Both the position numbers and the translations under genes were made by a program. Shown here piece after piece: positions 1-64,000 of a stretch of 64,000 nt of DNA (its first letter is position 1; the number at the start of each line of letters is the position of its first letter). The notes under the pieces are model-generated. The model ran no database searches and had not been told where the DNA came from. It saw only the letters and a list, made by a program, of their open reading frames with translations. The DNA is from a virus, in the IMG/VR virus record IMGVR_UViG_3300021171_000004, positions 1 through 64,000 of that record, one strand, 5' to 3'.

Positions 1-195
1 GTGCGGACCTAGGCGGTGCGGAGCTAGGCGGTGCGGACCTACGCAGTGCGGACCTAGGCAGTGCGGACCTAGGCGGTGCGGACCTAGGCGGTGCGGACCT
101 AGGCGGTGCGGACCTAGGCGGTGCGGACCTAGGCGGTGCGGACCTAGGCGGTGCGGACCTAGGTGGTGCGAACCTACGCAGTGCGAACCTACGCA
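1..195 (+). repeat. 15-bp tandem repeat (13 copies) inside pentapeptide gene
   Basis: Thirteen head-to-tail 15-bp units based on GTGCGGACCTAGGCG. Copies 4-11 are nearly identical; those at either end carry substitutions. The unit keeps frame and encodes ADLGG. The array may continue left of the window. Confidence 0.95.
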
Positions 196-539
196 GTGCG
201 ATAAATGCAGAACTAGCTTTTGCACAAGCATCTATTGTTCCGGATCACGGCCCGCTCTTTGTTTGGAAAAAATGCCAGAACAATGTTCTTGTTCGATTGT
301 TCATTCCATCGAAAGCCCGACGTTCGAACGCAACAGGCCGTAAATGTCGCGCAGAACGAGCCAAAGTTCTAGAAGTAATCGGTGCAGAAGTTGGAATATC
401 TCAATCCAACTCTTCTTTTGTGTATAAAACGGGAGAATGGGTTCGCGCCGATAAATGGGATGAAGATCGATGGAACGAGTGTTCTGGAGGGATTCACTTT
501 TTTCTCACACGAGTTGAAGCGGAGAAGTACAATCTGTGA
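3..539 (+). CDS. Pentapeptide-repeat protein, 5' end outside window
   Basis: The frame is open from the left edge, so the start lies outside the window. Residues 1-65 are A(D/N/E)L-x-x pentapeptides (ADLGG, ADLRS, ANLRS), the right-handed beta-helix repeat. They are followed by a domain of about 110 residues containing RRSNATGRKCRAE and CSGGIHFFLTRVEAE, a pattern I associate with the DUF5758-type C-terminus of phage pentapeptide proteins. Because the repeat unit is 15 bp, the DNA is itself a near-perfect tandem array. Pentapeptide proteins can mimic DNA or act as scaffolds; the role here is unknown. Confidence 0.85.
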   Translation, partial: ADLGGAELGGADLRSADLGSADLGGADLGGADLGGADLGGADLGGADLGGADLGGANLRSANLRSAINAELAFAQASIVPDHGPLFVWKKCQNNVLVRLFIPSKARRSNATGRKCRAERAKVLEVIGAEVGISQSNSSFVYKTGEWVRADKWDEDRWNECSGGIHFFLTRVEAEKYNL

Positions 540-784
540 CCGAAATTCCCCGTCTCGTTCAGGAAGCCCAGCTTCTCACCCAGTTGGTTGAGAAAGCCGC
601 CCGTACACAGCAATATGGTTCTTTTTCCGCTAGAAACCCTACGCTCGGAAAAATGGTTCGCTGTCCGTACTGCCGAATTCGCGAACGAAACCATGAATGC
701 CGGGCAAAAATAAATCACCCAGTAGAAACAGGAAAATCTTTAGTAAAAGGCAAACGACTTAGGAAAAGAGGAGAGAAACCATGA
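536..784 (+). CDS. Small Cys-containing protein
   Basis: An 82-aa protein whose GTG start overlaps the TGA of the pentapeptide gene and whose TGA overlaps the next ATG. Residues 43-54 carry CPYCRIRERNHEC, a possible half zinc-binding site, and the C-terminus is very basic (KGKRLRKRGEK). The function is not recognised; nucleic-acid binding is possible. Confidence 0.6.
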   Translation: MTEIPRLVQEAQLLTQLVEKAARTQQYGSFSARNPTLGKMVRCPYCRIRERNHECRAKINHPVETGKSLVKGKRLRKRGEKP

Positions 785-1350
785 AGATCGCAGGCTACGA
801 TGTGGAGTTGATTACCCGCGAGACTGCCAAGGTGGGGTGTACGATTGTGACTCGTGCGGAAGCCGAAGCTCTGCTCGAAGAAATGAACAAGATCCCGGTC
901 ACACCAAAGAGAGAAGAGATCGAAAAGCTGCCCCGCAGTGATTCTGGTTTTCTATCTTTTGCTATTCGTTTTGGAGGCGACGGATGGGTTTCTGTCAGCC
1001 GAAACAAAAATAGCGATGGTCACAGAAACGATGCAGACGGCACAACTGGGTATAACAACGCTGCCGCATTTTTCTGTTTGCGACCGGAACGCGCCGAAAA
1101 ACTGCTCAAATTCCTAACCGAACAGTTGGGATATGTTGCGTACCCACTTCCGCTGTTTGGTGGTTGCGCCCGGCGAAGTCGTGGACAGTTTGTAATCCAT
1201 TATAGCTATGGAGGCCAGAAACAAGGCCGTACAGGAAACGAGTATGCGCGAGAAGAATTCACGTCTTTCGAAGCCGCCCAAGCAATCGCAGAACAACAAG
1301 AACGAGAGATGGGATCGGCTTATAAATATTGGGTTGAGGAACTCCATTAA
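781..1350 (+). CDS. Unknown protein, 189 aa
   Basis: Starts at an ATGA overlap and ends in a TAATG overlap with the next gene, preceded by AGGAAAAGAGGAGAG as ribosome-binding site. A soluble alpha/beta-like sequence with no recognised domain and no membrane segment. The tight coupling on both sides marks it as a genuine member of this operon. Confidence 0.75.
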   Translation: MKIAGYDVELITRETAKVGCTIVTRAEAEALLEEMNKIPVTPKREEIEKLPRSDSGFLSFAIRFGGDGWVSVSRNKNSDGHRNDADGTTGYNNAAAFFCLRPERAEKLLKFLTEQLGYVAYPLPLFGGCARRSRGQFVIHYSYGGQKQGRTGNEYAREEFTSFEAAQAIAEQQEREMGSAYKYWVEELH

Positions 1351-1877
1351 TGCTCCTTCAATTTACAGTTCAAGCCGATGATTCCATCTGGATCGTGGAT
1401 ACTCAGTTTCTCAATTGGGCCCGCGTTTCCGCTCCAGGTACGGACCCAATTTCCACCGTGCTCGAATCGGGTAAACTGATTCCACAGGGGTTCGGTGTGT
1501 ATGCGTTCGAGGGCCGCACACCTGAAACGGAAGGCCCAGGCGCAGGAATCTGTTCCGTAGGTACGTATCTGGTCGGCCTCGGAAACACCATTAAAATCTA
1601 CATCCGCACAAACGTACCTATTAAGGATTTTACTATGCCCGCTCCGATCCGTCAGATTTTGTATGAAATCCTGCCTACGGATCCTAAGCAAATCGAAAGC
1701 TCGATTCAGGAGATAGCAAATGGACAAGCAGCGGAATCATCGGGACCGCAAGAACCCCAAATCAGCCGAGAGCTACCAGAAACAGCGACACGAACAGAAC
1801 AGCCAGAGGCCGAAACAAGTGTGGAATTCCCAAGCGAAAATCTGGGAGAATCGGTAGATACGGGCGGCGAAAGTTAG
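1350..1877 (+). CDS. Unknown protein, 175 aa, acidic C-terminal tail
   Basis: ATG overlaps the previous TAA. The first 110 residues look globular; the last 60 are rich in Glu, Ser, Pro and Thr and probably disordered. The final base of its TAG stop is the first base of a GTTCAC-WWW-GTGAAC palindrome. No family recognised. Confidence 0.7.
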   Translation: MLLQFTVQADDSIWIVDTQFLNWARVSAPGTDPISTVLESGKLIPQGFGVYAFEGRTPETEGPGAGICSVGTYLVGLGNTIKIYIRTNVPIKDFTMPAPIRQILYEILPTDPKQIESSIQEIANGQAAESSGPQEPQISRELPETATRTEQPEAETSVEFPSENLGESVDTGGES

Positions 1878-1891
1878 TTCACTAAGTGAAC
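1877..1891. promoter_or_regulatory. Dispersed palindrome, site 1 (centre TAA)
   Basis: Perfect GTTCAC-TAA-GTGAAC starting on the last base of a stop codon, 4 nt before the next start codon. Confidence 0.8.
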
Positions 1892-1895
1892 AACC

Positions 1896-2087
1896 ATGTG
1901 GATAGAAATCCTAATCCTGCTCGCGATTGTGGTGGAAATCGGATGGTCTATTTACGTACGAAAACAGGATGCTGAGGCCCTCACGCTTTTAAAGGAAATC
2001 AAAACCATTCTGGAAGATTCTAACGCAGAATTGGCCGATATCCGCGACGAAACAGTGGAAGGAAAAGATGAGCCAACATCAAGCTAA
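1896..2087 (+). CDS. Small membrane-anchored coiled-coil protein
   Basis: 63 aa: a hydrophobic segment at residues 2-19 followed by a charged helix (KQDAEALTLLKEIKTILEDS) suited to coiled coil. It overlaps the RNA ligase start by 20 bp. The topology resembles phage lysis accessory or spanin-like subunits, but nothing proves that. Confidence 0.6.
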   Translation: MWIEILILLAIVVEIGWSIYVRKQDAEALTLLKEIKTILEDSNAELADIRDETVEGKDEPTSS

Positions 2088-3270
2088 AGTAGTTCGTATC
2101 ACAGAAATCCTCCCACATAAAAATGCCGACTCCCTCGGCTTAGTCGAGATCGGCGGATTCCAAGTAGTGGTGCGTCTAGAACAATTCAAAGTCGGAGATT
2201 TAGCTATTTACGTGGAACCCGATTCTATTGTGCCCGAACTTCCGCAATTCAGTTTTGTGTGGGAAAAGGATGGTGCAGGCCAGCTACGAGTATTGGTTCC
2301 AGAAGATCCAATTCCAGAAAGATATCGTCGAATTACCGTTCGAAAATTCCGAAAGGAATGGTCCGAAGGTTTACTCATGCCGATTCAGGAATTTCGAGAA
2401 ACTTTCGATGCGCAGGAAGGCGCGGACGTAGCCGAACTGTTAGGCATTACCCATTGGAACCCGCCCGAGGACCAAGAAGACCGCGAACCCAGTTCGAAGC
2501 AATCCAAGACGATGCCTCGCTCTTTTAAGGGTTGGATTTATTTCCTCAAAAACTGGGCCGTTAAGATCATCACTCTGGGCCAGTACGATCCGTGGGGTGA
2601 GTGTGGCGGCGCGAACGAAAAAGCACCCCGGAACACACCGCCAGTTTACGACGTGGAAAACTTCAAACACTACAAAGATGTTTTCAATGCCGCTGTCACC
2701 GAAGGCGATATCACCATGCCCGCAGAAACGGTGGTAGTTACCGAGAAAATCCACGGCTCGAACGGGCGCTTCCTTTTCCAAGCGGATTTGCTGGGCGGCG
2801 GGAAAATGTACGCAGGGAGTCGCAAGCTGTGGAAAAAAGCAGGCAGCACAAATATTTGGCGGAAAATTCTGTCTACGAATTCCGATATCGAAAAATGGTG
2901 TCGGGAGCATCCAGGATATGTGCTCTACGGTGAAGCGGTGCCCACACAGGGCGGATTCGAGTACGGACACACCAAAGACGCACCGCACCTGTTTTTGTTC
3001 GATATACGAACCCCAAACGGCAACTGGGTAACTTATACCGATGCCCGCGGAATGACGGGCGGATACAATATCGAATGGGCTCCTCTGCTCTATCACGGGC
3101 CGTACGATCTCGAAAAGATTTCCTCTTTGGTGGACGGAAAAACCAAGACAGGCGGAAACCATATTCGGGAGGGTGTCGTGATCCGGACGGAGCCGGAACG
3201 CCATGTGCGCGGGTTGGGTCGGGTCCAACTAAAAATTGTCTCGAATGACTACCTGAAAAAAGAACAATGA
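2068..3270 (+). CDS. RNA ligase, Rnl5/DRB0094-like
   Basis: 400-aa ATP-dependent RNA ligase with an N-terminal OB-like domain (residues 5-110) before the nucleotidyltransferase core, the order seen in Deinococcus DraRnl. Motif I is TEKIHGSNGR with the predicted adenylated lysine at K227; motif III is LYGEA (286-290), motif IV REGVVIRTE (367-375) and motif V LKIVS (388-392). It would seal RNA nicks via an enzyme-AMP intermediate. Such enzymes in phages repair RNA cut by host anticodon nucleases; a tRNA-Asn lies 8 kb downstream. All catalytic motifs are intact. Confidence 0.88.
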   Translation: MSQHQAKVVRITEILPHKNADSLGLVEIGGFQVVVRLEQFKVGDLAIYVEPDSIVPELPQFSFVWEKDGAGQLRVLVPEDPIPERYRRITVRKFRKEWSEGLLMPIQEFRETFDAQEGADVAELLGITHWNPPEDQEDREPSSKQSKTMPRSFKGWIYFLKNWAVKIITLGQYDPWGECGGANEKAPRNTPPVYDVENFKHYKDVFNAAVTEGDITMPAETVVVTEKIHGSNGRFLFQADLLGGGKMYAGSRKLWKKAGSTNIWRKILSTNSDIEKWCREHPGYVLYGEAVPTQGGFEYGHTKDAPHLFLFDIRTPNGNWVTYTDARGMTGGYNIEWAPLLYHGPYDLEKISSLVDGKTKTGGNHIREGVVIRTEPERHVRGLGRVQLKIVSNDYLKKEQ

Positions 3271-3437
3271 AAACCTGGCAGGTAGTCCTTCTAGTCTATC
3301 TCACAACTGGGGTGGTTGGTGCGTACTTAGGCAGGGCCGGGAGTCCGCTCTGGGTGGATTTTTTGATGGCTCTGGCAATCAGTCTGTTGGGAATTCTGTT
3401 GATTCGTCGGATACGGAATCAAAATCCAAGCAAATAA
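3267..3437 (+). CDS. Small two-segment membrane protein
   Basis: 56 aa with hydrophobic segments at residues 5-20 and 30-46 and a basic tail (RRIRNQNPSK). Its ATG overlaps the ligase TGA (ATGA), so it is probably translated by coupling. Its 3' end overlaps the 3' end of the minus-strand gene at 3379-3585. Confidence 0.6.
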   Translation: MKTWQVVLLVYLTTGVVGAYLGRAGSPLWVDFLMALAISLLGILLIRRIRNQNPSK

Positions 3438-3585
3438 TATCCTCTGGTTCGTGCGGGAAATCTTCTAGATATTTCGCGAGGCAATCCAGACAAATTTCGT
3501 CTTCTGCCAAGCCGTCTTTTTCCTGTTCACATAGTGAACAAATCAACGGTGCCTCCGGATTTCTGTGACACGGCTCGCTACGCAC
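3379..3585 (-). CDS. Small zinc-ribbon-like protein
   Basis: 68 aa with CSLC and CLDC motifs, giving a four-cysteine zinc-ribbon pattern, and an acidic C-terminus. GTG start overlapping the preceding 30-aa gene. Last gene of a four-gene minus-strand operon. Palindrome site 2 is inside its coding sequence. Confidence 0.6.
   Translation of the reverse strand: MRSEPCHRNPEAPLICSLCEQEKDGLAEDEICLDCLAKYLEDFPHEPEDIICLDFDSVSDESTEFPTD
3525..3539. promoter_or_regulatory. Dispersed palindrome, site 2 (centre ATA)
   Basis: Perfect GTTCAC-ATA-GTGAAC inside the minus-strand zinc-ribbon gene, near its 5' end. Confidence 0.75.
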
Positions 3586-3635
3586 ACCGCCGCCAGCAAG
3601 AGCATCAAGCCTAAAGCGATTAGCAGGCCAGTCAC
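3543..3635 (-). CDS. 30-aa single-span membrane peptide
   Basis: GTG start overlapping the TGA of the previous gene (GTGA). Residues 3-20 are hydrophobic (LLIALGLMLLLAAVCVA), followed by RVTEIRRHR. Phage membrane peptides of this size often act in lysis or superinfection control; no homolog recognised. Confidence 0.5.
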   Translation of the reverse strand: MTGLLIALGLMLLLAAVCVASRVTEIRRHR

Positions 3636-3781
3636 TCTGGTTTCCAGCCCGTCTTTCTTAAATATTGCCCGAGTTCGTAGAGGTACTGCTGTTCGAAATT
3701 ATATTGTTGGATTCGAACGCCGATCCATTTAAGAAGTTTGTAAATCCCATAGAAAAGAACCAACCATGGTATCACACTCAT
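3632..3781 (-). CDS. 49-aa protein with hydrophobic N-terminus
   Basis: ATG overlaps the preceding TGA (ATGA). The N-terminus (MSVIPWLVLFYGIYKLL) looks membrane-associated; the rest is polar and aromatic, with many Q and Y. Unknown function. Confidence 0.55.
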   Translation of the reverse strand: MSVIPWLVLFYGIYKLLKWIGVRIQQYNFEQQYLYELGQYLRKTGWKPE

Positions 3782-3939
3782 TGTTTAAACTCCTCGTCCA
3801 GACTTGGCTCTGGCCAGAATATCGTCGGGAGATCATCATCCGTCGCGTGATACGGGCATTCCTCAAGTTCTTCTAGGTTCAGAGGCGGAATGCTCCGTTT
3901 CGTGCGCTTTGGCTTATCGAATAGCGGCTCCCGTTCCAC
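3778..3939 (-). CDS. 53-aa acidic protein, probably leaderless
   Basis: First gene of the minus operon. A GTG start lies 5 nt downstream of a GAGAAT -10 box paired with TTGACA, so the transcript would begin at or next to the start codon. A TTG 15 nt upstream is the alternative but would overlap the promoter. The sequence is basic then acidic (PKRTKR, then DDDLPTIFWPEPSLDEE). Unknown function. Confidence 0.55.
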   Translation of the reverse strand: MEREPLFDKPKRTKRSIPPLNLEELEECPYHATDDDLPTIFWPEPSLDEEFKQ

Positions 3940-3944
3940 AAGAA

Positions 3945-3973
3945 ATTCTCTCAAAGTTTAAACTAGATGTCAA
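3945..3973 (-). promoter_or_regulatory. Sigma70-like promoter, minus strand
   Basis: TTGACA (3973-3968), 17-bp spacer, GAGAAT (3950-3945). Divergent from the promoter at 3992-4020. Confidence 0.6.
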
Positions 3974-3991
3974 GTTCTTTCGCAAATACGC

Positions 3992-4020
3992 TTGCTAAAA
4001 CTCACAAATTGTGGTACTAT
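3992..4020 (+). promoter_or_regulatory. Sigma70-like promoter, plus strand
   Basis: TTGCTA, 17-bp spacer, TACTAT; the GTG start of the first gene follows after 6 nt, predicting a leaderless mRNA. Confidence 0.7.
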
Positions 4021-4026
4021 GTCTAA

Positions 4027-4224
4027 GTGGGTGAGAAAGAAAATACCCAAAAGTGCGAAGTCCACAACATCCGGGACGCACGAACCAACGATCTGATTTA
4101 TCGATGCAGCCGCTGTCTTGGATGCTATGCCTGCGAACACACCGCCATCTATTTTGCGAAATGGTGGTGGCGCTGCAAGGACGGGAAATTGCGAAAAGTG
4201 ATTCGGGACGGGGGTGTGTTTTGA
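4027..4224 (+). CDS. Cys/His-rich small protein, leaderless start
   Basis: 65 aa with CEVHN, CSRCLGCYACEH and WWWRC, probably zinc-binding. The GTG sits 6 nt after the -10 box and has no ribosome-binding site. Its TGA overlaps the TTG of the next gene. It resembles the zinc-ribbon gene near 14.0 kb in having a WWWR tail. Confidence 0.6.
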   Translation: MGEKENTQKCEVHNIRDARTNDLIYRCSRCLGCYACEHTAIYFAKWWWRCKDGKLRKVIRDGGVF

Positions 4225-4442
4225 TTTTGGAAGTCAAACAAGTCGAACCAAAGGTTTGGGGTTTGTACGTAAACGGAATCCTGTTCGGAACATCCAAAAG
4301 CCGATTCGATGCGGATCATGGAAAAGTAATCCTGGAAAACGCCTTCGACCGGGTAGAAAAAGGATTGGACCCGCCGAGCGTTCCGGACGCCACAGGGTTC
4401 AGTTCACAAAGTGAACAGATAACGGACATTCTAGACACATGA
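4221..4442 (+). CDS. Unknown protein, 73 aa
   Basis: TTG start in a TTGA overlap with the previous stop. Begins with a compact beta-like region (VWGLYVNGILFGTSKSRFDAD), followed by an amphipathic helix. Palindrome site 3 is within its 3' end and encodes SQSEQ. Its last codons overlap the next ATG. Confidence 0.6.
   Translation: MILEVKQVEPKVWGLYVNGILFGTSKSRFDADHGKVILENAFDRVEKGLDPPSVPDATGFSSQSEQITDILDT
4402..4416. promoter_or_regulatory. Dispersed palindrome, site 3 (centre AAA)
   Basis: Perfect GTTCAC-AAA-GTGAAC near the 3' end of the 73-aa gene, 22 nt before the next start codon. Confidence 0.75.
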
Positions 4443-4675
4443 GAAAAATATTCGGATACATCATAATCGGAGATTGGGGTACGCTTGGGCTGAGTCCGTA
4501 CGCGAAGCCCGACGAGTTCAACATTTTGTGGACAAATCATCTTACTCTGTTTCACACGAGAAAAAGAGCGCAAGCCGCTATCAAGGCCACAAAGAGATTC
4601 GTTGAAGTGAACGGTTACTCTTGGCCCGTGAAGTCTTTTTTCATCCGACCCGTGGATCATGTCACTCACTCTTGA
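4439..4675 (+). CDS. Unknown protein, 78 aa
   Basis: ATGA overlap with the previous gene and a 17-bp overlap with the next. Begins MRKIFGYIIIGDWG with a basic central region (RKRAQAAIKATKR). No recognised family. Confidence 0.6.
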   Translation: MRKIFGYIIIGDWGTLGLSPYAKPDEFNILWTNHLTLFHTRKRAQAAIKATKRFVEVNGYSWPVKSFFIRPVDHVTHS

Positions 4676-4859
4676 ACGCTGTAACGAACTCCAAAAAGAA
4701 CTCAAACTCTGCGACCGGGAGATCGATAGCATCGTACAAACCTATTACATGGTCGAGGACGGCCAAAACATAGGTGGAAACATCGCAGATATCTCTAGGC
4801 TCCACGCGAAGCTGGTGGAACAATTGGCAGAACGGAAGCGGGAGCTAGAGAAGAAATAG
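4659..4859 (+). CDS. Small coiled-coil protein
   Basis: 66 aa, almost entirely heptad-like helix (LERCNELQKELKLCDREI, then LHAKLVEQLAERKRELEKK). Last gene of this plus cassette. Its final 65 bp overlap antisense with the gene at 4795-5037. Confidence 0.6.
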   Translation: MSLTLERCNELQKELKLCDREIDSIVQTYYMVEDGQNIGGNIADISRLHAKLVEQLAERKRELEKK

Positions 4860-5037
4860 CTTTTTCCTTTTGCCACCGATCTTGGATTCGAGCAATTTCC
4901 TTAGCGGCGTAAAAACTAATCGCACGAAACGTTTCATTTGAGGAAACTTGCCGGACCTGAAAATGCCCGGCAAGCACATGCTCCTCGACTTGAAAATCTC
5001 CGTACGTAGCAACAACTTTTAGATAGTACGGAGTCAT
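4795..5037 (-). CDS. Unknown protein, 80 aa
   Basis: ATG overlaps the TGA of the secreted protein upstream on the minus strand, so it is probably translated by coupling. A short beta-rich start (YLKVVATYGDFQVEEHVL) is followed by a helical region. The last 20 codons run antisense into the plus-strand coiled-coil gene. Confidence 0.55.
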   Translation of the reverse strand: MTPYYLKVVATYGDFQVEEHVLAGHFQVRQVSSNETFRAISFYAAKEIARIQDRWQKEKAISSLAPASVLPIVPPASRGA

Positions 5038-6053
5038 GGGACCAAACTTATGCTGAAGGATTTGGTTATGGCCAATAATTTTGTCATGAACGGCTGTTGA
5101 AATAAAACTTCGTTCACGACTAGGCCAGTCGATCCCTGTTGAATTTCCTGAACTGGCACGGCCCAGTTGAAGCCGTTCGGGACGTTAGGAATATTCAAAC
5201 TGAAAGCGAAATTGAGATTTCCATTCGCATCCACGAAATTTGGGTTAGCAGTCAGAGTGCCCGTCAAAACACCGTTCGCGTCACTGGCCAGAGTTCCAGC
5301 CGGAACACCCACGGATCCGTTCCATTGCTGAACATTAATTGTTCCGATGTAGACGGCACCACCAGCATCGAATAATAAACTGCCCGTCACGGGGAGAGTT
5401 ACAACCGGAAGAGGCGCAACGGCTAGTTTGAATGCGGCAACTCCCTGATACCAACCCACGGGGCTGCTCCACGAGGCTGAGCTTGTGATAGGTCCCGCCG
5501 CAGATTGAATTTGGTCTTCAAAGTAAATGGCATTGTCAAAGGCTTCCAGCGTGTAGCCTGTACCTCCTGTCAAACTATCGTAGTTTGTGGTGCCGTTCCA
5601 GCCATACCCTAGAACCAAATCGTTGGCCTGTTTTGGAGTAATTGAAAAAGACAAAGAACTTGTACCTGTTCCGAAACTTTCTTGGGCCGCTTGGTCCAAA
5701 ACAAGAGAAGCAGAATAATCTGCAAATATCGCCTCTACGTAACTGACCTGACTAAACGAAATGGTAACTGTCACTGTGTTGCCGGAAGCCGTGGCAGTCC
5801 ACAAACCAGTGGTGCCGGGAACCAGAGTCCAAGTTTCTTGCGGGTCTGTTACCGCGATGCCGGATCCAGGTGTAATAAATGCGAACAGCGTGTCGCCAGC
5901 TTTTGCGGACGAGAATATCGGGAATGTGTAGGTTTGTTGCGGATTCAAATAAGAGTAAAAACGAATCAATTTCGGCGGCTGCGCCAAAGTTTGAGCATTG
6001 GCTGAAAAAGCTGAAACCACGAACAAAACTATCAAAAGGAAAATCTTTTTCAC
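5034..6053 (-). CDS. Secreted beta-sandwich protein with signal peptide
   Basis: 339 aa. Signal peptide MKKIFLLIVLFVVSAFSANA with an A-x-A-type cleavage site. The mature part is Thr/Ser/Gly-rich beta structure with a lectin/Ig-like region (residues 35-205) related in pattern to the proteins at 36428, 33033 and 58520. A second beta domain covers 230-339. GTG start with GAGGTG upstream. It has its own promoter covered by a palindrome, so it looks like an independently expressed, moron-like gene that changes the surface of the infected or lysogenic host. Confidence 0.7.
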   Translation of the reverse strand: MKKIFLLIVLFVVSAFSANAQTLAQPPKLIRFYSYLNPQQTYTFPIFSSAKAGDTLFAFITPGSGIAVTDPQETWTLVPGTTGLWTATASGNTVTVTISFSQVSYVEAIFADYSASLVLDQAAQESFGTGTSSLSFSITPKQANDLVLGYGWNGTTNYDSLTGGTGYTLEAFDNAIYFEDQIQSAAGPITSSASWSSPVGWYQGVAAFKLAVAPLPVVTLPVTGSLLFDAGGAVYIGTINVQQWNGSVGVPAGTLASDANGVLTGTLTANPNFVDANGNLNFAFSLNIPNVPNGFNWAVPVQEIQQGSTGLVVNEVLFQQPFMTKLLAITKSFSISLVP

Positions 6054-6089
6054 AGGGACACCTCAGTATTAGATTTGAACTACAATCCC

Positions 6090-6118
6090 ACCGTACACAT
6101 AGTGAACAGCCGTGTCAA
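6090..6118 (-). promoter_or_regulatory. Promoter with overlapping palindromic operator
   Basis: TTGACA (6118-6113), 17-bp spacer, TACGGT (6095-6090). A palindrome with one mismatch (plus strand 6093-6107, GTACAC-ATA-GTGAAC) begins 5 bp after the -35 box and covers the -10 region. Drives the secreted protein gene. Confidence 0.6.
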
Positions 6119-6140
6119 GCAAAATTATTGGAAATTGTTC

Positions 6141-6169
6141 TTGACATGCCCGAACGATTTTGGTAGGAT
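6141..6169 (+). promoter_or_regulatory. Sigma70-like promoter, plus strand
   Basis: TTGACA, 17-bp spacer, TAGGAT, followed after 30 nt by AGGAGG and the ATG at 6200. Confidence 0.75.
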
Positions 6170-6199
6170 TTATTCGTCCCTGAAATCTGAGGAGGAAAA

Positions 6200-6607
6200 A
6201 TGAGGAAAGCAATCGCAGTAGTGATTCTGTTTGCAGCAATCGGTCTGAGCCTGAACGTCAAGGCGCAATCAACCTACGATGTATATTCCCAAACCACCCG
6301 AACTTGCAATTTGGGTGTCTGTAGCAATGCGCAGTTCACGCCAGAGGCCACGCTGTCCTATGCCTTCGACTTCACATATTACGGCCAGAAAAATGTTTCT
6401 GGAGAAGTGACGTGGAACGGTACAACCTACACAGACGCTGTGGGCTCCCTGGTTTTTGAAGGCTACGGCAACCACTATCCTTTTGGCGAATGGGATTTGG
6501 TTTATACATTCAACGGAAGTCACGATAGCGGGAGGGAAGTTTTCTACTGCTTCCGTTCGTGCGGGTCAAACAGCAACAAATCCGGGGAAGTAGTGGTTTC
6601 TCAATAA
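6200..6607 (+). CDS. Small secreted protein, four cysteines
   Basis: 135 aa with a clear signal peptide (to about residue 22, VKAQ) and a beta-rich mature region with CNLGVC and CFRSC that could form two disulfides. Strong AGGAGG ribosome-binding site and its own promoter. Immediately upstream of the endolysin, so a lysis or envelope role is possible. No family recognised. Confidence 0.7.
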   Translation: MRKAIAVVILFAAIGLSLNVKAQSTYDVYSQTTRTCNLGVCSNAQFTPEATLSYAFDFTYYGQKNVSGEVTWNGTTYTDAVGSLVFEGYGNHYPFGEWDLVYTFNGSHDSGREVFYCFRSCGSNSNKSGEVVVSQ

Positions 6608-7072
6608 ATGGCACAATTCGCAGAAGCAGTGAACCACACCCTCGGGTTCGAAGGCGGATATGTAAATAATCCGGACGATCCTGGGGGTGCAACTAAGTAC
6701 GGAATCGAACAACGGGACATGCCGGATGTAAATATTCGTGATATCACGCCCGATCAAGCCGTCCAATATTATTCCGAACACTACTGGAAACCGCTCTATA
6801 GCCAAATAACTTCCCAGTTGGTTGCCAATAAATTATTTGACGCCGGGGTAAATATTGGGGTGGGCGAGGCGGTCAAATTGTTGCAGCGGGCGCTTCTAAT
6901 CGAAGAAGACGGCCTGTTCGGACCCAACACCCTATCTGCTACGAATATTGCTGGGGACGGCCTGCTACCCACGTACAAACAGGTATTAACGCAGCACTAC
7001 CAAGCGATTGTGGCGGAAAAGCCAGCCGAAGCAAAATTTTTGGCGGGATGGCTGCGTCGGGCAAATTCCTAG
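6608..7072 (+). CDS. Endolysin, GH108-type muramidase
   Basis: 154 aa. Residues 14-33 carry FEGGYVNNPDDPGGATKYGI, the GH108 signature, with E15 as expected general acid. The second half has the peptidoglycan-binding pattern EEDGLFGPNTLSA. It would cleave the peptidoglycan sugar backbone at lysis. No signal peptide, so it would need a holin; a candidate lies at 8796. Length is close to that of small members of the family. Confidence 0.9.
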   Translation: MAQFAEAVNHTLGFEGGYVNNPDDPGGATKYGIEQRDMPDVNIRDITPDQAVQYYSEHYWKPLYSQITSQLVANKLFDAGVNIGVGEAVKLLQRALLIEEDGLFGPNTLSATNIAGDGLLPTYKQVLTQHYQAIVAEKPAEAKFLAGWLRRANS

Positions 7073-7145
7073 TTTTGTCCGAAAAATACATCTTTTTTCT
7101 GACAAGTCTGTAAGTCTTTTGTAATCAATGATTTACGTAAGTCAC

Positions 7146-7173
7146 TTGTTTTCAATAGGATGTGTGGTATCGT
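7146..7173 (+). promoter_or_regulatory. Possible promoter
   Basis: TTGTTT, 16-bp spacer, TATCGT in the 144-bp gap after the endolysin. Weaker than the other promoters called here. Confidence 0.4.
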
Positions 7174-7216
7174 TACACGTCCTATGTAAGAGGGAAGAAG
7201 TGTGTCATAGGGATTG

Positions 7217-7432
7217 ATGAAGCCGATTGAGAACCCCGACATTACGAATGAAGATCCGAAATACTGGGAAAGAGTCCTTTTAAGTCATGGACTTAGCCCG
7301 AATGCGGGCGCAGTTCCCAGCCGAAAGGTATCTTTTATTGGTGGATTAAACAATTTAGTCGGCAAAGAGGAAGAAGAAGAGAGAAAAGCAACTGGTCAGG
7401 TGATTCCAAAAGGCCACGGACCAGAAACATAG
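7217..7432 (+). CDS. Unknown acidic protein, 71 aa
   Basis: ATG chosen over the TTG one codon upstream. The N-terminal DPKYWERVLLSHGL pattern, followed by a SFIGG motif, recurs in small phage proteins of unknown role. The C-terminus is Glu/Lys-rich. Confidence 0.6.
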   Translation: MKPIENPDITNEDPKYWERVLLSHGLSPNAGAVPSRKVSFIGGLNNLVGKEEEEERKATGQVIPKGHGPET

Positions 7433-7515
7433 ATTTGGGCCCCGGCAGTTAAGGCGCACGTAGCAATGCAGCTACTAAGAAACAAATATTCTGCCAAATT
7501 TTATAGGAGAAAAAC
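7433..7515 (+). other. Intergenic leader with hairpins
   Basis: Contains GTAGC-aatgca-GCTAC and ends in AGGAG before the collagen-like gene. Possibly a structured 5' leader. Confidence 0.3.
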
Positions 7516-7941
7516 ATGCTCGTACTAGTCCCGTACGCTGATTTTATTGCTGTTGGTGGTGCCGCTGTCGCGGTTATTGCTCTGATTCACAGTCTAGCCA
7601 AGAAAGCCGGACCTGCGGGCGCTACTGGGCCGCAGGGGAAGCAAGGAATTCCCGGAGTCCAAGGTCCGATTGGCCCGCAGGGGCCAGCAGGAGTGGCCGG
7701 GGCGAAGGGCGACAAAGGCGATTCTGTGAAGGGTGCGGATGGGGCACCGGGTCGAGATGGGAAAGACGGGGCGTCTGTAAAAGGTGACAAGGGTGATAAA
7801 GGCGATAAAGGCGATTCTGTCAAAGGCGATAAGGGTGACTCCGTGAAGGGCGACAAAGGGGATAAAGGTGATTCCGTTGTCGGGCCCAAGGGTGATAAGG
7901 GAGACAAAGGCGATAAAGGGGACAAGGGCGATCACGCTTAA
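7516..7941 (+). CDS. Membrane-anchored collagen-like protein
   Basis: 141 aa. Residues 8-27 form a hydrophobic N-terminal anchor; from about residue 32 to the end the protein is Gly-X-Y repeats ([13 protein letters not shown], then [12 protein letters not shown]). Collagen-like stretches form trimeric rods and in phages usually occur in fibres or surface proteins; here the membrane anchor suggests display on the infected cell. The repeated GDKGDS units make the DNA internally repetitive. Confidence 0.85.
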
Positions 7942-7947
7942 ATTTTA

Positions 7948-7962
7948 GTTCACAATGTGAAC
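7948..7962. promoter_or_regulatory. Dispersed palindrome, site 4 (centre AAT)
   Basis: Perfect GTTCAC-AAT-GTGAAC, 7 nt after the collagen-like stop codon. Confidence 0.8.
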
Positions 7963-8135
7963 AAACGAAGTCCTATAGGTAGGATGGGGTCTTTCATATC
8001 CCCCCGTGGCCGCATAAGGGTTCTTGCTGAGAATCTTTATGGGCGCGGGGCGCTATCGAGGCCGAAAGAGAATGGTATGACTGGACAGGGCCTGAAAAAC
8101 CCTGTCCCTATCCTAAAATTTTTCAGGAGAACAAA
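7963..8135 (+). other. Structured intergenic region with strong hairpin
   Basis: 173 bp without convincing coding. The hairpin GGACAGGG-(9 nt)-CCCTGTCC lies at 8083-8107, followed by an A/T-rich tract with TTTTT at 8120-8124. GC-rich segments upstream could also pair. It may be a terminator plus leader or a small RNA. A 60-codon frame across it has no coding style. Confidence 0.4.
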
Positions 8136-8321
8136 ATGAAAGTAAAGCGAGCGCAGAAATGGCTCCCTCAAGCACAAGTAGAAAAAGCATTTCACAAGGC
8201 GATTACATCTCTTCGAAATGTGCGCGGGTTTGTGAATCTCGAAGCCAAAGTAACTATCCGCGTTTACGATGCGACCGACCCGAACAAAGCGGTAATTTTG
8301 CAGAGCAAGCACGCGGTTTAA
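8136..8321 (+). CDS. Unknown basic protein, 61 aa
   Basis: AGGAGA precedes the ATG. Lys/Arg-rich helical N-terminus (KVKRAQKWLPQAQVEKAFHK) and a short beta C-terminal half. No family recognised. Confidence 0.6.
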   Translation: MKVKRAQKWLPQAQVEKAFHKAITSLRNVRGFVNLEAKVTIRVYDATDPNKAVILQSKHAV

Positions 8322-8322
8322 T

Positions 8323-8499
8323 ATGACAACACGAATTCACATAGTGAACTTCGGGCCCGATAAGGTCGAAGCGAGCGTAGAATCCACTAATATTACGTCC
8401 GCGCCAGAAGTAATTTGGCCCAACCAATATAAAGATTTTTACGTTTACGACAATCACGATATCGTGGTGAAAGAAATTCCGAACTCGAAGCCTGTATGA
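8323..8499 (+). CDS. Unknown protein, 58 aa
   Basis: ATG directly after the previous stop; TGA overlaps the next ATG. Palindrome site 5 forms codons 5-9. Polar sequence ending EIPNSKPV. No family recognised. Confidence 0.55.
   Translation: MTTRIHIVNFGPDKVEASVESTNITSAPEVIWPNQYKDFYVYDNHDIVVKEIPNSKPV
8335..8349. promoter_or_regulatory. Dispersed palindrome, site 5 (centre ATA)
   Basis: ATTCAC-ATA-GTGAAC (one mismatch), 13 nt after a start codon. Confidence 0.7.
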
Positions 8500-8666
8500 G
8501 TCGCTACCAATATTTCTGTAGTTTATGTTCAGGTTCAGTGACCAAACCCGAAACAGGCACGAGCACATCCAAATCAACCAAAGCGGGCCTTCACGGTTGG
8601 AAATGTAGTTCGTGCGGGGCAAAAGGCGTAAAAGTGATTCGCAAAATGAACAAGGACGGTGAGTGA
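8496..8666 (+). CDS. Small zinc-ribbon protein
   Basis: 56 aa with CSLC (residues 8-11) and CSSC (37-40), a classic two-knuckle zinc ribbon; basic C-terminus. ATGA overlaps at both ends with its neighbours support translation. Confidence 0.65.
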   Translation: MSRYQYFCSLCSGSVTKPETGTSTSKSTKAGLHGWKCSSCGAKGVKVIRKMNKDGE

Positions 8667-8836
8667 TGCGTGGAGACATTTTAGCCAGAGGCGCGGCCAG
8701 CGCGACTTTTCCTTCGAACAGCCATATTCCCCAGGACAAATGGGACTCCATATTCGGCAAACGTCCGCTAAATATCGCGAAGCCAGAGAAGAAAAATGAA
8801 ACTAAAAGAACGGCTCGCAAGCGCTCTTCAGAATAA
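8666..8836 (+). CDS. Unknown basic protein, 56 aa
   Basis: The ATG starts on the last base of the previous TGA. C-terminus KPEKKNETKRTARKR is strongly basic. Overlaps the next gene by 41 bp. Confidence 0.5.
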   Translation: MRGDILARGAASATFPSNSHIPQDKWDSIFGKRPLNIAKPEKKNETKRTARKRSSE

Positions 8837-9056
8837 TAGTCTTCTTGGTCTGTACAGGCTGTTTGGTGGACTTAGCGAGTTCTGGGCGTTCATATTCGGA
8901 GCGGCCACTATTTATCTCGCGTTAAAAGGAAAGCTCGACGGAAATTTTGCTTTAGCTGTGACCGCGATTACAGGAATTCTTACGGCTCACGACGCTTTGG
9001 ATGATTGGCACAGCCGACACAGAAGAGACCAACAAGACCCAAATAATGCCAGTTGA
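8796..9056 (+). CDS. Holin-like small membrane protein
   Basis: 86 aa with two predicted membrane segments (residues 28-44 and 50-64), a cytoplasmic helix before and a charged tail after (DDWHSRHRRDQQD). This is the topology of class II holins and it lies 1.7 kb from the endolysin. Assignment rests on topology only. Confidence 0.5.
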   Translation: MKLKERLASALQNNSLLGLYRLFGGLSEFWAFIFGAATIYLALKGKLDGNFALAVTAITGILTAHDALDDWHSRHRRDQQDPNNAS

Positions 9057-9855
9057 ACTGTACCATCAAATCCCGCCCGATCCCCCGGGGAGCCCTGTGA
9101 AGAATTTCTATATCGAAGCTGTCATTGTTTGCCGTGAGTACGATGATTTTTTGCGGAGTACGCTTCCGCACAATAAACAACTTTTCGACCGAGTAGTTGT
9201 GGTCACATCTCCAGAGGATAAAAAGACGCAGAAATTGTGCGAATTTTATCATGTGGAGTGTGTCCAAACTGACGCGCTCGGTACGAAGCAGAAAAAGTTT
9301 TGCAAAGGCGCGGGCGTAAACGAAGGACTTGCCCGGCTTTCGAAAAAAGGCTGGGTTTTGCATCTCGACGCCGATATCTGGTTGCCGCCACAAACCAGAA
9401 TTTTGCTCGAACAGGCCCAGTTAGACGAGAAAATGATTTATGGAATTGACCGATTCAACGTCCGTGGCTATTCCAAATGGGAAAAATTTCTAAAGCGCCC
9501 TGTTTTGCAGCACGAATGCGGGTCCTACATCCATCTCGATAATTCTTTCCCAGTAGGAACCCGAGTGATGCAAAGTCACATGCATGGGTACGTACCAATC
9601 GGTTTTTTCCAACTGTGGTGTCCCGCGGTTTCTGGAATTAACAAATATATCGAAGGCCACGCAGACGCGGGCAAGGAAGATATTCTTTTTTCATGGCAAT
9701 GGCCGCGAGCCTCGCGAGGATTCATTCCGGAAATAGTCGCCTATCATCTCGAAAGCGAGGATTCAGGTTTTGGGAAAAACTGGGCAGGCAGGAAAACTTC
9801 ACAGTTTGAGCACGTTTCCTGGATACGAAAAATTCTAAGGTGGTTCACAAAGTGA
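9046..9855 (+). CDS. Glycosyltransferase, GT-A type
   Basis: 269 aa. ATG at 9046 is chosen because it overlaps the upstream stop; an in-frame ATG at 9001 exists. IEAVIVCREYDDFL resembles a GT-A N-terminal strand and WVLHLDADIWLP carries the metal-binding DxD in its usual place. It probably transfers a nucleotide-sugar residue to a phage or host surface component. Another glyco/methyl cassette is at 25.9-28.8 kb. Confidence 0.7.
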   Translation: MPVELYHQIPPDPPGSPVKNFYIEAVIVCREYDDFLRSTLPHNKQLFDRVVVVTSPEDKKTQKLCEFYHVECVQTDALGTKQKKFCKGAGVNEGLARLSKKGWVLHLDADIWLPPQTRILLEQAQLDEKMIYGIDRFNVRGYSKWEKFLKRPVLQHECGSYIHLDNSFPVGTRVMQSHMHGYVPIGFFQLWCPAVSGINKYIEGHADAGKEDILFSWQWPRASRGFIPEIVAYHLESEDSGFGKNWAGRKTSQFEHVSWIRKILRWFTK

Positions 9856-9857
9856 AT
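9843..9857. promoter_or_regulatory. Dispersed palindrome, site 6 (centre AAA)
   Basis: GTTCAC-AAA-GTGAAT (one mismatch); it contains the TGA stop of one gene and the GTG start of the next. Confidence 0.75.
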
Positions 9858-10298
9858 TTAAGTGAACGGCCCGTAAACGGGCAATTGAAACACAAAATCG
9901 GCTCTGTCGAAATAAATGTCGATAACAAGGCGGGATGGGAAGACTACGATTTCGGAATGTATCTGGGAGATTATGTTCGAACTGTTCGACAAGAGCGCGA
10001 ACAATTAATTCAAAAATGTCGCGAAGCCGGAGCAAGAATGCTCCATCCGAACGATGGGTGGGTTGGCCGCGATAATGGAAAGCCGGTCGCGCTTCGGAGT
10101 ACCTATCCAGATTTTAATGACAATCCTAAAGTGGGGGATTTAATCGCGCTTGGATTCAGCATTAAAGATATAGATTTGTTTCGCGTAGTCGCGAAGGACG
10201 GAAATACGTACGCACTAGAGTTTTTTAGTTCACTTATTGAACAACCGTCTCTCGAAACTACTTTGGATAAACTTCTGAAGATTATCAAAAGATGGTAA
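9852..10298 (+). CDS. Unknown protein, 148 aa
   Basis: GTG in a GTGA overlap inside palindrome site 6; another GTG lies at 9840. A globular protein with beta-rich centre; palindrome site 7 is inside its 3' part. No family recognised. Confidence 0.6.
   Translation: MNLSERPVNGQLKHKIGSVEINVDNKAGWEDYDFGMYLGDYVRTVRQEREQLIQKCREAGARMLHPNDGWVGRDNGKPVALRSTYPDFNDNPKVGDLIALGFSIKDIDLFRVVAKDGNTYALEFFSSLIEQPSLETTLDKLLKIIKRW
10228..10242. promoter_or_regulatory. Dispersed palindrome, site 7 (centre TTA)
   Basis: GTTCAC-TTA-TTGAAC (one mismatch) within the 148-aa gene. Confidence 0.65.
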
Positions 10299-10307
10299 GA
10301 GGGGCCC

Positions 10308-10604
10308 ATGGAATCGCGAATCTTGACAGAAGCCGAGATTGCGATTTGCGTGTGGAACTGTAAATCCTACGCCTATGATTTTAAAGCCATCCGTGGAAAA
10401 TGTGCGAACCCGCAATGCAAGTATCCATTGTCCGCGCTTACAGAGAATTTCTATTCGCACGAAGTAAGCGGTAAGGTTTGCGATCTCTGCCATACCATGG
10501 AAGATGCTGTTCGCCAGCAAACCGGACTCCGGGCCGCGCACGAAAATTGGAAAAAAGAACAGGAATCCAAAAAGAAGATCCTCGATAATAACAGGTACCT
10601 ATAA
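10308..10604 (+). CDS. Zinc-finger-like protein, 98 aa
   Basis: Cysteines in CANPQC (residues 32-37) and CDLC (60-63) are consistent with one zinc site, followed by a charged helix (ENWKKEQESKKK). GGGGCCC precedes the ATG. Unknown function; nucleic-acid binding is plausible. Confidence 0.6.
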   Translation: MESRILTEAEIAICVWNCKSYAYDFKAIRGKCANPQCKYPLSALTENFYSHEVSGKVCDLCHTMEDAVRQQTGLRAAHENWKKEQESKKKILDNNRYL

Positions 10605-10614
10605 AGGAGCCAGT

Positions 10615-10905
10615 ATGACAGAAAATGCCTCCACGTCAATGTTCGTAGAAGCAGAAAAAGCTGTTACGGATGTCGTAGCAAAAGTAGAAAACGAAGTCGG
10701 CAAAGTAGAGTACGTAACCGCCGAAGAATTTGAAAAACTTGTAGCCGAAGAAGAAAAAATAGTTGCGGAAGCCACAAAAATCGAGCATGTGGTTGTTCAG
10801 GAAGTGAAACAGGCCGTTGCGAACGTAGAAGTCGCTGCCGAAAGTTTTGTCCGGAAAAATATTGATGTTAGGGTCGGTTCGAGCCACATCAAAAATCCCG
10901 GCTAG
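10615..10905 (+). CDS. Helical acidic protein ending in KNPG
   Basis: 96 aa. The start follows AAAGGAG. Residues 10-80 form a long acidic Val/Glu/Lys amphipathic helix (EAEKAVTDVVAKVENEVGK) and the C-terminus is SHIKNPG, a tail shared with several small proteins in this window. Possibly a virion accessory or head-completion protein. Confidence 0.6.
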   Translation: MTENASTSMFVEAEKAVTDVVAKVENEVGKVEYVTAEEFEKLVAEEEKIVAEATKIEHVVVQEVKQAVANVEVAAESFVRKNIDVRVGSSHIKNPG

Positions 10906-10982
10906 GTCTCGTAACGTACGGGTACCCAGAGCGTACGAGGGGTTTCCCCCGGTTTAACCTAGGCGTGAGCCGAAAAGCCGGG

Positions 10983-10988
10983 TATAAT
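10983..10988 (+). promoter_or_regulatory. -10 box upstream of tRNA
   Basis: TATAAT 4 nt before the mature tRNA 5' end. No convincing -35 box at 16-18 bp, so the assignment is tentative. Confidence 0.35.
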
Positions 10989-10992
10989 CTTA

Positions 10993-11068
10993 TGGCCTGT
11001 GGTCCAACGGGCAGGACGCGAAACTGTTAATTTCGACGGTGAAGGTTCGAATCCTTCCGGGCCAGCCA
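10993..11068 (+). tRNA. tRNA-Asn (GTT)
   Basis: 76 nt folding as a full cloverleaf: acceptor TGGCCTG/CGGGCCA with one G-U pair, D stem GTCC/GGAC, anticodon stem CGAAA/TTTCG with loop CTGTTAA (anticodon GTT), T stem GAAGG/CCTTC with loop TTCGAAT, discriminator G and an encoded CCA. It lies next to the integrase operon, where an attachment site would be expected, but the tRNA is intact. Confidence 0.93.
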
Positions 11069-11159
11069 TTCACTTTTTCCGAACCGGAACCTTAATCGGA
11101 ATCGCCACGGACGGGTATTTCAAATTTAGGTACGCCTGAAACAGCATTGCTTGTAGCAT
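11069..11159. other. Gap between tRNA and integrase operon
   Basis: 91 bp without coding. As it lies between a tRNA and a tyrosine recombinase operon it is the natural place for attP, but no core or arm repeats can be identified by eye. Confidence 0.25.
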
Positions 11160-11375
11160 TTATAGCTCCCCCGAAGATACACGAACAAGAAAATCACCAG
11201 ACGGAATTATTCGGCCCTCATGTCTTCGCAAGCAAACAAAGCCCGCAGCTAACAAAGCCTCGAACGCTTCCGTAATTGTACGAGCGTCCGATAGAAAGTT
11301 GTAGCGCACAAAATACAGGTCTTTGGTTTTCTTCGAAAGTTGCGTGACGGAAACAGTCCATTGTTTTTCGGGCAT
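11160..11375 (-). CDS. Unknown protein, 71 aa, last gene of integrase operon
   Basis: ATG overlaps the integrase TGA. Compact alpha/beta composition (TVSVTQLSKKTKDLYFVRY, then AFEALLAAGFVCLRR), possibly a small winged-helix or excisionase-like regulator, but that is only suggested by size and position. Confidence 0.55.
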   Translation of the reverse strand: MPEKQWTVSVTQLSKKTKDLYFVRYNFLSDARTITEAFEALLAAGFVCLRRHEGRIIPSGDFLVRVSSGEL

Positions 11376-11932
11376 CAGAATATTGACATCAGGGCATCGT
11401 GTGTTTTTTCCGCGACTTCGGCATCGTTTAGATGAACGTACTTCATAGTCGAGCTAATCGAAGCGTGCCCGAGTCTTTGTTGAACCACCGCTAGGTTCAC
11501 ATTCGCACGAATCAAATGGGTAGCTATCGAGTGCTTTAAGCTGTGTGGTCCGAAATTGATTCCAGCTTTTCGTGCGTGTTTGTGAAAAATAAAATTGAAT
11601 GATTTCGGATGCAAGGTCCCACCCTTCGCGCTCGGAAATAGCGCGTCTCCCGCATCCGTAGGGCGAACTCTCATCCAATCCCGGAGCCCCCTCTCCAAAT
11701 TTAAGAGTGGTTCGCCCTTATGATTTTCCAAGGGTTGAAGTGTGTGTTTTGAACCTTTCAACCGTTTGATCGAAAGCGCACCGTCAATAATATCAGTTGT
11801 CCGTAGCGCCGTGACTTCCCCAGCGCGAAGGCCGTGACGGTACGCACACAAAATCAAAAGCCAGTCCCGCAGGGACTCAGCACGAGCGATTTTCAGGACG
11901 GACAAAAGTTCAGACGGTTGCAGATAGTTCAT
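11375..11932 (-). CDS. Minimal tyrosine recombinase/integrase
   Basis: 185 aa from ATG 11932, which overlaps the previous gene by 23 bp; a longer frame would run across that gene. It is essentially only the catalytic domain: R36 in HGLRAGE, PHSLKHSIATHL (H130, K133 in place of the usual Arg, H134), LGHAS (H156) and nucleophile Y165 in STMKYVHL. The N-terminal core-binding domain is missing or very short. Expected to perform site-specific recombination in establishing or leaving lysogeny. The HxxK variant of the normally HxxR box is the odd point. Confidence 0.85.
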   Translation of the reverse strand: MNYLQPSELLSVLKIARAESLRDWLLILCAYRHGLRAGEVTALRTTDIIDGALSIKRLKGSKHTLQPLENHKGEPLLNLERGLRDWMRVRPTDAGDALFPSAKGGTLHPKSFNFIFHKHARKAGINFGPHSLKHSIATHLIRANVNLAVVQQRLGHASISSTMKYVHLNDAEVAEKTHDALMSIF

Positions 11933-12167
11933 CAGAGTTTTCCTTTTTCGGACGTTCGCCCTCACCTGGCGTGAAGCCATCCGGGTCATTGTTGAGAGCG
12001 TACGAACCTTTGCATTCAAGATGCATGTACCAATCTTGCCAGTCGCCCTGCCACATTCCTTTGAAATGATAGCAGGTTTCTCCTGTTTCAATTTTTTGGT
12101 AGCACCATTCGCAGCGATGCGGTTTTCTCGCTTGGAGGTTTTTTCCTTCTCCGAAATCGCTCATCAC
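11910..12167 (-). CDS. Cys-rich small protein, 85 aa
   Basis: Contains KPHRCEWCYQKIETGETCYHF and HLECKGSYA, a zinc-knuckle pattern (CxxC, C, C). ATG overlaps the previous stop region; the 3' end overlaps the integrase start. Possibly a DNA-binding partner of the integrase, inferred from position only. Confidence 0.65.
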   Translation of the reverse strand: MMSDFGEGKNLQARKPHRCEWCYQKIETGETCYHFKGMWQGDWQDWYMHLECKGSYALNNDPDGFTPGEGERPKKENSDELSATV

Positions 12168-12367
12168 GAACTCCTAGGATGCGAACTACTCATAAGTTCT
12201 ACGTTCGCGCCATCGTAAAAATCTTTCAGCGAATCGGTCCAATATTCAATCACGTCCGAATCAATCGGTTGTCCGTATTTGAACTGAATCAGGATTTCTT
12301 CACTGCCGGGATTTATTCCAGCGGACTTTTCACCACACCAAGAAATATAGAATTTCAGCCAAGTCAT
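12164..12367 (-). CDS. Unknown acidic protein, 67 aa
   Basis: ATGA overlaps at both ends within the integrase operon. MTWLKFYISW start, acidic middle, Ser-rich tail. No family recognised. Confidence 0.55.
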   Translation of the reverse strand: MTWLKFYISWCGEKSAGINPGSEEILIQFKYGQPIDSDVIEYWTDSLKDFYDGANVELMSSSHPRSS

Positions 12368-12552
12368 ACAGTCATCCCTTCTTCACGCTGTTTTTCGTAC
12401 AGACGAATGTATTCTTTTATTTTAGGCGAGAAACAAAGCATTGCGCCGAGTTGTTTTGTGGTGCCGTGCGGAACGTCTCCGAACGTTTCTGAGTATTTAA
12501 CCCAGCATTCGTGCAGAGTTTCCGCCAATCGAATTAATCCTTCGTCTTTCAT
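12364..12552 (-). CDS. Unknown helical protein, leaderless first gene of integrase operon
   Basis: 62 aa from ATG 12552 (MKDEGLIRLAET), which lies 7 nt after the -10 box; an in-frame ATG at 12561 would overlap the promoter. Mostly helical and charged. As the first gene under an operator-covered promoter it could be a regulator, but no helix-turn-helix is evident. Confidence 0.55.
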   Translation of the reverse strand: MKDEGLIRLAETLHECWVKYSETFGDVPHGTTKQLGAMLCFSPKIKEYIRLYEKQREEGMTV

Positions 12553-12559
12553 ACGAAGC

Positions 12560-12588
12560 ATGTTCACATAGTGAATTAAGGTTGTCAA
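12560..12588 (-). promoter_or_regulatory. Integrase operon promoter with operator
   Basis: TTGACA (12588-12583), 17-bp spacer, GAACAT (12565-12560). Palindrome site 8 starts exactly 6 bp after the -35 box and its right arm forms most of the -10 box. Confidence 0.7.
12562..12576. promoter_or_regulatory. Dispersed palindrome, site 8 (centre ATA)
   Basis: GTTCAC-ATA-GTGAAT (one mismatch) covering spacer and -10 of the integrase operon promoter. Confidence 0.8.
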
Positions 12589-12771
12589 GTGTTTTTTCGT
12601 ATGTAAACACAAAAAGGCCAGCGCCCAGTTACAACTCCTTGGCCCCACTAACAAACATAGTGTACGAAAACTGTTTTTAGCCGTCTGTCCACTTTTGCAC
12701 ACCTTTTAGTTTATTTTTGTTTGCCTCCGAACGGAGCCATGAAGTAATAGTACTCCAATAGGAGCAAATCA

Positions 12772-13071
12772 ATGAGCGATTTTGGGCCCGCTTCGGGCAA
12801 CGGCCAGTTAAACGAATCTTCGCCCGCCTCGGTTGTATTTTTAGAAGTGCATACACAGGGACCTGTGACCAGCGCAATTTCTTCTGGTGTTCCGGGTGGC
12901 CTTAGCGGAAACGCTTCGGGACTCAACAATTTAGGTCCTGGCGATACCGCAGGCTCGAACTCTACCGCGTACGGGACCGTTTCAAATGGATCCGCAGTGG
13001 CTCCAGTGTTTACAAATTTTCAAAATAGTCTTGTGCCGAATGTGATGTTCCGGCTCAAGAACCCAGGATAA
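12772..13071 (+). CDS. Small Gly/Ser/Asn-rich protein ending in KNPG
   Basis: 99 aa after AGGAG. Low-complexity beta-like sequence (SGVPGGLSGNASGLNNLGPG) ending MFRLKNPG. The C-terminal pattern matches the protein at 23934 (LLFRNPA). Probably a virion or decoration protein; the function is inferred from composition only. Confidence 0.55.
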   Translation: MSDFGPASGNGQLNESSPASVVFLEVHTQGPVTSAISSGVPGGLSGNASGLNNLGPGDTAGSNSTAYGTVSNGSAVAPVFTNFQNSLVPNVMFRLKNPG

Positions 13072-13076
13072 AAAAT

Positions 13077-13346
13077 ATGAGCGTCGATCTCGGTCCAGCT
13101 TCAAACACAGGTGTCCTGTTCGCAGGACAAACTTCTTCAATCGAAGTTCATGTGGGCAACCCTCCGTCCGTGAATCTCGGAAATATTCAAACGGGCGTCG
13201 ATCCCTTGCCGCCTTCTGCGGCTCCCTACATTGACCCGGGCCAAGTAGGAACAAATATCACGGGCAACGCAGTAGTTCCCATCAACAAAACTATCGTTTT
13301 TACGGGTGCACCAGGAACTACGCAGACTATTGCAAATCCAGCTTAA
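13077..13346 (+). CDS. Small Pro/Gly-rich protein ending in NPA
   Basis: 89 aa, 5 nt after the previous gene, beginning MSVDLGPASNTG, which echoes MSDFGPASGNG of its neighbour, so the two look like diverged tandem paralogs. It ends TIANPA. No known family. Confidence 0.55.
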   Translation: MSVDLGPASNTGVLFAGQTSSIEVHVGNPPSVNLGNIQTGVDPLPPSAAPYIDPGQVGTNITGNAVVPINKTIVFTGAPGTTQTIANPA

Positions 13347-13350
13347 CGCA

Positions 13351-13365
13351 CTTCACATTGTGAAC
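13351..13365. promoter_or_regulatory. Dispersed palindrome, site 9 (centre ATT)
   Basis: CTTCAC-ATT-GTGAAC (one mismatch), 5 nt after a stop codon. Confidence 0.75.
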
Positions 13366-13405
13366 TGCCCGATTTGAAAATTTTAGCAACAAAAAGAGAA
13401 ACACA

Positions 13406-13825
13406 ATGAAGAATCCAAAAACATGGGCTGGAGCCACTCCCTATAATCATAGCGGTAAAGTGGACCACAGTTCCAGTGGCCGAAGCGAAGGCGCTTCAAG
13501 CAATTCCCGCGGGCACGCGCATCCAACTAAATCATGGAAAGGCGCTACGTCCATGGGCTATAGCAAGCCGACTGCGGACTCCGAAGCTCTGGACCCGATC
13601 CCGGGCAGCACGAACACGCATCCTTTGCTCCAAGTGAAGGAATCCACTGCGAGTCCTGCGTATGGTCCGGGCGCTTCGATGATCGGCGCTCCGAAAACTG
13701 GAGCAAAAACATTTGGCGCGGATCCCAAAGAAAGTATGCCTAAGCCTTGGCACAAGCGTGGGTACGATATGGCAGGCGGGCATGGTGTCGCCACAGGCAT
13801 GGGAACTGCTCGCAAAAGGCCGTAA
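13406..13825 (+). CDS. Low-complexity protein, 139 aa
   Basis: Rich in Gly, Ser, Pro, His and Lys, with repeated KxWxGAT motifs (KTWAGATPY, KSWKGATSM). Apparently disordered. ATG follows AGAGAAAC. Possibly packaged in the virion; unknown. Confidence 0.55.
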   Translation: MKNPKTWAGATPYNHSGKVDHSSSGRSEGASSNSRGHAHPTKSWKGATSMGYSKPTADSEALDPIPGSTNTHPLLQVKESTASPAYGPGASMIGAPKTGAKTFGADPKESMPKPWHKRGYDMAGGHGVATGMGTARKRP

Positions 13826-13827
13826 TC

Positions 13828-13956
13828 ATGCCGCTCAAAGGAGCCCGTTATCGATGGAAATCATACCCATCGGGCGAGAAGGTTCGCTTGGCATTCAATA
13901 AATCAGGAAAAGTCGTAGAAGTCAAGAAACCGGGTAAGCCTGCGCACAAAGTCTAA
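13828..13956 (+). CDS. Basic 42-aa protein
   Basis: Starts 2 nt after the previous stop. Beta-hairpin-like, very basic (MPLKGARYRWKSYPSGEK, then KVVEVKKPGKPAHKV). Candidate nucleic-acid-binding peptide. Confidence 0.5.
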   Translation: MPLKGARYRWKSYPSGEKVRLAFNKSGKVVEVKKPGKPAHKV

Positions 13957-13985
13957 TTGACTTTCCGCCCTAACCATGCTATGCT
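13957..13985 (+). promoter_or_regulatory. Sigma70-like promoter, plus strand
   Basis: TTGACT, 17-bp spacer, TATGCT. Expected start near 13992, followed by AAGAAGG. Confidence 0.65.
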
Positions 13986-14006
13986 AAGTTTCCAAAGAAG
14001 GTTATA

Positions 14007-14098
14007 CGTGGGAACGAAAATGTCCGCGTTGTGGATTAACCTTGCGTAAGAAAACGGGCGAAGTGATTAGGTGTATCTGTGGGTGGTGGTGGAGATGA
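14007..14098 (+). CDS. Zinc-ribbon peptide with apparent ACG start
   Basis: A 30-residue frame with CPRCG and CICG ending GWWWR; its TGA overlaps the next ATG (ATGA), which supports translation. No ATG, GTG or TTG exists between the upstream in-frame TAA (13986) and the first Cys. ACG at 14007 follows AAGAAGG by 6 nt and is the best start candidate. A sequencing error is the alternative. Confidence 0.4.
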
Positions 14099-14307
14099 GT
14101 TACGAACCGAGCAGACTCTTAGCAAATATACCGCTCGAAGAATACTACGTACAATTCGGATACGACGGCCATCTTCATATTGTGGACGACCAAAAACGTG
14201 CAAAAGAATTGTTCGAAAAGCAACTTCTAAATTTGAAAGCCGTGCCCGAATTTGGAAAAGATTGCTATGCTTGGGTGAGTAACAGACATCGTGATCGTCG
14301 AGATTAA
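14095..14307 (+). CDS. Unknown protein, 70 aa
   Basis: ATG at 14095 chosen for the ATGA overlap. Alpha/beta sequence with a helix KRAKELFEKQLLNLK. No family recognised. Confidence 0.6.
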   Translation: MSYEPSRLLANIPLEEYYVQFGYDGHLHIVDDQKRAKELFEKQLLNLKAVPEFGKDCYAWVSNRHRDRRD

Positions 14308-14533
14308 CACCGATTCGACTGTGTGGTCTGCCGTAAAGCACGCACTCCGCGAAGCAGGCTACAAATATTTTCTACAAGAACAGCTTTACAGCCCGAACAA
14401 AACTCTTTTTGTGGAACCGCGAGCCATGGAGCCCGAAGGCGGAAAACTTTCGCATGGTCTTCTAGTTTACCAAGGCGGCGCGATTGTGGATTCGCACGTT
14501 CAGGAAGTGTACTCAGAGGAAATTCAAAAGTGA
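14291..14533 (+). CDS. Unknown protein, 80 aa
   Basis: GTG start inside the previous gene's 3' end; the stop overlaps the next GTG (GTGA). Begins MIVEINTDSTVWSAVKHAL. No family recognised. Confidence 0.55.
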   Translation: MIVEINTDSTVWSAVKHALREAGYKYFLQEQLYSPNKTLFVEPRAMEPEGGKLSHGLLVYQGGAIVDSHVQEVYSEEIQK

Positions 14534-14733
14534 AACTATGGACTACCTGTACACATTGTGCCGAAACAGTACAGGGTGAAAGAACCTATTACACGGGCGG
14601 ATATTTCGATACGTACGAAAAACACGAATGCGGCCCAGAACCTAATTTGACTGTCGCCCAGCATGTAACGTACAAACCAGTGCCTCTACAAGAGCCACAG
14701 AAGGTGAACGATGCCGTCGATCAAGAAAAGTGA
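14530..14733 (+). CDS. Small Cys-containing protein, 67 aa
   Basis: GTGA overlap with the previous gene. CTHC (residues 7-10) and a later HEC form a partial zinc-site pattern. Overlaps the next gene by 23 bp. Confidence 0.55.
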   Translation: MKLWTTCTHCAETVQGERTYYTGGYFDTYEKHECGPEPNLTVAQHVTYKPVPLQEPQKVNDAVDQEK

Positions 14734-15394
14734 ATTAGAAGCGCTTCGAGCCACAGCATACCAAGAAGGAATATGGGAGAAGCGATACAACGCAGAGAAA
14801 CAGTGGAAGAATTATTATCGCGATTGGTTGTATGATTATTCGAAAGAAGCGGGCGAGGCGAAGCGAACTCTTCAAGAAAAACTTACCATCGAAAATGAAA
14901 ACGTCGGCCAACTAAAAGATTTGCTCGCCCAAGCAGAATCTCGACTCACCGAACGAAACCAAACAGTCGCCAAATTCCTCCATAACGGAATCAATCTGGC
15001 CGCGGAGCATCGTAAACAACAGCAAGTTGCAATTGATTATTGTGTGGAAGCATTCGGGTGGCGCGACAAATACATTAAACTTTTAGTCGAGCGGGACAAT
15101 TTGCGTTCCGAACTCGCCCTGCAAAAAGAAATACCAAAAATGGTCGAGCAGGTTGTTCACTATGTGAACGAGTGGAATCCAGGAACGTTTTACGCGACGA
15201 AGGAACCCGATCCAATTCCGGCGAACCCGCCACAAACAAAATCCTATGCCCGTCTCGCAGTTGCCTTACTAATTGGCGCAACGATTGGCCTGACCATCCT
15301 GTGCGCGTACGAAGCTAAGATTATTCACAATCAGCGCGAACTTATTTTGGGACTCTGGAGATTCATTCAAGCAGGATGCCCGTTTACGGGGTAA
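14711..15394 (+). CDS. Coiled-coil protein with C-terminal membrane segment
   Basis: 227 aa: a long charged helix (residues 5-145) and a hydrophobic span at 180-199 (LAVALLIGATIGLTILCAY) near the C-terminus. Palindrome site 10 is in frame and encodes VHYVNE. Spanin- or scaffold-like architecture, unproven. Last gene before the module boundary. Confidence 0.65.
   Translation: MPSIKKSELEALRATAYQEGIWEKRYNAEKQWKNYYRDWLYDYSKEAGEAKRTLQEKLTIENENVGQLKDLLAQAESRLTERNQTVAKFLHNGINLAAEHRKQQQVAIDYCVEAFGWRDKYIKLLVERDNLRSELALQKEIPKMVEQVVHYVNEWNPGTFYATKEPDPIPANPPQTKSYARLAVALLIGATIGLTILCAYEAKIIHNQRELILGLWRFIQAGCPFTG
15155..15169. promoter_or_regulatory. Dispersed palindrome, site 10 (centre TAT)
   Basis: Perfect GTTCAC-TAT-GTGAAC within the coiled-coil gene. 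Confidence 0.7.
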
Positions 15395-15693
15395 TAAAAA
15401 ACTCGAATTTTGGTGATTTCTTTTTGGAAGTTTTTGGCCAGATCGAATCGCTCGTTTGTTTTCACCCCGTAAAAATTACCTAGAGCCGAAAAATCCTACG
15501 GACATGCTCGAAGCGTGGTTCCACAATTTCATATAACTTTCCAATTTCTGTAGTTTCTGTACGTACAGAAATACATATGTGTGTCCTCTCTGACACGTTT
15601 TAGACGTGCGAACACAAGCATATTATGCTGTGCCAATACAAGCATATTCTGTCATACGGACACAAACGTCCGTCTACGGGAATATGATCCCGT
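15395..15693. other. Non-coding region dense in palindromes
   Basis: No credible gene. Contains the perfect 16-bp palindrome TTCTGTACGTACAGAA (15555-15570), the hairpin CACGT/ACGTG (15594-15608), two direct copies of ACAAGCATATT (15614, 15638) and hairpins ACGGAC/GTCCGT (15656-15673) and ACGGGA/TCCCGT (15676-15693). It lies between converging operons. Could be a bidirectional terminator, a replication origin or a small RNA. Confidence 0.45.
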
Positions 15694-15795
15694 CTAGTGT
15701 CTGTAATGTCCGTACCAAAAAGCCCATGCCACTAGCGCGTAGCACGCGATACGGATAATCCAGCCCACTAGTTTTGCTTTGGTTTTGTAGTGCGT
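15694..15795 (-). CDS. 33-aa membrane peptide with apparent ACG start
   Basis: Reads THYKTKAKL then VGWIIRIACYALVAWAFW, a single membrane span with a basic N-terminus. GAGGTG stands 5 nt before ACG, in the same sequence context as the GTG start of the gene at 16101 (CTAGAGGTGTGTC). GTG inside the frame would give only 22 aa. Low confidence until start codon use is known. Confidence 0.4.
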   Translation of the reverse strand, partial: THYKTKAKLVGWIIRIACYALVAWAFWYGHYRH

Positions 15796-15864
15796 CGAGA
15801 CACCTCTAGGGTTTAGTGTTACCCCTTAGGATCCTGCCCGGCCTATCAGGATCCGTACGGTACA

Positions 15865-16101
15865 CTATTCGCCTTGAGGAATGAGTCTGCTAACGAGTTT
15901 GGAATTGTACGGGACGATTCCTACCATACCCCAGACTTCCGTATAGTCTCCGTCCCGCACGTCAACAAAGAACGCATCATAATTGCCCGCGTCTTTGCCT
16001 AAGTGTTCCCTAATTGCCTGTACGTCTTGAGAATCGGACACCAGCGTTAGATGCTGGCCTAGGTTTGCTACTGTTCGCATTTTGTTTTTGCTCAATTCCA
16101 C
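15865..16101 (-). CDS. Unknown protein, 78 aa
   Basis: GTG start after GAGGTGTG. Compact alpha/beta (QHLTLVSDSQDVQAI, then FFVDVRDGDYTEVWGM). Likely a small phage enzyme accessory, but no family recognised. Part of a CTAG-rich minus operon. Confidence 0.6.
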   Translation of the reverse strand: MELSKNKMRTVANLGQHLTLVSDSQDVQAIREHLGKDAGNYDAFFVDVRDGDYTEVWGMVGIVPYNSKLVSRLIPQGE

Positions 16102-16130
16102 GACACACCTCTAGGGAGTGTATCCCAGTA

Positions 16131-16152
16131 GACAGACTCCCGTGTGAGAGTC
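16131..16152. terminator. Intergenic hairpin, possible terminator
   Basis: CAGACTC-(7-8 nt)-GAGTCTG inverted repeat between two minus-strand genes; no U-tract, so it could also be a processing site. Confidence 0.35.
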
Positions 16153-16172
16153 TGCCCTAGCGGTACACTGGC

Positions 16173-16556
16173 CTAGCAATGGATTGTGAAAATATTGCCG
16201 TTATCGCCTACGTACAAGTCACACTCTCCGAATGAGTGTGCTAGGTCCGTTAACTGGGTTGCGATGGGCTCTGGATAGTCTCCGTCCCAAAAGCCCGCAC
16301 CATGCCTGTTACGTGTGAGCCAAAAGTCATGGGGTATATGGGAATCAGGCGGAAAACTTCGCAGCACAGAATCGTCTAGGCCGGAAGTAAGCTTGTAGTA
16401 CTCTGTCTCGAATCGTTCGCAGTCTGCCTTAAACCGTTCGAGCGTAGCAGGCGATAATACCGCGTCCGAATACTTTGAATCGTCTAGCGGGATCCCGAAT
16501 TCATCCGTACTAGACCATAAAGCAGTTTCTATGTAACTTGACAAAAATTTGTCCAT
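16173..16556 (-). CDS. Conserved phage protein of unknown function, 127 aa
   Basis: Contains HDFWLTRNRHGAGFWDGDYP followed by LTDLAHSFGECDLYVGDNG. I know this pairing from small hypothetical proteins of many phages and metagenomes; no function is established. Preceded by AGGTGACT. Confidence 0.7.
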   Translation of the reverse strand: MDKFLSSYIETALWSSTDEFGIPLDDSKYSDAVLSPATLERFKADCERFETEYYKLTSGLDDSVLRSFPPDSHIPHDFWLTRNRHGAGFWDGDYPEPIATQLTDLAHSFGECDLYVGDNGNIFTIHC

Positions 16557-16651
16557 AAGTCACCTCACAGTAGATTCTTGCTTCTCAACAGGCAAGCAAG
16601 TGCAAGCAATTTGAACGCTAATGCTAGGGTATAGCGTCGAAACATAGGGTT

Positions 16652-16816
16652 TTATCCTTTGGGGTTTAGATTGAACTGAATTAGTTCTAAATGGCCGGTC
16701 TGAACTAGTTTCTTTGCGTCCCGATGGCACGTGCCTAGGGTTTCCCATTTTCCCGTAGACTTGCGCCGTGCCTTGACAATGTAATGATCCTCATTCCAGA
16801 CAAAGCGTAGTTTCAT
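16652..16816 (-). CDS. Unknown protein, 54 aa
   Basis: ATG overlaps the preceding TGA (ATGA), with GAGGTGAG upstream. A basic beta-type peptide (MKLRFVWNEDHYIVKARRK) followed by a short helix. Preferred over the overlapping 62-codon frame at 16560-16748 because of its ribosome-binding site and overlap. Confidence 0.6.
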   Translation of the reverse strand: MKLRFVWNEDHYIVKARRKSTGKWETLGTCHRDAKKLVQTGHLELIQFNLNPKG

Positions 16817-17199
16817 GGTCTCACCTCATACGTGATAGCCTCTTGTGGCGAATCAATGGGAAACACGGTTATGCGTGCCACTAGACGGCGCAATTCCTCT
16901 TGTGTTGAGTACATCTGTTTGGCCGGGTACGTGTCTTTGGGATTGCCAAACACACGATCATACTCCCATCGCCAACGTCGCCACACTCGAATAATTTGAT
17001 TCGCGGTCGCCTGAGAATTTTCCGAGTGTCGGGTAACTCCCGCAAACACTAGCTTGCCATCCGTACCGATACCGTAATGCTGATATTCGGTACCCGTTTG
17101 TTTTTGTTGCTGAATTACATACGTAGGATGCCATTGTCCGTGAGACAGCCATAACGTGCTTTTGGGCAGTCGGGCAACAAACTTTAGTTTTCTTCGCAT
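16813..17199 (-). CDS. Unknown basic protein, 128 aa
   Basis: Trp/Arg/Gln-rich (WRRWRWEYDRVFGNP), ending in an ATGA overlap with the next gene. No family recognised. Middle of the minus operon. Confidence 0.6.
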   Translation of the reverse strand: MRRKLKFVARLPKSTLWLSHGQWHPTYVIQQQKQTGTEYQHYGIGTDGKLVFAGVTRHSENSQATANQIIRVWRRWRWEYDRVFGNPKDTYPAKQMYSTQEELRRLVARITVFPIDSPQEAITYEVRP

Positions 17200-17236
17200 T
17201 AGTCTTCCTTCCTTTCGATTGTTTGTTTATGCTGCC

Positions 17237-17560
17237 CTAGCGGGCAGGAAAAGAGTTTTGTACGGATTCCCATAGAAGTTTTGATCCACCAAACCAAAAC
17301 TGAGAAGCAAACTCTAACAGGGTTTTCTCTTCCTCTTCTGATAGATCATTCGCCGCTGTCCAAGGTTTAAACCAGTCTTGATATTCAAACTTCGCGTTTG
17401 TCGGCTGTCCGTACTCGTCTAGTTCGCCAACAATGCGTGTAGCGGGCCCACCTGTTCCGAGTAGGATGCGGTGTTCGCGCATCCATTCGAGTGAACCATG
17501 CGCGTGCTCATTCGCTACAGTTTGGAAGTCTTTCTCTGGTACGGCTATTTTGCTTTTCAC
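17237..17560 (-). CDS. Unknown protein, 107 aa
   Basis: ATG overlaps the upstream stop region, with GAGGTG before it. Aromatic-rich C-terminal half (FASQFWFGGSKLLWESV). No family recognised. Confidence 0.6.
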   Translation of the reverse strand: MKSKIAVPEKDFQTVANEHAHGSLEWMREHRILLGTGGPATRIVGELDEYGQPTNAKFEYQDWFKPWTAANDLSEEEEKTLLEFASQFWFGGSKLLWESVQNSFPAR

Positions 17561-18183
17561 GATTGCACCTCATCTTTACTCACTACGCTCGAAACCTTTT
17601 CCCAGATTGAGAAAGTAATGTCAAACTGGCCTACGCTGTCCACATTGAACAATAGCCGTTTGTGGCCAGCATCGTGCAAGCGCTTGTATATGTCTTTAGG
17701 GTTGGCGTTTTGGCCGGGATGCATCCCGCTTTCGAATCCATCCTCTAGCTTGACATAGCCGTAGTCTTCGGGGTTGATATGGTCATTTAGTGCGCGTCGA
17801 GGATTATCTTCCAGAGTTTCGAGATAATCGGGCAAGTCAATACATTCTAGGCAATACATACCGTCATCCGTTAAAAACCCAGACGGTTGCCAAGAATAGG
17901 AATTGTGAACTGTACGTAGTGCCTTGCCACAATCGGAACAGGTAGTCCATTCATCAGGCCATTCGATGGCATAGCCGTACTTTTCGAGTAAGTCTGTCAC
18001 CTCACGGCAAAAGTAATTCCAATTGTTGAATAGGATGCCTTTCTTCGGATCATCGTATCCCAGTTCAGCGTACCCGGAAGACCATTCCGTATACTCAATA
18101 TACCTTACCCGTTGTTCAGCGGGCAATTCTGAACAATGCGGTTTGCGTCCCATACTCTTGCGGAGAATGTATTCAGGAGTCAT
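17557..18183 (-). CDS. Zinc-ribbon protein, 208 aa
   Basis: Central CSDCG then, about 30 residues on, CLEC forms a zinc ribbon, preceded by Tyr/Trp-rich sequence and followed by PGQNANPKDIYKRLHDAG, a motif I associate with conserved phage hypotheticals. Cytosolic, role unknown. ATG at the start overlaps the next minus gene's stop by 4 bp. Confidence 0.65.
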   Translation of the reverse strand: MTPEYILRKSMGRKPHCSELPAEQRVRYIEYTEWSSGYAELGYDDPKKGILFNNWNYFCREVTDLLEKYGYAIEWPDEWTTCSDCGKALRTVHNSYSWQPSGFLTDDGMYCLECIDLPDYLETLEDNPRRALNDHINPEDYGYVKLEDGFESGMHPGQNANPKDIYKRLHDAGHKRLLFNVDSVGQFDITFSIWEKVSSVVSKDEVQS

Positions 18184-18386
18184 AGTTTCACCTCATTTGA
18201 ATTTTCGAACGAAACGCGACTAGAATCAACCCAGACAGAGCCCGTACCAGAAACAGGAGTAACAAGGTATCGGATATTGCCGTATGCTGTCTTAGCGTCT
18301 TGCACGTACACGGCAAACAAAAGCTTGTCTGTACATAGCATACCCTGTTTGCCAATGGACAAAGATAATTCGGCGGATGTAGTCAT
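18180..18386 (-). CDS. Unknown protein, 68 aa
   Basis: ATG 18386 (MTTSAELS) chosen because it overlaps the previous TGA; an in-frame ATG lies at 18422. Beta-rich small protein. No family recognised. Confidence 0.6.
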   Translation of the reverse strand: MTTSAELSLSIGKQGMLCTDKLLFAVYVQDAKTAYGNIRYLVTPVSGTGSVWVDSSRVSFENSNEVKL

Positions 18387-18694
18387 ACGGTCTCCCGATA
18401 GGTGCACGGTCTCTTGAAACACTCTTCAGGGGTTGCGCCACAATCAGCGCACCGTCCATTGCAAGCCCGCGCGTACGCTATGTCAATATTATGTGTACTC
18501 GCATTGTCCGTATCTGTGGGCAGTTCACAGTCTAGCAGAGCCCGCACTGTGTTCGCACCGTCTGAGAATCCGTCGAGATAGTATGAGGATGATCCTTGCT
18601 CTGCCTCTAAATGCTCTAGGACGTGCCAGAGGATGTATTCTCCTGTTGCCCTAGAGAGTTTGCGTTTCGTCGAACGGTACAGCAAGTTTGGCAT
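18383..18694 (-). CDS. Unknown protein with Cys-rich C-terminus, 103 aa
   Basis: First gene of the minus operon, with AGGGAGGAAACA before ATG. C-terminal CNGRCADCGATPEECFKRPC is a compact zinc-binding motif like those of small phage proteins that bind single metal ions. Confidence 0.65.
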   Translation of the reverse strand: MPNLLYRSTKRKLSRATGEYILWHVLEHLEAEQGSSSYYLDGFSDGANTVRALLDCELPTDTDNASTHNIDIAYARACNGRCADCGATPEECFKRPCTYRETV

Positions 18695-18717
18695 ATTGTT
18701 TCCTCCCTACGCTTGCA

Positions 18718-18745
18718 AGTATAGCCTATAGGGAATAGTTGTCAA
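18718..18745 (-). promoter_or_regulatory. Strong promoter of the minus operon
   Basis: TTGACA (18745-18740), 16-bp spacer, TATACT (18723-18718). Divergent from 18776-18804; the two -35 boxes form the arms of a perfect inverted repeat, TGTCAAGA/TCTTGACA. Confidence 0.75.
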
Positions 18746-18775
18746 GAGAAAAATGCGAACAAACCAAAAATAATC

Positions 18776-18804
18776 TTGACAAATAACTCGAACTATGGTA
18801 TATT
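18776..18804 (+). promoter_or_regulatory. Strong promoter of the plus operon
   Basis: TTGACA, 17-bp spacer, TATATT. An ATG follows after 6 nt, so the mRNA is predicted to be leaderless. Confidence 0.8.
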
Positions 18805-18810
18805 ACGTGC

Positions 18811-18864
18811 ATGATAGTTTGCCTGATAAGCAAACGAGTCAGCACAAAGGATAATCGTGCATGA
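18811..18864 (+). CDS. 17-aa leaderless peptide
   Basis: MIVCLISKRVSTKDNRA, starting exactly where transcription should begin and ending in an ATGA overlap with the next gene. It may be a leader peptide that brings ribosomes to the overlap, or simply the entry point of a leaderless mRNA. Confidence 0.5.
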   Translation: MIVCLISKRVSTKDNRA

Positions 18865-18968
18865 AAGAGTTTTTGATTGGACTAGGCATTGCCGTGCTTA
18901 TAATTTTGGTGGGCTCAATCAAGGTACGTGCGAATCCGCCAAGTAGAAAACATGGGCTCTGGTACTAG
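18861..18968 (+). CDS. 35-aa single-span membrane peptide
   Basis: Hydrophobic residues 4-18 (FLIGLGIAVLIILVG) followed by a basic, aromatic tail. Translationally coupled to the 17-aa peptide. Confidence 0.55.
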   Translation: MKEFLIGLGIAVLIILVGSIKVRANPPSRKHGLWY

Positions 18969-18970
18969 GC

Positions 18971-19153
18971 ATGTCTCAAACTGATACAGTGACCGTGATA
19001 GAAGAATGGACATGCGATAGCATGATCCGATACATACCTCATGCGGATGGCACGCGCACGGTACTAGAGCAATCGAACAAACCCCGGCCATACGTGTTCT
19101 TTAGACAGTGGATAACACGCGAAGAACTAGAACGGATGTACCCCGATGAATGA
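18971..19153 (+). CDS. Unknown acidic protein, 60 aa
   Basis: ATG 2 nt after the previous stop; overlaps the next gene by 8 bp. Contains TVTVIEEWTCDSMIRY and REELERMYPDE. No family recognised. Confidence 0.55.
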   Translation: MSQTDTVTVIEEWTCDSMIRYIPHADGTRTVLEQSNKPRPYVFFRQWITREELERMYPDE

Positions 19154-19373
19154 GGCGATATTCGAACAAAACCCAAACGGCATAGGTGAGCCCGTACACG
19201 CCACAATCGGGAGTTATGAGAACAGAGGATCATACGTTTGGGTAGACACACCAGACGGGGAAGCACTAGCAAAAAGCTTAGAGGATGCGGGAATACCTGT
19301 TACGCGTGTCCTTTACACTCCCGCACCTCCGCTGAACGGAAGAACGCGCCTACGTTTTAAGAGAGACCATTGA
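19146..19373 (+). CDS. Unknown protein, 75 aa
   Basis: A beta-barrel-like short domain (VHATIGSYENRGSYVWVDTP) and a basic C-terminus RTRLRFKRDH. No family recognised. Confidence 0.55.
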   Translation: MNEAIFEQNPNGIGEPVHATIGSYENRGSYVWVDTPDGEALAKSLEDAGIPVTRVLYTPAPPLNGRTRLRFKRDH

Positions 19374-19384
19374 GACTGCCTCGT

Positions 19385-19519
19385 ATGAAAGCATGGGAAG
19401 TTTTGATGCAACGCGCGATAATTCAAGCTACGCGCGAGGCTATAGTCCGTCTTTGTTCACAATATGAACAGAAAAAACCGCACGTACAAACCCTAACAAG
19501 AGACAATGGGAAACCCTAA
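19385..19519 (+). CDS. Small basic helical protein, 44 aa
   Basis: Reads MKAWEVLMQRAIIQATREAI; palindrome site 11 lies in frame and gives SQYEQ. Overlaps the next ATG by 14 bp. Confidence 0.5.
   Translation: MKAWEVLMQRAIIQATREAIVRLCSQYEQKKPHVQTLTRDNGKP
19455..19469. promoter_or_regulatory. Dispersed palindrome, site 11 (centre AAT)
   Basis: GTTCAC-AAT-ATGAAC (one mismatch); the only copy inside the CTAG-rich module. Confidence 0.65.
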
Positions 19520-19703
19520 CGCGGGCTCAACTAGGATCAAGCTTAGACTGGCCATCGCACGCCAAGCGCTAGCAGAACTACAGGATACCGGCTTGCTATT
19601 GAGCCCAGAGGATAGGCTAGAGAGAATGAAACTGATTGAACGCCTAACTACTGGGAAACGGACTAAGAAAGCCCATAAGCACGGCGCATTCGACAAAGAA
19701 TAG
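19506..19703 (+). CDS. Basic helical protein, 65 aa
   Basis: Two predicted amphipathic helices (IKLRLAIARQALAELQ, PEDRLERMKLIERL) and a basic tail KRTKKAHKHG. Last gene of the CTAG-rich plus operon; DNA binding is possible. Confidence 0.6.
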   Translation: MGNPNAGSTRIKLRLAIARQALAELQDTGLLLSPEDRLERMKLIERLTTGKRTKKAHKHGAFDKE

Positions 19704-20141
19704 AATAGGATGCCCGTGCATAGGCTAAACCGTTGAAAACGCGCACAAGGCGAACGGGATAGCGTGCCTCATTCTTTATATCGCAAGCGCGTTTGCTTTT
19801 CTGTTTGTTCAGTCGCTACAGAAAACAGGATAATCCTTTTTGCATCTTCTTTCGCATCGCAAAATACAAACCCAGTGTTTTCAGCGCGATAGCGCCAACA
19901 AAAGAGAATGCGAACTAACTGCAATGATCCAAAGCCCCTGCAATGTTTCGAAACCCCAGACATTTTTCCAATTGCCCGCGAATAAAACAAAGGACATAGC
20001 GCGATGGCCGGGCGGATTGAGTTTGTAAGTTATTGAAAACAAACGATAGGGGACCCTAAAAAGCATTCTTTTCTCGTTTCGACTAAGGGCCCCCAAGAGG
20101 ACCCGACTTAGACTAAGTGAGTCACGTTTGCACGAAAGTTG
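19704..20141. other. Non-coding gap between modules
   Basis: About 440 bp with no gene that has a ribosome-binding site or coding style. Notable are the perfect 11-bp palindrome CTTAGACTAAG (20107-20117) and GC-rich GGGGACC and GGGCCCCC runs. Possible origin, terminator or former gene; nothing decisive is seen. Confidence 0.35.
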
Positions 20142-20170
20142 TTCACATACCCATTCAGTTCATATGTGAA
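20142..20170 (+). promoter_or_regulatory. Leader hairpin upstream of GIY-YIG-like gene
   Basis: TTCACATA-(13 nt)-TATGTGAA, an 8-bp perfect stem ending just before AGGAG and the ATG at 20181. It could control translation, or be a wide-spaced relative of the dispersed palindrome. Confidence 0.5.
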
Positions 20171-20180
20171 TAGGAGTGTC

Positions 20181-20459
20181 ATGGAAAGTATATACGCAGT
20201 TTTGGCCCCGCCAGTTTTAGTGCCTCACATCAAGATCGGATGGACGGACAATTTCGAACGCCGCCTCTCCCAGATCCGTAGATTGAATCCTGGCCAGATC
20301 GATGTGCTCCGAACGATTCCGGGGACTCGTGCGCAGGAGCAGGATATTCTTCGAGAACTCGCGGCCTATAAGAATCACCACGAGTGGCATTCTGATTCTG
20401 AGTTCCTTCGGCAGTGGATGGACAGTTTCTTTGGTGAACAGCCGTGTTCACAATCATAG
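20181..20459 (+). CDS. T5orf172/GIY-YIG-like protein
   Basis: 92 aa from ATG 20181, supported by AGGAG; an earlier in-frame start would put the hairpin in the coding sequence. IYAVLAPPVLVPHIKIGWT, then RLSQIRRLNPGQIDVLRTIPG and an E near HHEWH match the short GIY-YIG relative found in phage T5 Orf172 and Mug113 proteins. Likely DNA-binding or nicking. Directly followed by an HNH gene. Confidence 0.7.
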   Translation: MESIYAVLAPPVLVPHIKIGWTDNFERRLSQIRRLNPGQIDVLRTIPGTRAQEQDILRELAAYKNHHEWHSDSEFLRQWMDSFFGEQPCSQS

Positions 20460-21088
20460 AGCGGGTGGTTGAACGGGAAGAAAATCCACGACTTTGCAGT
20501 CGCGGCGTATCCGCCAAGAAACAGTGGAGACGCCCGTATCGGACTTATTATTCTGTCCGATGTGGGTGCGGTCGAATCGTCAAAGTTCGGATCGAGAATT
20601 TTAACAGCGAACGGACCTGTAAATTCTGTCGGGTGTCTGTGCCTTTGTCGGAGTCTTTGAGTCGGGCGTTAGTGTACGTAGCCCAACAACCCGCTTTGAT
20701 TCGGAAGCCAGAAATTGAAACACTCCCGCGGCAAGTTTGTGTAATCTGCCACGCCGGGTTTTTCCCGAAGAATTCCCAGCAGAAAACTTGCGGATGGTAC
20801 TGTTCTAAATTGCGACGGAAGCGCCGTTCTTTACCGCACGGTTTGGCGAGCATCCCGATAATTCAATCAAAGAGACGGCTCAAGCCAGAGGATGTTCTCG
20901 AACGCGATAACTGGACTTGTCAGCTTTGTTCGTTTCCGGCTCCCAAGCATCTTCGGGGGTCCCATTCAAGTATCGCTCCAGAGGTGGGGCACATCATCCC
21001 ACACGCACAGGGTGGTAGCTACACTTTGGAAAATCTGCAATGCGAACACCGCGGTTGCAACCTAGAGAAGAATTTTAAGAATGCCTAA
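20444..21088 (+). CDS. HNH endonuclease with two zinc ribbons
   Basis: 214 aa. An N-terminal ribbon (CGCG, then CKFC), a middle CVICHAGFFP and a C-terminal HNH core (NWTCQLCSF, EVGHIIPHAQGGSY, LENLQCEHRGCNLEKN). GTG start overlaps the preceding gene by 16 bp. Probably a free-standing homing endonuclease. Confidence 0.8.
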   Translation: MFTIIERVVEREENPRLCSRGVSAKKQWRRPYRTYYSVRCGCGRIVKVRIENFNSERTCKFCRVSVPLSESLSRALVYVAQQPALIRKPEIETLPRQVCVICHAGFFPKNSQQKTCGWYCSKLRRKRRSLPHGLASIPIIQSKRRLKPEDVLERDNWTCQLCSFPAPKHLRGSHSSIAPEVGHIIPHAQGGSYTLENLQCEHRGCNLEKNFKNA

Positions 21089-21461
21089 CTTCAACATCGT
21101 TCTGAACGGGCCGATCCAGGTATTCGACCTAAACAACAATCTAATCGCGTCCAAGCCTCTGACTGGCCTGACGGTTTCCGTTTTGGATTACACGTCCGGA
21201 AGCACTGCTTTCAGTGCCGCTGCGACAGCAATTACTCTGCCCGTCAGCCCGACGAATTTTATGTATCTCCGGAATGATGGCACCGCAGTAGCCGTGGTTT
21301 CGTGGATCCCGCAGGGCGGATCTGGAGCCATAGTTCAGAATCTCGGTATCTCATCTGCCGCTGCTGTCATCCAAGTCGGCCAAACCGGGACCACAGGAAT
21401 TACGGGTCTGACGGTTTCGTGCGCAGCGGCCACGACTTTGGAATACTTCCTGGCGGGATGA
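21081..21461 (+). CDS. Small beta-rich protein, 126 aa
   Basis: Thr/Ser/Ala/Gly-rich beta sequence without Cys (GPIQVFDLNNNLIASKPL), overlapping the HNH gene by 8 bp and the next gene by 4 bp. Composition suits a capsid decoration or head-fibre protein; unproven. Confidence 0.6.
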   Translation: MPNFNIVLNGPIQVFDLNNNLIASKPLTGLTVSVLDYTSGSTAFSAAATAITLPVSPTNFMYLRNDGTAVAVVSWIPQGGSGAIVQNLGISSAAAVIQVGQTGTTGITGLTVSCAAATTLEYFLAG

Positions 21462-21784
21462 TGTTTAAGAAAATTAAGCCGACCCAAATCCGACCAGTAT
21501 TTGCGATCCCGCAGTTTCCGCACTGTGACCCGAGAATTCTTCACGCACCCGAAGAGTGCGAATTTTGCGACATACACCCTGAGTGGCAGGTACTCCGAAC
21601 GATGTGGGGAATCGCTTTTACGGGGTACGAACCAGAAGGAAAAGAATTGCCATGTCCCGCAGATCACGCTCGCGGAGATAATCATAAACTATGGGGCGGG
21701 AATACAGCCAAACCGAAGCCGTGGCATAATCATTTGGGCGGCAAAAGATCGGACTGCCCGGCGTGCGCAGAAGAGGACAAATGA
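21458..21784 (+). CDS. Cys/His-rich protein, 108 aa
   Basis: ATGATG at the ATGA overlap. CEFC, a later CPADH and CPAC with several His suggest one or two zinc sites. No family recognised. Confidence 0.6.
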   Translation: MMFKKIKPTQIRPVFAIPQFPHCDPRILHAPEECEFCDIHPEWQVLRTMWGIAFTGYEPEGKELPCPADHARGDNHKLWGGNTAKPKPWHNHLGGKRSDCPACAEEDK

Positions 21785-22086
21785 ACCCCACATCCAAACT
21801 CGCACACTTCAAGAACGGTGGAAATTCCGTACTCGGCCTCCCGGTCTGGTTGGATGATGAAAATTCAGAGTTCGTCTCGCACCAAGGCAAATGGGTTCAT
21901 GTGGATGATATGCCACTAGAAAAACTCCACACGGTGGACACGTCTATTGCAGTTTCTCCGAAAAGGATACCCGTGTTTACGGCCCAACCCCAAGTCCCGA
22001 ACATATCGGCTTTCAAGGAAGCCGTTCATCAGACAAACCCGAACCCACAATTTATTTTCAAAGATGGAGAACTCGTAAAACAGTAA
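21781..22086 (+). CDS. Unknown protein, 101 aa
   Basis: ATGA overlap start (MNPTSKLAHF). A mixture of beta segments, ending in FIFKDGELVKQ. No family recognised. Confidence 0.55.
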   Translation: MNPTSKLAHFKNGGNSVLGLPVWLDDENSEFVSHQGKWVHVDDMPLEKLHTVDTSIAVSPKRIPVFTAQPQVPNISAFKEAVHQTNPNPQFIFKDGELVKQ

Positions 22087-22349
22087 TGGCATACATAGCC
22101 GCAAGCAATTCTTCCGGTCCACTAAATTATTTGCAGCATCAGTGCGCGAAAGCGAACGTCGAATATCATTGCGCCGAATCGTTTGATGTTTCGAGGCTAC
22201 GTCACATCGGCTTTTCTTTTCGAAACGTGGGCCTCAAGTTAGTTCGTATTGTGAACCAAGGAACGGAGCATTTCCTAGAACCAGGCGAGTCGGTGAATTT
22301 TCAAACGGACCAATTCCCGCAAGTCGAGGCTTTGAATAATGGACTCTGA
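22086..22349 (+). CDS. Unknown protein, 87 aa
   Basis: ATG on the last base of the previous TAA. A degenerate palindrome copy (GTTCGTATTGTGAAC, 22242-22256) is in frame. Beta-sandwich-like ending; no family recognised. Confidence 0.55.
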   Translation: MAYIAASNSSGPLNYLQHQCAKANVEYHCAESFDVSRLRHIGFSFRNVGLKLVRIVNQGTEHFLEPGESVNFQTDQFPQVEALNNGL

Positions 22350-22851
22350 CCAAGCCTTAGTCGCAGAACTCGAACGCATCTTCAAGGAAGAGTTTCTCAA
22401 AGCCGCCCCGCTTTACCAAGCGTGCAGCAAGGTCAAACTTCCGTACGAAGATTTGCATCGCCCGACTCTAATGTACCGCGGCAGTCTCCGCGAAGAAACC
22501 CGGATAGTAGACCAAATCGCGGATTACGAATCTTTCAAAACAGCGCCCGAGGTTGAGGAATTAATCGAACTCGCTACTAAAATGGGCGGTCAAGCCGGAG
22601 CGTACGTAGATGGCGCAATCCGGGTGGAGAACTGCCGGACCAAGGGTGCCGATCCTCGGGACGTACGAAATACCAAAGTAATCGATGTGTTCGAACACGC
22701 TGATGGCCGGAGAAATTTACAGGTTTTTTTTGTTCAAGGTTCCACATCTCCAGACCCCGCCGCGCAATCAATGGCTTGGTTCGGGTATAAATTCTTTTTT
22801 GCCGCAGCGAACGTGGTTTTGGAGTACACCAAACGTGCCAATCCTTCATAA
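22339..22851 (+). CDS. Unknown protein, 170 aa
   Basis: Helical first third, then alpha/beta with FEHADGRRNLQVFFVQG. No recognised family, membrane segment or metal site. Overlaps both neighbours. Confidence 0.6.
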   Translation: MDSDQALVAELERIFKEEFLKAAPLYQACSKVKLPYEDLHRPTLMYRGSLREETRIVDQIADYESFKTAPEVEELIELATKMGGQAGAYVDGAIRVENCRTKGADPRDVRNTKVIDVFEHADGRRNLQVFFVQGSTSPDPAAQSMAWFGYKFFFAAANVVLEYTKRANPS

Positions 22852-23254
22852 AATTCTTCTCGGCGTCGAAATCTACGCCATCGCAGCCACTTCACTCGTC
22901 GCGCTGTCGGTAATTTTATCCACTGTCCGAACGCTTACGTCGAAGACTACCGTTTTTAATTATCCAGCGGACGTTCCGAAAGCCGAAGCCAAAGCTGCCG
23001 CCGAAGGTTATTTTCATAAAGCCTTGGTTGCGCTGGATATTTTCCTGAACGTTTTGGTATTCGCAGGACGCCAAGGCGAAACAATGTCAACTCATGCCTG
23101 GGTCGCAGCCGGAGAAAAGAAACTCTGGGGCCGATTGATGAACTGGTGGCTTGACGGCTTCCAGAATTCGCACGGGCCGCAAGCCGCTTCTGGCGATTTA
23201 GAACGGGCGTCCACAGAAGTAGAAAGACTGAAAGGTCTTTTGGGAATCAAGTAG
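22835..23254 (+). CDS. Two-span membrane protein, 139 aa
   Basis: GTG 22835 is chosen inside the previous gene's end. A membrane span at residues 10-28 and a second hydrophobic stretch, then LDIFLNVLVFAGRQGETMST, a pattern like the 'NVL-GG-DET-S' motif of small membrane proteins found near phage packaging or lysis genes. Exact role unknown. Confidence 0.6.
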   Translation: MPILHKILLGVEIYAIAATSLVALSVILSTVRTLTSKTTVFNYPADVPKAEAKAAAEGYFHKALVALDIFLNVLVFAGRQGETMSTHAWVAAGEKKLWGRLMNWWLDGFQNSHGPQAASGDLERASTEVERLKGLLGIK

Positions 23255-23268
23255 TTCACAATATGAAC
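23254..23268. promoter_or_regulatory. Dispersed palindrome, site 12 (centre AAT)
   Basis: GTTCAC-AAT-ATGAAC (one mismatch) starting on the last base of a TAG stop, exactly as at site 1. Confidence 0.8.
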
Positions 23269-23279
23269 AGGAGATTCAA

Positions 23280-23315
23280 ATGATTAAGGAGATTGCCATG
23301 ACTACAGTTCACTAG
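23280..23315 (+). CDS. Possible 11-aa upstream peptide
   Basis: ATG after AGGAGA; reads MIKEIAMTTVH and stops 13 nt before the next ATG, with AGGAGGTG in between. May be a translational leader. Confidence 0.3.
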   Translation: MIKEIAMTTVH

Positions 23316-23328
23316 GAGGTGAATAGTC

Positions 23329-23505
23329 ATGGCTGGAAACGCTCATAGGAACCGGGCGAAACTTCGCTCCTCACCCTGTCTTGCACATTGTCCGTATTGC
23401 CAATACCGTCCTTCTGTTGCACGCGCCGAAGGATTGCCTTGGAAAAACAAAAACGGGCATCGTCATAATTCTCATAGCAAAAAGCGTGGTCGTAGAAATA
23501 GATAA
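23329..23505 (+). CDS. Basic small protein with CPYC
   Basis: 58 aa behind a perfect AGGAGGTG. CLAHCPYC and a very basic, His/Asn-rich tail (HSKKRGRRNR) resembling ribosomal or single-stranded nucleic-acid-binding peptides. Confidence 0.6.
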   Translation: MAGNAHRNRAKLRSSPCLAHCPYCQYRPSVARAEGLPWKNKNGHRHNSHSKKRGRRNR

Positions 23506-23510
23506 AAACC

Positions 23511-23530
23511 GGGGTGGGTCGCACCACCCC
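23511..23530 (+). terminator. Hairpin, probable terminator
   Basis: GGGGTGG-(6 nt)-CCACCCC followed by TTTAAACCTT. Confidence 0.5.
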
Positions 23531-23573
23531 TTTAAACCTTAGAGTACATGCTCGATGAGCAAAGGAGAGTACC

Positions 23574-23891
23574 GTGATTACATCTGATTTGCAGTTGGAA
23601 GTTCAAGAAATAGAATCCGGAACTTATGTGTTTCCGGCTCTTGGAAAAAAGAAATTGCCGCATACTTGGGCGCTGTTCGTGTACCGAAATGGCGATGCCG
23701 AATTGTACACAAAGCGGAACCAGAAAACTGGGGCATTGATTGGTAAGCCTCTCAAGCTTGGAAACCCATGGGATTTTTGCGACCACGACGCCGCAGGGCT
23801 GGAAGTTATTCCCAAAGGTGACCCACGAAATCTGTACAAATCTGAGAATCATATCTGTAAAAATTGCGGAAAAGAATTTCGGCCAGCCTAG
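23574..23891 (+). CDS. Unknown protein, 105 aa, C-terminal zinc knuckle
   Basis: GTG after AAAGGAGAG. An alpha/beta region with TWALFVYRNGDAELY and a final CKNCGKEF. No family recognised. Confidence 0.55.
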   Translation: MITSDLQLEVQEIESGTYVFPALGKKKLPHTWALFVYRNGDAELYTKRNQKTGALIGKPLKLGNPWDFCDHDAAGLEVIPKGDPRNLYKSENHICKNCGKEFRPA

Positions 23892-23933
23892 CTGCCCCTC
23901 GGCATTTAAGAATAAGTACCAAGGAATTGAAAT

Positions 23934-24281
23934 ATGGCGCAGCCTGCTCAGGTAATCTTCACCGATCCGAACAACGACTGGAACGCGATTGATAATTCCG
24001 CAGCCAGTGTTACCACGACTTTAAATAACAGCGCACCTATCGGTTTCGATACACCCGCTTTGGTCGGTTATCCAATTGGGGCAAAGGCGCAAGGGTTGAA
24101 TAGTTTTGCCAACACAGGCACGACCACGTTGGATTCAGTAAACGATATCGTGAATCCCGATGCTCAAGTCGGTACGTTCGCGGGCAATCCGGTTTCCGCA
24201 GTGGTGCCCACGTACAAAACTGTTACTACGGTTTTGAATTCAAATTTGAGTACGCGATTACTGTTCCGCAACCCTGCGTGA
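23934..24281 (+). CDS. Small Thr/Asn-rich protein ending in NPA
   Basis: 115 aa, low-complexity beta-type, ending STRLLFRNPA like the protein at 12772. Followed closely by further small beta proteins. Likely virion-associated. Confidence 0.55.
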   Translation: MAQPAQVIFTDPNNDWNAIDNSAASVTTTLNNSAPIGFDTPALVGYPIGAKAQGLNSFANTGTTTLDSVNDIVNPDAQVGTFAGNPVSAVVPTYKTVTTVLNSNLSTRLLFRNPA

Positions 24282-24292
24282 AGGAATAAATC

Positions 24293-24601
24293 ATGGCTAA
24301 CGCATTTGGAAACCCAATCACCATTACCGCAACGATGGGCGCGACTTGGCGGAATACCGCAGGTAACGGTGCGCCTGCGAACCAAGATATCACAATCCAA
24401 AAAATTATCTGGGATGGTGCGACGGCGGCTGGTACGTTCGTGATTCAGTACGGAGACGGCACCCAATTTTTAGCGGGCACGGCACAAGCGACGACTAACC
24501 CTAACCCGGTCATCTACGATTTTATTGGTGGCCGAAGACTTTTTGATTTCAAAGTTACCACGCTTTCGAGCGGGACACTTCAGATTTTCTATACACCGTA
24601 A
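24293..24601 (+). CDS. Small beta-sandwich protein, 102 aa
   Basis: Thr/Gly-rich with alternating strands (TITATMGATWRNTAG, then TFVIQYGDGTQFL). AGGAATAAATC upstream. Decoration-like in size and composition; unproven. Confidence 0.6.
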   Translation: MANAFGNPITITATMGATWRNTAGNGAPANQDITIQKIIWDGATAAGTFVIQYGDGTQFLAGTAQATTNPNPVIYDFIGGRRLFDFKVTTLSSGTLQIFYTP

Positions 24602-24609
24602 GGATATTT

Positions 24610-24846
24610 ATGAACCCTCAAAAATGCGCAAATTGCGAAGTTCTGGGTGATGGCAGTTCTGCGTCCGATCATGGGCATGTTTCGAAAATTACTCCTCAGA
24701 AACTAAAGAAACGGGAGTATGCGAACGACCCTATGTACCGAACCGAAGTCGATTCCGGACTCGGCCCGAAGCGTGAAGCCGCAACCACCAAAGCTCGGCG
24801 TGGACCTAATTCTGTTCGCCCGCTCGATGGCGGATTCGCAAAGTGA
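24610..24846 (+). CDS. Basic Cys-containing protein, 78 aa
   Basis: N-terminal CANCEVLG and a Lys/Arg-rich remainder (QKLKKREYANDPMYR). AGGATATTT precedes the ATG. Confidence 0.55.
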   Translation: MNPQKCANCEVLGDGSSASDHGHVSKITPQKLKKREYANDPMYRTEVDSGLGPKREAATTKARRGPNSVRPLDGGFAK

Positions 24847-25058
24847 GTGTAAAAATGGCAGACAAACAAATCACAATCGATGGTAGCGGAAATCAGGTCA
24901 AACATAGTCCCGCAGGAACTACTCCGCTCCCGCCCAGCGCTGGCCTACCAGTTACTGCTACAGTGAAAACTGTGGGCAACCCGAACGCGACGGTTCACGG
25001 ACAAGTGAATGCGGGCGGGGTTATTTACGGCCCTATTTTCGATAATCCTGGACAATAA
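24843..25058 (+). CDS. Small Pro/Gly-rich protein ending in NPGQ
   Basis: GTG in a GTGA overlap (ATG at 24855 is an alternative). Proline/glycine-rich middle and a C-terminal YGPIFDNPGQ related to the NPG tails elsewhere. Confidence 0.5.
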   Translation: MSVKMADKQITIDGSGNQVKHSPAGTTPLPPSAGLPVTATVKTVGNPNATVHGQVNAGGVIYGPIFDNPGQ

Positions 25059-25070
25059 AAAAGGAGCATT

Positions 25071-25199
25071 ATGTTTTTTCACATCGCAAAGTACGTCGCT
25101 ATTTTGTTCGCAGGCGGGGTTGCTACCTCGTACGCAGAATATCGTTTCCAGTACAGTTTGTATAAGACCATCACTGCGGTTTTCGGGAAGAAATTTTAA
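25071..25199 (+). CDS. 42-aa membrane-associated peptide
   Basis: AAGGAG before the ATG; MFFHIAKYVAILFAGGVA then a basic/aromatic tail. One membrane span. Confidence 0.5.
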   Translation: MFFHIAKYVAILFAGGVATSYAEYRFQYSLYKTITAVFGKKF

Positions 25200-25202
25200 G
25201 GG

Positions 25203-25231
25203 TTGACTTTCTGTTGAGTTCGTGATACGAT
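25203..25231 (+). promoter_or_regulatory. Sigma70-like promoter upstream of operator site 13
   Basis: TTGACT, 17-bp spacer, TACGAT; predicted start at or near 25238, the first base of palindrome site 13. Confidence 0.65.
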
Positions 25232-25237
25232 GGTTTT

Positions 25238-25252
25238 GTTCACATTGTGAAC
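25238..25252. promoter_or_regulatory. Dispersed palindrome, site 13 (centre ATT), over the +1 position
   Basis: Perfect GTTCAC-ATT-GTGAAC positioned over +1 to +15 of the promoter at 25203-25231. Confidence 0.85.
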
Positions 25253-25262
25253 CAGAGGGTGT

Positions 25263-25475
25263 ATGAAACACTTCTATAGGTCCCACGATCTTCAAGTGAA
25301 CACTCTCCCTTCGGGAACGATTTCATACGATATCTTCGACCGTTCCCGCCGCTACCTGCTCGCAGGTTTTTCATTGACCGACCGGAACGAACAAGAAGTA
25401 ATGGACCGATTGCGTACACGGGTGGACCAAATCATTTTAGATGAACCCGTACGCATGGGAATGAATGTACGATAA
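25263..25475 (+). CDS. Unknown protein, 70 aa, operator-controlled
   Basis: A single gene after its own promoter and palindrome, with AGAGGG before ATG. Begins with beta strands (ISYDIFDRSRRYLLAGFSL) followed by a helix. Its position makes it a candidate early or regulatory protein, but no DNA-binding motif is visible. Confidence 0.6.
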   Translation: MKHFYRSHDLQVNTLPSGTISYDIFDRSRRYLLAGFSLTDRNEQEVMDRLRTRVDQIILDEPVRMGMNVR

Positions 25476-25488
25476 GAGTTTTATAAGC

Positions 25489-25553
25489 GGTCTCGAACTA
25501 ATGGATCCGAGCTAAGTCTGCCCCATTCAATGCAGAACCGCACAGTTCGAACC
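25489..25553. other. Structured intergenic element
   Basis: A long imperfect inverted repeat (GGTCTCGAACT with AGTTCGAACC) that encloses the hairpin TCTGC/GCAGA. Resembles a folded RNA; not a canonical tRNA. It precedes the AGGAG of the next gene. Confidence 0.4.
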
Positions 25554-25580
25554 TTCCAATAAGAAGATTCAGGAGAAACA

Positions 25581-25952
25581 ATGAGCGACGAAGATTTATT
25601 GATTGGTGGAAAGCAAGAAGCACCCGCACTCCCGAATGGCTCTGGTTCCACTGGAATCCAGGTGCCCATGGATATCGTGAATGCCTCTGTGTTTGGGGTT
25701 TTCAAAACCCTCGGCAATTCAAAGAACGTGGATGAATCGGGCGCAGAAGAGTACGTCGAACAAAAGTTCGCTATTCAGATTCCACGCCACGAACCCGCCG
25801 AAAGTGTAGCTCAGTTTATTTGGACCGCGAAGTTTCTCCCGCAGGCCGCACTACGAGCCGTTGGCTCGGGCGGCGAAATAAACTTTTACCCGCTCGATAT
25901 GTTCAAGCGGTTTGCGATCAAGGTTAGTCCGGTGGTCGGCGTAACTCTCTAA
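25581..25952 (+). CDS. Unknown protein, 123 aa
   Basis: AGGAG before ATG. A helical and beta mix with an amphipathic central region (AEEYVEQKFAIQIPRHEPAE). Sits just ahead of the modification cassette. Confidence 0.6.
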   Translation: MSDEDLLIGGKQEAPALPNGSGSTGIQVPMDIVNASVFGVFKTLGNSKNVDESGAEEYVEQKFAIQIPRHEPAESVAQFIWTAKFLPQAALRAVGSGGEINFYPLDMFKRFAIKVSPVVGVTL

Positions 25953-25953
25953 C

Positions 25954-26328
25954 ATGCACTTAAATGTGACTCTTCCTTTAGTTCCCCAAAAAGTGGTTCT
26001 AAAACTTTGGGGTACTGAATTCTGGTTAACGAATACAGACAAGTACTGTGCGAAGGTTCTCGAAATAATGCCCGGCTGGAGTTGTTCGCGCCACTTTCAC
26101 CCTATTAAGACGGAAACGTTTTACGTGTTGGAGGGAGAGGTAGAGTTGCAGATGTGGAACTCGTTTGGGATGGAATCCGGCGAGTATCTAAAAGCAGGCG
26201 ACCAACGATTAATCCTGCCACGAACCCATCACAGGTTCTCAAGTCTCGAAGGCGCACAGATTCTGGAGATTTCGACTCATCACGAAGATGAGGATACGAT
26301 CCGCATCGAAGAATCCCGCAAAATATGA
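25954..26328 (+). CDS. Cupin-domain protein, sugar-isomerase type
   Basis: 124 aa, single cupin. RHFHPIKTETFYVLEGEVEL carries the H-x-H-E metal ligands; a later RTHHRF gives the third His. Similar to the cupin half of mannose-6-phosphate isomerase and sialic-acid synthase accessories. Probably isomerises or binds a sugar phosphate. Four-gene cassette with FkbM, methyltransferase and glycosyltransferase, all overlapping or nearly so. Confidence 0.75.
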   Translation: MHLNVTLPLVPQKVVLKLWGTEFWLTNTDKYCAKVLEIMPGWSCSRHFHPIKTETFYVLEGEVELQMWNSFGMESGEYLKAGDQRLILPRTHHRFSSLEGAQILEISTHHEDEDTIRIEESRKI

Positions 26329-27062
26329 CGCACTCCGTAGTTCTCCCGACCGCATACGGTCAGATGATTGTGAATCGGTACGACGGGAATCAGACTCAAC
26401 ATTTCCTTCGCACGGGCCGGGCAATCGACCACGATGAAATTATGAGCGTGGCCCAGCTAATCGATCCTGGGATGGATGCCATCGATATCGGCACCTGCTT
26501 CGGAGCGTGGACGCTAGCATTTTCACAACGCGCCCGAAGGGTTTATTCTTTCGAGCCGCAGCGGATGATTTATAATCAGTTGTGTGGTTCGCTCGCGCTA
26601 AACGGAATCGAAAATGTACGAACCTACAATGTCGCGGTCGGGGCAGAGACGGCGATTCTGAACGCCCCGAAATACAACTACAACGACTACCTCGAATTCG
26701 GTTGTGTTTATTTTTGTCCGCGCACGAAACAAGGCGACATGGCCCAGCCCATCCAGCCGAGCGAAGAGACGGTCTACCAAGTTCCGCTCGATATTTTCAA
26801 GCTCGACAATATCGGTGTTATGAAAGTGGACACCGAAGGCATGGAACTAGAAGTTCTCGCTGGAGCCAAAGACACCATCGAACGAAACCGCCCAATTCTC
26901 CACCTTGAAATTTTCATGCTAGATCGAGCCAAGCTGGATGAAATTTTGAAAAATTGGAATTACACTTCCTTCGACAACAGCGGAGACATGCTCGCCGCTC
27001 CAGCAGAGAAATACGACCTAGGCAAAAACGAAGCCGGAACATTTATCATCGCCCGAAAGTAA
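26325..27062 (+). CDS. FkbM-family methyltransferase
   Basis: 245 aa. AIDIGTCFGAWTLAFSQ is motif I of a class I SAM-binding fold, followed by the FkbM features VYSFEPQRMIYNQL and MKVDTEGMELEVLAGA. Usually O-methylates sugars or lipids. ATGA overlap with the cupin gene indicates joint expression. Likely target: a glycan on the virion or host surface. Confidence 0.85.
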   Translation: MTHSVVLPTAYGQMIVNRYDGNQTQHFLRTGRAIDHDEIMSVAQLIDPGMDAIDIGTCFGAWTLAFSQRARRVYSFEPQRMIYNQLCGSLALNGIENVRTYNVAVGAETAILNAPKYNYNDYLEFGCVYFCPRTKQGDMAQPIQPSEETVYQVPLDIFKLDNIGVMKVDTEGMELEVLAGAKDTIERNRPILHLEIFMLDRAKLDEILKNWNYTSFDNSGDMLAAPAEKYDLGKNEAGTFIIARK

Positions 27063-27070
27063 GGTCCAAC

Positions 27071-27577
27071 ATGGTTGTTGCACCCGGAACCCATTTCGAA
27101 ACATTTCTAAACAGCATCTACGAAGGCAAGCCGCTCAAGATTATCGAAACGGGCTGCATGAGGGACCTAGCCGTAAAAAGTGAGTATGGCGACGGATGGA
27201 GCACTCTTTATATTGCCCGTTGGGTTTCGAAACATCCGGAATGTGAATTTCACAGCGTCGATCTAAACATCAACTCTATCGATATCGCGCACGCAGCCCT
27301 CGAAGCCGAAGGACTCGCGAAGTATTGTAATCTGCATGTCCAGGATTCTCTCCGCTATCTTAGTCAGCTAACATGGGTGGATTTTGCTTTCCTCGATTCA
27401 TGCGATGGCCTCCAACACGGCCTCGACGAGTTTAGACTCGCGCTTTCCGCAGGTGCGAAACTAATCGTCATGGACGACTACCAAACCAAAGCAGCGTGGG
27501 CCGTAACCGAAGCTAAAAAACTTGGGTGGAGTGTTCAGCAAGTGGATAGATATTCGGTCATCAGGAGAACGAACTGA
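27071..27577 (+). CDS. Class I SAM-dependent methyltransferase-like protein
   Basis: 168 aa from ATG 27071. IIETGCMRD, then CEFHSVDLNI and VDFAFLDSCD give the order of SAM-fold strands and acidic loops of class I methyltransferases (CmcI-like). Stop overlaps the next ATG. Same cassette as FkbM. Confidence 0.65.
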   Translation: MVVAPGTHFETFLNSIYEGKPLKIIETGCMRDLAVKSEYGDGWSTLYIARWVSKHPECEFHSVDLNINSIDIAHAALEAEGLAKYCNLHVQDSLRYLSQLTWVDFAFLDSCDGLQHGLDEFRLALSAGAKLIVMDDYQTKAAWAVTEAKKLGWSVQQVDRYSVIRRTN

Positions 27578-28779
27578 TGCCTGTGATGACGCAGGAGTAT
27601 GCACACAACCGCATAAAAGAAATCACCAAAGAAGCCTCTGTTCGCGCCCTCACGCCGATGTCTGTAGCGGATTTAGGCGGGTGCTACTTTACGATTGGCC
27701 GAGTTGAAGAATCATTGGCGCTTACGAGACAAGCCGCTGGCCTTAAAAAAGACGCGAACATCCAAATGAATTTGGGTTTGGTCTACAAGGATTTAGGCCA
27801 GCACGCCCAATCGCTCCACGAAATCGAAGAAGCATATTGGTTGAATCCGGAAGACCAATACATTCGTCTGGGTTACGCTGAGGCTTTGTTACGTGCCGGA
27901 TTTTGGAAACAAGCATGGCCTATTTATGGACATGCCCGACCCACGCAAATAGGCGCACATGACGATCTAAGTTTACCAGAAGCCGTGAAGGAATGGAAGT
28001 GCGGAGAAACTCTTCCTCCCGAAGCCCTGCTTATCGTCATCAACGAAGGCGGAACTGGGGACCGAATCAGTTATGCACGCTGGCTGAATGAACTCACCCG
28101 CCGAGGAATCAATTGGGTTTTTTATCCGTATAGCGAACTGTTTCCGTTCTTCGAAAGAATTTTTCCTCGCGAAAAACTCCTGCAAGACGGCGACAAAATC
28201 ACAGCCACGCATTGGACAACCACTTTTTCATTGCCCGCTGCTTTAAATATCGGCCCGACAGAAATTCCAGAACCGCTTCCGTTTACAGCACTGCCGGAAA
28301 AAATCGAGAAGTATAAACTTGCGAAGCAGGACAACCTTCCGATTATTGGAATCTGCTATCGAGCCGCTGAGATGTTTCAAGGCGGTCGCAGGGTTCGGTC
28401 CATGTCTGAAGGCCAAGCCATGCGTTTGGTGACAATGACGGGGGATCGCGTTCACTGGATCTCTCTTCAGTATGGCATGAAAATGCCTTATCCTATTACG
28501 AACGTCCCGCTTGAAAATTGGGAAGACACCGCAGGATTGCTTGCGAATCTCGATGGAGTGGTTTCCGTAGATACCGGGGTCATGCATCTGGCCGGGGCCA
28601 TGGGTAAGAAAATGGCTGTTGTGCTCAGTGGAAATTCGTGCTGGAAATTTGGAGCAAAAGGTTCGAAACTGAAGTTGTATCCTTCCGCAACTTTTTTCCG
28701 AAACGAATCCGAGGGATTCGAAAACTCTATTAATAATATTATCGCAGCAATCCGAGAAGGTTTCTTCAGTACAAATTAG
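27577..28779 (+). CDS. TPR-GT9-like glycosyltransferase
   Basis: 400 aa. An N-terminal TPR region (residues 20-120, MNLGLVYKDLGQHAQSL) joined to a heptosyltransferase (GT9)-type domain with NEGGTGDRISYARWLNEL and VSVDTGVMHLAGAMGKKMAV. Paralog of the protein at 46727 with matching motifs in order. Would transfer a sugar to a protein or glycan acceptor, with the TPR as acceptor-binding part; TPR-GT9 fusions often modify surface proteins. Confidence 0.8.
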   Translation: MPVMTQEYAHNRIKEITKEASVRALTPMSVADLGGCYFTIGRVEESLALTRQAAGLKKDANIQMNLGLVYKDLGQHAQSLHEIEEAYWLNPEDQYIRLGYAEALLRAGFWKQAWPIYGHARPTQIGAHDDLSLPEAVKEWKCGETLPPEALLIVINEGGTGDRISYARWLNELTRRGINWVFYPYSELFPFFERIFPREKLLQDGDKITATHWTTTFSLPAALNIGPTEIPEPLPFTALPEKIEKYKLAKQDNLPIIGICYRAAEMFQGGRRVRSMSEGQAMRLVTMTGDRVHWISLQYGMKMPYPITNVPLENWEDTAGLLANLDGVVSVDTGVMHLAGAMGKKMAVVLSGNSCWKFGAKGSKLKLYPSATFFRNESEGFENSINNIIAAIREGFFSTN

Positions 28780-28837
28780 TTTGTGCCCGCCATCGGCCAC
28801 GCCTAGTAACAAAAACAGCAACTAAGGATTTTAAAAT

Positions 28838-29557
28838 ATGCCTCAGCAACCTCAATCGGCGTCTCAGTACGCTTTTGGCCCGGCTTCGAATGGCGGTGGA
28901 GATATCATTCACTACATCGGGGCCAACGCCAATCCTACGGGTCCCAACCTTCTCGGATGGGTCGATAAGAATGGCGCGAACGCAGGCGTCTCTTTTGTCG
29001 TTAACGGCCTCCAAAGTTCCGCTGCGGCTCCAATCACTGGAGCGGCGGGCGGGGTATTCTCCTACACTTCAAACGGTATCCAAGCCACTGTAAGTTTGCC
29101 TGGTGCAAGCGCTATGGAACAGGTTCCGTTTATCGTTCGAGCGGGCGGATACGTTTCTCTCGGCGCAGGAACTTATACTGCATCGGTCCAGCCTCTGCTC
29201 TATGCTTCCACGACTGCTGGTTTCACCGCAGCCGCTGCGAACGCTATCTTCTCCGCAGCCGCGGTGGGATGGACGGTCACTTCCGCCACTCCTATTGCCG
29301 CTCCGTATTTTCTCGAAGCGCATCTCTTCGGGGATAGTACTTCTGGAAAAGTCTCAGGATGGACGCAAGGCGCAGCCCCAACCGCAGGCACGGGCGGAAC
29401 GGTGGCATTTGTTGATATCACCGCTCTCACGAACGCGCCCACGAGCGTCAGCTTTACGGCAGCTATTCCTCTTCAATTCGCAGTCGGAGTCACTCTCAGC
29501 ACTACTGCTGTGGCGTCTTCGGTTGTGAACCTTGGATCGCTAACCATCGAATCTTAA
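28838..29557 (+). CDS. Beta-rich virion-type protein, 239 aa
   Basis: Ala/Thr/Ser/Gly-rich. C-terminal two thirds match the neighbour at 29626 (FIVRAGGYVSLGAGTYTASVQ; then PLQFAVGVTLS). Composition and place near the terminase suggest a capsid fibre or decoration subunit. Confidence 0.65.
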   Translation: MPQQPQSASQYAFGPASNGGGDIIHYIGANANPTGPNLLGWVDKNGANAGVSFVVNGLQSSAAAPITGAAGGVFSYTSNGIQATVSLPGASAMEQVPFIVRAGGYVSLGAGTYTASVQPLLYASTTAGFTAAAANAIFSAAAVGWTVTSATPIAAPYFLEAHLFGDSTSGKVSGWTQGAAPTAGTGGTVAFVDITALTNAPTSVSFTAAIPLQFAVGVTLSTTAVASSVVNLGSLTIES

Positions 29558-29625
29558 CCGTAACACCGTGCCCGTCTAACGCGCACATCGAAACACAATC
29601 GTAACAACAAAGAAGGTAAATTTCT

Positions 29626-30219
29626 ATGCAGGTAATTGCTCAAGCTCCAGCGGCTGCTCTCGTTTCTGTGAACGCGACTGCTGCTGTCAATGCTTTTAAC
29701 GTCATCGCTGGTGAACCCGGCGCAGGCACTCAGTGCAACCTAAACCTCCCTGGTTCAAACCGTCTCAACGCCCAGCCGTTCGTGATTCGCGCTGGTGGAA
29801 TCATCAACCTCGCGGCTGGCACCTACACTGCCACCGTGCAGCCGTTGATGTTTGCTTCCACGACCACGGGATATACCGCTGCGGTTGGTAACGCAATCGC
29901 GTTCTCCGTCGCGGCTGTGGCTCTCACTTTCACTTCCACGGCGGCTGTTGCTGCTCCGTACGAACTCGAACTGCACTGCATCGGGGATACAACCTCCGGT
30001 CTTTTGCAGGGTTGGTCTCAGGGCCAGGTTCCGACGACTTCGACAGGCACGGCGTTTACGCTCGTGACCGCTGCTCCGACGATCCTGTCGCGTATTCTTT
30101 CCAGCGTCAACTACGCGACCGAACCGCCTCTTCAGTTCGCGGTTGGTATCGGCCTCACGGCTGGCACCGCAGCGGCTGGTTCGACAATTTCGTTGACCAC
30201 GTTCCAGGCAGAAGCCTAA
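29626..30219 (+). CDS. Beta-rich virion-type protein, 197 aa
   Basis: Paralog of the 239-aa protein: FVIRAGGIINLAAGTYTATVQ and PLQFAVGIGL. Starts with a shorter N-terminal part. AAGAAGG before ATG. Tandem duplication within the virion region. Confidence 0.65.
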   Translation: MQVIAQAPAAALVSVNATAAVNAFNVIAGEPGAGTQCNLNLPGSNRLNAQPFVIRAGGIINLAAGTYTATVQPLMFASTTTGYTAAVGNAIAFSVAAVALTFTSTAAVAAPYELELHCIGDTTSGLLQGWSQGQVPTTSTGTAFTLVTAAPTILSRILSSVNYATEPPLQFAVGIGLTAGTAAAGSTISLTTFQAEA

Positions 30220-30263
30220 TAGAATCAACAACTTACAGGATGGGGAGTTCGAAAGGGCTCCCC

Positions 30264-30278
30264 GTTCACTTTGTGAAT
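30264..30278. promoter_or_regulatory. Dispersed palindrome, site 14 (centre TTT)
   Basis: GTTCAC-TTT-GTGAAT (one mismatch) ending 1 nt before the ATG at 30280, after a GGGGAG/CTCCCC hairpin. Confidence 0.7.
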
Positions 30279-30279
30279 T

Positions 30280-30441
30280 ATGGCAAAAGGCACCAAAGTA
30301 AAAATCAAAGTTTCCGGCACTCCGAAACAAGTAAAAAACGCACTGCACACCCTTACTAATTCAGAACCGCCCGTAGAAAAAGTAACGCCCATACGAACCG
30401 CCGATTTCAAAGCACACCAAGCGAGAACCAACAATGGATAG
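30280..30441 (+). CDS. Basic 53-aa protein
   Basis: Lys-rich (MAKGTKVKIKVSGTPKQVK). ATG immediately after palindrome site 14; TAG overlaps the next gene. Unknown. Confidence 0.5.
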   Translation: MAKGTKVKIKVSGTPKQVKNALHTLTNSEPPVEKVTPIRTADFKAHQARTNNG

Positions 30442-30691
30442 CCCAATCTTAAAAGACATTCTAGACAAAGCTACGGCTGGCCTCGGAAAAAAGAAAAGGC
30501 CGAAGCACGGGATGCGTAGCACGCACATAGACCATTTGGATGATGGTTCGCACGTTGGACGAATCCAACCGCACGAAGGCGATGAGATGAGTTTTTCCGC
30601 CAAAAACGAAGGCGAACTAGCCAGCAAGATTAAAGAATATCTGGGCGACAAAGAAGCGCCAGTTGCTCCCGAGGGGGCCGAGAAGGTGTGA
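30434..30691 (+). CDS. Unknown protein, 85 aa
   Basis: Helical, Lys- and His-rich with KKKRPKHGMRSTHIDHLDDG. Overlaps the next GTG (GTGA). Near the terminase but too unlike known small terminases to call. Confidence 0.55.
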   Translation: MDSPILKDILDKATAGLGKKKRPKHGMRSTHIDHLDDGSHVGRIQPHEGDEMSFSAKNEGELASKIKEYLGDKEAPVAPEGAEKV

Positions 30692-31188
30692 CAAACTCAG
30701 AACGGGTTCGTAAATACGCGCTAAAACGGATCGAACAGGGTTTATGTATTCGGTGTGGAAAAGAGCCTGCTATTCCGGGGATACAGATCGGTTTAAAATG
30801 TAAACCCATCGAAAAAGATAGAAACAGGCGGTATATTGAAAATCGTCTCGCCGCAGGGATTTGCCGAGTTTGTTGCAAGAATAAAATTTCTCCTCCCAGA
30901 AAAACACGATGTGATGAGTGCTCCCTTCGTCATCGGCTCGCCGCTATGGGTCTTAGTCCCGAAGAACAGCAACGGACAACAGAGTACTTTTTGCACTTTT
31001 TCAGGGGAAGGTGTGAGTCCTGTGGAACAACCGATCCAGGCAAAAAAGATTGGTGTGTAGACCACGACCACAAAACCGGAAGATTCCGGGGGATTCTGTG
31101 TAATCGTTGCAACGTGGCACTAGGGATGGTGAGAGATAATCCCACAGTTCTTCTCGCGTTGGTTCAATATCTATCCCAGAAAGCGTGA
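30688..31188 (+). CDS. Recombination endonuclease VII-like (HNH) protein
   Basis: 166 aa. N-terminal CIRCGKEP and CRVCCKNK zinc knuckles; C-terminal CESCG, then CVDHDHKTGRFRGILCNRCN and ALGMVRDNP, the endonuclease VII signature. Inserted between the 85-aa gene and the terminase with GTGA overlaps on both sides. Likely a free-standing homing endonuclease. Confidence 0.85.
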   Translation: MTNSERVRKYALKRIEQGLCIRCGKEPAIPGIQIGLKCKPIEKDRNRRYIENRLAAGICRVCCKNKISPPRKTRCDECSLRHRLAAMGLSPEEQQRTTEYFLHFFRGRCESCGTTDPGKKDWCVDHDHKTGRFRGILCNRCNVALGMVRDNPTVLLALVQYLSQKA

Positions 31189-33032
31189 AAGTGTATAACC
31201 CGTTCGATTTTGAGAATCTCTACAAGGATGCCAAAGAGAAAGTCGTAGCGACCAAATCGACCGAAGACTGGGCTAAGTTCGGGTACGAAGATTTTAAAGT
31301 GTGGGAGAAAGATTTCCGCAATGGGCAAACCGACCTGTTTTGGTTGTCGGTGGAGATATTGGATCTTGCTCTTGTTGATGAAGTTCATCGCCCTATTACT
31401 GACGATTTCTTCATTAAGAAAAATCCTTATGTTGATGCTAGGAACTGGCGAGAGGCAATCTCGAAACAAAGCACGGTGAAAAACCGTCTTCTCTTGTGGC
31501 CGCGAGGTACGTTCAAAAGTTCTATCGGAATGGCGGATGCCGTCCAATGGATCGTCTGCTTTCCGAACATAAGGGTCATTTATTTCACTGCCGAAGAAAC
31601 TCTTGCGAATGATTTTGTTAGACAAGTAAAGCACTATTTTCAGGTTCCGGAAAATTCAAGGATGACCCGGTTCCAGATGTTGTACGCCGCGCACTGCGTG
31701 TCTACGAAAAGAAAAGAAGCGGACGACCAATTTTTGAGTCCCGCCCGTACAGACACACAGCCCCAACCTACCCTGTTAGCGTTATCTCTTGGGATGAGCA
31801 CAGCAGGAAAACACGGCGACGTGGCTTTCTTTGACGACACGGTTTCCAATAAAAATTCAGGGCCTAAAGCAACTCCCGAACAAAGAGTTCAAGTCGCAAA
31901 CGAAATCAAATCGGCTCGCCCGATTATTGATCTTTACGGATACAGAAATTATACGGGAACTTACTGGGACAGCGCGGATGCTTATGTTTCGCTTGAAGAG
32001 ACTATTTCTGATTTAAAGGTTCTGAAAGCCCCTGCATGGGAAATTAAGCCCGCAGCCCGCAAGAAACAGATTCACGAACTCACCGAGGAAGATGTAGTTC
32101 TGCTTTTCCCAGTTGACCGCAACGGGGTTCCGCGCCTCACCTTTAAAGCGCTGATGGATGAGTTCAAGGTAGACGCCTTCATTTTTTCGTGCCAATACCT
32201 CCTAAATCCCACACTCACCAAAACGGTTAAGTTTACCGACCAAATGTTCCGGAAGCAGATTGTTCCTTCTTCGGAATTCCCGCAGGATGGAACTTATTTT
32301 ATCGCGGACGTTTGGGATTTGGCTACTTCGGATGGAAAAAAATCCGACCGTTCGTGTGGCATGGTTGGGAAATTTACTATTGCAGGTCCGCTCGCAGGCC
32401 GCATGTACGTTTCGGAAATTATCCGCGGACGGTATAGTAAATCCGAACTACCATTTCAAATCGCGGGCCAAGCTAATCGGTGGAAGCCGCTCAAAAATTT
32501 AGGCATCGAAAAACCCCCGGCGCATGATTTTCTTGAAAACGACATCATGCGGGCGATGCAAAAAGTTGGCTACCCAGATTGTCCGGCCATCGAGTGGATT
32601 CCAATCGAGAATATCAAAGGTGCGAAAAACGAACGCGCCGCCGAGACGGAAATTCTTCTGGTGAATAATCAGGTATTTTTCTCGGCGGATATTCCGACCG
32701 ACGTGATGAACGAAGTTATCAAGGAACATGTCAACTTCAAGGCCGGAGCTAACCGCAAGGACGATTCGGTAGACACCTTGGCTCGGCTCGCACGGTACAT
32801 GCCGAAGGAAATTTCCTGTCCGCAAAGTGAACAGGAAAAACAAACCGCAGCTTGGGATTTGCTTAAACAAAAACAACAGCACGAACGGATGTTTCCTCCG
32901 AACGAAGACAAACAAACTTCGACATGGAAACGAGACGGTTACGACCGCCAACAAGAAGTAGCGGCCCCCCTTACAGAATGGGAAGGGATGCCAATAGTGA
33001 GATCGATTGAGGAACAATATCTAGGAACTTAA
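31185..33032 (+). CDS. Terminase large subunit
   Basis: 615 aa. Walker A-like RLLLWPRGTFKSS (101-113) and Walker B DVAFFDD (212-218) form the packaging ATPase. The C-terminal nuclease region starts near YFIADVWDLATSDGK. Drives DNA into the prohead and cuts concatemers. GTG start overlaps the endonuclease gene. No separate small terminase was recognised nearby. Confidence 0.88.
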   Translation: MKVYNPFDFENLYKDAKEKVVATKSTEDWAKFGYEDFKVWEKDFRNGQTDLFWLSVEILDLALVDEVHRPITDDFFIKKNPYVDARNWREAISKQSTVKNRLLLWPRGTFKSSIGMADAVQWIVCFPNIRVIYFTAEETLANDFVRQVKHYFQVPENSRMTRFQMLYAAHCVSTKRKEADDQFLSPARTDTQPQPTLLALSLGMSTAGKHGDVAFFDDTVSNKNSGPKATPEQRVQVANEIKSARPIIDLYGYRNYTGTYWDSADAYVSLEETISDLKVLKAPAWEIKPAARKKQIHELTEEDVVLLFPVDRNGVPRLTFKALMDEFKVDAFIFSCQYLLNPTLTKTVKFTDQMFRKQIVPSSEFPQDGTYFIADVWDLATSDGKKSDRSCGMVGKFTIAGPLAGRMYVSEIIRGRYSKSELPFQIAGQANRWKPLKNLGIEKPPAHDFLENDIMRAMQKVGYPDCPAIEWIPIENIKGAKNERAAETEILLVNNQVFFSADIPTDVMNEVIKEHVNFKAGANRKDDSVDTLARLARYMPKEISCPQSEQEKQTAAWDLLKQKQQHERMFPPNEDKQTSTWKRDGYDRQQEVAAPLTEWEGMPIVRSIEEQYLGT

Positions 33033-35576
33033 ATGGCTGAGATTACGCCGCTTCAATTAATTGTACCCGATACATATGTAGGGCCGCTTCTGCAAGCTGC
33101 GGTGAATCAAGCCTTTTTAACTCCGAAGGCCGCAGTTTGGATCCCGGCAAACTACGCTGGGACGGACACGTACACGAACCCTAATAATGTGCCCGTGTTC
33201 GATATGCGTTCGGGTGGTTCTACTAGTTTTACGTCTAATACAACATTTTCAACGATTGCTGGGGGAACGAATACTTCTGCTGCGCTAGTGGTCGGAACTG
33301 GTGCATCCCTGACGGCAACAGGAACAGGTTCTATTATTTCAACCGCCGTAGCAAACTCTCCTACACCAAGTAGTGCTTACACTTTCACGAGTACACCAAT
33401 TACAACGGCACCGTTTAGCGGGAATCTGCTGGTAGGAGCGAATATCAATGCTGCTGGCACAGGTTCATACACAGCCGGGTCTGGTTATGCCTTAATAGGA
33501 ACACCAACAGCCACCTTAGCGTTGGAATATCAGACGGCTGCCGCTGCGACAAGCTATTCTTCGACATTCACTTACTCGGTCAGTTCTGGCAATTGGGGTG
33601 GGACCATCGCAGCGTTTTCTTCGCCGGGAAACAATGCCGCTCTCGTTCAAGGGAAAGTGCAATCCGCTTCAACGTCACTAGCTTATACCAGTAACAACGG
33701 TGCTGGGAATCTGCTGATTGCAGTTTTCAGGTATAACGGGGCAAGTGCCGCCCCCATTGCGTCAATCTCCGATACAGCAGGAAATACCTGGGTTTCTGCG
33801 GGCGCTCGCGCCTTTCAGGGGTATGCCAAAGGCGTGTCTGACTCCAATTTTCTGGAAGTTTGGTATGCCATGAATAGTATTGCCGGTGCAAACACCGTCA
33901 CTGCGACGATGGGTTCAGGTACCACTGGCGGTGCAACTCATATGGGGATTGCAGAGTTCTCTGGTGTAGCCACAACTAATGCGCTCGTAGATTATAACTT
34001 CACCGGTTCAACGACTGGGGCCACAAGCATCCCAGGCGCAACGACAAACCCCCAGTACACGATTAACGCCACCAATAATACTACTGGTGTAGTTGACTTT
34101 ACAGGTCGGGACTCCGGTGCAGTTGTCCGCAGCGCATTCAACGCAAGAGCCGGAACAGGCGGCTTATTCTACTTCAAAAATGGTATCTATCCTGGGCAGA
34201 CTTCGCTACATGAAAGCGTGGCAGGGCAGACGGCCATCTGGTATGTATGGGGGATACCCGCGCCTGTGTTGGGAACCCAAGAGGTTTCATTTCATATTGT
34301 GTGCGAGAGTTTTACTCAGACTCTTTATGCCACGCTGCAAACAGATGGTTGTATCCACCAAATCTTGCCCTCCGCGTATGCAGGGCCCCAACCATTATCA
34401 AATAACACATTATCCGGATTCTGGCAGCGTCCTAATGCTACCTTTGGGGCCATCAACAACAACGCAATATTTTTTGTAAATGGCACCGTTCGCATTCCCG
34501 ACAATCAGCATACACCGTCCAATTCCTTCGATACCTTTACAGCTATATACTCATCTCACATCAACACAGTTGCCGATACGGTTATCACCGCAGTAGACCA
34601 ATTGTGTTCGGGGCTGGCTGTCGGGCTGTCGGGCGTCAATGGTTATCGCACAAATCAATCGGGGACAGATGAGACGTACTTCGAGAACACCTACGCTGTT
34701 GGCTTCAATACTCCGTACAACGTCCTGTCGAATCACCCCATCGGAAATAATATGCACGCAGCCTGCAATCAAAACGCAGGAACGTTCAGCATTTCAACAT
34801 CAATGTATGGTGGGATGTTAAACCATTTTGGAGATTACCACAATCTAAATGGTTTTGTGTTTGGATGCGCCCAAACAGGGACGCGCTGGGACTTGCAGAA
34901 CATGGCTCAGGAATTTGCAATCACTGGAACTTTTGCGCGGGCAGGGAACGCCACAGAAACAACTCCTGGCAACTGCATGGGGAAAGTGAGCGTAAGTTCA
35001 GGCTCTGCGAATAATGTGTCTTTCACGCCCGGTTCATTTTTCGCATCTGGTAACGGCGCTAATTTCCAAGTCACTGAATCAACCCGGCTCATACAGCCAG
35101 GGTTGCTCACTTCTAATTTCACTTCGGCTGCGACTACAGGGACGACCAAGCAAACGTTGGCGACATACACGTTTACATACAATGCTGGTGGGGGAGGCCA
35201 GGGGAGCAACATCGGCCCGTTCCAAAACAACCCTGGTGCGGTTTTCAGGATAAAAGCGTGGGGTATCGCTGCAAACAATGTTAACAGCAAAGTGTTTGAA
35301 CTTGATTTTGGTGGCACTCTTATCGCTAGTATCACCGCCACTCCGAGCGTCGCAGATTCCGTCAAATGCGAAGCAGAAATAATTGTTAGCTCCGTTGCGA
35401 ACACGCAGGAGGTCATAGGCTATTGTGACGATGGAACAGCACGAACGGTAACACGCTCTGCTCCCGCAATTACAGGTAATGCAAATATAATTTTGAATGC
35501 TGCCGCAACTACAGCCGGGGCCGCAGGCGATTTCACCTTCAAGGGGATGACGATTGAATACGTTGGTGGCAACTAA
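33033..35576 (+). CDS. Large beta-rich tail fibre/head-fibre-type protein
   Basis: 847 aa, starting at the terminase stop (TAAATG). Residues 210-330 carry the DTAGNTWVSAG-type lectin-like module shared with the secreted proteins at 5034 and 36428; the following half is compositionally fibre-like with many Ala/Thr/Asn and a His/Asn-rich C-terminal part. Probably a host-recognition or decorative fibre. Confidence 0.65.
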   Translation: MAEITPLQLIVPDTYVGPLLQAAVNQAFLTPKAAVWIPANYAGTDTYTNPNNVPVFDMRSGGSTSFTSNTTFSTIAGGTNTSAALVVGTGASLTATGTGSIISTAVANSPTPSSAYTFTSTPITTAPFSGNLLVGANINAAGTGSYTAGSGYALIGTPTATLALEYQTAAAATSYSSTFTYSVSSGNWGGTIAAFSSPGNNAALVQGKVQSASTSLAYTSNNGAGNLLIAVFRYNGASAAPIASISDTAGNTWVSAGARAFQGYAKGVSDSNFLEVWYAMNSIAGANTVTATMGSGTTGGATHMGIAEFSGVATTNALVDYNFTGSTTGATSIPGATTNPQYTINATNNTTGVVDFTGRDSGAVVRSAFNARAGTGGLFYFKNGIYPGQTSLHESVAGQTAIWYVWGIPAPVLGTQEVSFHIVCESFTQTLYATLQTDGCIHQILPSAYAGPQPLSNNTLSGFWQRPNATFGAINNNAIFFVNGTVRIPDNQHTPSNSFDTFTAIYSSHINTVADTVITAVDQLCSGLAVGLSGVNGYRTNQSGTDETYFENTYAVGFNTPYNVLSNHPIGNNMHAACNQNAGTFSISTSMYGGMLNHFGDYHNLNGFVFGCAQTGTRWDLQNMAQEFAITGTFARAGNATETTPGNCMGKVSVSSGSANNVSFTPGSFFASGNGANFQVTESTRLIQPGLLTSNFTSAATTGTTKQTLATYTFTYNAGGGGQGSNIGPFQNNPGAVFRIKAWGIAANNVNSKVFELDFGGTLIASITATPSVADSVKCEAEIIVSSVANTQEVIGYCDDGTARTVTRSAPAITGNANIILNAAATTAGAAGDFTFKGMTIEYVGGN

Positions 35577-35624
35577 AAGTAAAAAGTTTTTCTCTTCATT
35601 AGGAGAGAGAGAAGGAGAAGTAAA

Positions 35625-35909
35625 TTGGCTCAACTCAGAATGTACGTGAACAAAGGTTGTCCGCATTGTGAACAAGCAAAGGCTTTTTTTGACGCCCAGA
35701 ACGTAATAGTGGAAGTTGTTGAAATTGGGTTCGATCCCGTTCTGCAAGCCGGGCTAAGGTCGCTGTTCAACGGCGGCAATTTCCAGGTTCCGCTTATCGT
35801 TTCGTTCGCAACCCAAGAGGTGGTTCTAGGTAATGATCCAGTTCAACTCCAGCGTATTATTGCTGCTCTTGTCCCTAGCACAAAGCCATCTGACTCTGCT
35901 TCTCAGTAA
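35625..35909 (+). CDS. Glutaredoxin-like protein
   Basis: 94 aa. CPHC at residues 12-15 in a glutaredoxin fold, with a central VPLIVSF (cis-Pro) and a C-terminal helix. TTG start after GAAGGAGAAG. Would reduce disulfides, for example of ribonucleotide reductase. Phage glutaredoxins usually serve nucleotide synthesis, but no reductase gene is in the window. Confidence 0.8.
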   Translation: MAQLRMYVNKGCPHCEQAKAFFDAQNVIVEVVEIGFDPVLQAGLRSLFNGGNFQVPLIVSFATQEVVLGNDPVQLQRIIAALVPSTKPSDSASQ

Positions 35910-36207
35910 CGGGAAGATTTTCGACCCGATTTTTGATGTACATTTTTGGTGGAAGACCGCAAAATCAGATTGGCTGAGAGAGTTGCGGTCATGCCCCGTG
36001 TGTCTGGGATTCTGGACTGCCGCCATCGTTTCTTTACTCGCGGGAATCCACAATCCATGGCAAATTCTAGTTGTGGCCGGAACTGGACACGTACTATACC
36101 TGCTTCGCGAAAAATACCTGCCCTGTGATAAATGCAAGGTTCCGGAACCGATCCCATTTAAATTTGTAGGACATCAAGCGGTGGGTGTGGAACCTGCTCC
36201 TAAGTAG
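35833..36207 (+). CDS. DUF1360-like membrane protein
   Basis: 124 aa. CPVCLGFWTAAIVSLLAG matches the CPxCxGFW plus membrane-span pattern of DUF1360 phage proteins; a second Cys pair (CDKC) follows. Overlaps the glutaredoxin gene by 77 bp. A C-terminal location in a head-to-portal cluster is typical, role unknown. Confidence 0.65.
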   Translation: MIQFNSSVLLLLLSLAQSHLTLLLSNGKIFDPIFDVHFWWKTAKSDWLRELRSCPVCLGFWTAAIVSLLAGIHNPWQILVVAGTGHVLYLLREKYLPCDKCKVPEPIPFKFVGHQAVGVEPAPK

Positions 36208-36234
36208 CTCTCCGTCAGCAGGTGTCGCGGAGCC

Positions 36235-36420
36235 TTACAATTCTGAACCATGTTCGGCTGTGGGATCGAGAATGCAGGCGGCGTACTCTGTCGAATCGGG
36301 TACCGCAATTCCTCCATAGGAATCGGTAATCTGGTACATCCAACCGTCAGGACAGCGGCCAACATACTCAAGTTCCCTAGTGAACGTAGGCTCAGGATTT
36401 TGGTTATCAGGTGACATCAC
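36235..36420 (-). CDS. Unknown protein, 61 aa
   Basis: Follows the secreted protein gene on the minus strand after AGGGGGG. Begins MMSPDNQNPEPTFTREL; three Cys or acidic patches but no motif. Probably a small partner of the secreted protein. Confidence 0.5.
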   Translation of the reverse strand: MMSPDNQNPEPTFTRELEYVGRCPDGWMYQITDSYGGIAVPDSTEYAACILDPTAEHGSEL

Positions 36421-36427
36421 CCCCCTT

Positions 36428-37183
36428 TCATTGCTTTTTGTAAGCTGCTATGCCCGCCAGCCAGTGGCCTCCTCCGCTTTCCGAACCATCTGCGTTGCGG
36501 CCCATCCAAGAACCAATGTAGACGCCCGTGGTTGGTGCAATCATGTCCTCAGCGAAAACACATGTGGCCTTCCCCTCAAGCGTGTATCCCGGGCCAGATC
36601 GCACAACACCCCCGCTATTGGGCGGGCAGCTTTCCCCCCAAGCTAATATGAGCGCGCCTGCTTCGGTGTCTATTGGTAGTGTCCAAGCGTAAGGGCAATC
36701 ACCACCGTTGGTGCAATCCGGAAAGACAGAGTTCTGGTCCGCGTACGTGCCTAAATTACCCGCGTCGAAATTCCAGTTCCCGTCGTAAATAAGGATAAGC
36801 ACATCCGAAAACTGATCGCCTGAGAACGACAGTTGAACCCCGGTTGTACACGACACACCGACCCCGCAAAAGGAGCCGAAATTGGTGTGATACGAACAAT
36901 TGCCCGTGAAGGTCACGCACTGGTCCCGGGTCCAAACATCGCCCCGGCTGTCAGTTATTGTTCCCTGCGAACTGAATCTTGCGATGACTACTGCCATCGT
37001 GTTCGGTGGAGTCAGGAAGTAGCAGCCTGCTTGGGCAGAGCAAGCTACTGTCGTACGGATTGGCAGAGACAAAAATGACGAACGCGACCGTACCGGAGCG
37101 AGAAAACAAATTCCAGCGAAAAGTAAAGCACTAACAAAAAGTGCTTGGCCTATCGAAATGAAAACAGCGCGTAAATTTTTCAT
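36428..37183 (-). CDS. Secreted Cys-rich beta protein with signal peptide
   Basis: 251 aa. Hydrophobic signal-like N-terminus (residues 8-30), then a beta domain with eight or more Cys likely to form disulfides, and a lectin-like module related to the proteins at 5034, 33033 and 58520 (TPPNTMAVVIARF, TDSRGDVW). Encoded against the virion genes from its own strong promoter, so expressed separately. Likely exported to the host envelope. Confidence 0.65.
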   Translation of the reverse strand: MKNLRAVFISIGQALFVSALLFAGICFLAPVRSRSSFLSLPIRTTVACSAQAGCYFLTPPNTMAVVIARFSSQGTITDSRGDVWTRDQCVTFTGNCSYHTNFGSFCGVGVSCTTGVQLSFSGDQFSDVLILIYDGNWNFDAGNLGTYADQNSVFPDCTNGGDCPYAWTLPIDTEAGALILAWGESCPPNSGGVVRSGPGYTLEGKATCVFAEDMIAPTTGVYIGSWMGRNADGSESGGGHWLAGIAAYKKQ

Positions 37184-37223
37184 ATTTTCCTCCCTAGTTT
37201 TTCAAGCCCATGCTTGTTCGACA

Positions 37224-37253
37224 AATATACCACGGTGAAAAGATTTTTGTCAA
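37224..37253 (-). promoter_or_regulatory. Strong promoter of the secreted Cys-rich gene
   Basis: TTGACA (37253-37248), 18-bp spacer, TATATT (37229-37224); AGGGAGGA precedes the ATG. Confidence 0.75.
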
Positions 37254-37260
37254 CTACTAA

Positions 37261-37353
37261 ATGAGAATAACTCCGGACGAAGCAAATCCTCAAGGCCAGA
37301 TAAACCCAGACGATTTCAAAAGTGCTGCGGAAGTAGCGGGATGGTATGTATAA
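37261..37353 (+). pseudogene. Duplicated portal 5' fragment (30 codons)
   Basis: Encodes MRITPDEANPQGQINPDDF and about 11 more residues before a stop; the true portal starts MARIEPDAANPQGQIDPKDF. The DNA is diverged but clearly homologous, with mostly synonymous differences. It ends inside the start of the endonuclease gene. Reads as a remnant left when the endonuclease gene entered from a related phage. Confidence 0.8.
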
Positions 37354-37738
37354 GGACCGAAAATCTCCGGAAGTTAAGGCCAAAGAGAAAGCTAGGACTC
37401 TGCGGTGGATAAAAAGTAATCCAGAGAAGTATCGACGGGTTACGAAGAACCGAAATTTGAAAAAGAGTTTCGGTATCACACTAGAGGATTACGAACGGAT
37501 GCACGCAGATCAAAACGGTCTGTGTGCTATTTGCCAGAAACCAGAAAAATATAAAAGTGCGAATCCCCAAAGTTTAGGGCAACTACTGAGTCTAGCTGTA
37601 GACCACGATCATAATAGGAATCATGTTCGCGCTTTGCTGTGCATGGCCTGCAACAAAGGGTTAGGGTGTTTTGAAGAAGATATACTCCGTTTACAAGCTG
37701 CGATTGAATATATCAAGAAACATGCGGGAGAAAATTGA
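37346..37738 (+). CDS. Recombination endonuclease VII-like protein
   Basis: 130 aa. CAICQKPEKY, LAVDHDHNRNHVRALLCMAC and NKGLGCFEEDI form the endonuclease VII zinc/HNH core, with a basic N-terminus. Sits between the portal fragment and the intact portal, overlapping both reading frames at the ends. Typical of a homing endonuclease next to its target gene. Confidence 0.85.
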   Translation: MYKDRKSPEVKAKEKARTLRWIKSNPEKYRRVTKNRNLKKSFGITLEDYERMHADQNGLCAICQKPEKYKSANPQSLGQLLSLAVDHDHNRNHVRALLCMACNKGLGCFEEDILRLQAAIEYIKKHAGEN

Positions 37739-39861
37739 TGGCTAGGATAGAACCAGATGCCGCAAACCCGCAAGGTCAAATTGACCCAAAAGATTTTATA
37801 AGTGCTTCCGAAGTTACTAAAGCGGGCGCGTTGCAGTTGGTTTGTCAGGATGCGCAATCCAGTGAGGCTTGGTTAACTCAAAACTACTGGAATATCAGAT
37901 GGCGTGAGGCGGATGCGCTGTATCAATCCCCGCCTTCGGTTCTCATGTGGGAAAATACCACAACGCCGCGTTCAAATGTAAATCGCTTCGTAGTTGCGGA
38001 AACTGTGAATGCAATTCACCCGCAAATCATGAACGGGCTATTTTATGAGCAGCCGCCATTCGTTCTGCGTCCGCGCCCGGTAATTACCCAGAACACTTCC
38101 CGGGCGATTTCCACGGTTATTGCACAGGAATTGGATGAAATAAACTTTCGGCAGGAAACCGATTGGGGGCTTTTTTCCTCGCTCAACTTCGGCACAGGTA
38201 TTTGGAAATGGGGTTTTAAAACCTACCCGAAGAAAACCACGAAGTACGTTCCGGTAGGAAACACCGTTTCGGTGGCGGCTCCCCTCCCGAATGCTCCGGC
38301 CACGATTCTCGAAACACCAGAATCCCTGATGTACAAGCGGGTAGTCGGTGAAGAAGATGTTCACACACCGACTTTCGAAAACAAAGATATCCGTTATGTT
38401 TTGCCTGATCCGGCGCTCAAAGTCCCGGATATCCGCAAGGGCAAGTTTGTAATCGACAAGATGTATCTCACGTACAAGGACCTGATTAAACTAGCGTCCG
38501 AAGAGTACGTGGATGAGGATCCAAAAACCGGAAAGCAAACGCTAAAGAAGCGCTACGATCTTCCGAGCGAAGCAGAAATCAAAGAGTGGTTTACTAAACC
38601 CAAAGAATTGCCTGCGGCTGGGGCGGCGGGCGAGTCCATGTCTCCGCAGGGCACGGCTTATATCCATCACGCCAAGCCTGCCTTTCAACCTTCGACCGCG
38701 GATCCACTAGACGAACCTCTAGAAGTTTTGGAGCGCTGGGACAACGATAAAGTCATCACGGTTTTAAATCGTGTAAAAGTCATACGAAACGAGCCGAACG
38801 AATTTGGAGTTATCCCTTTCCTCTCGCTTAATTGGTGGAATATTCCTGATGCTTTTTGGGGTCTCGGTCTTGGGCGCGTCATTGGTGTCGAACAAAGAGT
38901 TCAAGCGGGCCTCATTAACGCCTGTCTTGATTTGGCATCCCTTATCGTTAATCCGATGTTCGTTCGGGCTCGTGGCGCGAATATTAACGAGCAGCAGATA
39001 CGTCAACGAATTGGTGGAATCATCGCAGTTGACGGGGACACGCAAAAAGCCCTAACTCTACTCGAACAGCCGAGTATTCCCGCCGAAGTCGTGCAGCAAA
39101 TTGCTTTGTCGCAATCCCGAGTTGCAACCACGTCCGGAGCGGACCAGCAACTTACCATGGGTGTGAACACGGGTAAGGGCGGGGCCATGCGCACAGGCAC
39201 GGGCGCTGCGGGTATGATTCAGGCAACCATGAATCGTATCGGCGGTTTTGCCGAAGCTTTCGTGCGTCAAGTCTACGAACCCTTTATCTACACAGTTCAC
39301 AAACTGAACAAAGAGAAGATGCCGATTTCCTATATTCGGAAACTTCTCGGGGATAAGCTGGGCAAGGACTTCAAGTTCGACGCGAACGAGTTTTTGAACG
39401 CGCCCGCTGAGTTCGAAGTTCTGGCTGGTTCGCACTTAGCCGCAAAATCCCAGATGGCGCAGTCGCTGTTCATGATGCTCCAGCTTTTTGAGAATGCTCC
39501 TTTGATGCAGCAACTGAACGAAATCAATCTCAAGAAGGTGAACATAGAAGAATTGTTCCACATGGTGCATGACATCTCCGGGTGGAAGAATTACTACGAC
39601 ATCATCCAAGACATGACGCCCGAAGAAATCCAAAGGCAGCAAGCGAAGTCGCAAGGTGCCCAGATGCAGGCCAAGTTGCAGGGTCAGATGGCCATGGAAG
39701 ATAAGAAGTTCCAGAATAACCAGCAACTCATAGACCAGGAGAATGAAGGCCGAGCCGCACGGGATATTTTCCGCGTGATTGCGGAGAAGTCTGCGGAGCC
39801 AGAAGCACTACTTGGAGCAGAAGCCCCGTCCGCAGGAGTAGGAAGTTCTGAACAAGGATAA
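37738..39861 (+). CDS. Portal protein, podovirus type
   Basis: 707 aa from ATG 37738, which overlaps the endonuclease TGA. Helical protein with ERWDNDKVITVLNRV, LGLGRVIGVEQRVQAGLIN and a Gln-rich helical C-terminus (EIQRQQAKSQGAQMQAKLQ) characteristic of P22/N4-like portals. Forms the dodecameric ring at the packaging vertex. Followed at short distance by scaffold and capsid genes. Confidence 0.85.
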   Translation: MARIEPDAANPQGQIDPKDFISASEVTKAGALQLVCQDAQSSEAWLTQNYWNIRWREADALYQSPPSVLMWENTTTPRSNVNRFVVAETVNAIHPQIMNGLFYEQPPFVLRPRPVITQNTSRAISTVIAQELDEINFRQETDWGLFSSLNFGTGIWKWGFKTYPKKTTKYVPVGNTVSVAAPLPNAPATILETPESLMYKRVVGEEDVHTPTFENKDIRYVLPDPALKVPDIRKGKFVIDKMYLTYKDLIKLASEEYVDEDPKTGKQTLKKRYDLPSEAEIKEWFTKPKELPAAGAAGESMSPQGTAYIHHAKPAFQPSTADPLDEPLEVLERWDNDKVITVLNRVKVIRNEPNEFGVIPFLSLNWWNIPDAFWGLGLGRVIGVEQRVQAGLINACLDLASLIVNPMFVRARGANINEQQIRQRIGGIIAVDGDTQKALTLLEQPSIPAEVVQQIALSQSRVATTSGADQQLTMGVNTGKGGAMRTGTGAAGMIQATMNRIGGFAEAFVRQVYEPFIYTVHKLNKEKMPISYIRKLLGDKLGKDFKFDANEFLNAPAEFEVLAGSHLAAKSQMAQSLFMMLQLFENAPLMQQLNEINLKKVNIEELFHMVHDISGWKNYYDIIQDMTPEEIQRQQAKSQGAQMQAKLQGQMAMEDKKFQNNQQLIDQENEGRAARDIFRVIAEKSAEPEALLGAEAPSAGVGSSEQG
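39295..39309. promoter_or_regulatory. Degenerate palindrome in the portal gene
   Basis: GTTCAC-AAA-CTGAAC, one mismatch in the right arm. Not counted among the 17; may be chance. Confidence 0.35.
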
Positions 39862-39864
39862 TAC

Positions 39865-40251
39865 ATGAATGGCTCCGAGATCGAAACGGCCCCACGACGC
39901 CCCCAGATAAATCCACTCGCACTAGACGAGCCCCAAGAACTATCCGATACGGAAAAAATGGATTTGATAGCCGGAGACGATTCTCCGTACGCCAAAGCCA
40001 TGAAAAAACTCATGCGGTGGGAGATAGCCAAATCCCGCGAAGCCGCAGAGGATTGCGACCCGTCCGAAAAGGAAAAGCAGGTAGCCCTGCTCACGGTTTT
40101 GTATGCCCAGAAAAAGTTCTTCAATAGTTTAATGGGCGCAATTCTGTTCGAAAAAACAAGCCATCTATCCGATGTCCGTCAAAAAATCGCACAGGAAGAA
40201 TTGCAAGACCGAGAAAAGCTTGAATCAATAATTCTCGCAAATCAAACTTAG
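39865..40251 (+). CDS. Helical protein downstream of portal
   Basis: 128 aa, almost all helix, acidic (QELSDTEKMDLIAGDD, then EKEKQVALLTVLYAQKKFF). AAGGATAATAC precedes the ATG. May be a small head accessory protein; no family recognised. Confidence 0.6.
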   Translation: MNGSEIETAPRRPQINPLALDEPQELSDTEKMDLIAGDDSPYAKAMKKLMRWEIAKSREAAEDCDPSEKEKQVALLTVLYAQKKFFNSLMGAILFEKTSHLSDVRQKIAQEELQDREKLESIILANQT

Positions 40252-40442
40252 ACGGTTATTCGGCACACCATACAAGTCCAGACAGGCGGTTCCCAACCGT
40301 AGTTAGACCCGGAATCCCAATAGGCTTTATGAACATGCTTGTTGGTGCCGCAGTTTGAGCATTGCGGCGGGGTTACTTTTTTGCAATTGCAGTCGCGATA
40401 CGAACAAACACTCTCTTCGGCTTTAGGTTTTTTGTGTCCCAT
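40248..40442 (-). CDS. Zinc-finger protein overlapping the DruA-like gene
   Basis: 64 aa (MGHKKPKAEES start). Eight Cys: CSYRDCNC, CSNCGTNKH and CMVC suggest two zinc sites. Overlaps the preceding minus gene by 70 bp in another frame. An earlier in-frame start is possible. Confidence 0.55.
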   Translation of the reverse strand: MGHKKPKAEESVCSYRDCNCKKVTPPQCSNCGTNKHVHKAYWDSGSNYGWEPPVWTCMVCRITV

Positions 40443-40945
40443 ACTCTTTTTCCTGTCCATGAGTCTGTTCCTTTTCCGGCCACCCGTTTACAGGTTTGGC
40501 CTTTCGTGATTCCAACTTCTGTCCAACCATCTCGTTTGTAGATTTCTCCAGTTCGAGGGAGTTCAATTAGTGTCTCGAACCCAACCACTTCGTCTCCATA
40601 TTTCTTCTGCCAGTCCGTGGCAACCGTTTGACGGAATAGTTCAAGGACCTTCACAGTGAAGTTTCGAATCGGATATTTTCCGTGCGGTTCGACATGATAG
40701 AAAATGTTGTTCACAATGTGAACTAGCATCTGTCTTTTTGTTTCAGGTGTTATCCCGAAAAATTTGTCTCGGCCAACCAAATGCAACGTGGCCGAACCGC
40801 CAACAATTCCACCATAGTATTGCCCGCCCCACAGCACGGTATAGCAGATGTTTCGGCCTACGAACCCTTTCGGGTTCGAATAGTGAACCGCCATGTCTGC
40901 CAGCAAACGCGGGTCAGTTCTTTTGATTCTTTCTAACCTAAGCAT
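40373..40945 (-). CDS. DruA (DUF4338)/Mom-like GNAT-type protein
   Basis: 190 aa from ATG 40945, 7 nt after a TATAAT box and so probably leaderless; the longer frame to 41170 runs through the promoter. HYSNPKG, GGIVGGSA, GRDKFFG and then DWQKKYG...FETL...RTGEIYKRDGW reproduce the residue order of DUF4338 (DruA) proteins and of Mom-type DNA-modifying GNATs. May modify DNA or act in phage-host conflict. No partner Druantia genes nearby. Confidence 0.6.
   Translation of the reverse strand: MLRLERIKRTDPRLLADMAVHYSNPKGFVGRNICYTVLWGGQYYGGIVGGSATLHLVGRDKFFGITPETKRQMLVHIVNNIFYHVEPHGKYPIRNFTVKVLELFRQTVATDWQKKYGDEVVGFETLIELPRTGEIYKRDGWTEVGITKGQTCKRVAGKGTDSWTGKRVWDTKNLKPKRVFVRIATAIAKK
40709..40723. promoter_or_regulatory. 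Dispersed palindrome, site 15 (centre AAT)
   Basis: Perfect GTTCAC-AAT-GTGAAC within the DruA-like gene. Confidence 0.75.
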
Positions 40946-40952
40946 CACGAAA

Positions 40953-40981
40953 ATTATACACCACGCGCCAATTAAGCGCAA
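40953..40981 (-). promoter_or_regulatory. Promoter of the DruA-like gene
   Basis: TTGCGC (40981-40976), 17-bp spacer, perfect TATAAT (40958-40953). Overlaps the ribosome-binding site of the scaffold gene on the other strand. Confidence 0.75.
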
Positions 40982-40990
40982 GGAGAAGTT

Positions 40991-41884
40991 ATGACAGAAG
41001 TAGCAGAAGCACCAAAGAAGTGGGTAAGGTCTTACCAACCGAAGGACGAAAACGGATACCCTATCGGTCCGCCCCAGAAATTTGAAGCGGACACTCAACA
41101 GGAATTGATTGACAAGCTCGCTGCCGCGCACGAAAACGCGAGCGCTGCTTTGTACAAAACCCGCCAGCAAGTGAAGTTAGGCGCGATGCTCGAACCCGAC
41201 CCGGACGAGCCTCTGCAAACGTTCGAATCGAAAACTCTCACCGCCGAGGAACGGCTTAAAATTACTAAGCAACTGGCCGACCCAGCCACTGTGGTTGAAG
41301 GCTACAAAAGTTTATCAGAAGCCGTTTATGGAGCACCGCCTGAGAAGGTTCAGGAATCTCTCCGTGAACGTGAAATCAGTAAGCGCGTAGATTCCATCCG
41401 CGCTGCAATCGCCTTATTCGTCAAGGAAAATCCCGCGTACGTAGAGTGCGAAGGAAACTCCGACAAGATGAAAAAATACATGGAGAAAAATAATCTCCGA
41501 TACACGGCGAAAAACCTCAAGATTGCTTTCGAAGATTTGTCCAGTGATGGTTTACTCACTGTGCGAACTCCGCAAGCGGCAGTACCAGTAACACCCGTTG
41601 TTACTCCTGTAACGACGAACGCACCCGCTGTGCCTGAGGCGATCCCTCCCGCACCGACAACTCCGGCCCCGGCGATCCCGGTTGAGCCTACGGAAGTGCG
41701 CCCCAAGAACTCGTCCAGCGGATTAGGACGCGAAAATTCCAGCGCAGTACCTGGAATCACACCACCTAAGACCCCGGGGATTTCTATCAGGGATATTAAC
41801 AAAATGAGCGCCGCAGAATACCAAGACAAGCTGAAGGATCCTGAGTTCCGGAAAGCTGTCGAAGCTCTGTACGCCAAGAAATAA
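40991..41884 (+). CDS. Probable capsid scaffolding protein
   Basis: 297 aa: charged helical N-terminus, an Ala/Pro/Thr/Val-rich linker (residues 190-235) and a helical C-terminal segment with INKMSAAEYQDKLKDPEF. Location directly before the capsid gene and this architecture suit a scaffold whose C-terminus binds coat protein. A copy of the MSAAEY motif occurs in the 63-aa protein at 44761. Confidence 0.65.
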   Translation: MTEVAEAPKKWVRSYQPKDENGYPIGPPQKFEADTQQELIDKLAAAHENASAALYKTRQQVKLGAMLEPDPDEPLQTFESKTLTAEERLKITKQLADPATVVEGYKSLSEAVYGAPPEKVQESLREREISKRVDSIRAAIALFVKENPAYVECEGNSDKMKKYMEKNNLRYTAKNLKIAFEDLSSDGLLTVRTPQAAVPVTPVVTPVTTNAPAVPEAIPPAPTTPAPAIPVEPTEVRPKNSSSGLGRENSSAVPGITPPKTPGISIRDINKMSAAEYQDKLKDPEFRKAVEALYAKK

Positions 41885-41922
41885 TATCCCGGCACACAAA
41901 ATAAGTTTGAAGTAGGAATCAC

Positions 41923-42945
41923 ATGGCCGGATACAATCCAGCTAGCAACACTACTTCCAACCTGCCTCAGTCTCGCGTTATCTACTACGATAAACGCTTC
42001 ATTGAGAACCTGAAGGCTCAAACTCCGTTCGTCCGTTGCGCAGAACGGCGCGAACTTCCGCTCAACAGTGGAAACCAGCTTGAGCTTTTCATGTACAATA
42101 CGTTCGGTGCAAACACCGCGCAGGTTTCGGAAGGCACGGTGCCCACGGGCATCTCCGCTTCGGTCGGGACTACGACCGCCACAATTGGGGAGTACGCAGA
42201 TTACGCGAACTTCTCTTCTCTTTCACTTGCCACCGCAATCGATCCAGTCGTCGAAAACGTTGGCCGCGAACTTTCTTACCGCCTTGGACAATCCTTGTCC
42301 GCAATTACCCGTGCAGTTGCTGACGGCGCAAACAGCGTCGATAGCTCTGTAAAGGTCACGATTGCTGGTGGTACGTCACTCGCGCTCGCAAACATCCGCG
42401 CTCAGGTCCAGTCTTTGGCTGGCCGCGCGGTTCAACCTTTCAACGAAGCAGAAGCTCTGATGGCGGGTGTGATCCACCCATTTGCCGTTGGCGACCTTCT
42501 GAACGATTCTTCGAATAACTCCGCAATCGACGTTCTCAAGCACACCGTGCCTGGATTGCAGCGCATGGACGACCTGGTTTCTATCGACTTGGCCGACACA
42601 CTTGAGTTCCCGGCTTCCGGTGTCGCATTCTTCCAGTCCAACTTGGTTACGCTGACGACCGCGTATCAGGGTTCGGCGGCTGGGGTGGTGGCATACCGCA
42701 CGTACATTTTCGGGAAAGACGGGGTCATAGCGATCAGATTAGGTGGTCGCGGAGATAATGCCATTGAAGATGGCAACTGGAGAAATATTGAGTGCAACAT
42801 CGTCCAAAACGCTCCATTAAGCGTTGCGGATCCGAGCGGCCTCATCCCGGGTTGGACTTCGTATCGTGTTCACTACACAGCGAGCCTTCCTCCGGACACA
42901 ACCATGCGTTTGCGCACGATTGACGCAACGAGTGCCATCTCCTAA
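41923..42945 (+). CDS. Major capsid protein
   Basis: 340 aa. HK97-fold-like composition and length, with N-terminal TPFVRCAERRELP and a C-terminal region RVHYTASLPPDTTMRLRTI. Position after portal and scaffold and the strong terminator after it support high-level expression. Resembles N4/P22-type coat proteins only in general. Confidence 0.8.
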   Translation: MAGYNPASNTTSNLPQSRVIYYDKRFIENLKAQTPFVRCAERRELPLNSGNQLELFMYNTFGANTAQVSEGTVPTGISASVGTTTATIGEYADYANFSSLSLATAIDPVVENVGRELSYRLGQSLSAITRAVADGANSVDSSVKVTIAGGTSLALANIRAQVQSLAGRAVQPFNEAEALMAGVIHPFAVGDLLNDSSNNSAIDVLKHTVPGLQRMDDLVSIDLADTLEFPASGVAFFQSNLVTLTTAYQGSAAGVVAYRTYIFGKDGVIAIRLGGRGDNAIEDGNWRNIECNIVQNAPLSVADPSGLIPGWTSYRVHYTASLPPDTTMRLRTIDATSAIS

Positions 42946-42983
42946 CAATTAACCATTGTTCGAACCTTCTAGAGCATTCGGAC

Positions 42984-43029
42984 GCGACCGGGGCGGTTTT
43001 CTAGAAGCCGCCCTGCTTCGTTTTTTTTC
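42984..43029 (+). terminator. Rho-independent terminator after capsid gene
   Basis: GC-rich stem based on GGGCGG/CCGCCC with an outer CGA/TCG extension, followed by an uninterrupted T8 run. Confidence 0.75.
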
Positions 43030-43049
43030 GTGCCTCCAAGGAGCCACAA

Positions 43050-43772
43050 GTGCCAAATTGTATTTATTGTGGAACTACAATTCCCCCCGATGTGGGTTTG
43101 CGTTGCGTGAAATGTAATACGCCCGCCAAACCCAAAAAAGGTTTTCAATATTCCGACCAAGACTACGATAAAGAGTTTGCGTATGATCTGGATACGGTCG
43201 AGCCCCGAGTTTCAAAAATTTTAGAACAGACTGAGACGCGGGAAATGTCGAAGTCTTCGCAGCAAGCCAAAGAGGAATATCACCGCCTGTACGAACAGAA
43301 CGTCGAGTCCCGGAAAGAATACCGCTGGGAAAATCAGGCCGAACTTCAACAAAAACGCGAAGGCCGAATTATTCACATGAACGAATTCATGCGCCTGCTA
43401 CGGCAAGCCCTGCCTGTAGGCTACTCCGCTTGGTTCACCGAAAAAGGCGGCATGGCTAATACTCTCGGACTTTATGTAGGTCATCCTGGACTTTTATCCG
43501 GTTGTACACATTTGAACGGCGAACCGCATTACGTTGGATTCGTACAAGTCCCGTGGATGCAGGAGTTCGAGGAATTACATTTTGACCGATACAACGTCCC
43601 GCTCGGATCCAAACGCCGCGGCTGGCGAACCATCCTATTGAAACTAATCGAGTCCAAGATTCTGACTGAATCCAAGGCTCATGAAGTTTTCGGAGCACCA
43701 CTTGAAAATGCAATGGCCCGTCGTTACAGGCATTATTTGCACTTTCTGAGAAATAAAGGAAAACAGGCATGA
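43050..43772 (+). CDS. Zinc-ribbon protein with helical body, 240 aa
   Basis: N-terminal CIYCGTTIPPDVGLRCVKC is a four-Cys zinc ribbon; a charged helical segment follows, and the C-terminal half is globular with GLYVGHPGLLSG. GTG start after AAGGAGCC. Known phage counterparts have no function. Confidence 0.65.
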   Translation: MPNCIYCGTTIPPDVGLRCVKCNTPAKPKKGFQYSDQDYDKEFAYDLDTVEPRVSKILEQTETREMSKSSQQAKEEYHRLYEQNVESRKEYRWENQAELQQKREGRIIHMNEFMRLLRQALPVGYSAWFTEKGGMANTLGLYVGHPGLLSGCTHLNGEPHYVGFVQVPWMQEFEELHFDRYNVPLGSKRRGWRTILLKLIESKILTESKAHEVFGAPLENAMARRYRHYLHFLRNKGKQA

Positions 43773-44185
43773 TGGTTTGTTCTTTATGTCGCAAACAACC
43801 AAGGCATAGTAAAAGTTGGTGTTTGGAATGTACTCAGAAAAAAGCGAAACAATACCAAACTACCTACCGTAAAAAACACCCTCAGTCCCACCGGGTGGAA
43901 CGTCTTAGAAAAAGCCATCTCACTCTTTCTGAATACGAAATTCTAAAGCAACATCAGAATTCCCGATGCGCTTTGTGCAGAAAGGAATACCCTATTTTTG
44001 ATATCGACCACGACCACGGACATTGTCCGTATGCTAGGGCGTGCAAGGAGTGTATTCGAGGCTTACTCTGCCGTCTGTGCAATCGATATCACCTTCCGTG
44101 GTTGGAGAAAAATCTCCATCTACAAAGCGAATTTGTTAAGAATTACCTGAAATCAAGGCCATTCTTAGAACAGTTAGCCGCCTAA
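43769..44185 (+). CDS. Endonuclease VII-like protein, 138 aa
   Basis: N-terminal CSLCRKQP and C-terminal CALCRKEYPIFDIDHDHGHC with a second CRLCN; the DHDH signature is intact. ATGATG overlap with the previous gene. Third endonuclease VII-like gene in the head region. Confidence 0.8.
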   Translation: MMVCSLCRKQPRHSKSWCLECTQKKAKQYQTTYRKKHPQSHRVERLRKSHLTLSEYEILKQHQNSRCALCRKEYPIFDIDHDHGHCPYARACKECIRGLLCRLCNRYHLPWLEKNLHLQSEFVKNYLKSRPFLEQLAA

Positions 44186-44227
44186 AAAAAAAATCGACCG
44201 CCGTAATTAACGGCCAAGGAGCAATAT

Positions 44228-44761
44228 ATGAGTAGTGAATTTGATAAAACGAACGACCCAATAGCGCAGTTTGCTGCCACTCTGCCGAGCAAAACCAACG
44301 TGGAAGTTTCAAACGAACTGGCCGCGCTGGAACTCGAAGAGAAACAGTTAGACCTGGAAATCAAGCGCGAAACCGTAGCTAAGATTCGTGCGCAGCGAAA
44401 CGCCAAACTGGACGAAGCCCGCGCAAAGATGATTGCTACGAAGCAATTCTTGGCGCAGCGCGAAGCCAACCAAGCAAATTGCAACCATCGTAAAGGTGGG
44501 ATCGGTGCGGAAGCCGTCATGCGCGGCCAAGGCACGGACGCCATGTACGCGGTTATCAAGCACAAGCTCCCGAACGGAAGATATTTCGTTTTGTGCCAGC
44601 GATGCGGCAAGGAATGGCACCCAGGATTCCCATTGCTCGGTGAAAAAGAAACTGCCGGATACCGTGAGGCTCTCAACTTCGCTACGGACAATTCTCCCAG
44701 CGGTTCCTCGACTTTTATTTTTGAACGCACCGAGTCTCTTGAGGAACGGAGCGCGGTCTAA
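44228..44761 (+). CDS. Coiled-coil protein with zinc knuckle, 177 aa
   Basis: Residues 25-85 form a charged coiled coil (LEEKQLDLEIKRETVAKIRA). CNHRKGG and CQRCGKEWHPG give a zinc site. This combination recurs beside capsid genes in phage genomes. Its stop overlaps the next ATG. Confidence 0.65.
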   Translation: MSSEFDKTNDPIAQFAATLPSKTNVEVSNELAALELEEKQLDLEIKRETVAKIRAQRNAKLDEARAKMIATKQFLAQREANQANCNHRKGGIGAEAVMRGQGTDAMYAVIKHKLPNGRYFVLCQRCGKEWHPGFPLLGEKETAGYREALNFATDNSPSGSSTFIFERTESLEERSAV

Positions 44762-44952
44762 TGGCAAAAACAGTTCAACAGATGTCCGCAGCCGAATATA
44801 AAACTTGGTTGCTTGAGAATCCGGACGAAGCCAAAAAACTTGACGCCCCAACTGCCGCGCCAGTAGTTCCAACCGTGGTGTGGCGAAACGGCGTGGCTGT
44901 TCAGATTGCGGACAACAGCCAACTCACCAAAAACGGGGTGGTTCAGGGTTAG
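44761..44952 (+). CDS. Small protein with scaffold-like MSAAEY motif
   Basis: 63 aa beginning MAKTVQQMSAAEYKTWLLEN; the same helix (NKMSAAEYQDKLKDPE) ends the scaffold-like protein at 40991. The rest is Pro/Val-rich. Possibly another capsid-binding peptide or a decoration of the head. Confidence 0.6.
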   Translation: MAKTVQQMSAAEYKTWLLENPDEAKKLDAPTAAPVVPTVVWRNGVAVQIADNSQLTKNGVVQG

Positions 44953-46685
44953 ACTTTCTGCTCCCCTGTTGGTTTGAACCGTTTCACGAACTCGATGGTT
45001 TTGTTCGTAATCGGCTCATGCTTTGTTGCCTCTACCATAGCGGCCAGCTTTAGAAGGTTTTTGACATCTCGACCCGTAAGGTTGGGGTTCTCTTCTACGA
45101 TCACATCTACCATTTTCGGGGCAATTTTGATTCCCGACGATTCTGCGAGCACTTTCCAGATTCTTTTTTGGTCTTCCACGTTCGGCACTTTATATGGAAG
45201 TCTAGCTACGCAACGACTAGCAATAGCATCATCCACATCATCTGGGCGGTTTGTAGTCAAAAACAGAATATTGGATTGGTATTCCAGCACCCGCAAAAAT
45301 ACCCCCACAATGGCGTTTTGGCTCAGGTCGCTGCCGCGCTCGTGAACGTATACATCGGCCTCGTCCAAAAGCATTACAGCTTTCCAGCGTTTTGCCCGAG
45401 TGAACACTTTCAGGAGTTCATCCTCTAAGTCGTTCGGGTCTGTTCCCAACTGAGAACATTGCACTGAATAGAGGGCTCGCTCCTCGGATTCGGCATACAC
45501 TTCAGCGGTCAAAGTTTTTCCGACGCCAGGTAATCCTGTCAGAAGAACCACCGCACCCCCACCCTTTCCGGCAATGATATCCTTAAAGGTTTGGTCGCTA
45601 TGGGATATCAACATTTTTACAAGGTCTTTCTGTTCAATCGGTAGAATCAATTTTTCGGAGAGAGTTTTATCGTACACATACGGAGTTAGGTAGTTGAGAT
45701 GGATTTGCAGGCGCAGGTGTCTTTTTAAATCGAATACAGCTACGAAAGGGTGAATCGGAACTTCAATCTCCGGTTCTTCGATATCGTTGTCCGCGGCAAT
45801 TTCAGCAGCCTCCATATCCTCTTCCTCTGCGGAGGCTTGAATAAACAGCTTGTTTGTGTGGGATACCCAAAAGTAGCTATGAAGATACGCTTCTCGATCC
45901 GAGTCCCGCTCTTTTTCATCTTCTACGAACACATCAATTACAACGCGCGAGGGCGAACCATTTCTCTCCATTGTAACGGTATTAGTTCGATGCCAGTACC
46001 AAGAATCGCTCCGATTCGGGTTTCCGTCTAAATCATCAGTAGCGGTTCCAACCGCGTAAAATTGTTTTCCGATTTCTGGAACCGTCTCCCCGAACCGTTT
46101 TGCTTCTACTAGATATTTTGCTCTAAGTTCGGGCGTTTCCATGTAGAAATTTTTACGGGCTAGAGTTTCCAAAACGGTGTACCCAATGCAGTCCTCGCTT
46201 TCAAAGTGGACGCGAGTTTCTTTTTTACCCCCAAACTGTTCGTGGATTAAATCCATCGAGGTCCAAGCAGGTCGTACGTGGTCTCGGCCCCGTTCTTCTG
46301 GGTGGTATTCGATTTCATCTACATAGTAGGCAAGCCAAATATCCCCGTCTCCATCGTATTTCTTATAGAGCCGATGGCCTGGAACTTTACCAAGTGCCCG
46401 AACAAGAAGAGGTTTTAGATTGCGAACCGCACGAACTGTTGGAGAACCTTCACCGACAAGTGCTTGTCGCCACACAGCGATATCTTTGAGGATGACTTTA
46501 ATTCCATGGACGGTCGGGTGTTCTTGAAAAATTTTTTCGAACGCATCCAATTGTTTCGGGGTTAGCGCGGCTAAATTCACGAACGCTTCTTTTTTCCAAC
46601 TCCACGATTCTTCGTTATCGAGAAATGGTTTGAACAGCCTCAAACCGATTTCTTCAGCCACGCGCTTCGATAGACGGATTTCCAT
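44949..46685 (-). CDS. AAA+ ATPase
   Basis: 578 aa. N-terminal 370 residues of unknown fold, then an AAA+ domain: Walker A GLPGVGKT (384-391), Walker B AVMLLDEAD (436-444), sensor 1 LTTNR (476-480), arginine-finger-type ASRC. Could remodel proteins or DNA at the expense of ATP. It is the only large minus-strand gene within the virion block; its stop touches the 63-aa plus gene. Confidence 0.85.
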   Translation of the reverse strand: MEIRLSKRVAEEIGLRLFKPFLDNEESWSWKKEAFVNLAALTPKQLDAFEKIFQEHPTVHGIKVILKDIAVWRQALVGEGSPTVRAVRNLKPLLVRALGKVPGHRLYKKYDGDGDIWLAYYVDEIEYHPEERGRDHVRPAWTSMDLIHEQFGGKKETRVHFESEDCIGYTVLETLARKNFYMETPELRAKYLVEAKRFGETVPEIGKQFYAVGTATDDLDGNPNRSDSWYWHRTNTVTMERNGSPSRVVIDVFVEDEKERDSDREAYLHSYFWVSHTNKLFIQASAEEEDMEAAEIAADNDIEEPEIEVPIHPFVAVFDLKRHLRLQIHLNYLTPYVYDKTLSEKLILPIEQKDLVKMLISHSDQTFKDIIAGKGGGAVVLLTGLPGVGKTLTAEVYAESEERALYSVQCSQLGTDPNDLEDELLKVFTRAKRWKAVMLLDEADVYVHERGSDLSQNAIVGVFLRVLEYQSNILFLTTNRPDDVDDAIASRCVARLPYKVPNVEDQKRIWKVLAESSGIKIAPKMVDVIVEENPNLTGRDVKNLLKLAAMVEATKHEPITNKTIEFVKRFKPTGEQKV

Positions 46686-46726
46686 AGTCCCTCCTATTTA
46701 GAAGTGTATCACAGAAAGGTAGCCGA

Positions 46727-48052
46727 ATGCAATTCGCCTACGAACGTGCCCGAGTGGGCACCCGAGCGGCCCAGTGGATTAACCCCAAAAAAGACGAACT
46801 ACTCATCCCTGACCGGAAAACCGCCTACGCACTAATCGAGAAGTTCGACGTACAGTTACAGGCGAAACTGCCGCGGCACAAACGGGCTGAGATTTTGATT
46901 GCAAAAAGCATGATATATGAGGCTTTGGGCGATCAAAAGATGATGCAGGCCGCGGAAGAGGCTTTCAAGGTTACGAAAACCTCCACAACTGCCCACATGA
47001 TGGCGGTCGCCCATCACCACTTTGGGCGGCTCCAAGAAGCCTGTAATTTTTACACCTTAGCGTACCGTTTCCCGCACGAAGAGGGTTTTAACGTCGATCT
47101 GGCTTATACACAGGCCCTGCTATTCCAAGGCAGGTGGTCTGAGGCCCACAGGATGACGCTAGGACTGAAGAAACGGATGGTGTATGCCGCTTACCTGCCA
47201 GAATGGGACAGTCGGCCCTGTATGGCGCTCTCAATCGTTTCTGAGGGTGGTTTTGGGGACATAATTCAGTGCGGGCGGTGGATACCCATAATTCGAGAGA
47301 TGGTCGCGAACGTAACAGTCTACCTGCCGCCATATTTCTTCGAAACTGGGTTTGTGGACCTGATGCGGAAGCAAAGTTGGTGCCCAGAGGTCAAACTCCT
47401 AACCGACTGTCCGCAGAATGTTCCAGCGGTCGGCTTTTTCGACCTGCCAGCTATTTTTGATGTCCAGCCAGATAACATTCCGCCTTCCCTCAGTTTCAAG
47501 GCGGATCCCATACGGGTAGCGAAATACCGAGATATTCGTAATTCGCGATTCCCGAATGCCAACCTCCCGACCGTGGGCTTCTGTTTCGCGGCCCGCCAGC
47601 AAGAGACTCCTTTAGTGCCGGACGGGACGTACCGAGCCCTCACAGAGCAACAGGCGGAAAGAATTCTGGTTGCAGGATTCGAAAAAGTTCGCTTTGTGAA
47701 CTTGCAAAAAGATTTGAAAATCGACCAGTTCGCAGCACCGCTTATTGCCCGGCCAGAAATCAATTCTTGGGAAGATACGTGCGCGATTATCGAGAATCTA
47801 GATTTTGTGATTTCAGTGGACACCGCGGTTTTTCATCTCGCAGCCGCCATGGGGAAACCCGTGATTTTGATTTTATCGGGGGCCTCGGATTGGAAATTTG
47901 GTCTAAACGATGAGACGTGCCGCTGGTATTCAAACGTACGAATCATTCGCAACAATGGATTTGGTTTTGAAAACGCCGTCGAAAAGGTTATTCAGCTAGT
48001 CGAAAATGCCCAATTCCACAACCCAACTGTCGAAAATCACGCAATTCGCTAA
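46727..48052 (+). CDS. TPR-GT9-like glycosyltransferase, second copy
   Basis: 441 aa. TPR-like region (residues 40-150) and a heptosyltransferase-type domain with SEGGFGDIIQCGRWIP and ISVDTAVFHLAAAMGKPV, and WKFG shared with the protein at 27577. Starts close to the reversed ATPase gene and overlaps the adaptor gene by 47 bp. Diverged paralog, so it probably modifies another acceptor. Confidence 0.78.
   Translation: MQFAYERARVGTRAAQWINPKKDELLIPDRKTAYALIEKFDVQLQAKLPRHKRAEILIAKSMIYEALGDQKMMQAAEEAFKVTKTSTTAHMMAVAHHHFGRLQEACNFYTLAYRFPHEEGFNVDLAYTQALLFQGRWSEAHRMTLGLKKRMVYAAYLPEWDSRPCMALSIVSEGGFGDIIQCGRWIPIIREMVANVTVYLPPYFFETGFVDLMRKQSWCPEVKLLTDCPQNVPAVGFFDLPAIFDVQPDNIPPSLSFKADPIRVAKYRDIRNSRFPNANLPTVGFCFAARQQETPLVPDGTYRALTEQQAERILVAGFEKVRFVNLQKDLKIDQFAAPLIARPEINSWEDTCAIIENLDFVISVDTAVFHLAAAMGKPVILILSGASDWKFGLNDETCRWYSNVRIIRNNGFGFENAVEKVIQLVENAQFHNPTVENHAIR
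47687..47701. promoter_or_regulatory. Degenerate palindrome in the glycosyltransferase gene
   Basis: GTTCGC-TTT-GTGAAC, one mismatch in the left arm; centre still A/T only. Confidence 0.4.
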
Positions 48053-49076
48053 GACCTTCCCAGATCTTGCTCCCATGGTTCAGACCACTGCGGGCGGTTC
48101 TTCGCTCGAACCCGCTCTCACGGTTTCGTCCGATACCATGATTGAAATGATTTCCCAGAACTTCAATTGGAAGTGGAATCGTTTTATCGTCCCGACCTTT
48201 TACACGAACGGTTTCCAACAGGATTACGCCCTGCCCGGTGTCGTGAATTTAGGCTGGCTCGAACACGGGGTTTTAATTGATATCAACAATACGGCGATTC
48301 CGAAACCAGTTTGGCCTTTAGAAGTTGTTCGCGATCTGGAATTTACTTCCACCCAGTACGGTCGGCCCGGACAAATTTGCTGGCTTCCGAATGACCAACT
48401 TTATTATGCCACATGGGGCGCTCAAAACACGGGCAATTCCACAATCGGATTGAATCCCGGTCCCAATATGGTAATCGGAACTCTTCTGGGTGTGTACGCT
48501 GCGCCGATTAATCCTATTCTTCAAGTCCAGGATGCTTTCGGAAATCTCTGGGTTGTCACGACCTTTGGGACCACAGGCGCAACCAACCCCTTCGCCACGA
48601 ACCAGAATCCTGTTTTTCCCTCCTCGAATAATCCCACCACTGTCGCAACTACTGTCACGGACGGAACCGTAGTTTGGACTGCGGTAAATCCCAAAGGCAT
48701 GGGCGTGCGCGTAAATCCAATTCCCCCGCAAACCGGAATCGTTTATCAATTTTATTTGGCTGCGCAGTACAGAGCTTTTGCGTTTTCGAACGGGCCGTTC
48801 ACACAACTCAGCCAAACCATCGAACCCATACCCGACGATTTCGCGAAATATTTCCGAGACGGATTCGTATCCATGATGTACGCGCACTCGCAGGATCCGC
48901 GGGTGCGTGCGAAATTTCAGGATATGTACAACAATTGGTTGAAGTCGCTAAATGATTTTCGAAGGCAAGCGGATCGCGAGCGCGAAAATGCCGGATTTTA
49001 CCCCAGCAGCCCGATTATACAGGGCCCAACTTTCGTAAACGCCGGGCCCGCCTACCCATTTATGCAAGGTTTCTAA
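48006..49076 (+). CDS. Neck/tail adaptor-like protein 1
   Basis: 356 aa. FNWKWNRFIVPTFYTNGFQQ near the start and a C-terminal helix with VSMMYAHSQDPRVRAKFQD match the protein at 52452, so the two are paralogs. Such proteins form the connector between portal and tail in podoviruses (tail tubular A / P22 gp4-like in context). A short beta insertion (residues 190-230) carries TDGTVVWTAVNP. Confidence 0.65.
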   Translation: MPNSTTQLSKITQFAKTFPDLAPMVQTTAGGSSLEPALTVSSDTMIEMISQNFNWKWNRFIVPTFYTNGFQQDYALPGVVNLGWLEHGVLIDINNTAIPKPVWPLEVVRDLEFTSTQYGRPGQICWLPNDQLYYATWGAQNTGNSTIGLNPGPNMVIGTLLGVYAAPINPILQVQDAFGNLWVVTTFGTTGATNPFATNQNPVFPSSNNPTTVATTVTDGTVVWTAVNPKGMGVRVNPIPPQTGIVYQFYLAAQYRAFAFSNGPFTQLSQTIEPIPDDFAKYFRDGFVSMMYAHSQDPRVRAKFQDMYNNWLKSLNDFRRQADRERENAGFYPSSPIIQGPTFVNAGPAYPFMQGF

Positions 49077-49321
49077 TGTTGCATTTCACGATAACAAGCG
49101 CACAGGTCACGTACGTCCAGCCGCCGCCCGTGAATTCACAAAGTGAACAGATTCCGAACACTACTTTTTTAAATGTTCAGACGGTGAATTCCAGCGAATT
49201 GGATAATCCCGGCACGAACCAACCCGCGGTAGCCAGCACTTTTCCGAGGGTGGCCGATCCCTGGATCGTGAATCCGAACTTAGTCCAAGTGTTCCCAGTG
49301 AACAATCCGCCAGCGCCATGA
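49076..49321 (+). CDS. Small Thr/Asn/Pro-rich protein, 81 aa
   Basis: Overlaps the adaptor stop. Low-complexity sequence (FLNVQTVNSSELDNPGT) containing palindrome site 16, which gives SQSEQ. Probably structural. Confidence 0.55.
   Translation: MLHFTITSAQVTYVQPPPVNSQSEQIPNTTFLNVQTVNSSELDNPGTNQPAVASTFPRVADPWIVNPNLVQVFPVNNPPAP
49134..49148. promoter_or_regulatory. Dispersed palindrome, site 16 (centre AAA)
   Basis: ATTCAC-AAA-GTGAAC (one mismatch) within the 81-aa gene. Confidence 0.7.
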
Positions 49322-49500
49322 CAGAAAACATAACCATCACATCCCAGCAAGCAACCGCTCCGCAGAGTCCGACACCCGGCGCGAAAACATGGGCCCAGTT
49401 TTACGGTACGCCCGCACTAACCCGAACCGTAACGGCTTCGGTTGTCGCGAATCCCGTGAGTTCGAGCACAGCTACGATTAACATTCCGTTGGGGAATTAA
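49318..49500 (+). CDS. Small Thr-rich protein, 60 aa
   Basis: ATGA overlaps on both sides. TITSQQATAPQSPTPG start resembles the TITASQVNPQPSPTPN of the next gene, so they look like duplicated small proteins. Confidence 0.55.
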   Translation: MTENITITSQQATAPQSPTPGAKTWAQFYGTPALTRTVTASVVANPVSSSTATINIPLGN

Positions 49501-49970
49501 TGTCCGAACTTCACACAACCATAACCGCCAGCCAAGTCAATCCGCAGCCTAGTCCGACTCCGAATCTGGCTACGAACACAGTAACACCAAATGCGAACTG
49601 GGACGCTTTTTCCAAGACGCCCGCAGTTCCCGTGGTGCCGTCTTCCACTCTGGATAATCCTGGAGTGGTTCACGCGCCTCCGGCGAGTTCTCCGAATGTC
49701 GCGCCGAGCACACACGACCCGGCTTTAATTATTACCACGGCAGATGCCCGAGCAACTTACCAATGGCCGGACGGTTCATGGCGGCAATATCCCGTAAACC
49801 AAACCGCTGAAAATCTCGCGTACGGAACAGGTCCACTCTACGCAAACGCGGGCGGGTTCGGCAGCAACAAAAATTCAGGAAGCACAGGGCCGGGGCAAAC
49901 GTACAATGCAAACTCTTTTGCGCCGGGAGTCGGCTTCGCGCTCGTGCCGAATAATAGCCCGTACAAATAG
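49500..49970 (+). CDS. Small Pro/Thr-rich protein, 156 aa
   Basis: Begins MSELHTTITASQVNPQPSPTP, related to its upstream neighbour. A central YQWPDGSWRQYPVNQTAENL, Gly/Asn-rich end. No family recognised. Confidence 0.55.
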   Translation: MSELHTTITASQVNPQPSPTPNLATNTVTPNANWDAFSKTPAVPVVPSSTLDNPGVVHAPPASSPNVAPSTHDPALIITTADARATYQWPDGSWRQYPVNQTAENLAYGTGPLYANAGGFGSNKNSGSTGPGQTYNANSFAPGVGFALVPNNSPYK

Positions 49971-49972
49971 AG

Positions 49973-50383
49973 CTAGTCAAAATACTCTATTTTTTCAATG
50001 AAGCCGAGAATTTCTAGCGCTTCCACAGCGCACCCATAGTGAGTAACAAAATGACGATTCTCTCTATGTTGGACAGTAAACTCGTCCGGGTTTGCGATTC
50101 CCTTCGGAAGCCCGATCCCAGTAAAAGCGCCGCCAGCATTTTGGGCTTGTAACCCAATCGCGCTACGAATCTGTTGGGTTGTGATTTCTTTTACATTATA
50201 GTTGTTGGAATCGGGACCCCGTAGGGCTGTGAACACCTCCCACACAGCTTTCGCATATCTGGTCGTGGCGTGCCGTTCGTCGGGGTTCTCAATGTCATTG
50301 TTCATAAACGCGATAACATCTGAAATCAGTTTCCTAGCTTTTTTCTTCGCTTTAGAAGCATATTTTTCGTTGGGCGTTTTCAT
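49973..50383 (-). CDS. Helical protein, 136 aa, with own promoter
   Basis: Basic helical N-terminus (KYASKAKKKARKLISDVIAF), then a globular part. AGGAGGGAG before ATG. The promoter is covered by palindrome site 17, indicating independent regulation within the late block. Confidence 0.6.
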   Translation of the reverse strand: MKTPNEKYASKAKKKARKLISDVIAFMNNDIENPDERHATTRYAKAVWEVFTALRGPDSNNYNVKEITTQQIRSAIGLQAQNAGGAFTGIGLPKGIANPDEFTVQHRENRHFVTHYGCAVEALEILGFIEKIEYFD

Positions 50384-50400
50384 TACTCCCTCCTGTTTTC

Positions 50401-50429
50401 ATGTTCACATATTGAACAAACTATGTCAA
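50401..50429 (-). promoter_or_regulatory. Promoter with overlapping palindromic operator
   Basis: TTGACA (50429-50424), 17-bp spacer, GAACAT (50406-50401); palindrome site 17 begins exactly 6 bp after the -35 box. Confidence 0.7.
50403..50417. promoter_or_regulatory. Dispersed palindrome, site 17 (centre ATA)
   Basis: GTTCAC-ATA-TTGAAC (one mismatch) spanning the spacer and -10 box of the promoter at 50401-50429. Confidence 0.8.
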
Positions 50430-50794
50430 GCACTATTTTAACCAGCACCCAAAAAACTCTCCAGAGCGCCGAAAACCTTATTCCTTTGCCCGCTACAGGC
50501 CCAACCGCTCAGGTTTTTTCGCAAGGCGATTCCGTAACACAACTTCAGACCGTAACCAGTTCGGTGATTCAAACTTCGAATTCCGTTTCCGTCACGGACG
50601 GCACCACAGCGGATTCCACGGCTACCTACATTGGCTCGAACGGCGGAACGCCGATGTTTGCGATAAAAAATCCGAACGGAACCGCGCCACCGAATCTGAA
50701 TAATCCCTTAGCCGCGCCCGCAATTCCCGGATTGACGCCGCAGGGTTTCAACGATAACGGAACGATTTCACAGGGGTTAATTGGGAAACTATGA
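50423..50794 (+). CDS. Small Thr/Asn/Pro-rich protein, 123 aa
   Basis: Low-complexity beta-type protein with an internal MFAIKNPNG like the NPG tails of other small proteins. Its 5' end contains the -35 box of the opposing promoter. ATGA overlap with the next gene. Confidence 0.55.
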   Translation: MSSTILTSTQKTLQSAENLIPLPATGPTAQVFSQGDSVTQLQTVTSSVIQTSNSVSVTDGTTADSTATYIGSNGGTPMFAIKNPNGTAPPNLNNPLAAPAIPGLTPQGFNDNGTISQGLIGKL

Positions 50795-51342
50795 GGGGTG
50801 TACAAACGGATTTAACAGGGCAAACCTTCGGGTATTTAATCGCTATTTCGTTTGTTGGTAGAACATCTAAGGGAACAGCAAAGTGGTTGTGTCGTTGTGT
50901 ATGTGGAAAAGAAACCGTTGTACAAAACCCAAACCTTAGGTCAGGAAGCACCAAAAGTTGTGGATGTAAACGAGAAGAATTGCGCATAAACAGAAAAAGA
51001 CCCCTGCCTTTAGGTGAAGGTGCGAAACGGGCGATTCTCTCTAAGTATAAAAAGTGGGCACGACACAGAAACCATTCGTGGGAACTATCTGACGACCTGT
51101 TTTTTGGCCTCACTCAAAAGAATTGTTTCTACTGTGGGGACCCTCCTTCCAAACAGTATCTCGCGAGGCACTATGGCGCGTTTATCTACAATGGTGTAGA
51201 TCGCTGCGACAACACAAAAGGATACACTCCAAATAATTGCGTTTCTTGTTGTAATACCTGCAATCTCGCCAAACGAAAGCTATCTATAAAAGATTTTATT
51301 CAGCACATCAGAAAAATAGCCAAATATACAGAAAGCCTATGA
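50791..51342 (+). CDS. HNH endonuclease, 183 aa
   Basis: DLTGQTFGYLIAI, CRCVCGKETVVQ and SGSTKSCGC form the N-terminal DNA-binding zinc module common in phage HNH genes; CFYCGDPP, YNGVDRCDNTKGYTPNNC and CNTCNLAKR form the HNH core. ATGA overlaps with both neighbours. Free-standing homing-type enzyme. Confidence 0.85.
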   Translation: MRGVQTDLTGQTFGYLIAISFVGRTSKGTAKWLCRCVCGKETVVQNPNLRSGSTKSCGCKREELRINRKRPLPLGEGAKRAILSKYKKWARHRNHSWELSDDLFFGLTQKNCFYCGDPPSKQYLARHYGAFIYNGVDRCDNTKGYTPNNCVSCCNTCNLAKRKLSIKDFIQHIRKIAKYTESL

Positions 51343-52451
51343 GTAGCGTCCTATTCGTTTTTGCCCGGCATGGCCGAACCGCAGGAAATCAAGACAACAT
51401 CTACCGTAGTTTGTCGAACGAACCGTTCGCACAACTGGATGCTGCGGGCCGAGATGACGCCCGAGAATTAGGCATTTTCCTCAAAGGTTTGGGCTACGAA
51501 TATCCGCTCATAATTACGGATACTCTGGACCGTACGAACGAAACAGCAAAAATAGTCGCTGAGATTCTAGGCATCAAGGAAATTGTTCAGGATAAGCGCC
51601 TGCTCCCGCTAAAAATGGGCAAACTGACAGGCAAAAATAAAGATGCTAATCCGATAGATGAGTACCTGAAAAACCGCACGAAGAAAATACCGGACGGTGA
51701 AAACATGGTGGAATTCGACAAACGCCAAGCCTTGGTGTTTGCGGACATTCTGGAACTCGTCTCGACCCTGAAAAAACCAGTTCTAGTAATCGGCCACGGT
51801 TCGAACACTTCTTTTCTATATCACAAAGTGAACAAAGGCGGCAAGGAAGTCGGCTACGAAGGGCTTACCAATCCTGGTGGAGCTTCCCTGTTTACCAGAT
51901 CCGGTATCACACCCGTTTTCAAATCACGGGCCAAGGAGCCAAAAGAACCCTTGGTTCAACTCAGCCGATGGTCCATAGAATTTGTGGGCGGCAAAGGCAC
52001 GGACGGCAAACCAAAATCCTGCTTCAATTGCCACATGATGTATTCGAAGCAGAAAACCTGCTCGATTTTGGGTCCAGATATCATTATTGACCGATTGAAC
52101 AAAGGCGAAAAACTTTACACTCCAGTTTGCGGCGAACACGATCCCGGCAAGCCCACGGAAACAGACAATCCAACTTACCCGTCTACCGAACTAGGCGCGG
52201 AAAAAGCCGATGAAGTTGGGCTCGAATGGGCCGAAGGCGACGGTACAAATTGCGGCGGCTACGAAAAAGGCGCTCCCTGTAAATATTTCATCGCGTCCGA
52301 AAAAGACAAAAACAAAGAACTAAAAGATGGTGTGTGCCTCGTTTTGAAAAAATCGGACAACAAAGTGGATAGTGACGATTGTTGCGCCGCTCATGACGGT
52401 CCTTCCATGGAATGGCGTAACGCGGTCGAGTTGCTGAAAAAGGAAAAGTAA
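51339..52451 (+). CDS. Histidine phosphatase fused to Cys-rich domain
   Basis: 370 aa. Residues 8-12 ARHGR give the RHG catalytic motif of the histidine phosphatase (PGAM) family, later GHGSN a second His. From about residue 210 a separate domain with nine or more Cys (SCFNCHMMYSKQKTC; NCGGYEKGAPC; DDCCAAHDG), possibly metal- or Fe-S-binding. The fusion is unusual and lies in the neck/tail cluster. Confidence 0.7.
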   Translation: MSSVLFVFARHGRTAGNQDNIYRSLSNEPFAQLDAAGRDDARELGIFLKGLGYEYPLIITDTLDRTNETAKIVAEILGIKEIVQDKRLLPLKMGKLTGKNKDANPIDEYLKNRTKKIPDGENMVEFDKRQALVFADILELVSTLKKPVLVIGHGSNTSFLYHKVNKGGKEVGYEGLTNPGGASLFTRSGITPVFKSRAKEPKEPLVQLSRWSIEFVGGKGTDGKPKSCFNCHMMYSKQKTCSILGPDIIIDRLNKGEKLYTPVCGEHDPGKPTETDNPTYPSTELGAEKADEVGLEWAEGDGTNCGGYEKGAPCKYFIASEKDKNKELKDGVCLVLKKSDNKVDSDDCCAAHDGPSMEWRNAVELLKKEK

Positions 52452-53387
52452 TTGGCGACAACCATAACAGTTGCAGGTTCGATAGGATGGAGTCAGGCAT
52501 TTGTTGGATTCAAAGGCTTGGCTATTGGTGTGGGTTCCGAACCAGCCATCAGCACTGCGAATATCATCCTGCAAACAATTATCGGGCCCCCGTTTTCATG
52601 GAATTGGAATCGCGCAAGCGTAACTTTCACGACAACTGCGGGCACGCAGGATTATGTTCAGGCAACTACTGGTTTCGGTTTCATCGAAAAAGGAAGTTAC
52701 AAAATCCCCGCCGCAACAATTACGAACACAGCCGCAACAGGGGGCGTAGCCACCTACACTTCCGCGAACACTTTCAAGGCTGGGGATTTAGTAACGGTAA
52801 CGGGCACCACGAACGGTTCCGGTGTTTTCAATATAACGAATCAAACCGTCGCGACTGCGACTTCCTCGCAATTCACAGTGAATCTAAATGCGTCGGTGGT
52901 GAGCGCGGGAGACACGGGAACTGCCACGGTCGGAACCACCACGGAGATTTCCGAAGTGTTCAACATTTTGGGCACGGGAAACGAACTCGGCTCGCCAACA
53001 AAACTCGCGCCACAAAAAGACGACAACGCTGGAAACATTACGTACCGCCTGCTCCCGATTCCAGACCGCACGTATACGGTTGAAGTCATTTACCAACAGC
53101 GCCCGACTTCTCTAATCAATAACGTGAGCAACACTTGGGCTCCGATTCCCGACCACTATTCTTATATCTACCAATGGGGATTTTTGGCGCTCATCTACGC
53201 CTACAACAACGACAGCCGATGGGCGCAAGCCAGCCAAAAATTCGTGGCCGGACTTCTGGGCGCTGCGGAAGGGCTAGAAGAGGAAGAAAAAAACATCTTC
53301 CAGAACGCTTGGCTGAACACTATCACCGAACAGCAAGTCACATCCGCTAAGGCTCAACAGGGCGTGGGTTCCAGGCAAATAGAATAA
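52452..53387 (+). CDS. Neck/tail adaptor-like protein 2
   Basis: 311 aa, TTG start. FSWNWNRASVTFTTTAGTQDY and a C-terminal helical IYAYNNDSRWAQASQKF match adaptor 1. Residues 85-160 hold an Ig-like insert (VATYTSANTFKAGDLVTVTG) also present in the next protein. Probably forms another ring below the portal. Confidence 0.65.
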   Translation: MATTITVAGSIGWSQAFVGFKGLAIGVGSEPAISTANIILQTIIGPPFSWNWNRASVTFTTTAGTQDYVQATTGFGFIEKGSYKIPAATITNTAATGGVATYTSANTFKAGDLVTVTGTTNGSGVFNITNQTVATATSSQFTVNLNASVVSAGDTGTATVGTTTEISEVFNILGTGNELGSPTKLAPQKDDNAGNITYRLLPIPDRTYTVEVIYQQRPTSLINNVSNTWAPIPDHYSYIYQWGFLALIYAYNNDSRWAQASQKFVAGLLGAAEGLEEEEKNIFQNAWLNTITEQQVTSAKAQQGVGSRQIE

Positions 53388-56300
53388 TGAGTACATCTCT
53401 TCAAGCCGCGGGCGCTCACGCTGAAAAAGACACGCGCTGGGCACCGATTTTCACAAACAGATTTTTTCTGGGCCTAGTAACAAACAGGAATCCTCTGCGC
53501 AGTCCCGTGGGTGTGATTTACGAACAATACTATCACCTCGGCGGAACGGACGCACTCATCGGCGGCGTAAACGTAGAAATTTCCCCAAGGCTTACAATTG
53601 CTCGGCGTCCAGGAAATACGGCGGGACTTTCCACTTTTATTTCATCCGCAAATATTCCCGATGTGCCCGATTCGTTTTTCTCTTTCCACGAAATCGGCGG
53701 AAATATTCGAGTAATTGCGGACACACCTTCTGCGATTTATTTAATCGGCGGATTCGCGAATGGTTCCGGCACCGCTTCGCAAGGCGTGATTCCGATTTTC
53801 ACAAAAGCATCTGGAGCAGGCCAAAGTTTTTTTCAAGGCGTCGGGCAATCGCTTTATTTCAGCGACGCGAAAGAGCAGCAAAAATGGCTGGATTTTGGCG
53901 CAGGAAATCCTGGAAATAGTTTCGCAGCCATCACGAACACGGCTCTGACCAGTAATGTCGCCACGATTTCATCCATAAATAACTTTGCGCCCGGCCAAAC
54001 GGTTGTACTTACGCAGACCACGAACGGTTCTGGCGCATTCAACGGCACTTTCGTAGTGACCGCCGCGAACACCACGCAATTCCAGTTCGCGCTCACCCAC
54101 GCAAATATTGCATCGGCACCCGATACAGGCTTCGCGAACGGAACATGGAACTGGGGAATTGTCGCGCCGCTTAGTGCGCCAACTCTAAATATCGTGGCGT
54201 CTGGATCCGCCGCAACTACATGGCAAGCCAGCACAGTTTTTTCCACCATGGGATTGATTGTTGATGCTAACGGAAATGTCCAGCAATTAACATCTGTAAA
54301 TGCCCTCGGCGGAAACAATACACAGTTCGGCACAACCGGAAACGGTAATCCCAATTGGAACCAAACTCCGGGCGGAACCACCACGGACAATACAATTACG
54401 TGGACCAACTGGGGTCCGATTGGTGTTTGGTCTGCGCACGCAACTTTTCTAAACGATTCGATTGGTGGAACTCTTACCCAACCCGCAGTAATTTTTGACC
54501 CGAAAACTGGACACATTCAAGTCAACGGTGCCCCAGGTGGGGCGTCTGGAGTCACAGGCGGAAGTTACCCGAACTTTACAGGCACGCTTTACAGTTTCAT
54601 CTGGGATGGCACGGTCAAGTGGTTCGACATTGGTGCTCCCGCACTCTGGCAAGGCAGTCATGCGTATGCGGCTTACCTAAACAATAGTCCCACCACGACT
54701 GCACACGCCGTAGCGGAACCGACTTTACCACCTAGCACGCAAACAATTTTTTGGCAAATTTCGGGCGGCGGAACCTCGGGTGCGAGCGGGACTCAGCCAC
54801 CATTTTCCACGACCGTTGGAAATATCACATCTGATAACCAATTGACTTGGATTGATCTTGGAACCGCAACATGGGCTGCGTCCACAAATTACACTCAGTG
54901 GACGGGCACGGCTCCAGTTTTTAGCGTTATCAAAGACACAAATGGTAATATGCAAGTTTGTGTTGTCAGCGGAACTTCTGGTGCGAATCAGCCTCTCCCG
55001 CAGTGGATAGCCGCCCACGCCTATGCTCTGAACACCCAAATCGTAGACTCAAATTTGTTTGTTCAGAAAGTGACAACGAACGGAACCTCAGGTTCATCGA
55101 AAACTCTGAGCAATTCCGCCCTGACTTCGGGAATCGCAACTTATACGAGCGCAGCCCATGGATTTTCGGCGGGCCAGTTCGTAACTGTAACGGGCAGTAC
55201 GAACAACGCAGCCTTCAATGTCACGAACGGTCTTATTGTAAGCACGACCACAAACACCTTTACGGTAAATATCGCGCACGACAATATCGCATCTGCCGGA
55301 GATGTTGGAACTGCGGTGGCCGGGCCAACATGGAACACGACCCCGGGCGGAACCACTACAGATGGCACAGTCACTTGGACAAACCAAGGAATCGAGAATG
55401 CCGGGGGTCGCCCAGCCGCGTGGGGGTTCAATTACGGCGACACTACGCCCGATGGCACTGCAAAATGGGTGTGCGTAGGCCCGCCAGTTACTTGGGCTGC
55501 CAGTACACAATGGCATCTGCCGTCTGCGGGTTTCGCGCCACCAACGGCTTCCCAGCCCTACGGTGGGTCGGAAGTCAGCACAAACGGATTCGTGCAAGCT
55601 GTGATTCAATCTGGAAAATCTGCGGCGTCTCCGACTCCGAGTTTTTCCGCTACGATTGGAAATTTCGTACTGGATCCTAGCACGGTCAATAATCAAATTA
55701 TCTGGCGGAATATTTCTGCATTCAGCCAAAACTCATTGGCGTTCCAAAAAGGCTATGGCTACGTTTACTCTTTCAAATCTCGAACCGTAACAGATTTGTA
55801 CGCTCCGCAAGCTACTGGTGGTGGCGGTGTTTTACTCGGGCAATCTGCGTCTACGCCAAGTCCTTTGGTGGACCAAGGGACAACTCCGACAGGCAGCGCG
55901 GACGGCACCGTTTCTACTTCTTCGCCAAGCGTTCAAATGGCCGTAGGCGTCAATTCCGGTTCCGTAATTTACGTGAGTGGAAAAGGCAGTCTGGATCCTC
56001 AGGTTGATACTATCTCTATTTTCCGGACATTTGACGGCGGTGCGACATTCTTCTGGCTCACGGATATCAAGGCACCTGCGCCAGTTGGCGGCATTGCCCA
56101 ACCATGGACTTTTGCGGATTTTTTGCCGGACGTGGCGAGCAATCTTTTCTCCGGTTTGAACACCTTAGTTTTGGCTCCGATTAACCACGCCAGCGATCCC
56201 CCGCTCGCGGGAGCGGTGAATCTCACGCAATATTTCGGGCGTATTTTCTACAGTGTCGGTTCAACTGTGTACTGCTCGCAAGGTCCGAATGTCGGCGGGT

Positions 56301-57571
56301 CGAGTCAGCCTCCAGGAAACGGCTACACACAATTCAACCCCGGGCAGTTCTGGACATTCCCACAACAGGTGTCTAGGTTAGTTCCCACACAGGTCGGACT
56401 CCTAACTTTTACCACGTCCGATGTCGGAATTATTTCTGGCGGGCCGAATATTCTGACCCTGTTTTCAAACCTCTATATCCAGGGTCTTGGCCTGTCCACC
56501 TATAACGGATTGGCCGTGCGCGGCGGACTTATTGATTTATTCACTGCGGACAGCCAAGTTGTTACTCTGGATCCGAACGCGGGCGGCTCGAAAGTTGGGT
56601 TTCCGATTGGCGACCAGTTTTTCAAATTCGGCTCCCAGACAACCACATATTCGCCTTCGACTGCGTACGTGGCATTTCACACACAGGGTTTGAACGACGA
56701 GGCTCTGTTCGTCGCGGATGGTTCTACCGGATGGTTCCGCGGAGTCACCAGCCTCGCACCAGATTCCGCAATCAGCGGGCCTGTGTGGAGTCCTAAAGCA
56801 AATATTGTTGGTGGCACAAAAGCCATTGCTTCGCTCGAAGTTTCACCCGGCCAGCACGCGCTTTTGCTGGGAGCCACGACTTCAAATCAACCAGTTCTTG
56901 TCCGTGACTCTACGTACACGACCTTTTCGGATAATAGTTCTGCGTATCCTGCGAACTTTATTTTCGGGTCCATGGTGCTCGCGAATCCCGGACAACTAGC
57001 GGAAATTGGATTCATCACCTGCGAATTCTACAAGGTCGGCACGTCCCCGAAACTCTCCATTCTGTTGGATGAGGTAGTGGATTCCGTTCTATCAATTTTT
57101 GCAGCGGTACAAAGCGCGGGCAACACAACCTACACTTTCACACTCACGTCCGGATTTACGCCCGTGGTCGGGGACGATGTGAATATTACCGGAATGGCCG
57201 ACGCCGGAAACAACGGGACTTTTGTTATCAATTCTTTGGGTGCGGGTACTTTTACGGTTGCGAATCCAAACGGAGTTACGCGGTCGGGACAAACCGGGGC
57301 AAGCACGAGTTTCGAAGATTTGTCCGCGTACGTAGCAACTGCAACAGGTCTGCCTCCGCAGGATTCTCCGTGGCGCTACGGACTCACCCTGACGGGAACT
57401 AGCTTGTACACAAACCGATATTATATGCAACAAAGCATCGGTGGAGGAATTCCGCCGCAAGGAACCTTCTGCCGTCATTGCCAAGTGCGGGTAGATTTTG
57501 GCTCGACCGACACCGTGCAAAACGAAATTTTAACGCAAAGCCTGTATGGTGCCCATTGGAACGAGATTTAG
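53387..57571 (+). CDS. Large tail-tube/DNA-stabilisation-type protein with Ig repeats
   Basis: 1394 aa. Opening VNVEISPRLTIARRPG is the hallmark start of tail-tubular/gp10-like propeller proteins. Three Ig-like modules at 182-250, ~572-645 and ~1241-1310 and several TTTDGTVTWTN units interrupt the propeller. It would plug the neck and hold the packaged DNA. Much larger than usual (about 450-800 aa) because of these inserts. Confidence 0.7.
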   Translation: MSTSLQAAGAHAEKDTRWAPIFTNRFFLGLVTNRNPLRSPVGVIYEQYYHLGGTDALIGGVNVEISPRLTIARRPGNTAGLSTFISSANIPDVPDSFFSFHEIGGNIRVIADTPSAIYLIGGFANGSGTASQGVIPIFTKASGAGQSFFQGVGQSLYFSDAKEQQKWLDFGAGNPGNSFAAITNTALTSNVATISSINNFAPGQTVVLTQTTNGSGAFNGTFVVTAANTTQFQFALTHANIASAPDTGFANGTWNWGIVAPLSAPTLNIVASGSAATTWQASTVFSTMGLIVDANGNVQQLTSVNALGGNNTQFGTTGNGNPNWNQTPGGTTTDNTITWTNWGPIGVWSAHATFLNDSIGGTLTQPAVIFDPKTGHIQVNGAPGGASGVTGGSYPNFTGTLYSFIWDGTVKWFDIGAPALWQGSHAYAAYLNNSPTTTAHAVAEPTLPPSTQTIFWQISGGGTSGASGTQPPFSTTVGNITSDNQLTWIDLGTATWAASTNYTQWTGTAPVFSVIKDTNGNMQVCVVSGTSGANQPLPQWIAAHAYALNTQIVDSNLFVQKVTTNGTSGSSKTLSNSALTSGIATYTSAAHGFSAGQFVTVTGSTNNAAFNVTNGLIVSTTTNTFTVNIAHDNIASAGDVGTAVAGPTWNTTPGGTTTDGTVTWTNQGIENAGGRPAAWGFNYGDTTPDGTAKWVCVGPPVTWAASTQWHLPSAGFAPPTASQPYGGSEVSTNGFVQAVIQSGKSAASPTPSFSATIGNFVLDPSTVNNQIIWRNISAFSQNSLAFQKGYGYVYSFKSRTVTDLYAPQATGGGGVLLGQSASTPSPLVDQGTTPTGSADGTVSTSSPSVQMAVGVNSGSVIYVSGKGSLDPQVDTISIFRTFDGGATFFWLTDIKAPAPVGGIAQPWTFADFLPDVASNLFSGLNTLVLAPINHASDPPLAGAVNLTQYFGRIFYSVGSTVYCSQGPNVGGSSQPPGNGYTQFNPGQFWTFPQQVSRLVPTQVGLLTFTTSDVGIISGGPNILTLFSNLYIQGLGLSTYNGLAVRGGLIDLFTADSQVVTLDPNAGGSKVGFPIGDQFFKFGSQTTTYSPSTAYVAFHTQGLNDEALFVADGSTGWFRGVTSLAPDSAISGPVWSPKANIVGGTKAIASLEVSPGQHALLLGATTSNQPVLVRDSTYTTFSDNSSAYPANFIFGSMVLANPGQLAEIGFITCEFYKVGTSPKLSILLDEVVDSVLSIFAAVQSAGNTTYTFTLTSGFTPVVGDDVNITGMADAGNNGTFVINSLGAGTFTVANPNGVTRSGQTGASTSFEDLSAYVATATGLPPQDSPWRYGLTLTGTSLYTNRYYMQQSIGGGIPPQGTFCRHCQVRVDFGSTDTVQNEILTQSLYGAHWNEI

Positions 57572-57616
57572 CGCCCGACGCGCACGGTTTCAGGTTGTTT
57601 TTCTGGAACAGGAGCC

Positions 57617-58477
57617 TCAATCTTCCTCGGCATCGGGGTTCTTATCGGCTCCGAAATTCCAGTTCTCTTCGTCGTCCCGGTATTCATAACCATCCTCCTC
57701 TGGATTGTATAGCAAAGTTGGTTGCTCAACGAAAATCGGCACTCGGTAGGTTCGCAGAAAATCTAGCGTATCGGGACTGATTTCTCGGGCATAATTTCTG
57801 GTTAGATAGAATCGCTTCGGGTAGGCATACTGGGCACGCCAGCCTTGGTCGCCGCGAACATAACGGCCCCAACCATAAACCTGTCCGTAGATTCCCTTAT
57901 ATGTGGCACTGATAACTTCATCTAGGGTATCTTTAGCGTAGATTCCGCAGGAGCAGAATTCGGCGGGAACATTGTGTACAGGTGGGGCAGGAAGGATTCC
58001 CGCAGGATCAAAAACAGACGCTCGCCCCAGCGTGTTTCCCTCGGCTTTTCCGCAGTACGCGACCATCGGAATTCCAGGTCGCAAAAGATGCTTTTCATCG
58101 TCGTCGAAGAAGCTATTTTGCGAACGCAGGGCCATCTTTTTCAAATCTAATTTCCACGCTCGCCAGCCAACTAAGGCTTCCATCATGTTGGTTTCGAATG
58201 GTTCGGAATCAGGTTTGTGTTCTCGCAAGGGCGGGGGAGAAAAGATTGAGTGGTTAAATTTGTAACTTACCCAACCGGCGACGATATGAGCGTTCACGGG
58301 TTGAGTAAACTGAGCCTTCAGTGATTCTACCATCTCTTTTGGATAATAGATTACGTCCCCCGTCATTTTGGTGTCTGGTTCTTTCATCTCCATCAAATCG
58401 GGTAAAGGTTCTTTGGATGGCGGGATACCGAATTCCGCACGAATCCGGTCGCTTAGTTTTTTAAGATTCTCAAACAT
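57617..58477 (-). CDS. Conserved unknown protein, 286 aa, leaderless
   Basis: ATG 58477 lies 6 nt after a GAACAT -10 box; the longer frame to 58546 would run through the promoter. The central region, ALVGWRAWKLDLKKM, then FCSCGIYA and YGWGRYVRGDQGWRAQYAYP, matches a domain widespread in actinobacterial and phage proteins with no known role. C-terminus acidic. Confidence 0.7.
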   Translation of the reverse strand: MFENLKKLSDRIRAEFGIPPSKEPLPDLMEMKEPDTKMTGDVIYYPKEMVESLKAQFTQPVNAHIVAGWVSYKFNHSIFSPPPLREHKPDSEPFETNMMEALVGWRAWKLDLKKMALRSQNSFFDDDEKHLLRPGIPMVAYCGKAEGNTLGRASVFDPAGILPAPPVHNVPAEFCSCGIYAKDTLDEVISATYKGIYGQVYGWGRYVRGDQGWRAQYAYPKRFYLTRNYAREISPDTLDFLRTYRVPIFVEQPTLLYNPEEDGYEYRDDEENWNFGADKNPDAEED

Positions 58478-58483
58478 GGAGAT

Positions 58484-58512
58484 ATGTTCACATACGGAAC
58501 GGAGTTTGTCAA
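58484..58512 (-). promoter_or_regulatory. Promoter with degenerate palindromic operator
   Basis: TTGACA (58512-58507), 17-bp spacer, GAACAT (58489-58484). A copy with two mismatches (GTTCAC-ATA-CGGAAC) at 58486-58500 begins 6 bp after the -35 box. Confidence 0.65.
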
Positions 58513-58519
58513 GCCCAAA

Positions 58520-59824
58520 ATGGCCTCGATTTCTAAAAATCGCCAAACCGCACAGGATATGATTAACGCAGGAAAACTAGTCCCTGCGCCGAATCCGATT
58601 GCGGATAAACCGCCTACTCCGGTTTCCCAGATCGCGACTAATCCGCTGTCTCCAAATCCATATCTGCGAACACCTCTGCCTGCTTCGTACTCGCAGCAAC
58701 CCGACCAGCAAAGACAGTGGCAAAATAACGGGTCTATTCCACAAGTTCGAATTCCGCCCACAAGTTTGACTTCGAATCCAATCGTAGGTGCGCAGGCCGC
58801 TTCTCAGAGCATCGTAATTCAGGAAACTGCAACAAACGTTGCTACGGTGATTCCACCGCTGCGAATTCCTATCAACAAACAGACGGGAACTTCGTACATT
58901 ATTCAACCGTCCGATTTAAATACGCTGGTTACTTTTTCGAACAATTCGGGCGGAACTATTTTTCTTCCTAGCCCGAGCGGAAACGCCAGCGGATTCGTAC
59001 AGTTAATTTTCAAATCCTACGCGAACCCAACAAGTCCCGCAACAGGTGTAACCGGAAATATTACGCTCACGACCGGAAACGCGGCTTTCGTGATTCTCGA
59101 ATACGGTGGTGGCGGAACTAACGTCGGTGCAACTAGCGTTACGGACACTCTAGGAAATACGTACACTCCTTTCGACGGAGCGTTCCGTTTGCATTCTTTC
59201 GATGCCGCGTTTTTTTCGGGTTTGGGCGTCAATCTCGAAATTTGGTACTCCACAGGAATTACAGGCGGCACAACGCAAATTTCCGCGGCTCCCGGGCTCG
59301 CGGGAGGTTATCTAAATATTTACGTTCTTGAGTACGCGGGAATTCCAGTGTCCAGTGCAATTATTGCGTACGGGAACAATTTCAGCGGCACTACAGCTTC
59401 GTCTCCTCTGACATTAACGACTACAGCTACGGGTGTGGGAAGCAACGATATCGTCATCGGCATCATGGCAAATGATGCGGGCACGGGAACGGGAAGCAGT
59501 TTAACCACTCGAATCACCCCGGGTGGACTTTCCTACATTGGCGATCAGCCATCTACTTCACCCGTTGCGAACGTAACGATGAGTTTCACGGGTACGGTAA
59601 ATTACGCCGGGGTTGCCGCGGTGATGCAGATTTTGCCAGCAATGGGAGCGTTAATTCTCCCGACGTTTTGGTATTGCTGGATTGAGAACACAGGTTCGGG
59701 AACTTTCACCTTCCAGTCTCTATCCAAAATAGACGGAGCTTCGGCCAACCTTACAAGTTTGGCTCAGAACAAAGGTTTGTTGCTGGTTTTTGACGGTGCA
59801 AATTACTACACAATGCGCGGGTAA
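58520..59824 (+). CDS. Tail protein with lectin-like beta domain, 434 aa
   Basis: ATG 58520 chosen so the gene does not overlap the minus promoter. Pro-rich N-terminus, a beta spacer, then ATSVTDTLGNTYTPF and ILEYAGIPVSSA, a beta domain related to the secreted proteins at 5034 and 36428 and to the fibre at 33033. Ends in another beta segment. Likely a tail fibre or tail-side decoration. Confidence 0.65.
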   Translation: MASISKNRQTAQDMINAGKLVPAPNPIADKPPTPVSQIATNPLSPNPYLRTPLPASYSQQPDQQRQWQNNGSIPQVRIPPTSLTSNPIVGAQAASQSIVIQETATNVATVIPPLRIPINKQTGTSYIIQPSDLNTLVTFSNNSGGTIFLPSPSGNASGFVQLIFKSYANPTSPATGVTGNITLTTGNAAFVILEYGGGGTNVGATSVTDTLGNTYTPFDGAFRLHSFDAAFFSGLGVNLEIWYSTGITGGTTQISAAPGLAGGYLNIYVLEYAGIPVSSAIIAYGNNFSGTTASSPLTLTTTATGVGSNDIVIGIMANDAGTGTGSSLTTRITPGGLSYIGDQPSTSPVANVTMSFTGTVNYAGVAAVMQILPAMGALILPTFWYCWIENTGSGTFTFQSLSKIDGASANLTSLAQNKGLLLVFDGANYYTMRG

Positions 59825-59836
59825 CACAAGGAAAAT

Positions 59837-60076
59837 ATGAACGGGGATGCACTGGAATTGATGAAAGAACTTGGCCGAATCCACGCCGATCTGAAACAAG
59901 ACATCGGAGGCGTACGAACCGATCTAGCGGGATTCAAAGGCAGTATCGAAGCCCGAGTTGGCGGTTTAGAAAAAGATGTCAAGGATGAGAAATTCTGGAA
60001 CAACGTGAAAGCTGCGACTGGACCATTCATGGTTTTGCTCCATGTCGGTGCTAAAAAAATCGGGATTAACATCTAG
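59837..60076 (+). CDS. Small coiled-coil protein with hydrophobic end
   Basis: 79 aa: helix LELMKELGRIHADLKQDI then WNNVKAATGPFMVLLHVG. Similar in organisation to XhlA-like or holin-associated phage proteins. No catalytic motif. Confidence 0.55.
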   Translation: MNGDALELMKELGRIHADLKQDIGGVRTDLAGFKGSIEARVGGLEKDVKDEKFWNNVKAATGPFMVLLHVGAKKIGINI

Positions 60077-60078
60077 CC

Positions 60079-60465
60079 ATGCTCAAATCGCGCTCCGTAA
60101 CTGAGAAGGACCGCACGAAATTAGAAGAGTGGATATCTGCCGATTCGGACCACTCCGAAAAATGTAAACCAGATTTTTGGATTGCGCACGAAGATGGTGT
60201 TCGGCAATTCGCAATTCAGGATGAGCACGGCGATATTTTTTTCGTCCGGGCCGAAAACGTGTTACGCCTCCATATCCAGTTCGCGCCAAATCAGCGGATT
60301 CGCACGGCCAAAGCGATTGACGAATTCACTCCACTGATTGCGGCAGGAGCCAAAAAAGAGCGATACAAGCAACTAATTTTTGAATCCGTATTCAAACCTC
60401 TCATCAAATTTTTAGAAAAGCGCGGCTTTCATGCCAGCCCCGCAGAACAGGTCCACGATTTATGA
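60079..60465 (+). CDS. GNAT-like virion-region protein 1
   Basis: 128 aa. Central beta sheet (FAIQDEHGDIFFVRAENVL) and C-terminal FESVFKPLIKFLEKRGFHA, the order of a GNAT fold's last strands. Overlaps its paralog at 60462. Degenerate GNATs occur before internal virion genes in T7-like podoviruses. Confidence 0.6.
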   Translation: MLKSRSVTEKDRTKLEEWISADSDHSEKCKPDFWIAHEDGVRQFAIQDEHGDIFFVRAENVLRLHIQFAPNQRIRTAKAIDEFTPLIAAGAKKERYKQLIFESVFKPLIKFLEKRGFHASPAEQVHDL

Positions 60466-60839
60466 TTTATGTCCGCAAAGTGAACAAAACCGATCCAGAA
60501 GGCCGAATCGCAGAAGAGTGGCTCGCGAACGACCCAGAACATCAAAAACTAGGTATCACGCCCGAACAAATCTGGGACGGAGAAGTCGCCCTTATTTATG
60601 ACGAAGATGGACCAATTTACGCAATTCGTTTCCAAAAAGCCCTGCGGGTCGCCGTGCAATTCAATCCCCGAACCAAACTCAGAAACGCGAGAGCAGGTAA
60701 GGAAGTTGCTGAGTGGCTCCAAGGTTTGGCAAGGAACTCCAATTGTTCTGAAGTCATTGTGCGGGCAGGCGGTCGAGCCGCGAAATTCGTAAAGCGTCTC
60801 GGATTTTCGGATTTTGTAGGACAGTACCTAAAGGCATAA
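60462..60839 (+). CDS. GNAT-like virion-region protein 2
   Basis: 125 aa, tandem paralog of the previous gene: LIYDEDGPIYAIRFQKALR and VRAGGRAAKFVKRLGF. No clear acetyl-CoA loop (R/Q-x-x-G-x-G/A). ATGA overlap. Confidence 0.6.
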   Translation: MIYVRKVNKTDPEGRIAEEWLANDPEHQKLGITPEQIWDGEVALIYDEDGPIYAIRFQKALRVAVQFNPRTKLRNARAGKEVAEWLQGLARNSNCSEVIVRAGGRAAKFVKRLGFSDFVGQYLKA

Positions 60840-60842
60840 AAT

Positions 60843-61532
60843 ATGTGCGGAGCGAGTTCCCAGCAGAAATCAGCATTTGCCAACGAACAAAAAGTTTCTA
60901 ATCTTTTGACCGAAGGGTTGCAGCAAATTGCCGGAGATAACCAGCTTATTCTCGGAAATTTGGTTAAAGGGTTAACTCCGATCCAAACTGCGGGGCCCAG
61001 CCAATTCGGATTCGCACCCGCGGAAGAAGCCGCCTTGCGTACGGACACAGCCGAACAATTGAACCAAGCAAGCGCCCAAACTGCAAATGCTGTTCGCGGG
61101 GCGGTCGCGTCCCGGGGTGGTGGAACAACCTATCTGCCTAGCGGTTCGGAAGCCTCGATTATCGGTTCGCTTGCACAGGATACCGCGGTAAAAGAAGCCG
61201 AAGCCCAATCCGCAATTACGGCAAAAGGTTACGACATTGGCCGACAGAATTGGGAGTTCGCCACGCAGGAACTAGCTACTGCGCCAGGTGAGCTTGAAAA
61301 TCCGATTACGAACGCAGGAAGTGCAGCGAGCGGTGCAGCTAGTTCTGAAATGCAAGGTGGAACCGCGATTACCGCTGCGAACCAAGCATGGGAGGGTCCA
61401 GTAGGGCAAATTATTGGTGGTGTGGCGGGCGGGGCTCTCAAGGGTGGAATTAACATTGGTGGAGGCGGGCCTGCAAATCTTCCGCTAAGTGATACCAGCG
61501 GTTCCACAAATCCAGGAACTGCGTACAGTTAA
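60843..61532 (+). CDS. Probable internal virion protein, 229 aa
   Basis: Begins MCGASSQQKSAFANEQ with a low-hydrophobicity helical body and a Gly/Ala-rich C-terminus (IIGGVAGGALKGGINIGGGG). Position before the large final gene resembles T7 gp14-like internal proteins ejected with the DNA. Confidence 0.6.
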   Translation: MCGASSQQKSAFANEQKVSNLLTEGLQQIAGDNQLILGNLVKGLTPIQTAGPSQFGFAPAEEAALRTDTAEQLNQASAQTANAVRGAVASRGGGTTYLPSGSEASIIGSLAQDTAVKEAEAQSAITAKGYDIGRQNWEFATQELATAPGELENPITNAGSAASGAASSEMQGGTAITAANQAWEGPVGQIIGGVAGGALKGGINIGGGGPANLPLSDTSGSTNPGTAYS

Positions 61533-61542
61533 GGCAAATGAC

Positions 61543-61953
61543 ATGATTCGATACGAGGGGTTAGTTTTGGCGCTTGGGAAAATGAACGGATGTTTCGATG
61601 ACCCGGAATCGCACGCATTCAAACTGCGTAATCCGCTTCTTCTCAAAACTTACCGTCCGGAAAAGAAATGTGATTCAGACCACTACAGAATTTTTTCAAG
61701 TGTGATGGGCGGGTTTAAAGCCGGAATCGCAGACATGGTTGCAAAATGTTCGGGTAAAAATAACCGTCTGAGTGCAGAAAACGTACTCAAGGATTTGCTG
61801 TCCATATATGGATTCAACCACGAAGTTTCTACGCGCAAAATCGTACTTTTTCTCAGACGCGCACTCGACGACGAAGAGATTTCGCTAAACACAAAACTCA
61901 CTTATTTTCAGGAATCGCCCGTAGAGGAACCAAACGATGGCAACCGACCCTAA
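61543..61953 (+). CDS. Unknown protein, 136 aa
   Basis: ATG 61543 preferred over an in-frame ATG at 61489 that overlaps the previous gene. Helical, with CSGKNNRLSAENVLKDLLSI. Overlaps the last gene by 17 bp. Confidence 0.6.
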   Translation: MIRYEGLVLALGKMNGCFDDPESHAFKLRNPLLLKTYRPEKKCDSDHYRIFSSVMGGFKAGIADMVAKCSGKNNRLSAENVLKDLLSIYGFNHEVSTRKIVLFLRRALDDEEISLNTKLTYFQESPVEEPNDGNRP

Positions 61954-64000
61954 CGCCGTAACCGCAACGAGTCCGAATATGGACCAAACTCAGATTCCGG
62001 CGAGTACGCAACTCCAGCCTCCCGCTCCGGGTCCGACCGCTCCAGCATCTATTCCCGCGCAAGCGGCAACCCCACCGTCTCCCGGAAGTTCTTTCCGGCA
62101 CCTAGCCCCGGCTATGATTGGTTCGATTCTGGGCTCGCTCGCAGGCACGCCAACTCCGAGTTATTCCGTGGACGAATCCGGAAAAATGGTAGCCACGCCT
62201 GCGGCTCCGCTCACAACTACCCAAAAAATAAAAGCCATCGCCGCGAACGCACTCATCGGACTGTCCGCTCCGGCTCCCGAAAAAGAAAAAAGCGGACTCG
62301 CGAACGCTCTCGCAGGCGTGGGTGCGGGTGCCAAAGCCGTTCAGGAAAAAAATCTGCAACAGGATACCCTAAAGCGTGCGCAAGCGCAGGAAAATTTCGA
62401 GACGCAACAGCAAACTACGCTGCGAAAATATCAGGTTGCGCACCAAAACGCCCTCACGATGTCCACTTATTTCGCGAACAAAAAACTCGCGAACGAAATG
62501 GACCCCCATTACAAACAGAACGAGAGTCTTTTCAACGCAGTTCAGGCTTCGCCGGAATTGGGTGCCCACGCACACGAACTTTCCGATTCACAAGTTGAAC
62601 AAGAAGTGAAAAAAGACCCCACTTTTTGGGCTACGCACATAATCAAGCCTCTCGGATGGGCTCCGGAAACCGACGCGAACGGACAGCAGGTTATGGTGGA
62701 CGGCCAGCCGAAATTCTACATGCGAATGGCTGTGATTGACGGTACGCAAGATGGAAAAATCAAGGTTACTCCGGAAATGGCCGAGGATTTCCAGAAATAC
62801 GGACCAATGGCGCGAATCCCGAACGCGGATTCCATCAAAGCCGGAGACGAGTACGAACTCACCTCTCTTTTACCTGCGATGAATCGCGTGGAAGAACAGC
62901 GAAAAGCGGTTTTGGATGGGTGGGCTAAGGCAGAATTGGGGTGGTCAACCGACCCGAAAGATCCGACGAAGGAAAATCCTGTTTTGATTAATCGCGTTTT
63001 GCCGCCCGGGTCGCCAGATGCGGTGAAGCCATTGGGTCCTGTGACTCCGCTCCCGCTAAAACAAGAAGAAGGAAAAACCGAACTCCAGAAGGCGCAGGCT
63101 GCGGAAGCGGATGCCAAAGCGAAAGAGGCGCTCGCGAACGCCGCGTTGATTTCGGGAAATATCGGAAACGGCGGGCAAGCTGCGATTCCAGCCTATCTGG
63201 ATGCCATCGGAAAACTGCCCGAGTCCTCTCAAGCTATTTTGCGAAATGTGCCTCCGATGCAGCAAGCGGCTCTTTTAAAAGTCGCGAACGGGGATGCTGA
63301 CATAAATAAGATTTTTCCTACCCGCACTACGAAGGGTTCAGGACAGTTAGACGCGGCCCATGCTGCTACTCTCACATCCCTGCTTAACCCGCGGTGGACG
63401 GAAGGATTGTATAACACGAAACAATCCGCTCAAAAGTCTTTCGCAGACGGGGAAGACGGAAAAGCCATCGCTTCGTTCGGTCAATTTCTTGTCCACGCAG
63501 ATGACGTGAGGATGGGTTCGGACAGATTGCAGCGCACGAATAGCCCATGGTTCAACGAACCCATTAATACAATAAAATCCAAAGGCATGGGCAACCCCGG
63601 CGTTCCCGGACTTATGGCCGATATTTTTGCTGCCCGTAGTGAATGGCAGAATTTCATCAAAAACGGGCACGCTTCGGACCTAGCAGACAGCGAGCAAGGC
63701 CGACAAATTATGAGTGATTCCTCCTCCCCTGCGCAAATTATGCGGGCGCTTCAGGAAATGGGAAAACAAGCGGTCGGGCGTCTCGACCAAATCGACGGAA
63801 AATGGCGCAGAACGTGGGGTGGACATTATCCCGGACTCATCACGGATTCCGCTCGAACCGCTGCGAACAATCTTGGTTTGGGGGATTATATCAAACAATA
63901 CCCGTCCGAAAGTGGGGCTATGTTTGGAGTTCAGCCCAACAGCGAACAAATCCAATCTCCAGATAATCCCGCCCAGCGTCCTGCGGGTGCAACAGGCATT
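61937..64000 (+). CDS. Large internal virion-type protein, 3' end outside window
   Basis: Open to the right edge (688 codons seen). Pro/Ala/Thr-rich N-terminus, a weakly hydrophobic stretch (LAPAMIGSILGSLAG), then long helices rich in Ala, Gln, Lys and Glu. Composition and place after the 229-aa protein suggest one of the large proteins ejected into the host with the genome. No transglycosylase motif in the visible part. Confidence 0.65.
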   Translation, partial: MATDPNAVTATSPNMDQTQIPASTQLQPPAPGPTAPASIPAQAATPPSPGSSFRHLAPAMIGSILGSLAGTPTPSYSVDESGKMVATPAAPLTTTQKIKAIAANALIGLSAPAPEKEKSGLANALAGVGAGAKAVQEKNLQQDTLKRAQAQENFETQQQTTLRKYQVAHQNALTMSTYFANKKLANEMDPHYKQNESLFNAVQASPELGAHAHELSDSQVEQEVKKDPTFWATHIIKPLGWAPETDANGQQVMVDGQPKFYMRMAVIDGTQDGKIKVTPEMAEDFQKYGPMARIPNADSIKAGDEYELTSLLPAMNRVEEQRKAVLDGWAKAELGWSTDPKDPTKENPVLINRVLPPGSPDAVKPLGPVTPLPLKQEEGKTELQKAQAAEADAKAKEALANAALISGNIGNGGQAAIPAYLDAIGKLPESSQAILRNVPPMQQAALLKVANGDADINKIFPTRTTKGSGQLDAAHAATLTSLLNPRWTEGLYNTKQSAQKSFADGEDGKAIASFGQFLVHADDVRMGSDRLQRTNSPWFNEPINTIKSKGMGNPGVPGLMADIFAARSEWQNFIKNGHASDLADSEQGRQIMSDSSSPAQIMRALQEMGKQAVGRLDQIDGKWRRTWGGHYPGLITDSARTAANNLGLGDYIKQYPSESGAMFGVQPNSEQIQSPDNPAQRPAGATGI

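Follow-up and report, generated by a model that had tools for sequence, protein, structure and literature searches.

The DNA analyzed here, referred to as the window, covers positions 1–64,000 of a viral record 95,523 bp in length. It contains 20 copies of the 15-bp palindrome GTTCAC-N3-GTGAAC with at most one mismatch in the arms, of which 7 are perfect and 13 carry one mismatch. The number expected from base composition is 0.14 (0.004 perfect and 0.135 with one mismatch), which corresponds to a Poisson tail of about 10^-35.6. Seventeen of these sites had been listed in the original prediction, and each is present exactly as given. The list was incomplete by three, all with one mismatch, namely 6093–6107 (GTACACATAGTGAAC), 39295–39309 (GTTCACAAACTGAAC), which lies within the portal gene, and 47687–47701 (GTTCGCTTTGTGAAC).

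The sites at 1877–1891 (GTTCACTAAGTGAAC; ORF 1350–1877) and 23254–23268 (GTTCACAATATGAAC) lie on stop codons, and that at 9843–9857 (GTTCACAAAGTGAAT) covers a stop/start junction. A stop codon is found 6 bp before 7948–7962 (GTTCACAATGTGAAC; ORF 7516–7941) and 4 bp before 13351–13365 (CTTCACATTGTGAAC), while a start codon follows 25238–25252 (GTTCACATTGTGAAC) after 10 bp and 50403–50417 (GTTCACATATTGAAC) after 5 bp, and one is next to 30264–30278 (GTTCACTTTGTGAAT). The site at 12562–12576 (GTTCACATAGTGAAT) is intergenic; that at 8335–8349 (ATTCACATAGTGAAC) is 12 nt inside an ORF, and that at 15155–15169 (GTTCACTATGTGAAC) lies within the ORF 14711–15394. The others are found at 3525–3539 (GTTCACATAGTGAAC), 4402–4416 (GTTCACAAAGTGAAC), 10228–10242 (GTTCACTTATTGAAC), 19455–19469 (again GTTCACAATATGAAC), 40709–40723 (again GTTCACAATGTGAAC) and 49134–49148 (ATTCACAAAGTGAAC).

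Beyond the window, the rest of the record holds 16 further sites, giving 36 in total (14 perfect and 22 with one mismatch); third-order Markov sequences used as a control yield about 0 perfect and about 0.4 one-mismatch copies. Among the possible center lengths, only that of 3 bp is enriched. As had been proposed, the center is A/T-only in every listed site; in the whole record this is broken in 2 of the 36 sites (72112 and 93976). The wider consensus is WGTTCACWWWGTGAACW. Its flanks carry an A/T base on each side and are otherwise uninformative, which argues that the palindromes are not copies of a mobile element. A CCTAGG repeat at 15-bp spacing was also considered and proved to be a coding repeat, outside the palindrome system.

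A candidate regulator and its relatives

The original prediction stated that no obvious repressor is encoded in the window. This is true of the window itself, but a candidate regulator gene is found 27 kb beyond it, on the plus strand of the same record at 91369–92049 (L006:13369–14049). The sequence evidence indicates that its 226-aa product is the likely binding protein of the palindromes, and comparison of related phages suggests that it is a so far undescribed phage protein recognizing them, the putative founding member here of a regulator family. The gene holds two sites, one 25 nt from the gene start and the second close to the gene end. The ortholog in the closest near-complete relative (G009, 94 kb) is 68% identical, and a site is found there 19 nt from the gene start.

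Searches of Pfam, PHROG and PDB sequences put no name on this protein. No Pfam family was matched at usable E-values, and a profile search of PDB sequences with an E limit of 10 returned no match; some members of the family match PHROGs of unknown function (phrog_17202 and phrog_4571). The AlphaFold model of the protein has a pLDDT of 83, with most of the helical N-terminal domain above 90. When this model was compared with the PDB using Foldseek, the highest probabilities (0.38–0.75, with E about 1) were those of ParB and Spo0J DNA-binding domains; the Noc DNA-binding domain is also among the structure matches listed, the TM-score for the fold matches being 0.3, and Rep is not among the matches shown. 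Because the E-values are near 1, we treat these matches as a lead, not as membership in the ParB family. About 40 residues precede the helix-turn-helix region in the model, which leaves no room for the CTPase N-terminal domain of ParB. A ParA ATPase (PF13614) was found above cut-off in none of the 16 records searched, with one sub-threshold match.

Related viral contigs were collected with the major capsid protein as query, together with Tunturi_3, a cultured podovirus of the acidobacterium Tunturiibacter (PMC11924767). G009 has its own palindrome, TTCACTNAGTGAA, with a 21-bp extended consensus. GTTCA-N5-TGAAC is found in the fragments G001, G003 and G024, and more weakly in G004, G012 and G025. 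In addition, homologs of the regulator were used as bait, such that records were picked only for encoding a homolog, and each was subjected to an unbiased palindrome search covering all arm words of 4–6 bases and all gaps. In the 110-kb virus G027, whose homolog is 31% identical, this search returned GTCC-N7-GGAC, with 56 copies versus 2.2 expected; that is, a palindrome of the same 15-bp geometry with the half-site altered by one base. The 15-bp palindrome family ranked first in 15 of 18 independent homolog-bearing records; some of these are short and contain few copies. Counts of GTCC-N7-GGAC against the reversed pattern in whole records are 60/3, 56/7, 53/1, 40/2, 30/2, 25/3, 21/4, 14/1 and 12/0, so that perfect copies reach up to 60 per genome. 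The exceptions to the first rank belong to one homolog subfamily (G035, G037 and G040), in which only a weak TCCG-N5-CGGA is seen.

More distant homologs are encoded by G008, Tunturi_3 and Tunturi_4 (gp50). Tunturi_4, picked only for its homolog, carries CTGCAC-NNN-GTGCAG, with 12 copies of CTGCA-N5-TGCAG versus 0.07 expected, and 13 sites when one mismatch is allowed; G008 carries TCTA-N5-TAGA (9 versus 0.27 expected), and in Tunturi_3 the signal for a palindrome of this geometry is weak. The half-sites thus drift with the protein, from GTTCAC to GTCC(A/G) and to CTGCAC in Tunturi_4. Among the control phages, no comparable palindrome was found in Tunturi_5 (first 50 kb) or Arthronema TR020, and Vibrio phage ICP2 showed one weaker palindrome of different geometry. 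The enrichment outside the window that the original prediction anticipated is therefore seen both in the remainder of the record and, with the same geometry, in its relatives.

In the clade with the GTCC half-site, the regulator gene adjoins primase-helicase and clamp-like genes by our reading of the sequences, a location that would be unusual for a lysogeny repressor; by the same reading, a sigma-like gene lies near the regulator gene in G027 and G034. Members of the family occur across soil phages with genomes of 75–110 kb, whose hosts are probably Acidobacteriota. Relevant to a possible temperate lifestyle, the window encodes a tyrosine recombinase on the minus strand at 11375–12091, consisting of the catalytic domain only (PF00589, E 5e-33); a tyrosine recombinase is found in 10 of 16 records, with larger frames of 330–403 aa in several members of the wider family. 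An attachment site at the tRNA-Asn gene (10993–11068) was considered and rejected, because this gene shows mostly 77–86% similarity to host tRNAs and no exact match at the 3' end was seen. When 396 genomes of the phylum were searched for prophages, the hits were weak apart from a phage contig that had been binned in a MAG. Clear plaques are formed by both cultured relatives, Tunturi_3 and Tunturi_4.

Position, orientation and conservation of the sites

Many of the sites had been described as lying on or just after stop codons, or over start sites. This holds as a bias, in that 44% of the 36 sites in this record are within 30 bp of a gene end, compared with 15% of random positions; 23 of the 36 are inside genes. 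The same bias was found in all 12 genomes tested (34–55% of sites versus 11–17% of random positions). These statistics rest on our own gene calls from a second caller, the first having missed several genes and both having missed the recombinase; for Tunturi_4 the published annotation was used. The sites are spread nearly evenly over whole genomes, with no clustering at one locus.

Where the core of the site is asymmetric, its orientation agrees with the direction of transcription in ratios of 49:6 at gene ends, 51:29 between genes and 106:66 inside genes. The bias is partial rather than strict. In G027, many sites span a TAATG stop-start junction, and because this junction sits in the core, the bias at gene ends is partly forced.

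Conservation was assessed in the GTCC clade, using genome pairs whose shared proteins are typically 40–65% identical (about 55%) and which, through shared ancestry, are not fully independent. In 56% of aligned comparisons, the in-gene sites keep all eight arm bases, versus 2.2% for control positions matched within the same genes, and the amino acids encoded by the site codons are 63% identical. This difference in arm retention indicates that the DNA word is under selection within coding sequence. The peptides SQSEQ and VHYVNE, singled out in the original prediction, are indeed two reading frames of the palindrome; it also occurs in further frames, encoding other peptides, and the sites of this phage mostly do not recur at the same positions in its close relatives. 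Thus, the encoded peptides do not explain the palindrome. Conservation is not confined to sites whose peptides are conserved, as positions persist while the peptides drift, and coding constraint was rejected as the cause because the palindrome appears in several reading frames and persists through amino-acid changes.

A site is present in or beside the regulator gene in all 11 genomes with a strong motif. In all eight such genomes of the GTCC clade, a perfect site is found at the same place inside this gene, with differing amino acids; in this phage and in G009 the site is near the start codon, and in Tunturi_4 a perfect site lies 18 bp upstream of the start codon of gp50.

Proposed genome-wide transcription control and its alternatives

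A dimeric regulator comparable to stoperator systems had been put forward at the outset, and the enrichment, the conserved positions, the bias toward gene ends and the orientation of the sites all argue for this core idea. We consider it probable, at about 0.6, that the palindromes are operators of a dimeric phage regulator encoded at 91369–92049, and that they mediate a stoperator-like control of transcription across the genome. From these patterns we infer that one phage-encoded, sequence-specific DNA-binding protein would physically bind all of the palindromes as a dimer, with each half of the 15-bp site (GTTCA-N5-TGAAC in this phage) being read by one helix-turn-helix. The protein would occupy several dozen sites in nearly every part of the genome, preferentially at gene junctions, and most likely would block or attenuate transcription, also acting on elongation inside transcribed regions; its own gene would be among those controlled. 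Its role may be genome silencing during lysogeny or in a carrier state, or else the timing of lytic expression. Observations that we counted against the regulator account are that palindromes of this geometry are no more than weak in the G035, G037 and G040 subfamily and in Tunturi_3, the many sites inside genes rather than at junctions, the partly forced orientation at gene ends, the replication genes beside the regulator gene in the GTCC clade, the weak fold matches, and the clear plaques of Tunturi_4. More tentatively, the regulator could be a ParB/Noc-like protein devoid of CTPase that provides a genome-wide control layer in widespread soil phages, with up to 60 perfect operators running through coding sequence, and that acts during lytic growth, either in addition to lysogeny or in its place, e.g., by setting up roadblocks to elongation or by forming a phage chromatin to organize the replicating genome.

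The main rival explanation is that the same protein and sites organize or segregate the phage genome, as in nucleoid structure, partition or nucleoid occlusion by ParB, Noc or MatP, and that transcription is affected only secondarily, if at all. The predicted ParB/Noc-like fold, the near-even spread of the sites and the replication genes beside the regulator gene would be consistent with such a function; however, ParA is found in none of the records searched apart from the sub-threshold match, the regulator has no room for the CTPase domain, the sites do not cluster at a single locus, and they concentrate at gene ends in an orientation that tracks transcription. We therefore regard genome organization as unlikely, and a partition system was rejected for want of a ParA match and of clustered sites. 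Rather unlikely as well is that the protein is a lytic timing factor, i.e., an activator, an antiterminator or an early-to-late switch, instead of a silencer. The replication neighborhood of its gene, the homologs in clear-plaque phages and, by our reading, the sigma-like gene close by in G027 and G034 would fit this role, but genes of every class have sites within them and behind them, and the sites are not restricted to positions before promoters.

If the palindromes acted in transcripts, as hairpins for termination, processing or protein binding, their frequency near gene ends would be explained, and in this phage the site could fold into a 6-bp stem closed by a loop of 3 nt. In the GTCC clade, however, most genomes have complementary interior positions in only 3–14% of their sites, so that a stem of 4 bp remains, and 44 of 58 arm changes lack a compensating change. 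Neither covariation of the flank pairs in G009 nor a T-run after the sites was found. The interior mismatches, the missing covariation and the lack of a T-run contradict a hairpin or terminator, and RNA elements in general appear very improbable. The half-site also resembles parS, which contains GTTTCAC/GTGAAAC, as might be expected of a host ParB site. Nevertheless, from one phage clade to another the motif varies in step with the phage protein, and Tunturi_3 and Tunturi_5, whose host genus is that of Tunturi_4, show it weakly or not at all. Because the motif varies with the phage, host ParB and parS were rejected, and we give the least credence of all to a host regulator. The simplest reading is that of a dimeric phage-encoded regulator acting on dispersed operators.

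Comparison with known systems

A few phage lineages are already known to use dispersed operators, and the regulator differs from lineage to lineage. The system described here has more sites per genome than cluster A phages, operators selected inside coding sequence, and a protein and site that diverge together in a clear record. This provides a functional hypothesis for a protein family listed as unknown in public libraries, and the pairing of motif and regulator can serve as a fingerprint by which regulators may be found in phages lacking annotation. As one member resides in the cultured Tunturi_4, which grows on Tunturiibacter, binding, specificity and the effect on transcription are open to experiment. 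The operators of C1 in phage P1 and the conserved inverted repeats of phiC31 are likewise dispersed phage-repressor operators, with fewer sites and other proteins than in the present case.

In cluster A mycobacteriophages such as L5 and Bxb1, the stoperators bound by Rep occur in many copies across the genome, in short intergenic spaces and at gene ends; they are oriented with transcription, and the motif diverges with the regulator (PMC6550527, PMC9283540). The system described here shares the many dispersed sites, their placement at gene ends, the orientation and the co-divergence. Cluster A genomes, however, carry 20–30 asymmetric sites of 13–14 bp, whereas the sites here are dyad-symmetric and 15 bp long, with asymmetry confined to the core, and their perfect copies number up to 60. 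Moreover, Rep is a monomer with a helix-turn-helix and a Stoperator domain, while the candidate regulator has no detected sequence relation to solved structures.

KorB of plasmid RK2 acts on palindromic operators that are spread over the replicon. It is a global repressor of the ParB family capable of long-range repression (PMC11790492). The likeness lies in the dispersed palindromic operators and in the ParB-type DNA-binding domain, which here is predicted from a weak fold match; KorB differs in having a CTP-binding N-terminal domain and forming a sliding clamp, a domain that the phage regulator lacks. MrpR (YopR) of prophage SPbeta is a phage master regulator with a repeated 15-bp element, SPBRE, in many regions (PMC10516654), and in both respects it resembles the regulator proposed here. 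MrpR, however, has a tyrosine-recombinase fold and about ten sites in promoter regions, as opposed to a predicted ParB/Noc-like fold and many sites within genes. By these comparisons, the system looks like an independent lineage of dispersed-operator control in poorly known soil phages.

A second motif and the candidate regulator's neighborhood

The records G035, G037 and G040, which carry one subfamily of regulator homologs, are without a strong 15-bp palindrome. Alongside this subfamily, TTGC-NN-GCAA is enriched, with 17 copies observed versus 3.3 expected in G035, and 19 versus 3.3 in G040; it is possibly another operator. Near the regulator gene of the phage itself are two genes for HExxH-type metalloprotease-like proteins, at 92237-92578 of the record, as read from the sequence, and at 93895-94398, the latter SprT-like (PF10263). 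In G027, a 110-kb virus with a regulator homolog, a gene at 95018-95518, near the regulator, reads as sigma-factor-like; this virus also has a block of 31 tRNA genes, at 8751-14746 of L089, a stretch of G027.

Record ends

At either end, over 8-172 of the window and 95474-95523 of the record, the sequence lies in a 15-bp tandem array, GCGGACCTAGGCGGT. The phage record is probably circular, opened within this repeat. Translated, the array reads A-D-L-G-G and belongs to a pentapeptide-repeat gene.

Late region, capsid and recombinase

Five minus-strand genes in the late region, namely 36428-36802, 40373-40894, 44949-46685 (a match to phrog_29662, a family of AAA ATP-dependent proteases), 49973-50383 and 57617-58477, have no counterparts among the relatives. 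The capsid gene (41923-42945) is 91-97% identical among relatives at the protein level versus 74-85% in DNA, and the portal proteins of relatives sharing the capsid at this protein identity are approximately 69-79% identical. In the related records G009, G012 and G024, inserts interrupt the capsid gene at varying positions; these are candidate introns or inteins. The tyrosine recombinase of the phage (11375-12091, minus strand) consists of the catalytic domain only, and similarly short tyrosine recombinases are found in G009, G008 and Tunturi_3, a related cultured phage of Tunturiibacter.

Follow-up and report, generated by a model that had tools for sequence, protein, structure and literature searches.

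The beginning of the portal gene is present twice in the genome of a soil-type phage (virus record of 95,523 bases; the stretch analysed, its first 64,000 nucleotides, is called the window). A truncated copy precedes an endonuclease VII-type gene, which in turn precedes the complete portal gene. We hold with moderate confidence that this locus is a recombination joint between a phage lacking the endonuclease and another one bearing it, probably provoked by homing, and that the endonuclease brought with it a substitute start for the portal gene.

A truncated portal start beside an endonuclease gene

An earlier note on this DNA had described a diverged duplicate of the portal 5' end beside an endonuclease, and the duplicate was recovered at its coordinates by each comparison made. 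When the truncated copy (the stub) was aligned without gaps to the portal start, 51 of 72 nt were identical; the best rival match on the + strand elsewhere in the window reached 36 of 72 nt and the maximum obtained with 200 mononucleotide shuffles of 1.5 kb of upstream DNA was 37 nt. A tblastn search of the portal N-terminus against the whole window also returned the stub (E 2e-8, 75% identity over 24 aa). The duplication is not due to chance. Antiparallel and repeat-protein matches aside, the stub is the strongest start-of-gene duplicate of the window, within which no further convincing gene-end stub was found, and exact-pattern searches for more copies of the stub gave nothing beyond the known loci.

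The stub, the endonuclease gene and the portal gene stand in succession, with stop and start codons overlapping at both junctions (Table 1). The earlier note had let all 30 codons of the stub repeat the portal start. This is true of codons 1-25 and not of the last five (AGWYV), which are non-portal sequence: the portal homology ceases at about 37334-37337, after GAAGTAGC (37330-37337), and the coordinates are corrected accordingly. Upstream, the endonuclease frame is closed by an in-frame TAG at 37334-37336. A second IMG/VR viral contig, L009, is identical to the window here at 7706 of 7707 bases and has the same arrangement, which therefore is not an assembly error of one contig, unless both contigs stem from the same reads.

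Table 1. Features of the portal locus (window coordinates)
Feature	Position	Strand	Remarks
Small conserved gene (phrog_781)	35833..36207	+	immediately upstream of the portal (L003) or of the endonuclease (L002)
Reverse-strand ORF (cargo gene)	36428..37183	-	251 aa; just upstream of the stub
Truncated portal 5' end (stub)	37261..37353	+	30 codons + TAA; encodes MRITPDEANPQGQINPDDFKSAAEVAGWYV and stop; codons 1-25 (to ~37335) homologous to portal codons 2-26; TAA within the endonuclease gene start, stop/start overlap ATGTATAA
Proposed recombination joint, portal-type DNA / endonuclease 5' end	37335..37346	+	GAAGTAGC / GGGATGGTATG
Endonuclease VII-type gene (DHHRN motif)	37346..37738	+	130 aa
GGGAG ribosome-binding-like sequence in the last endonuclease codons, with TGATG stop/start overlap with the portal	37722..37740	+	
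Complete portal gene, SU10-type	37738..39861	+	707 aa; PF23899 SU10_portal, E 7e-25

A strong sigma-70-like promoter (37253-37224) lies on the strand of the cargo gene itself, which encodes a protein with a secretion-type N-terminus and no Pfam or PHROG match. It lies beside the portal in the window alone; its sole relative, in L057 (72%), does not adjoin a portal, and the gene was for this reason rejected as a marker of the recipient. The small conserved gene likely marks the ancestral left flank, judging from the gene order of relatives. The whole interval between terminase and portal (33033-36207 in the window; L001-L007) differs in gene content in almost every relative and appears as a cargo region with glutaredoxin-like and tail-like genes. 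The conservation of the capsid gene in the group is unusually high, the major head protein (41923-42945 in the window) being ~96% identical across relatives whose portals are 72-79% identical.

Divergence of the two portal starts

The 21 differences within the 72 nt were split 4, 3 and 14 over codon positions 1, 2 and 3 (chi-square p 0.005 against an even spread), and the description of the DNA changes as mostly synonymous thus holds. Identity at third positions between the stub and the window portal was 40%, equal to that of portals of different phages in the group. By the codon-position split and this level of divergence, the two starts grew apart while each served a functional portal gene in its own lineage, and came together only afterwards, which favours a joining by recombination over a recent tandem duplication that decayed. 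They also agree with the suggestion of the earlier note that DNA from a related phage is involved, as the two starts differ as much as the starts of different phages.

An old tandem duplication of the portal start in a single lineage, split by the endonuclease and diverging since, is very unlikely. Decay should scatter changes over the codon positions, and 14 of 21 lie at the third; the copies are no closer to each other than portal starts of different phages; and the stub, like the portal of L004, starts with MRITPD and lacks the Ala2 of the window portal. Such a duplication is favoured by Pro17 and Ser-Ala22-23, which are common to both copies and occur together in no other close relative, and by a pattern including Pro17 that matches this phage alone in 2.9 million viral contigs. 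We count these shared residues as a small point against a joining between lineages.

The stub is 68% identical in nucleotides to the window portal and 69% to its nearest sequences, in L001 and L004, and the window portal start is nearest to that of L002 (76%), the relatives being too distant for an assignment; because only 25 codons are available, no donor can be named for the stub. The nearest portal relative is 79-80% identical, neither parent phage being among those sequenced, and at this distance the direction of the event and the length of the tract cannot be read. A contig scan of bacterial genomes for donor or recipient found no portal relative. In the nearest named phage, Tunturiibacter phage Tunturi_3, with 37% identity in the portal and 65% in the major head protein, the terminase adjoins the portal and no endonuclease is present. 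The first 26 codons of the portal show a locally raised similarity to L002, with a rank of 31 to 43 among the 697 windows compared; as the mark of a co-conversion tract this is suggestive only, and its weakness counts against the recombination joint.

The endonuclease and its distribution

The product of the window gene matches PF02945 (E 3e-20, residues 36-125 of 130) and F-CphI of S-PM2 (38% identity over residues 14-126, E 3e-15), a characterised free-standing homing enzyme as described in the available text of PMC6083498, and the homing-type assignment of the earlier note is upheld. By the definition in that text, the DHHRN family has the residues D, H, H, R and N with flanking CX2-4C and CX2C zinc pairs. 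In the window enzyme the catalytic D86, H87, H89, R95 and N103 and the CxxC pairs C60/C63 and C99/C102 are intact, all these residues are invariant in alignments with relatives, and the motif sits in the C-terminal half, as in the endonuclease clade. From these features, we predict an enzyme of the homing type belonging to the F-CphI family. The gene is intergenic, patchy at one site and outside any intron or intein, as is typical of free-standing homing genes. A group I intron carrying a homing gene was ruled out by the absence of intron core RNA: there was no Rfam match in 36800-38400, one chance hit lying far below the gathering score.

It is quite unlikely that the enzyme instead resolves Holliday junctions or is one of the nucleases of the terminase-portal region that serve packaging, with a stub that came from ordinary mosaic recombination. 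The name of PF02945 derives from the resolvase, and HNH nucleases between terminase and portal serve packaging elsewhere (HrdP, PMC12724721). However, the protein aligns only weakly with T4 endonuclease VII (E 0.12, residues 47-110, against 3e-15 for F-CphI) and its motif is C-terminal, on which grounds the T4 resolvase type was rejected; the gene occurs at this place in just 3 of 17 relatives, and its absence from 14 of 17 does not accord with the conservation across the group expected of an HrdP-type HNH packaging nuclease, which was rejected in turn. The phage also carries three more endonuclease VII-type genes (30688-31188 and 43769-44185 in the window; 68212-68349 in the record, G000).

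The first of these, at 30688, overlaps the start of the large terminase (GTG at 31185), flush as at the portal, and no stub of the terminase start was found upstream of it within the window. Two other genes may encode nucleases: that of an HNH protein (PF01844, 20444-21088) and the ORF 50791-51342, which is HNH-like by eye, has no Pfam match and runs into the following gene, whose start is at 51339.

The comparison set comprised 17 distinct portals of at least 44% identity, window included. An endonuclease VII gene lies flush at the portal start in three of them, the window, L002 and L035, and its stop overlaps the portal ATG in each (TGATG, TGATG and TAATG, respectively). In the window and L002, the stop/start junction DNA is nearly alike and the last endonuclease codons (KKHAGEN) contain GGGAG or GGGGGAG, in position to act as a ribosome-binding site for the portal. 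Endonuclease-free relatives carrying the stub, named by the earlier note as evidence that would speak against an insertion, were looked for and not found: the 14 relatives without the endonuclease have one intact portal start each and no stub, and the stub is likewise absent from L002 and L035. In L003, the endonuclease-free site consists of the same small upstream gene, 9 nt and the portal.

The endonuclease is patchy on the portal tree, where L035 falls outside a supported clade of the window, L002 and endonuclease-less relatives. Endonuclease identities are 56% between the window and L002 and 65% between L002 and L035, out of step with portal identities of 79% and 71%. The tree placement and these identities imply repeated gain at the same site, or recurrent loss and exchange, and the window endonuclease has had a history apart from that of the portal. 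The endonuclease VII frame of L035 (2594-3001) has no early ATG, GTG or TTG after the preceding stop, and may be unexpressed, truncated or served by a rare start.

In ordinary intronless homing, homology on either side of the break guides its repair from the donor copy, and no stub is left. L002 and L035 look like products of this process. The window locus has a seamless right side and a left joint placed within portal coding sequence, where no homology is visible. Of the 12 annotated endonuclease VII genes sampled in named phages (L062-L081), 11 overlap the next start or end no more than 4 nt from it, and no gene-start stub stands beside an endonuclease VII gene at any of 16 other loci (the ends of the unannotated L071 and L077 being guessed). 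The flush right junction is the rule and the left stub the exception; homing therefore does not normally leave one, a count of none in 16 that we also set against the recombination joint. The gene following an endonuclease VII gene in named phages is often essential (terminase, DNA polymerase or tape measure).

The earlier note had read the locus as an insertion with co-conversion of flanking DNA. The part concerning between-lineage DNA at the endonuclease stands, and plain co-conversion does not, as L002 and L035 have the endonuclease and no stub; the stub would rather record one irregular, non-homologous left joint.

The gene order of L002 (glutaredoxin, small gene, 5 nt, endonuclease, portal) makes a different history a serious alternative and the main rival, which we nonetheless consider rather unlikely: the endonuclease would have been in place already, as it is in L002, and the stub would have come later, DNA with the reverse-strand cargo gene and a foreign portal start having been inserted between the small gene and the endonuclease and trimming the 5' end of the latter, with no homing involved. 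The extra DNA of the window, 36208-37345, holds the cargo gene and the stub, and the C-terminus of the small gene is altered in the window. The likeness of window and L002 upstream, where the glutaredoxin genes are 79% identical, fits a resident endonuclease with later insertion of the stub equally well, and is counted against the recombination joint. In addition, the N-terminal CxxC zinc ribbon of L002 and five other aligned relatives is missing from the window endonuclease. Forms without the ribbon nevertheless occur naturally, in the short endonucleases of the L015-L026 group, and because of these a truncation at the joint is only possible. Further points against a resident endonuclease are the lack of a portal beside the only relative of the cargo gene (L057) and the identity of the window and L002 endonucleases, which at 56% against 79% for the portals makes vertical inheritance doubtful.

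The stub may also have a function, as a short leader, kept by selection, whose translation would adjust the endonuclease level through the overlap ATGTATAA; we regard this as unlikely, and it is compatible with a recombination joint. Overlapping starts are thought to express several T4 homing endonucleases (available text of PMC2988022). Against a leader, the stub has no clear ribosome-binding site in front of it, relatives that also bear the endonuclease manage without a stub, and its presence in one phage only allows no comparison of conservation.

A model for the joint and its precedents

Our preferred account, the recombination joint, would have arisen as follows. One parent had no endonuclease and a portal beginning MRITPDEANPQGQ...; in the other, a free-standing homing gene of the endonuclease VII type directly abutted that parent's own portal start. 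On the right, the two would have been joined through homologous sequence of the portal or beyond. On the left, no homology would have been involved: the portal of the first parent would have been interrupted near codon 25 and continued by the 5' end of the endonuclease gene. The endonuclease would thus have arrived with a substitute ribosome-binding site and portal start, and an intact portal would still be made from 37738. The other start would persist upstream as a 25-codon stub, whose initiation signals may feed the endonuclease through the stop/start overlap. What set off the event was most likely cleavage of the endonuclease-free allele by the enzyme of the window, that is, intronless homing; family and position make it likely that this enzyme made the break. 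A break in, or an illegitimate joining at, an endonuclease-free portal start, with an endonuclease-bearing partner, is the most economical account.

The claim that the stub marks the homing target found no support. The free-standing enzymes of T4 cut hundreds or thousands of bases away (available text of PMC2988022), and the joint at codon 25 alone is therefore no mark of the target.

The closest structural precedent found was that of the endonuclease gene hybrids of fungal mitochondria (Allomyces atp6; Glomus atp6, atp9, cox2 and nad3), of which the present locus is by analogy a mirror image, at the 5' rather than the 3' gene end. In these hybrids, the 3' end of a gene is replaced by one that a mobile endonuclease ORF carries with it, and the native end, which has diverged from the replacement, is retained beyond the ORF (PMC3630166). 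As in the hybrids, an endonuclease is present at one end of an essential gene in the window, for which it would have supplied a foreign substitute end, and a diverged duplicate of that end, the mark of a mobile-ORF hybrid, lies beyond the endonuclease. The two differ in that the fungal duplication concerns the 3' end, with the native end downstream as proven by a close relative (PMC3630166), whereas the window has a phage gene duplicated at its 5' end, with the stub upstream and no close relative to tell the native copy.

As a 5'-end counterpart of the fungal hybrids, phage endonuclease VII homing genes could move as a unit with a replacement gene start, comprising the ribosome-binding site, the start codon and the first codons of an essential gene, and settle without an intron inside its coding sequence, displacing the native start. 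We put this forward very tentatively, as a doubtful extension of the recombination joint.

The window gene resembles the T4-type free-standing homing endonucleases, among them F-CphI, its homologue with the same catalytic residues, in lying between genes beside an essential gene and in its patchy occurrence; unlike the window, the available text of PMC2988022 and PMC6083498 describes no displaced gene start, and the activity of the window enzyme is a predicted one. It has no intron partner. Co-conversion of flanking DNA around free-standing phage homing endonucleases is described in the available text of PMC2988022, as are transposition-like insertions that split phage genes (Aeh1 mobE in nrdA, T4 mobA in gene 60). 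The latter share with the window a homing gene joined within the coding sequence of an essential gene; in the window, however, the essential gene has not been split up, and the portal after the endonuclease is complete. Homing genes also sit at the borders of genetic exchange between phages (Barth et al. 2023, PMC10448857). In those cases, as here, a nuclease gene beside a structural gene borders DNA of different ancestry, whereas one border in the window is a visible non-homologous joint with a truncated gene. A term search of that paper for endonuclease VII types found none, and no account of a displaced 5' stub next to the homing gene of a phage turned up in a small literature search.

Combined, these results describe a single example, which we read as the scar of a recombination between two related phages, probably driven by the enzyme: a tidy variant of something known. 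Two unlike portal starts in one genome indicate that the joint arose between lineages, and the ribosome-binding site that the endonuclease contains as a substitute shows how the portal could remain expressed. For annotators, the locus is a warning, the 30-codon ORF being a portal stub and no gene of its own. It is a readable scar of the way endonuclease genes settle at essential structural genes and, should it be true that the unit moves as such, phages would have an intron-free route for these genes into coding sequence.
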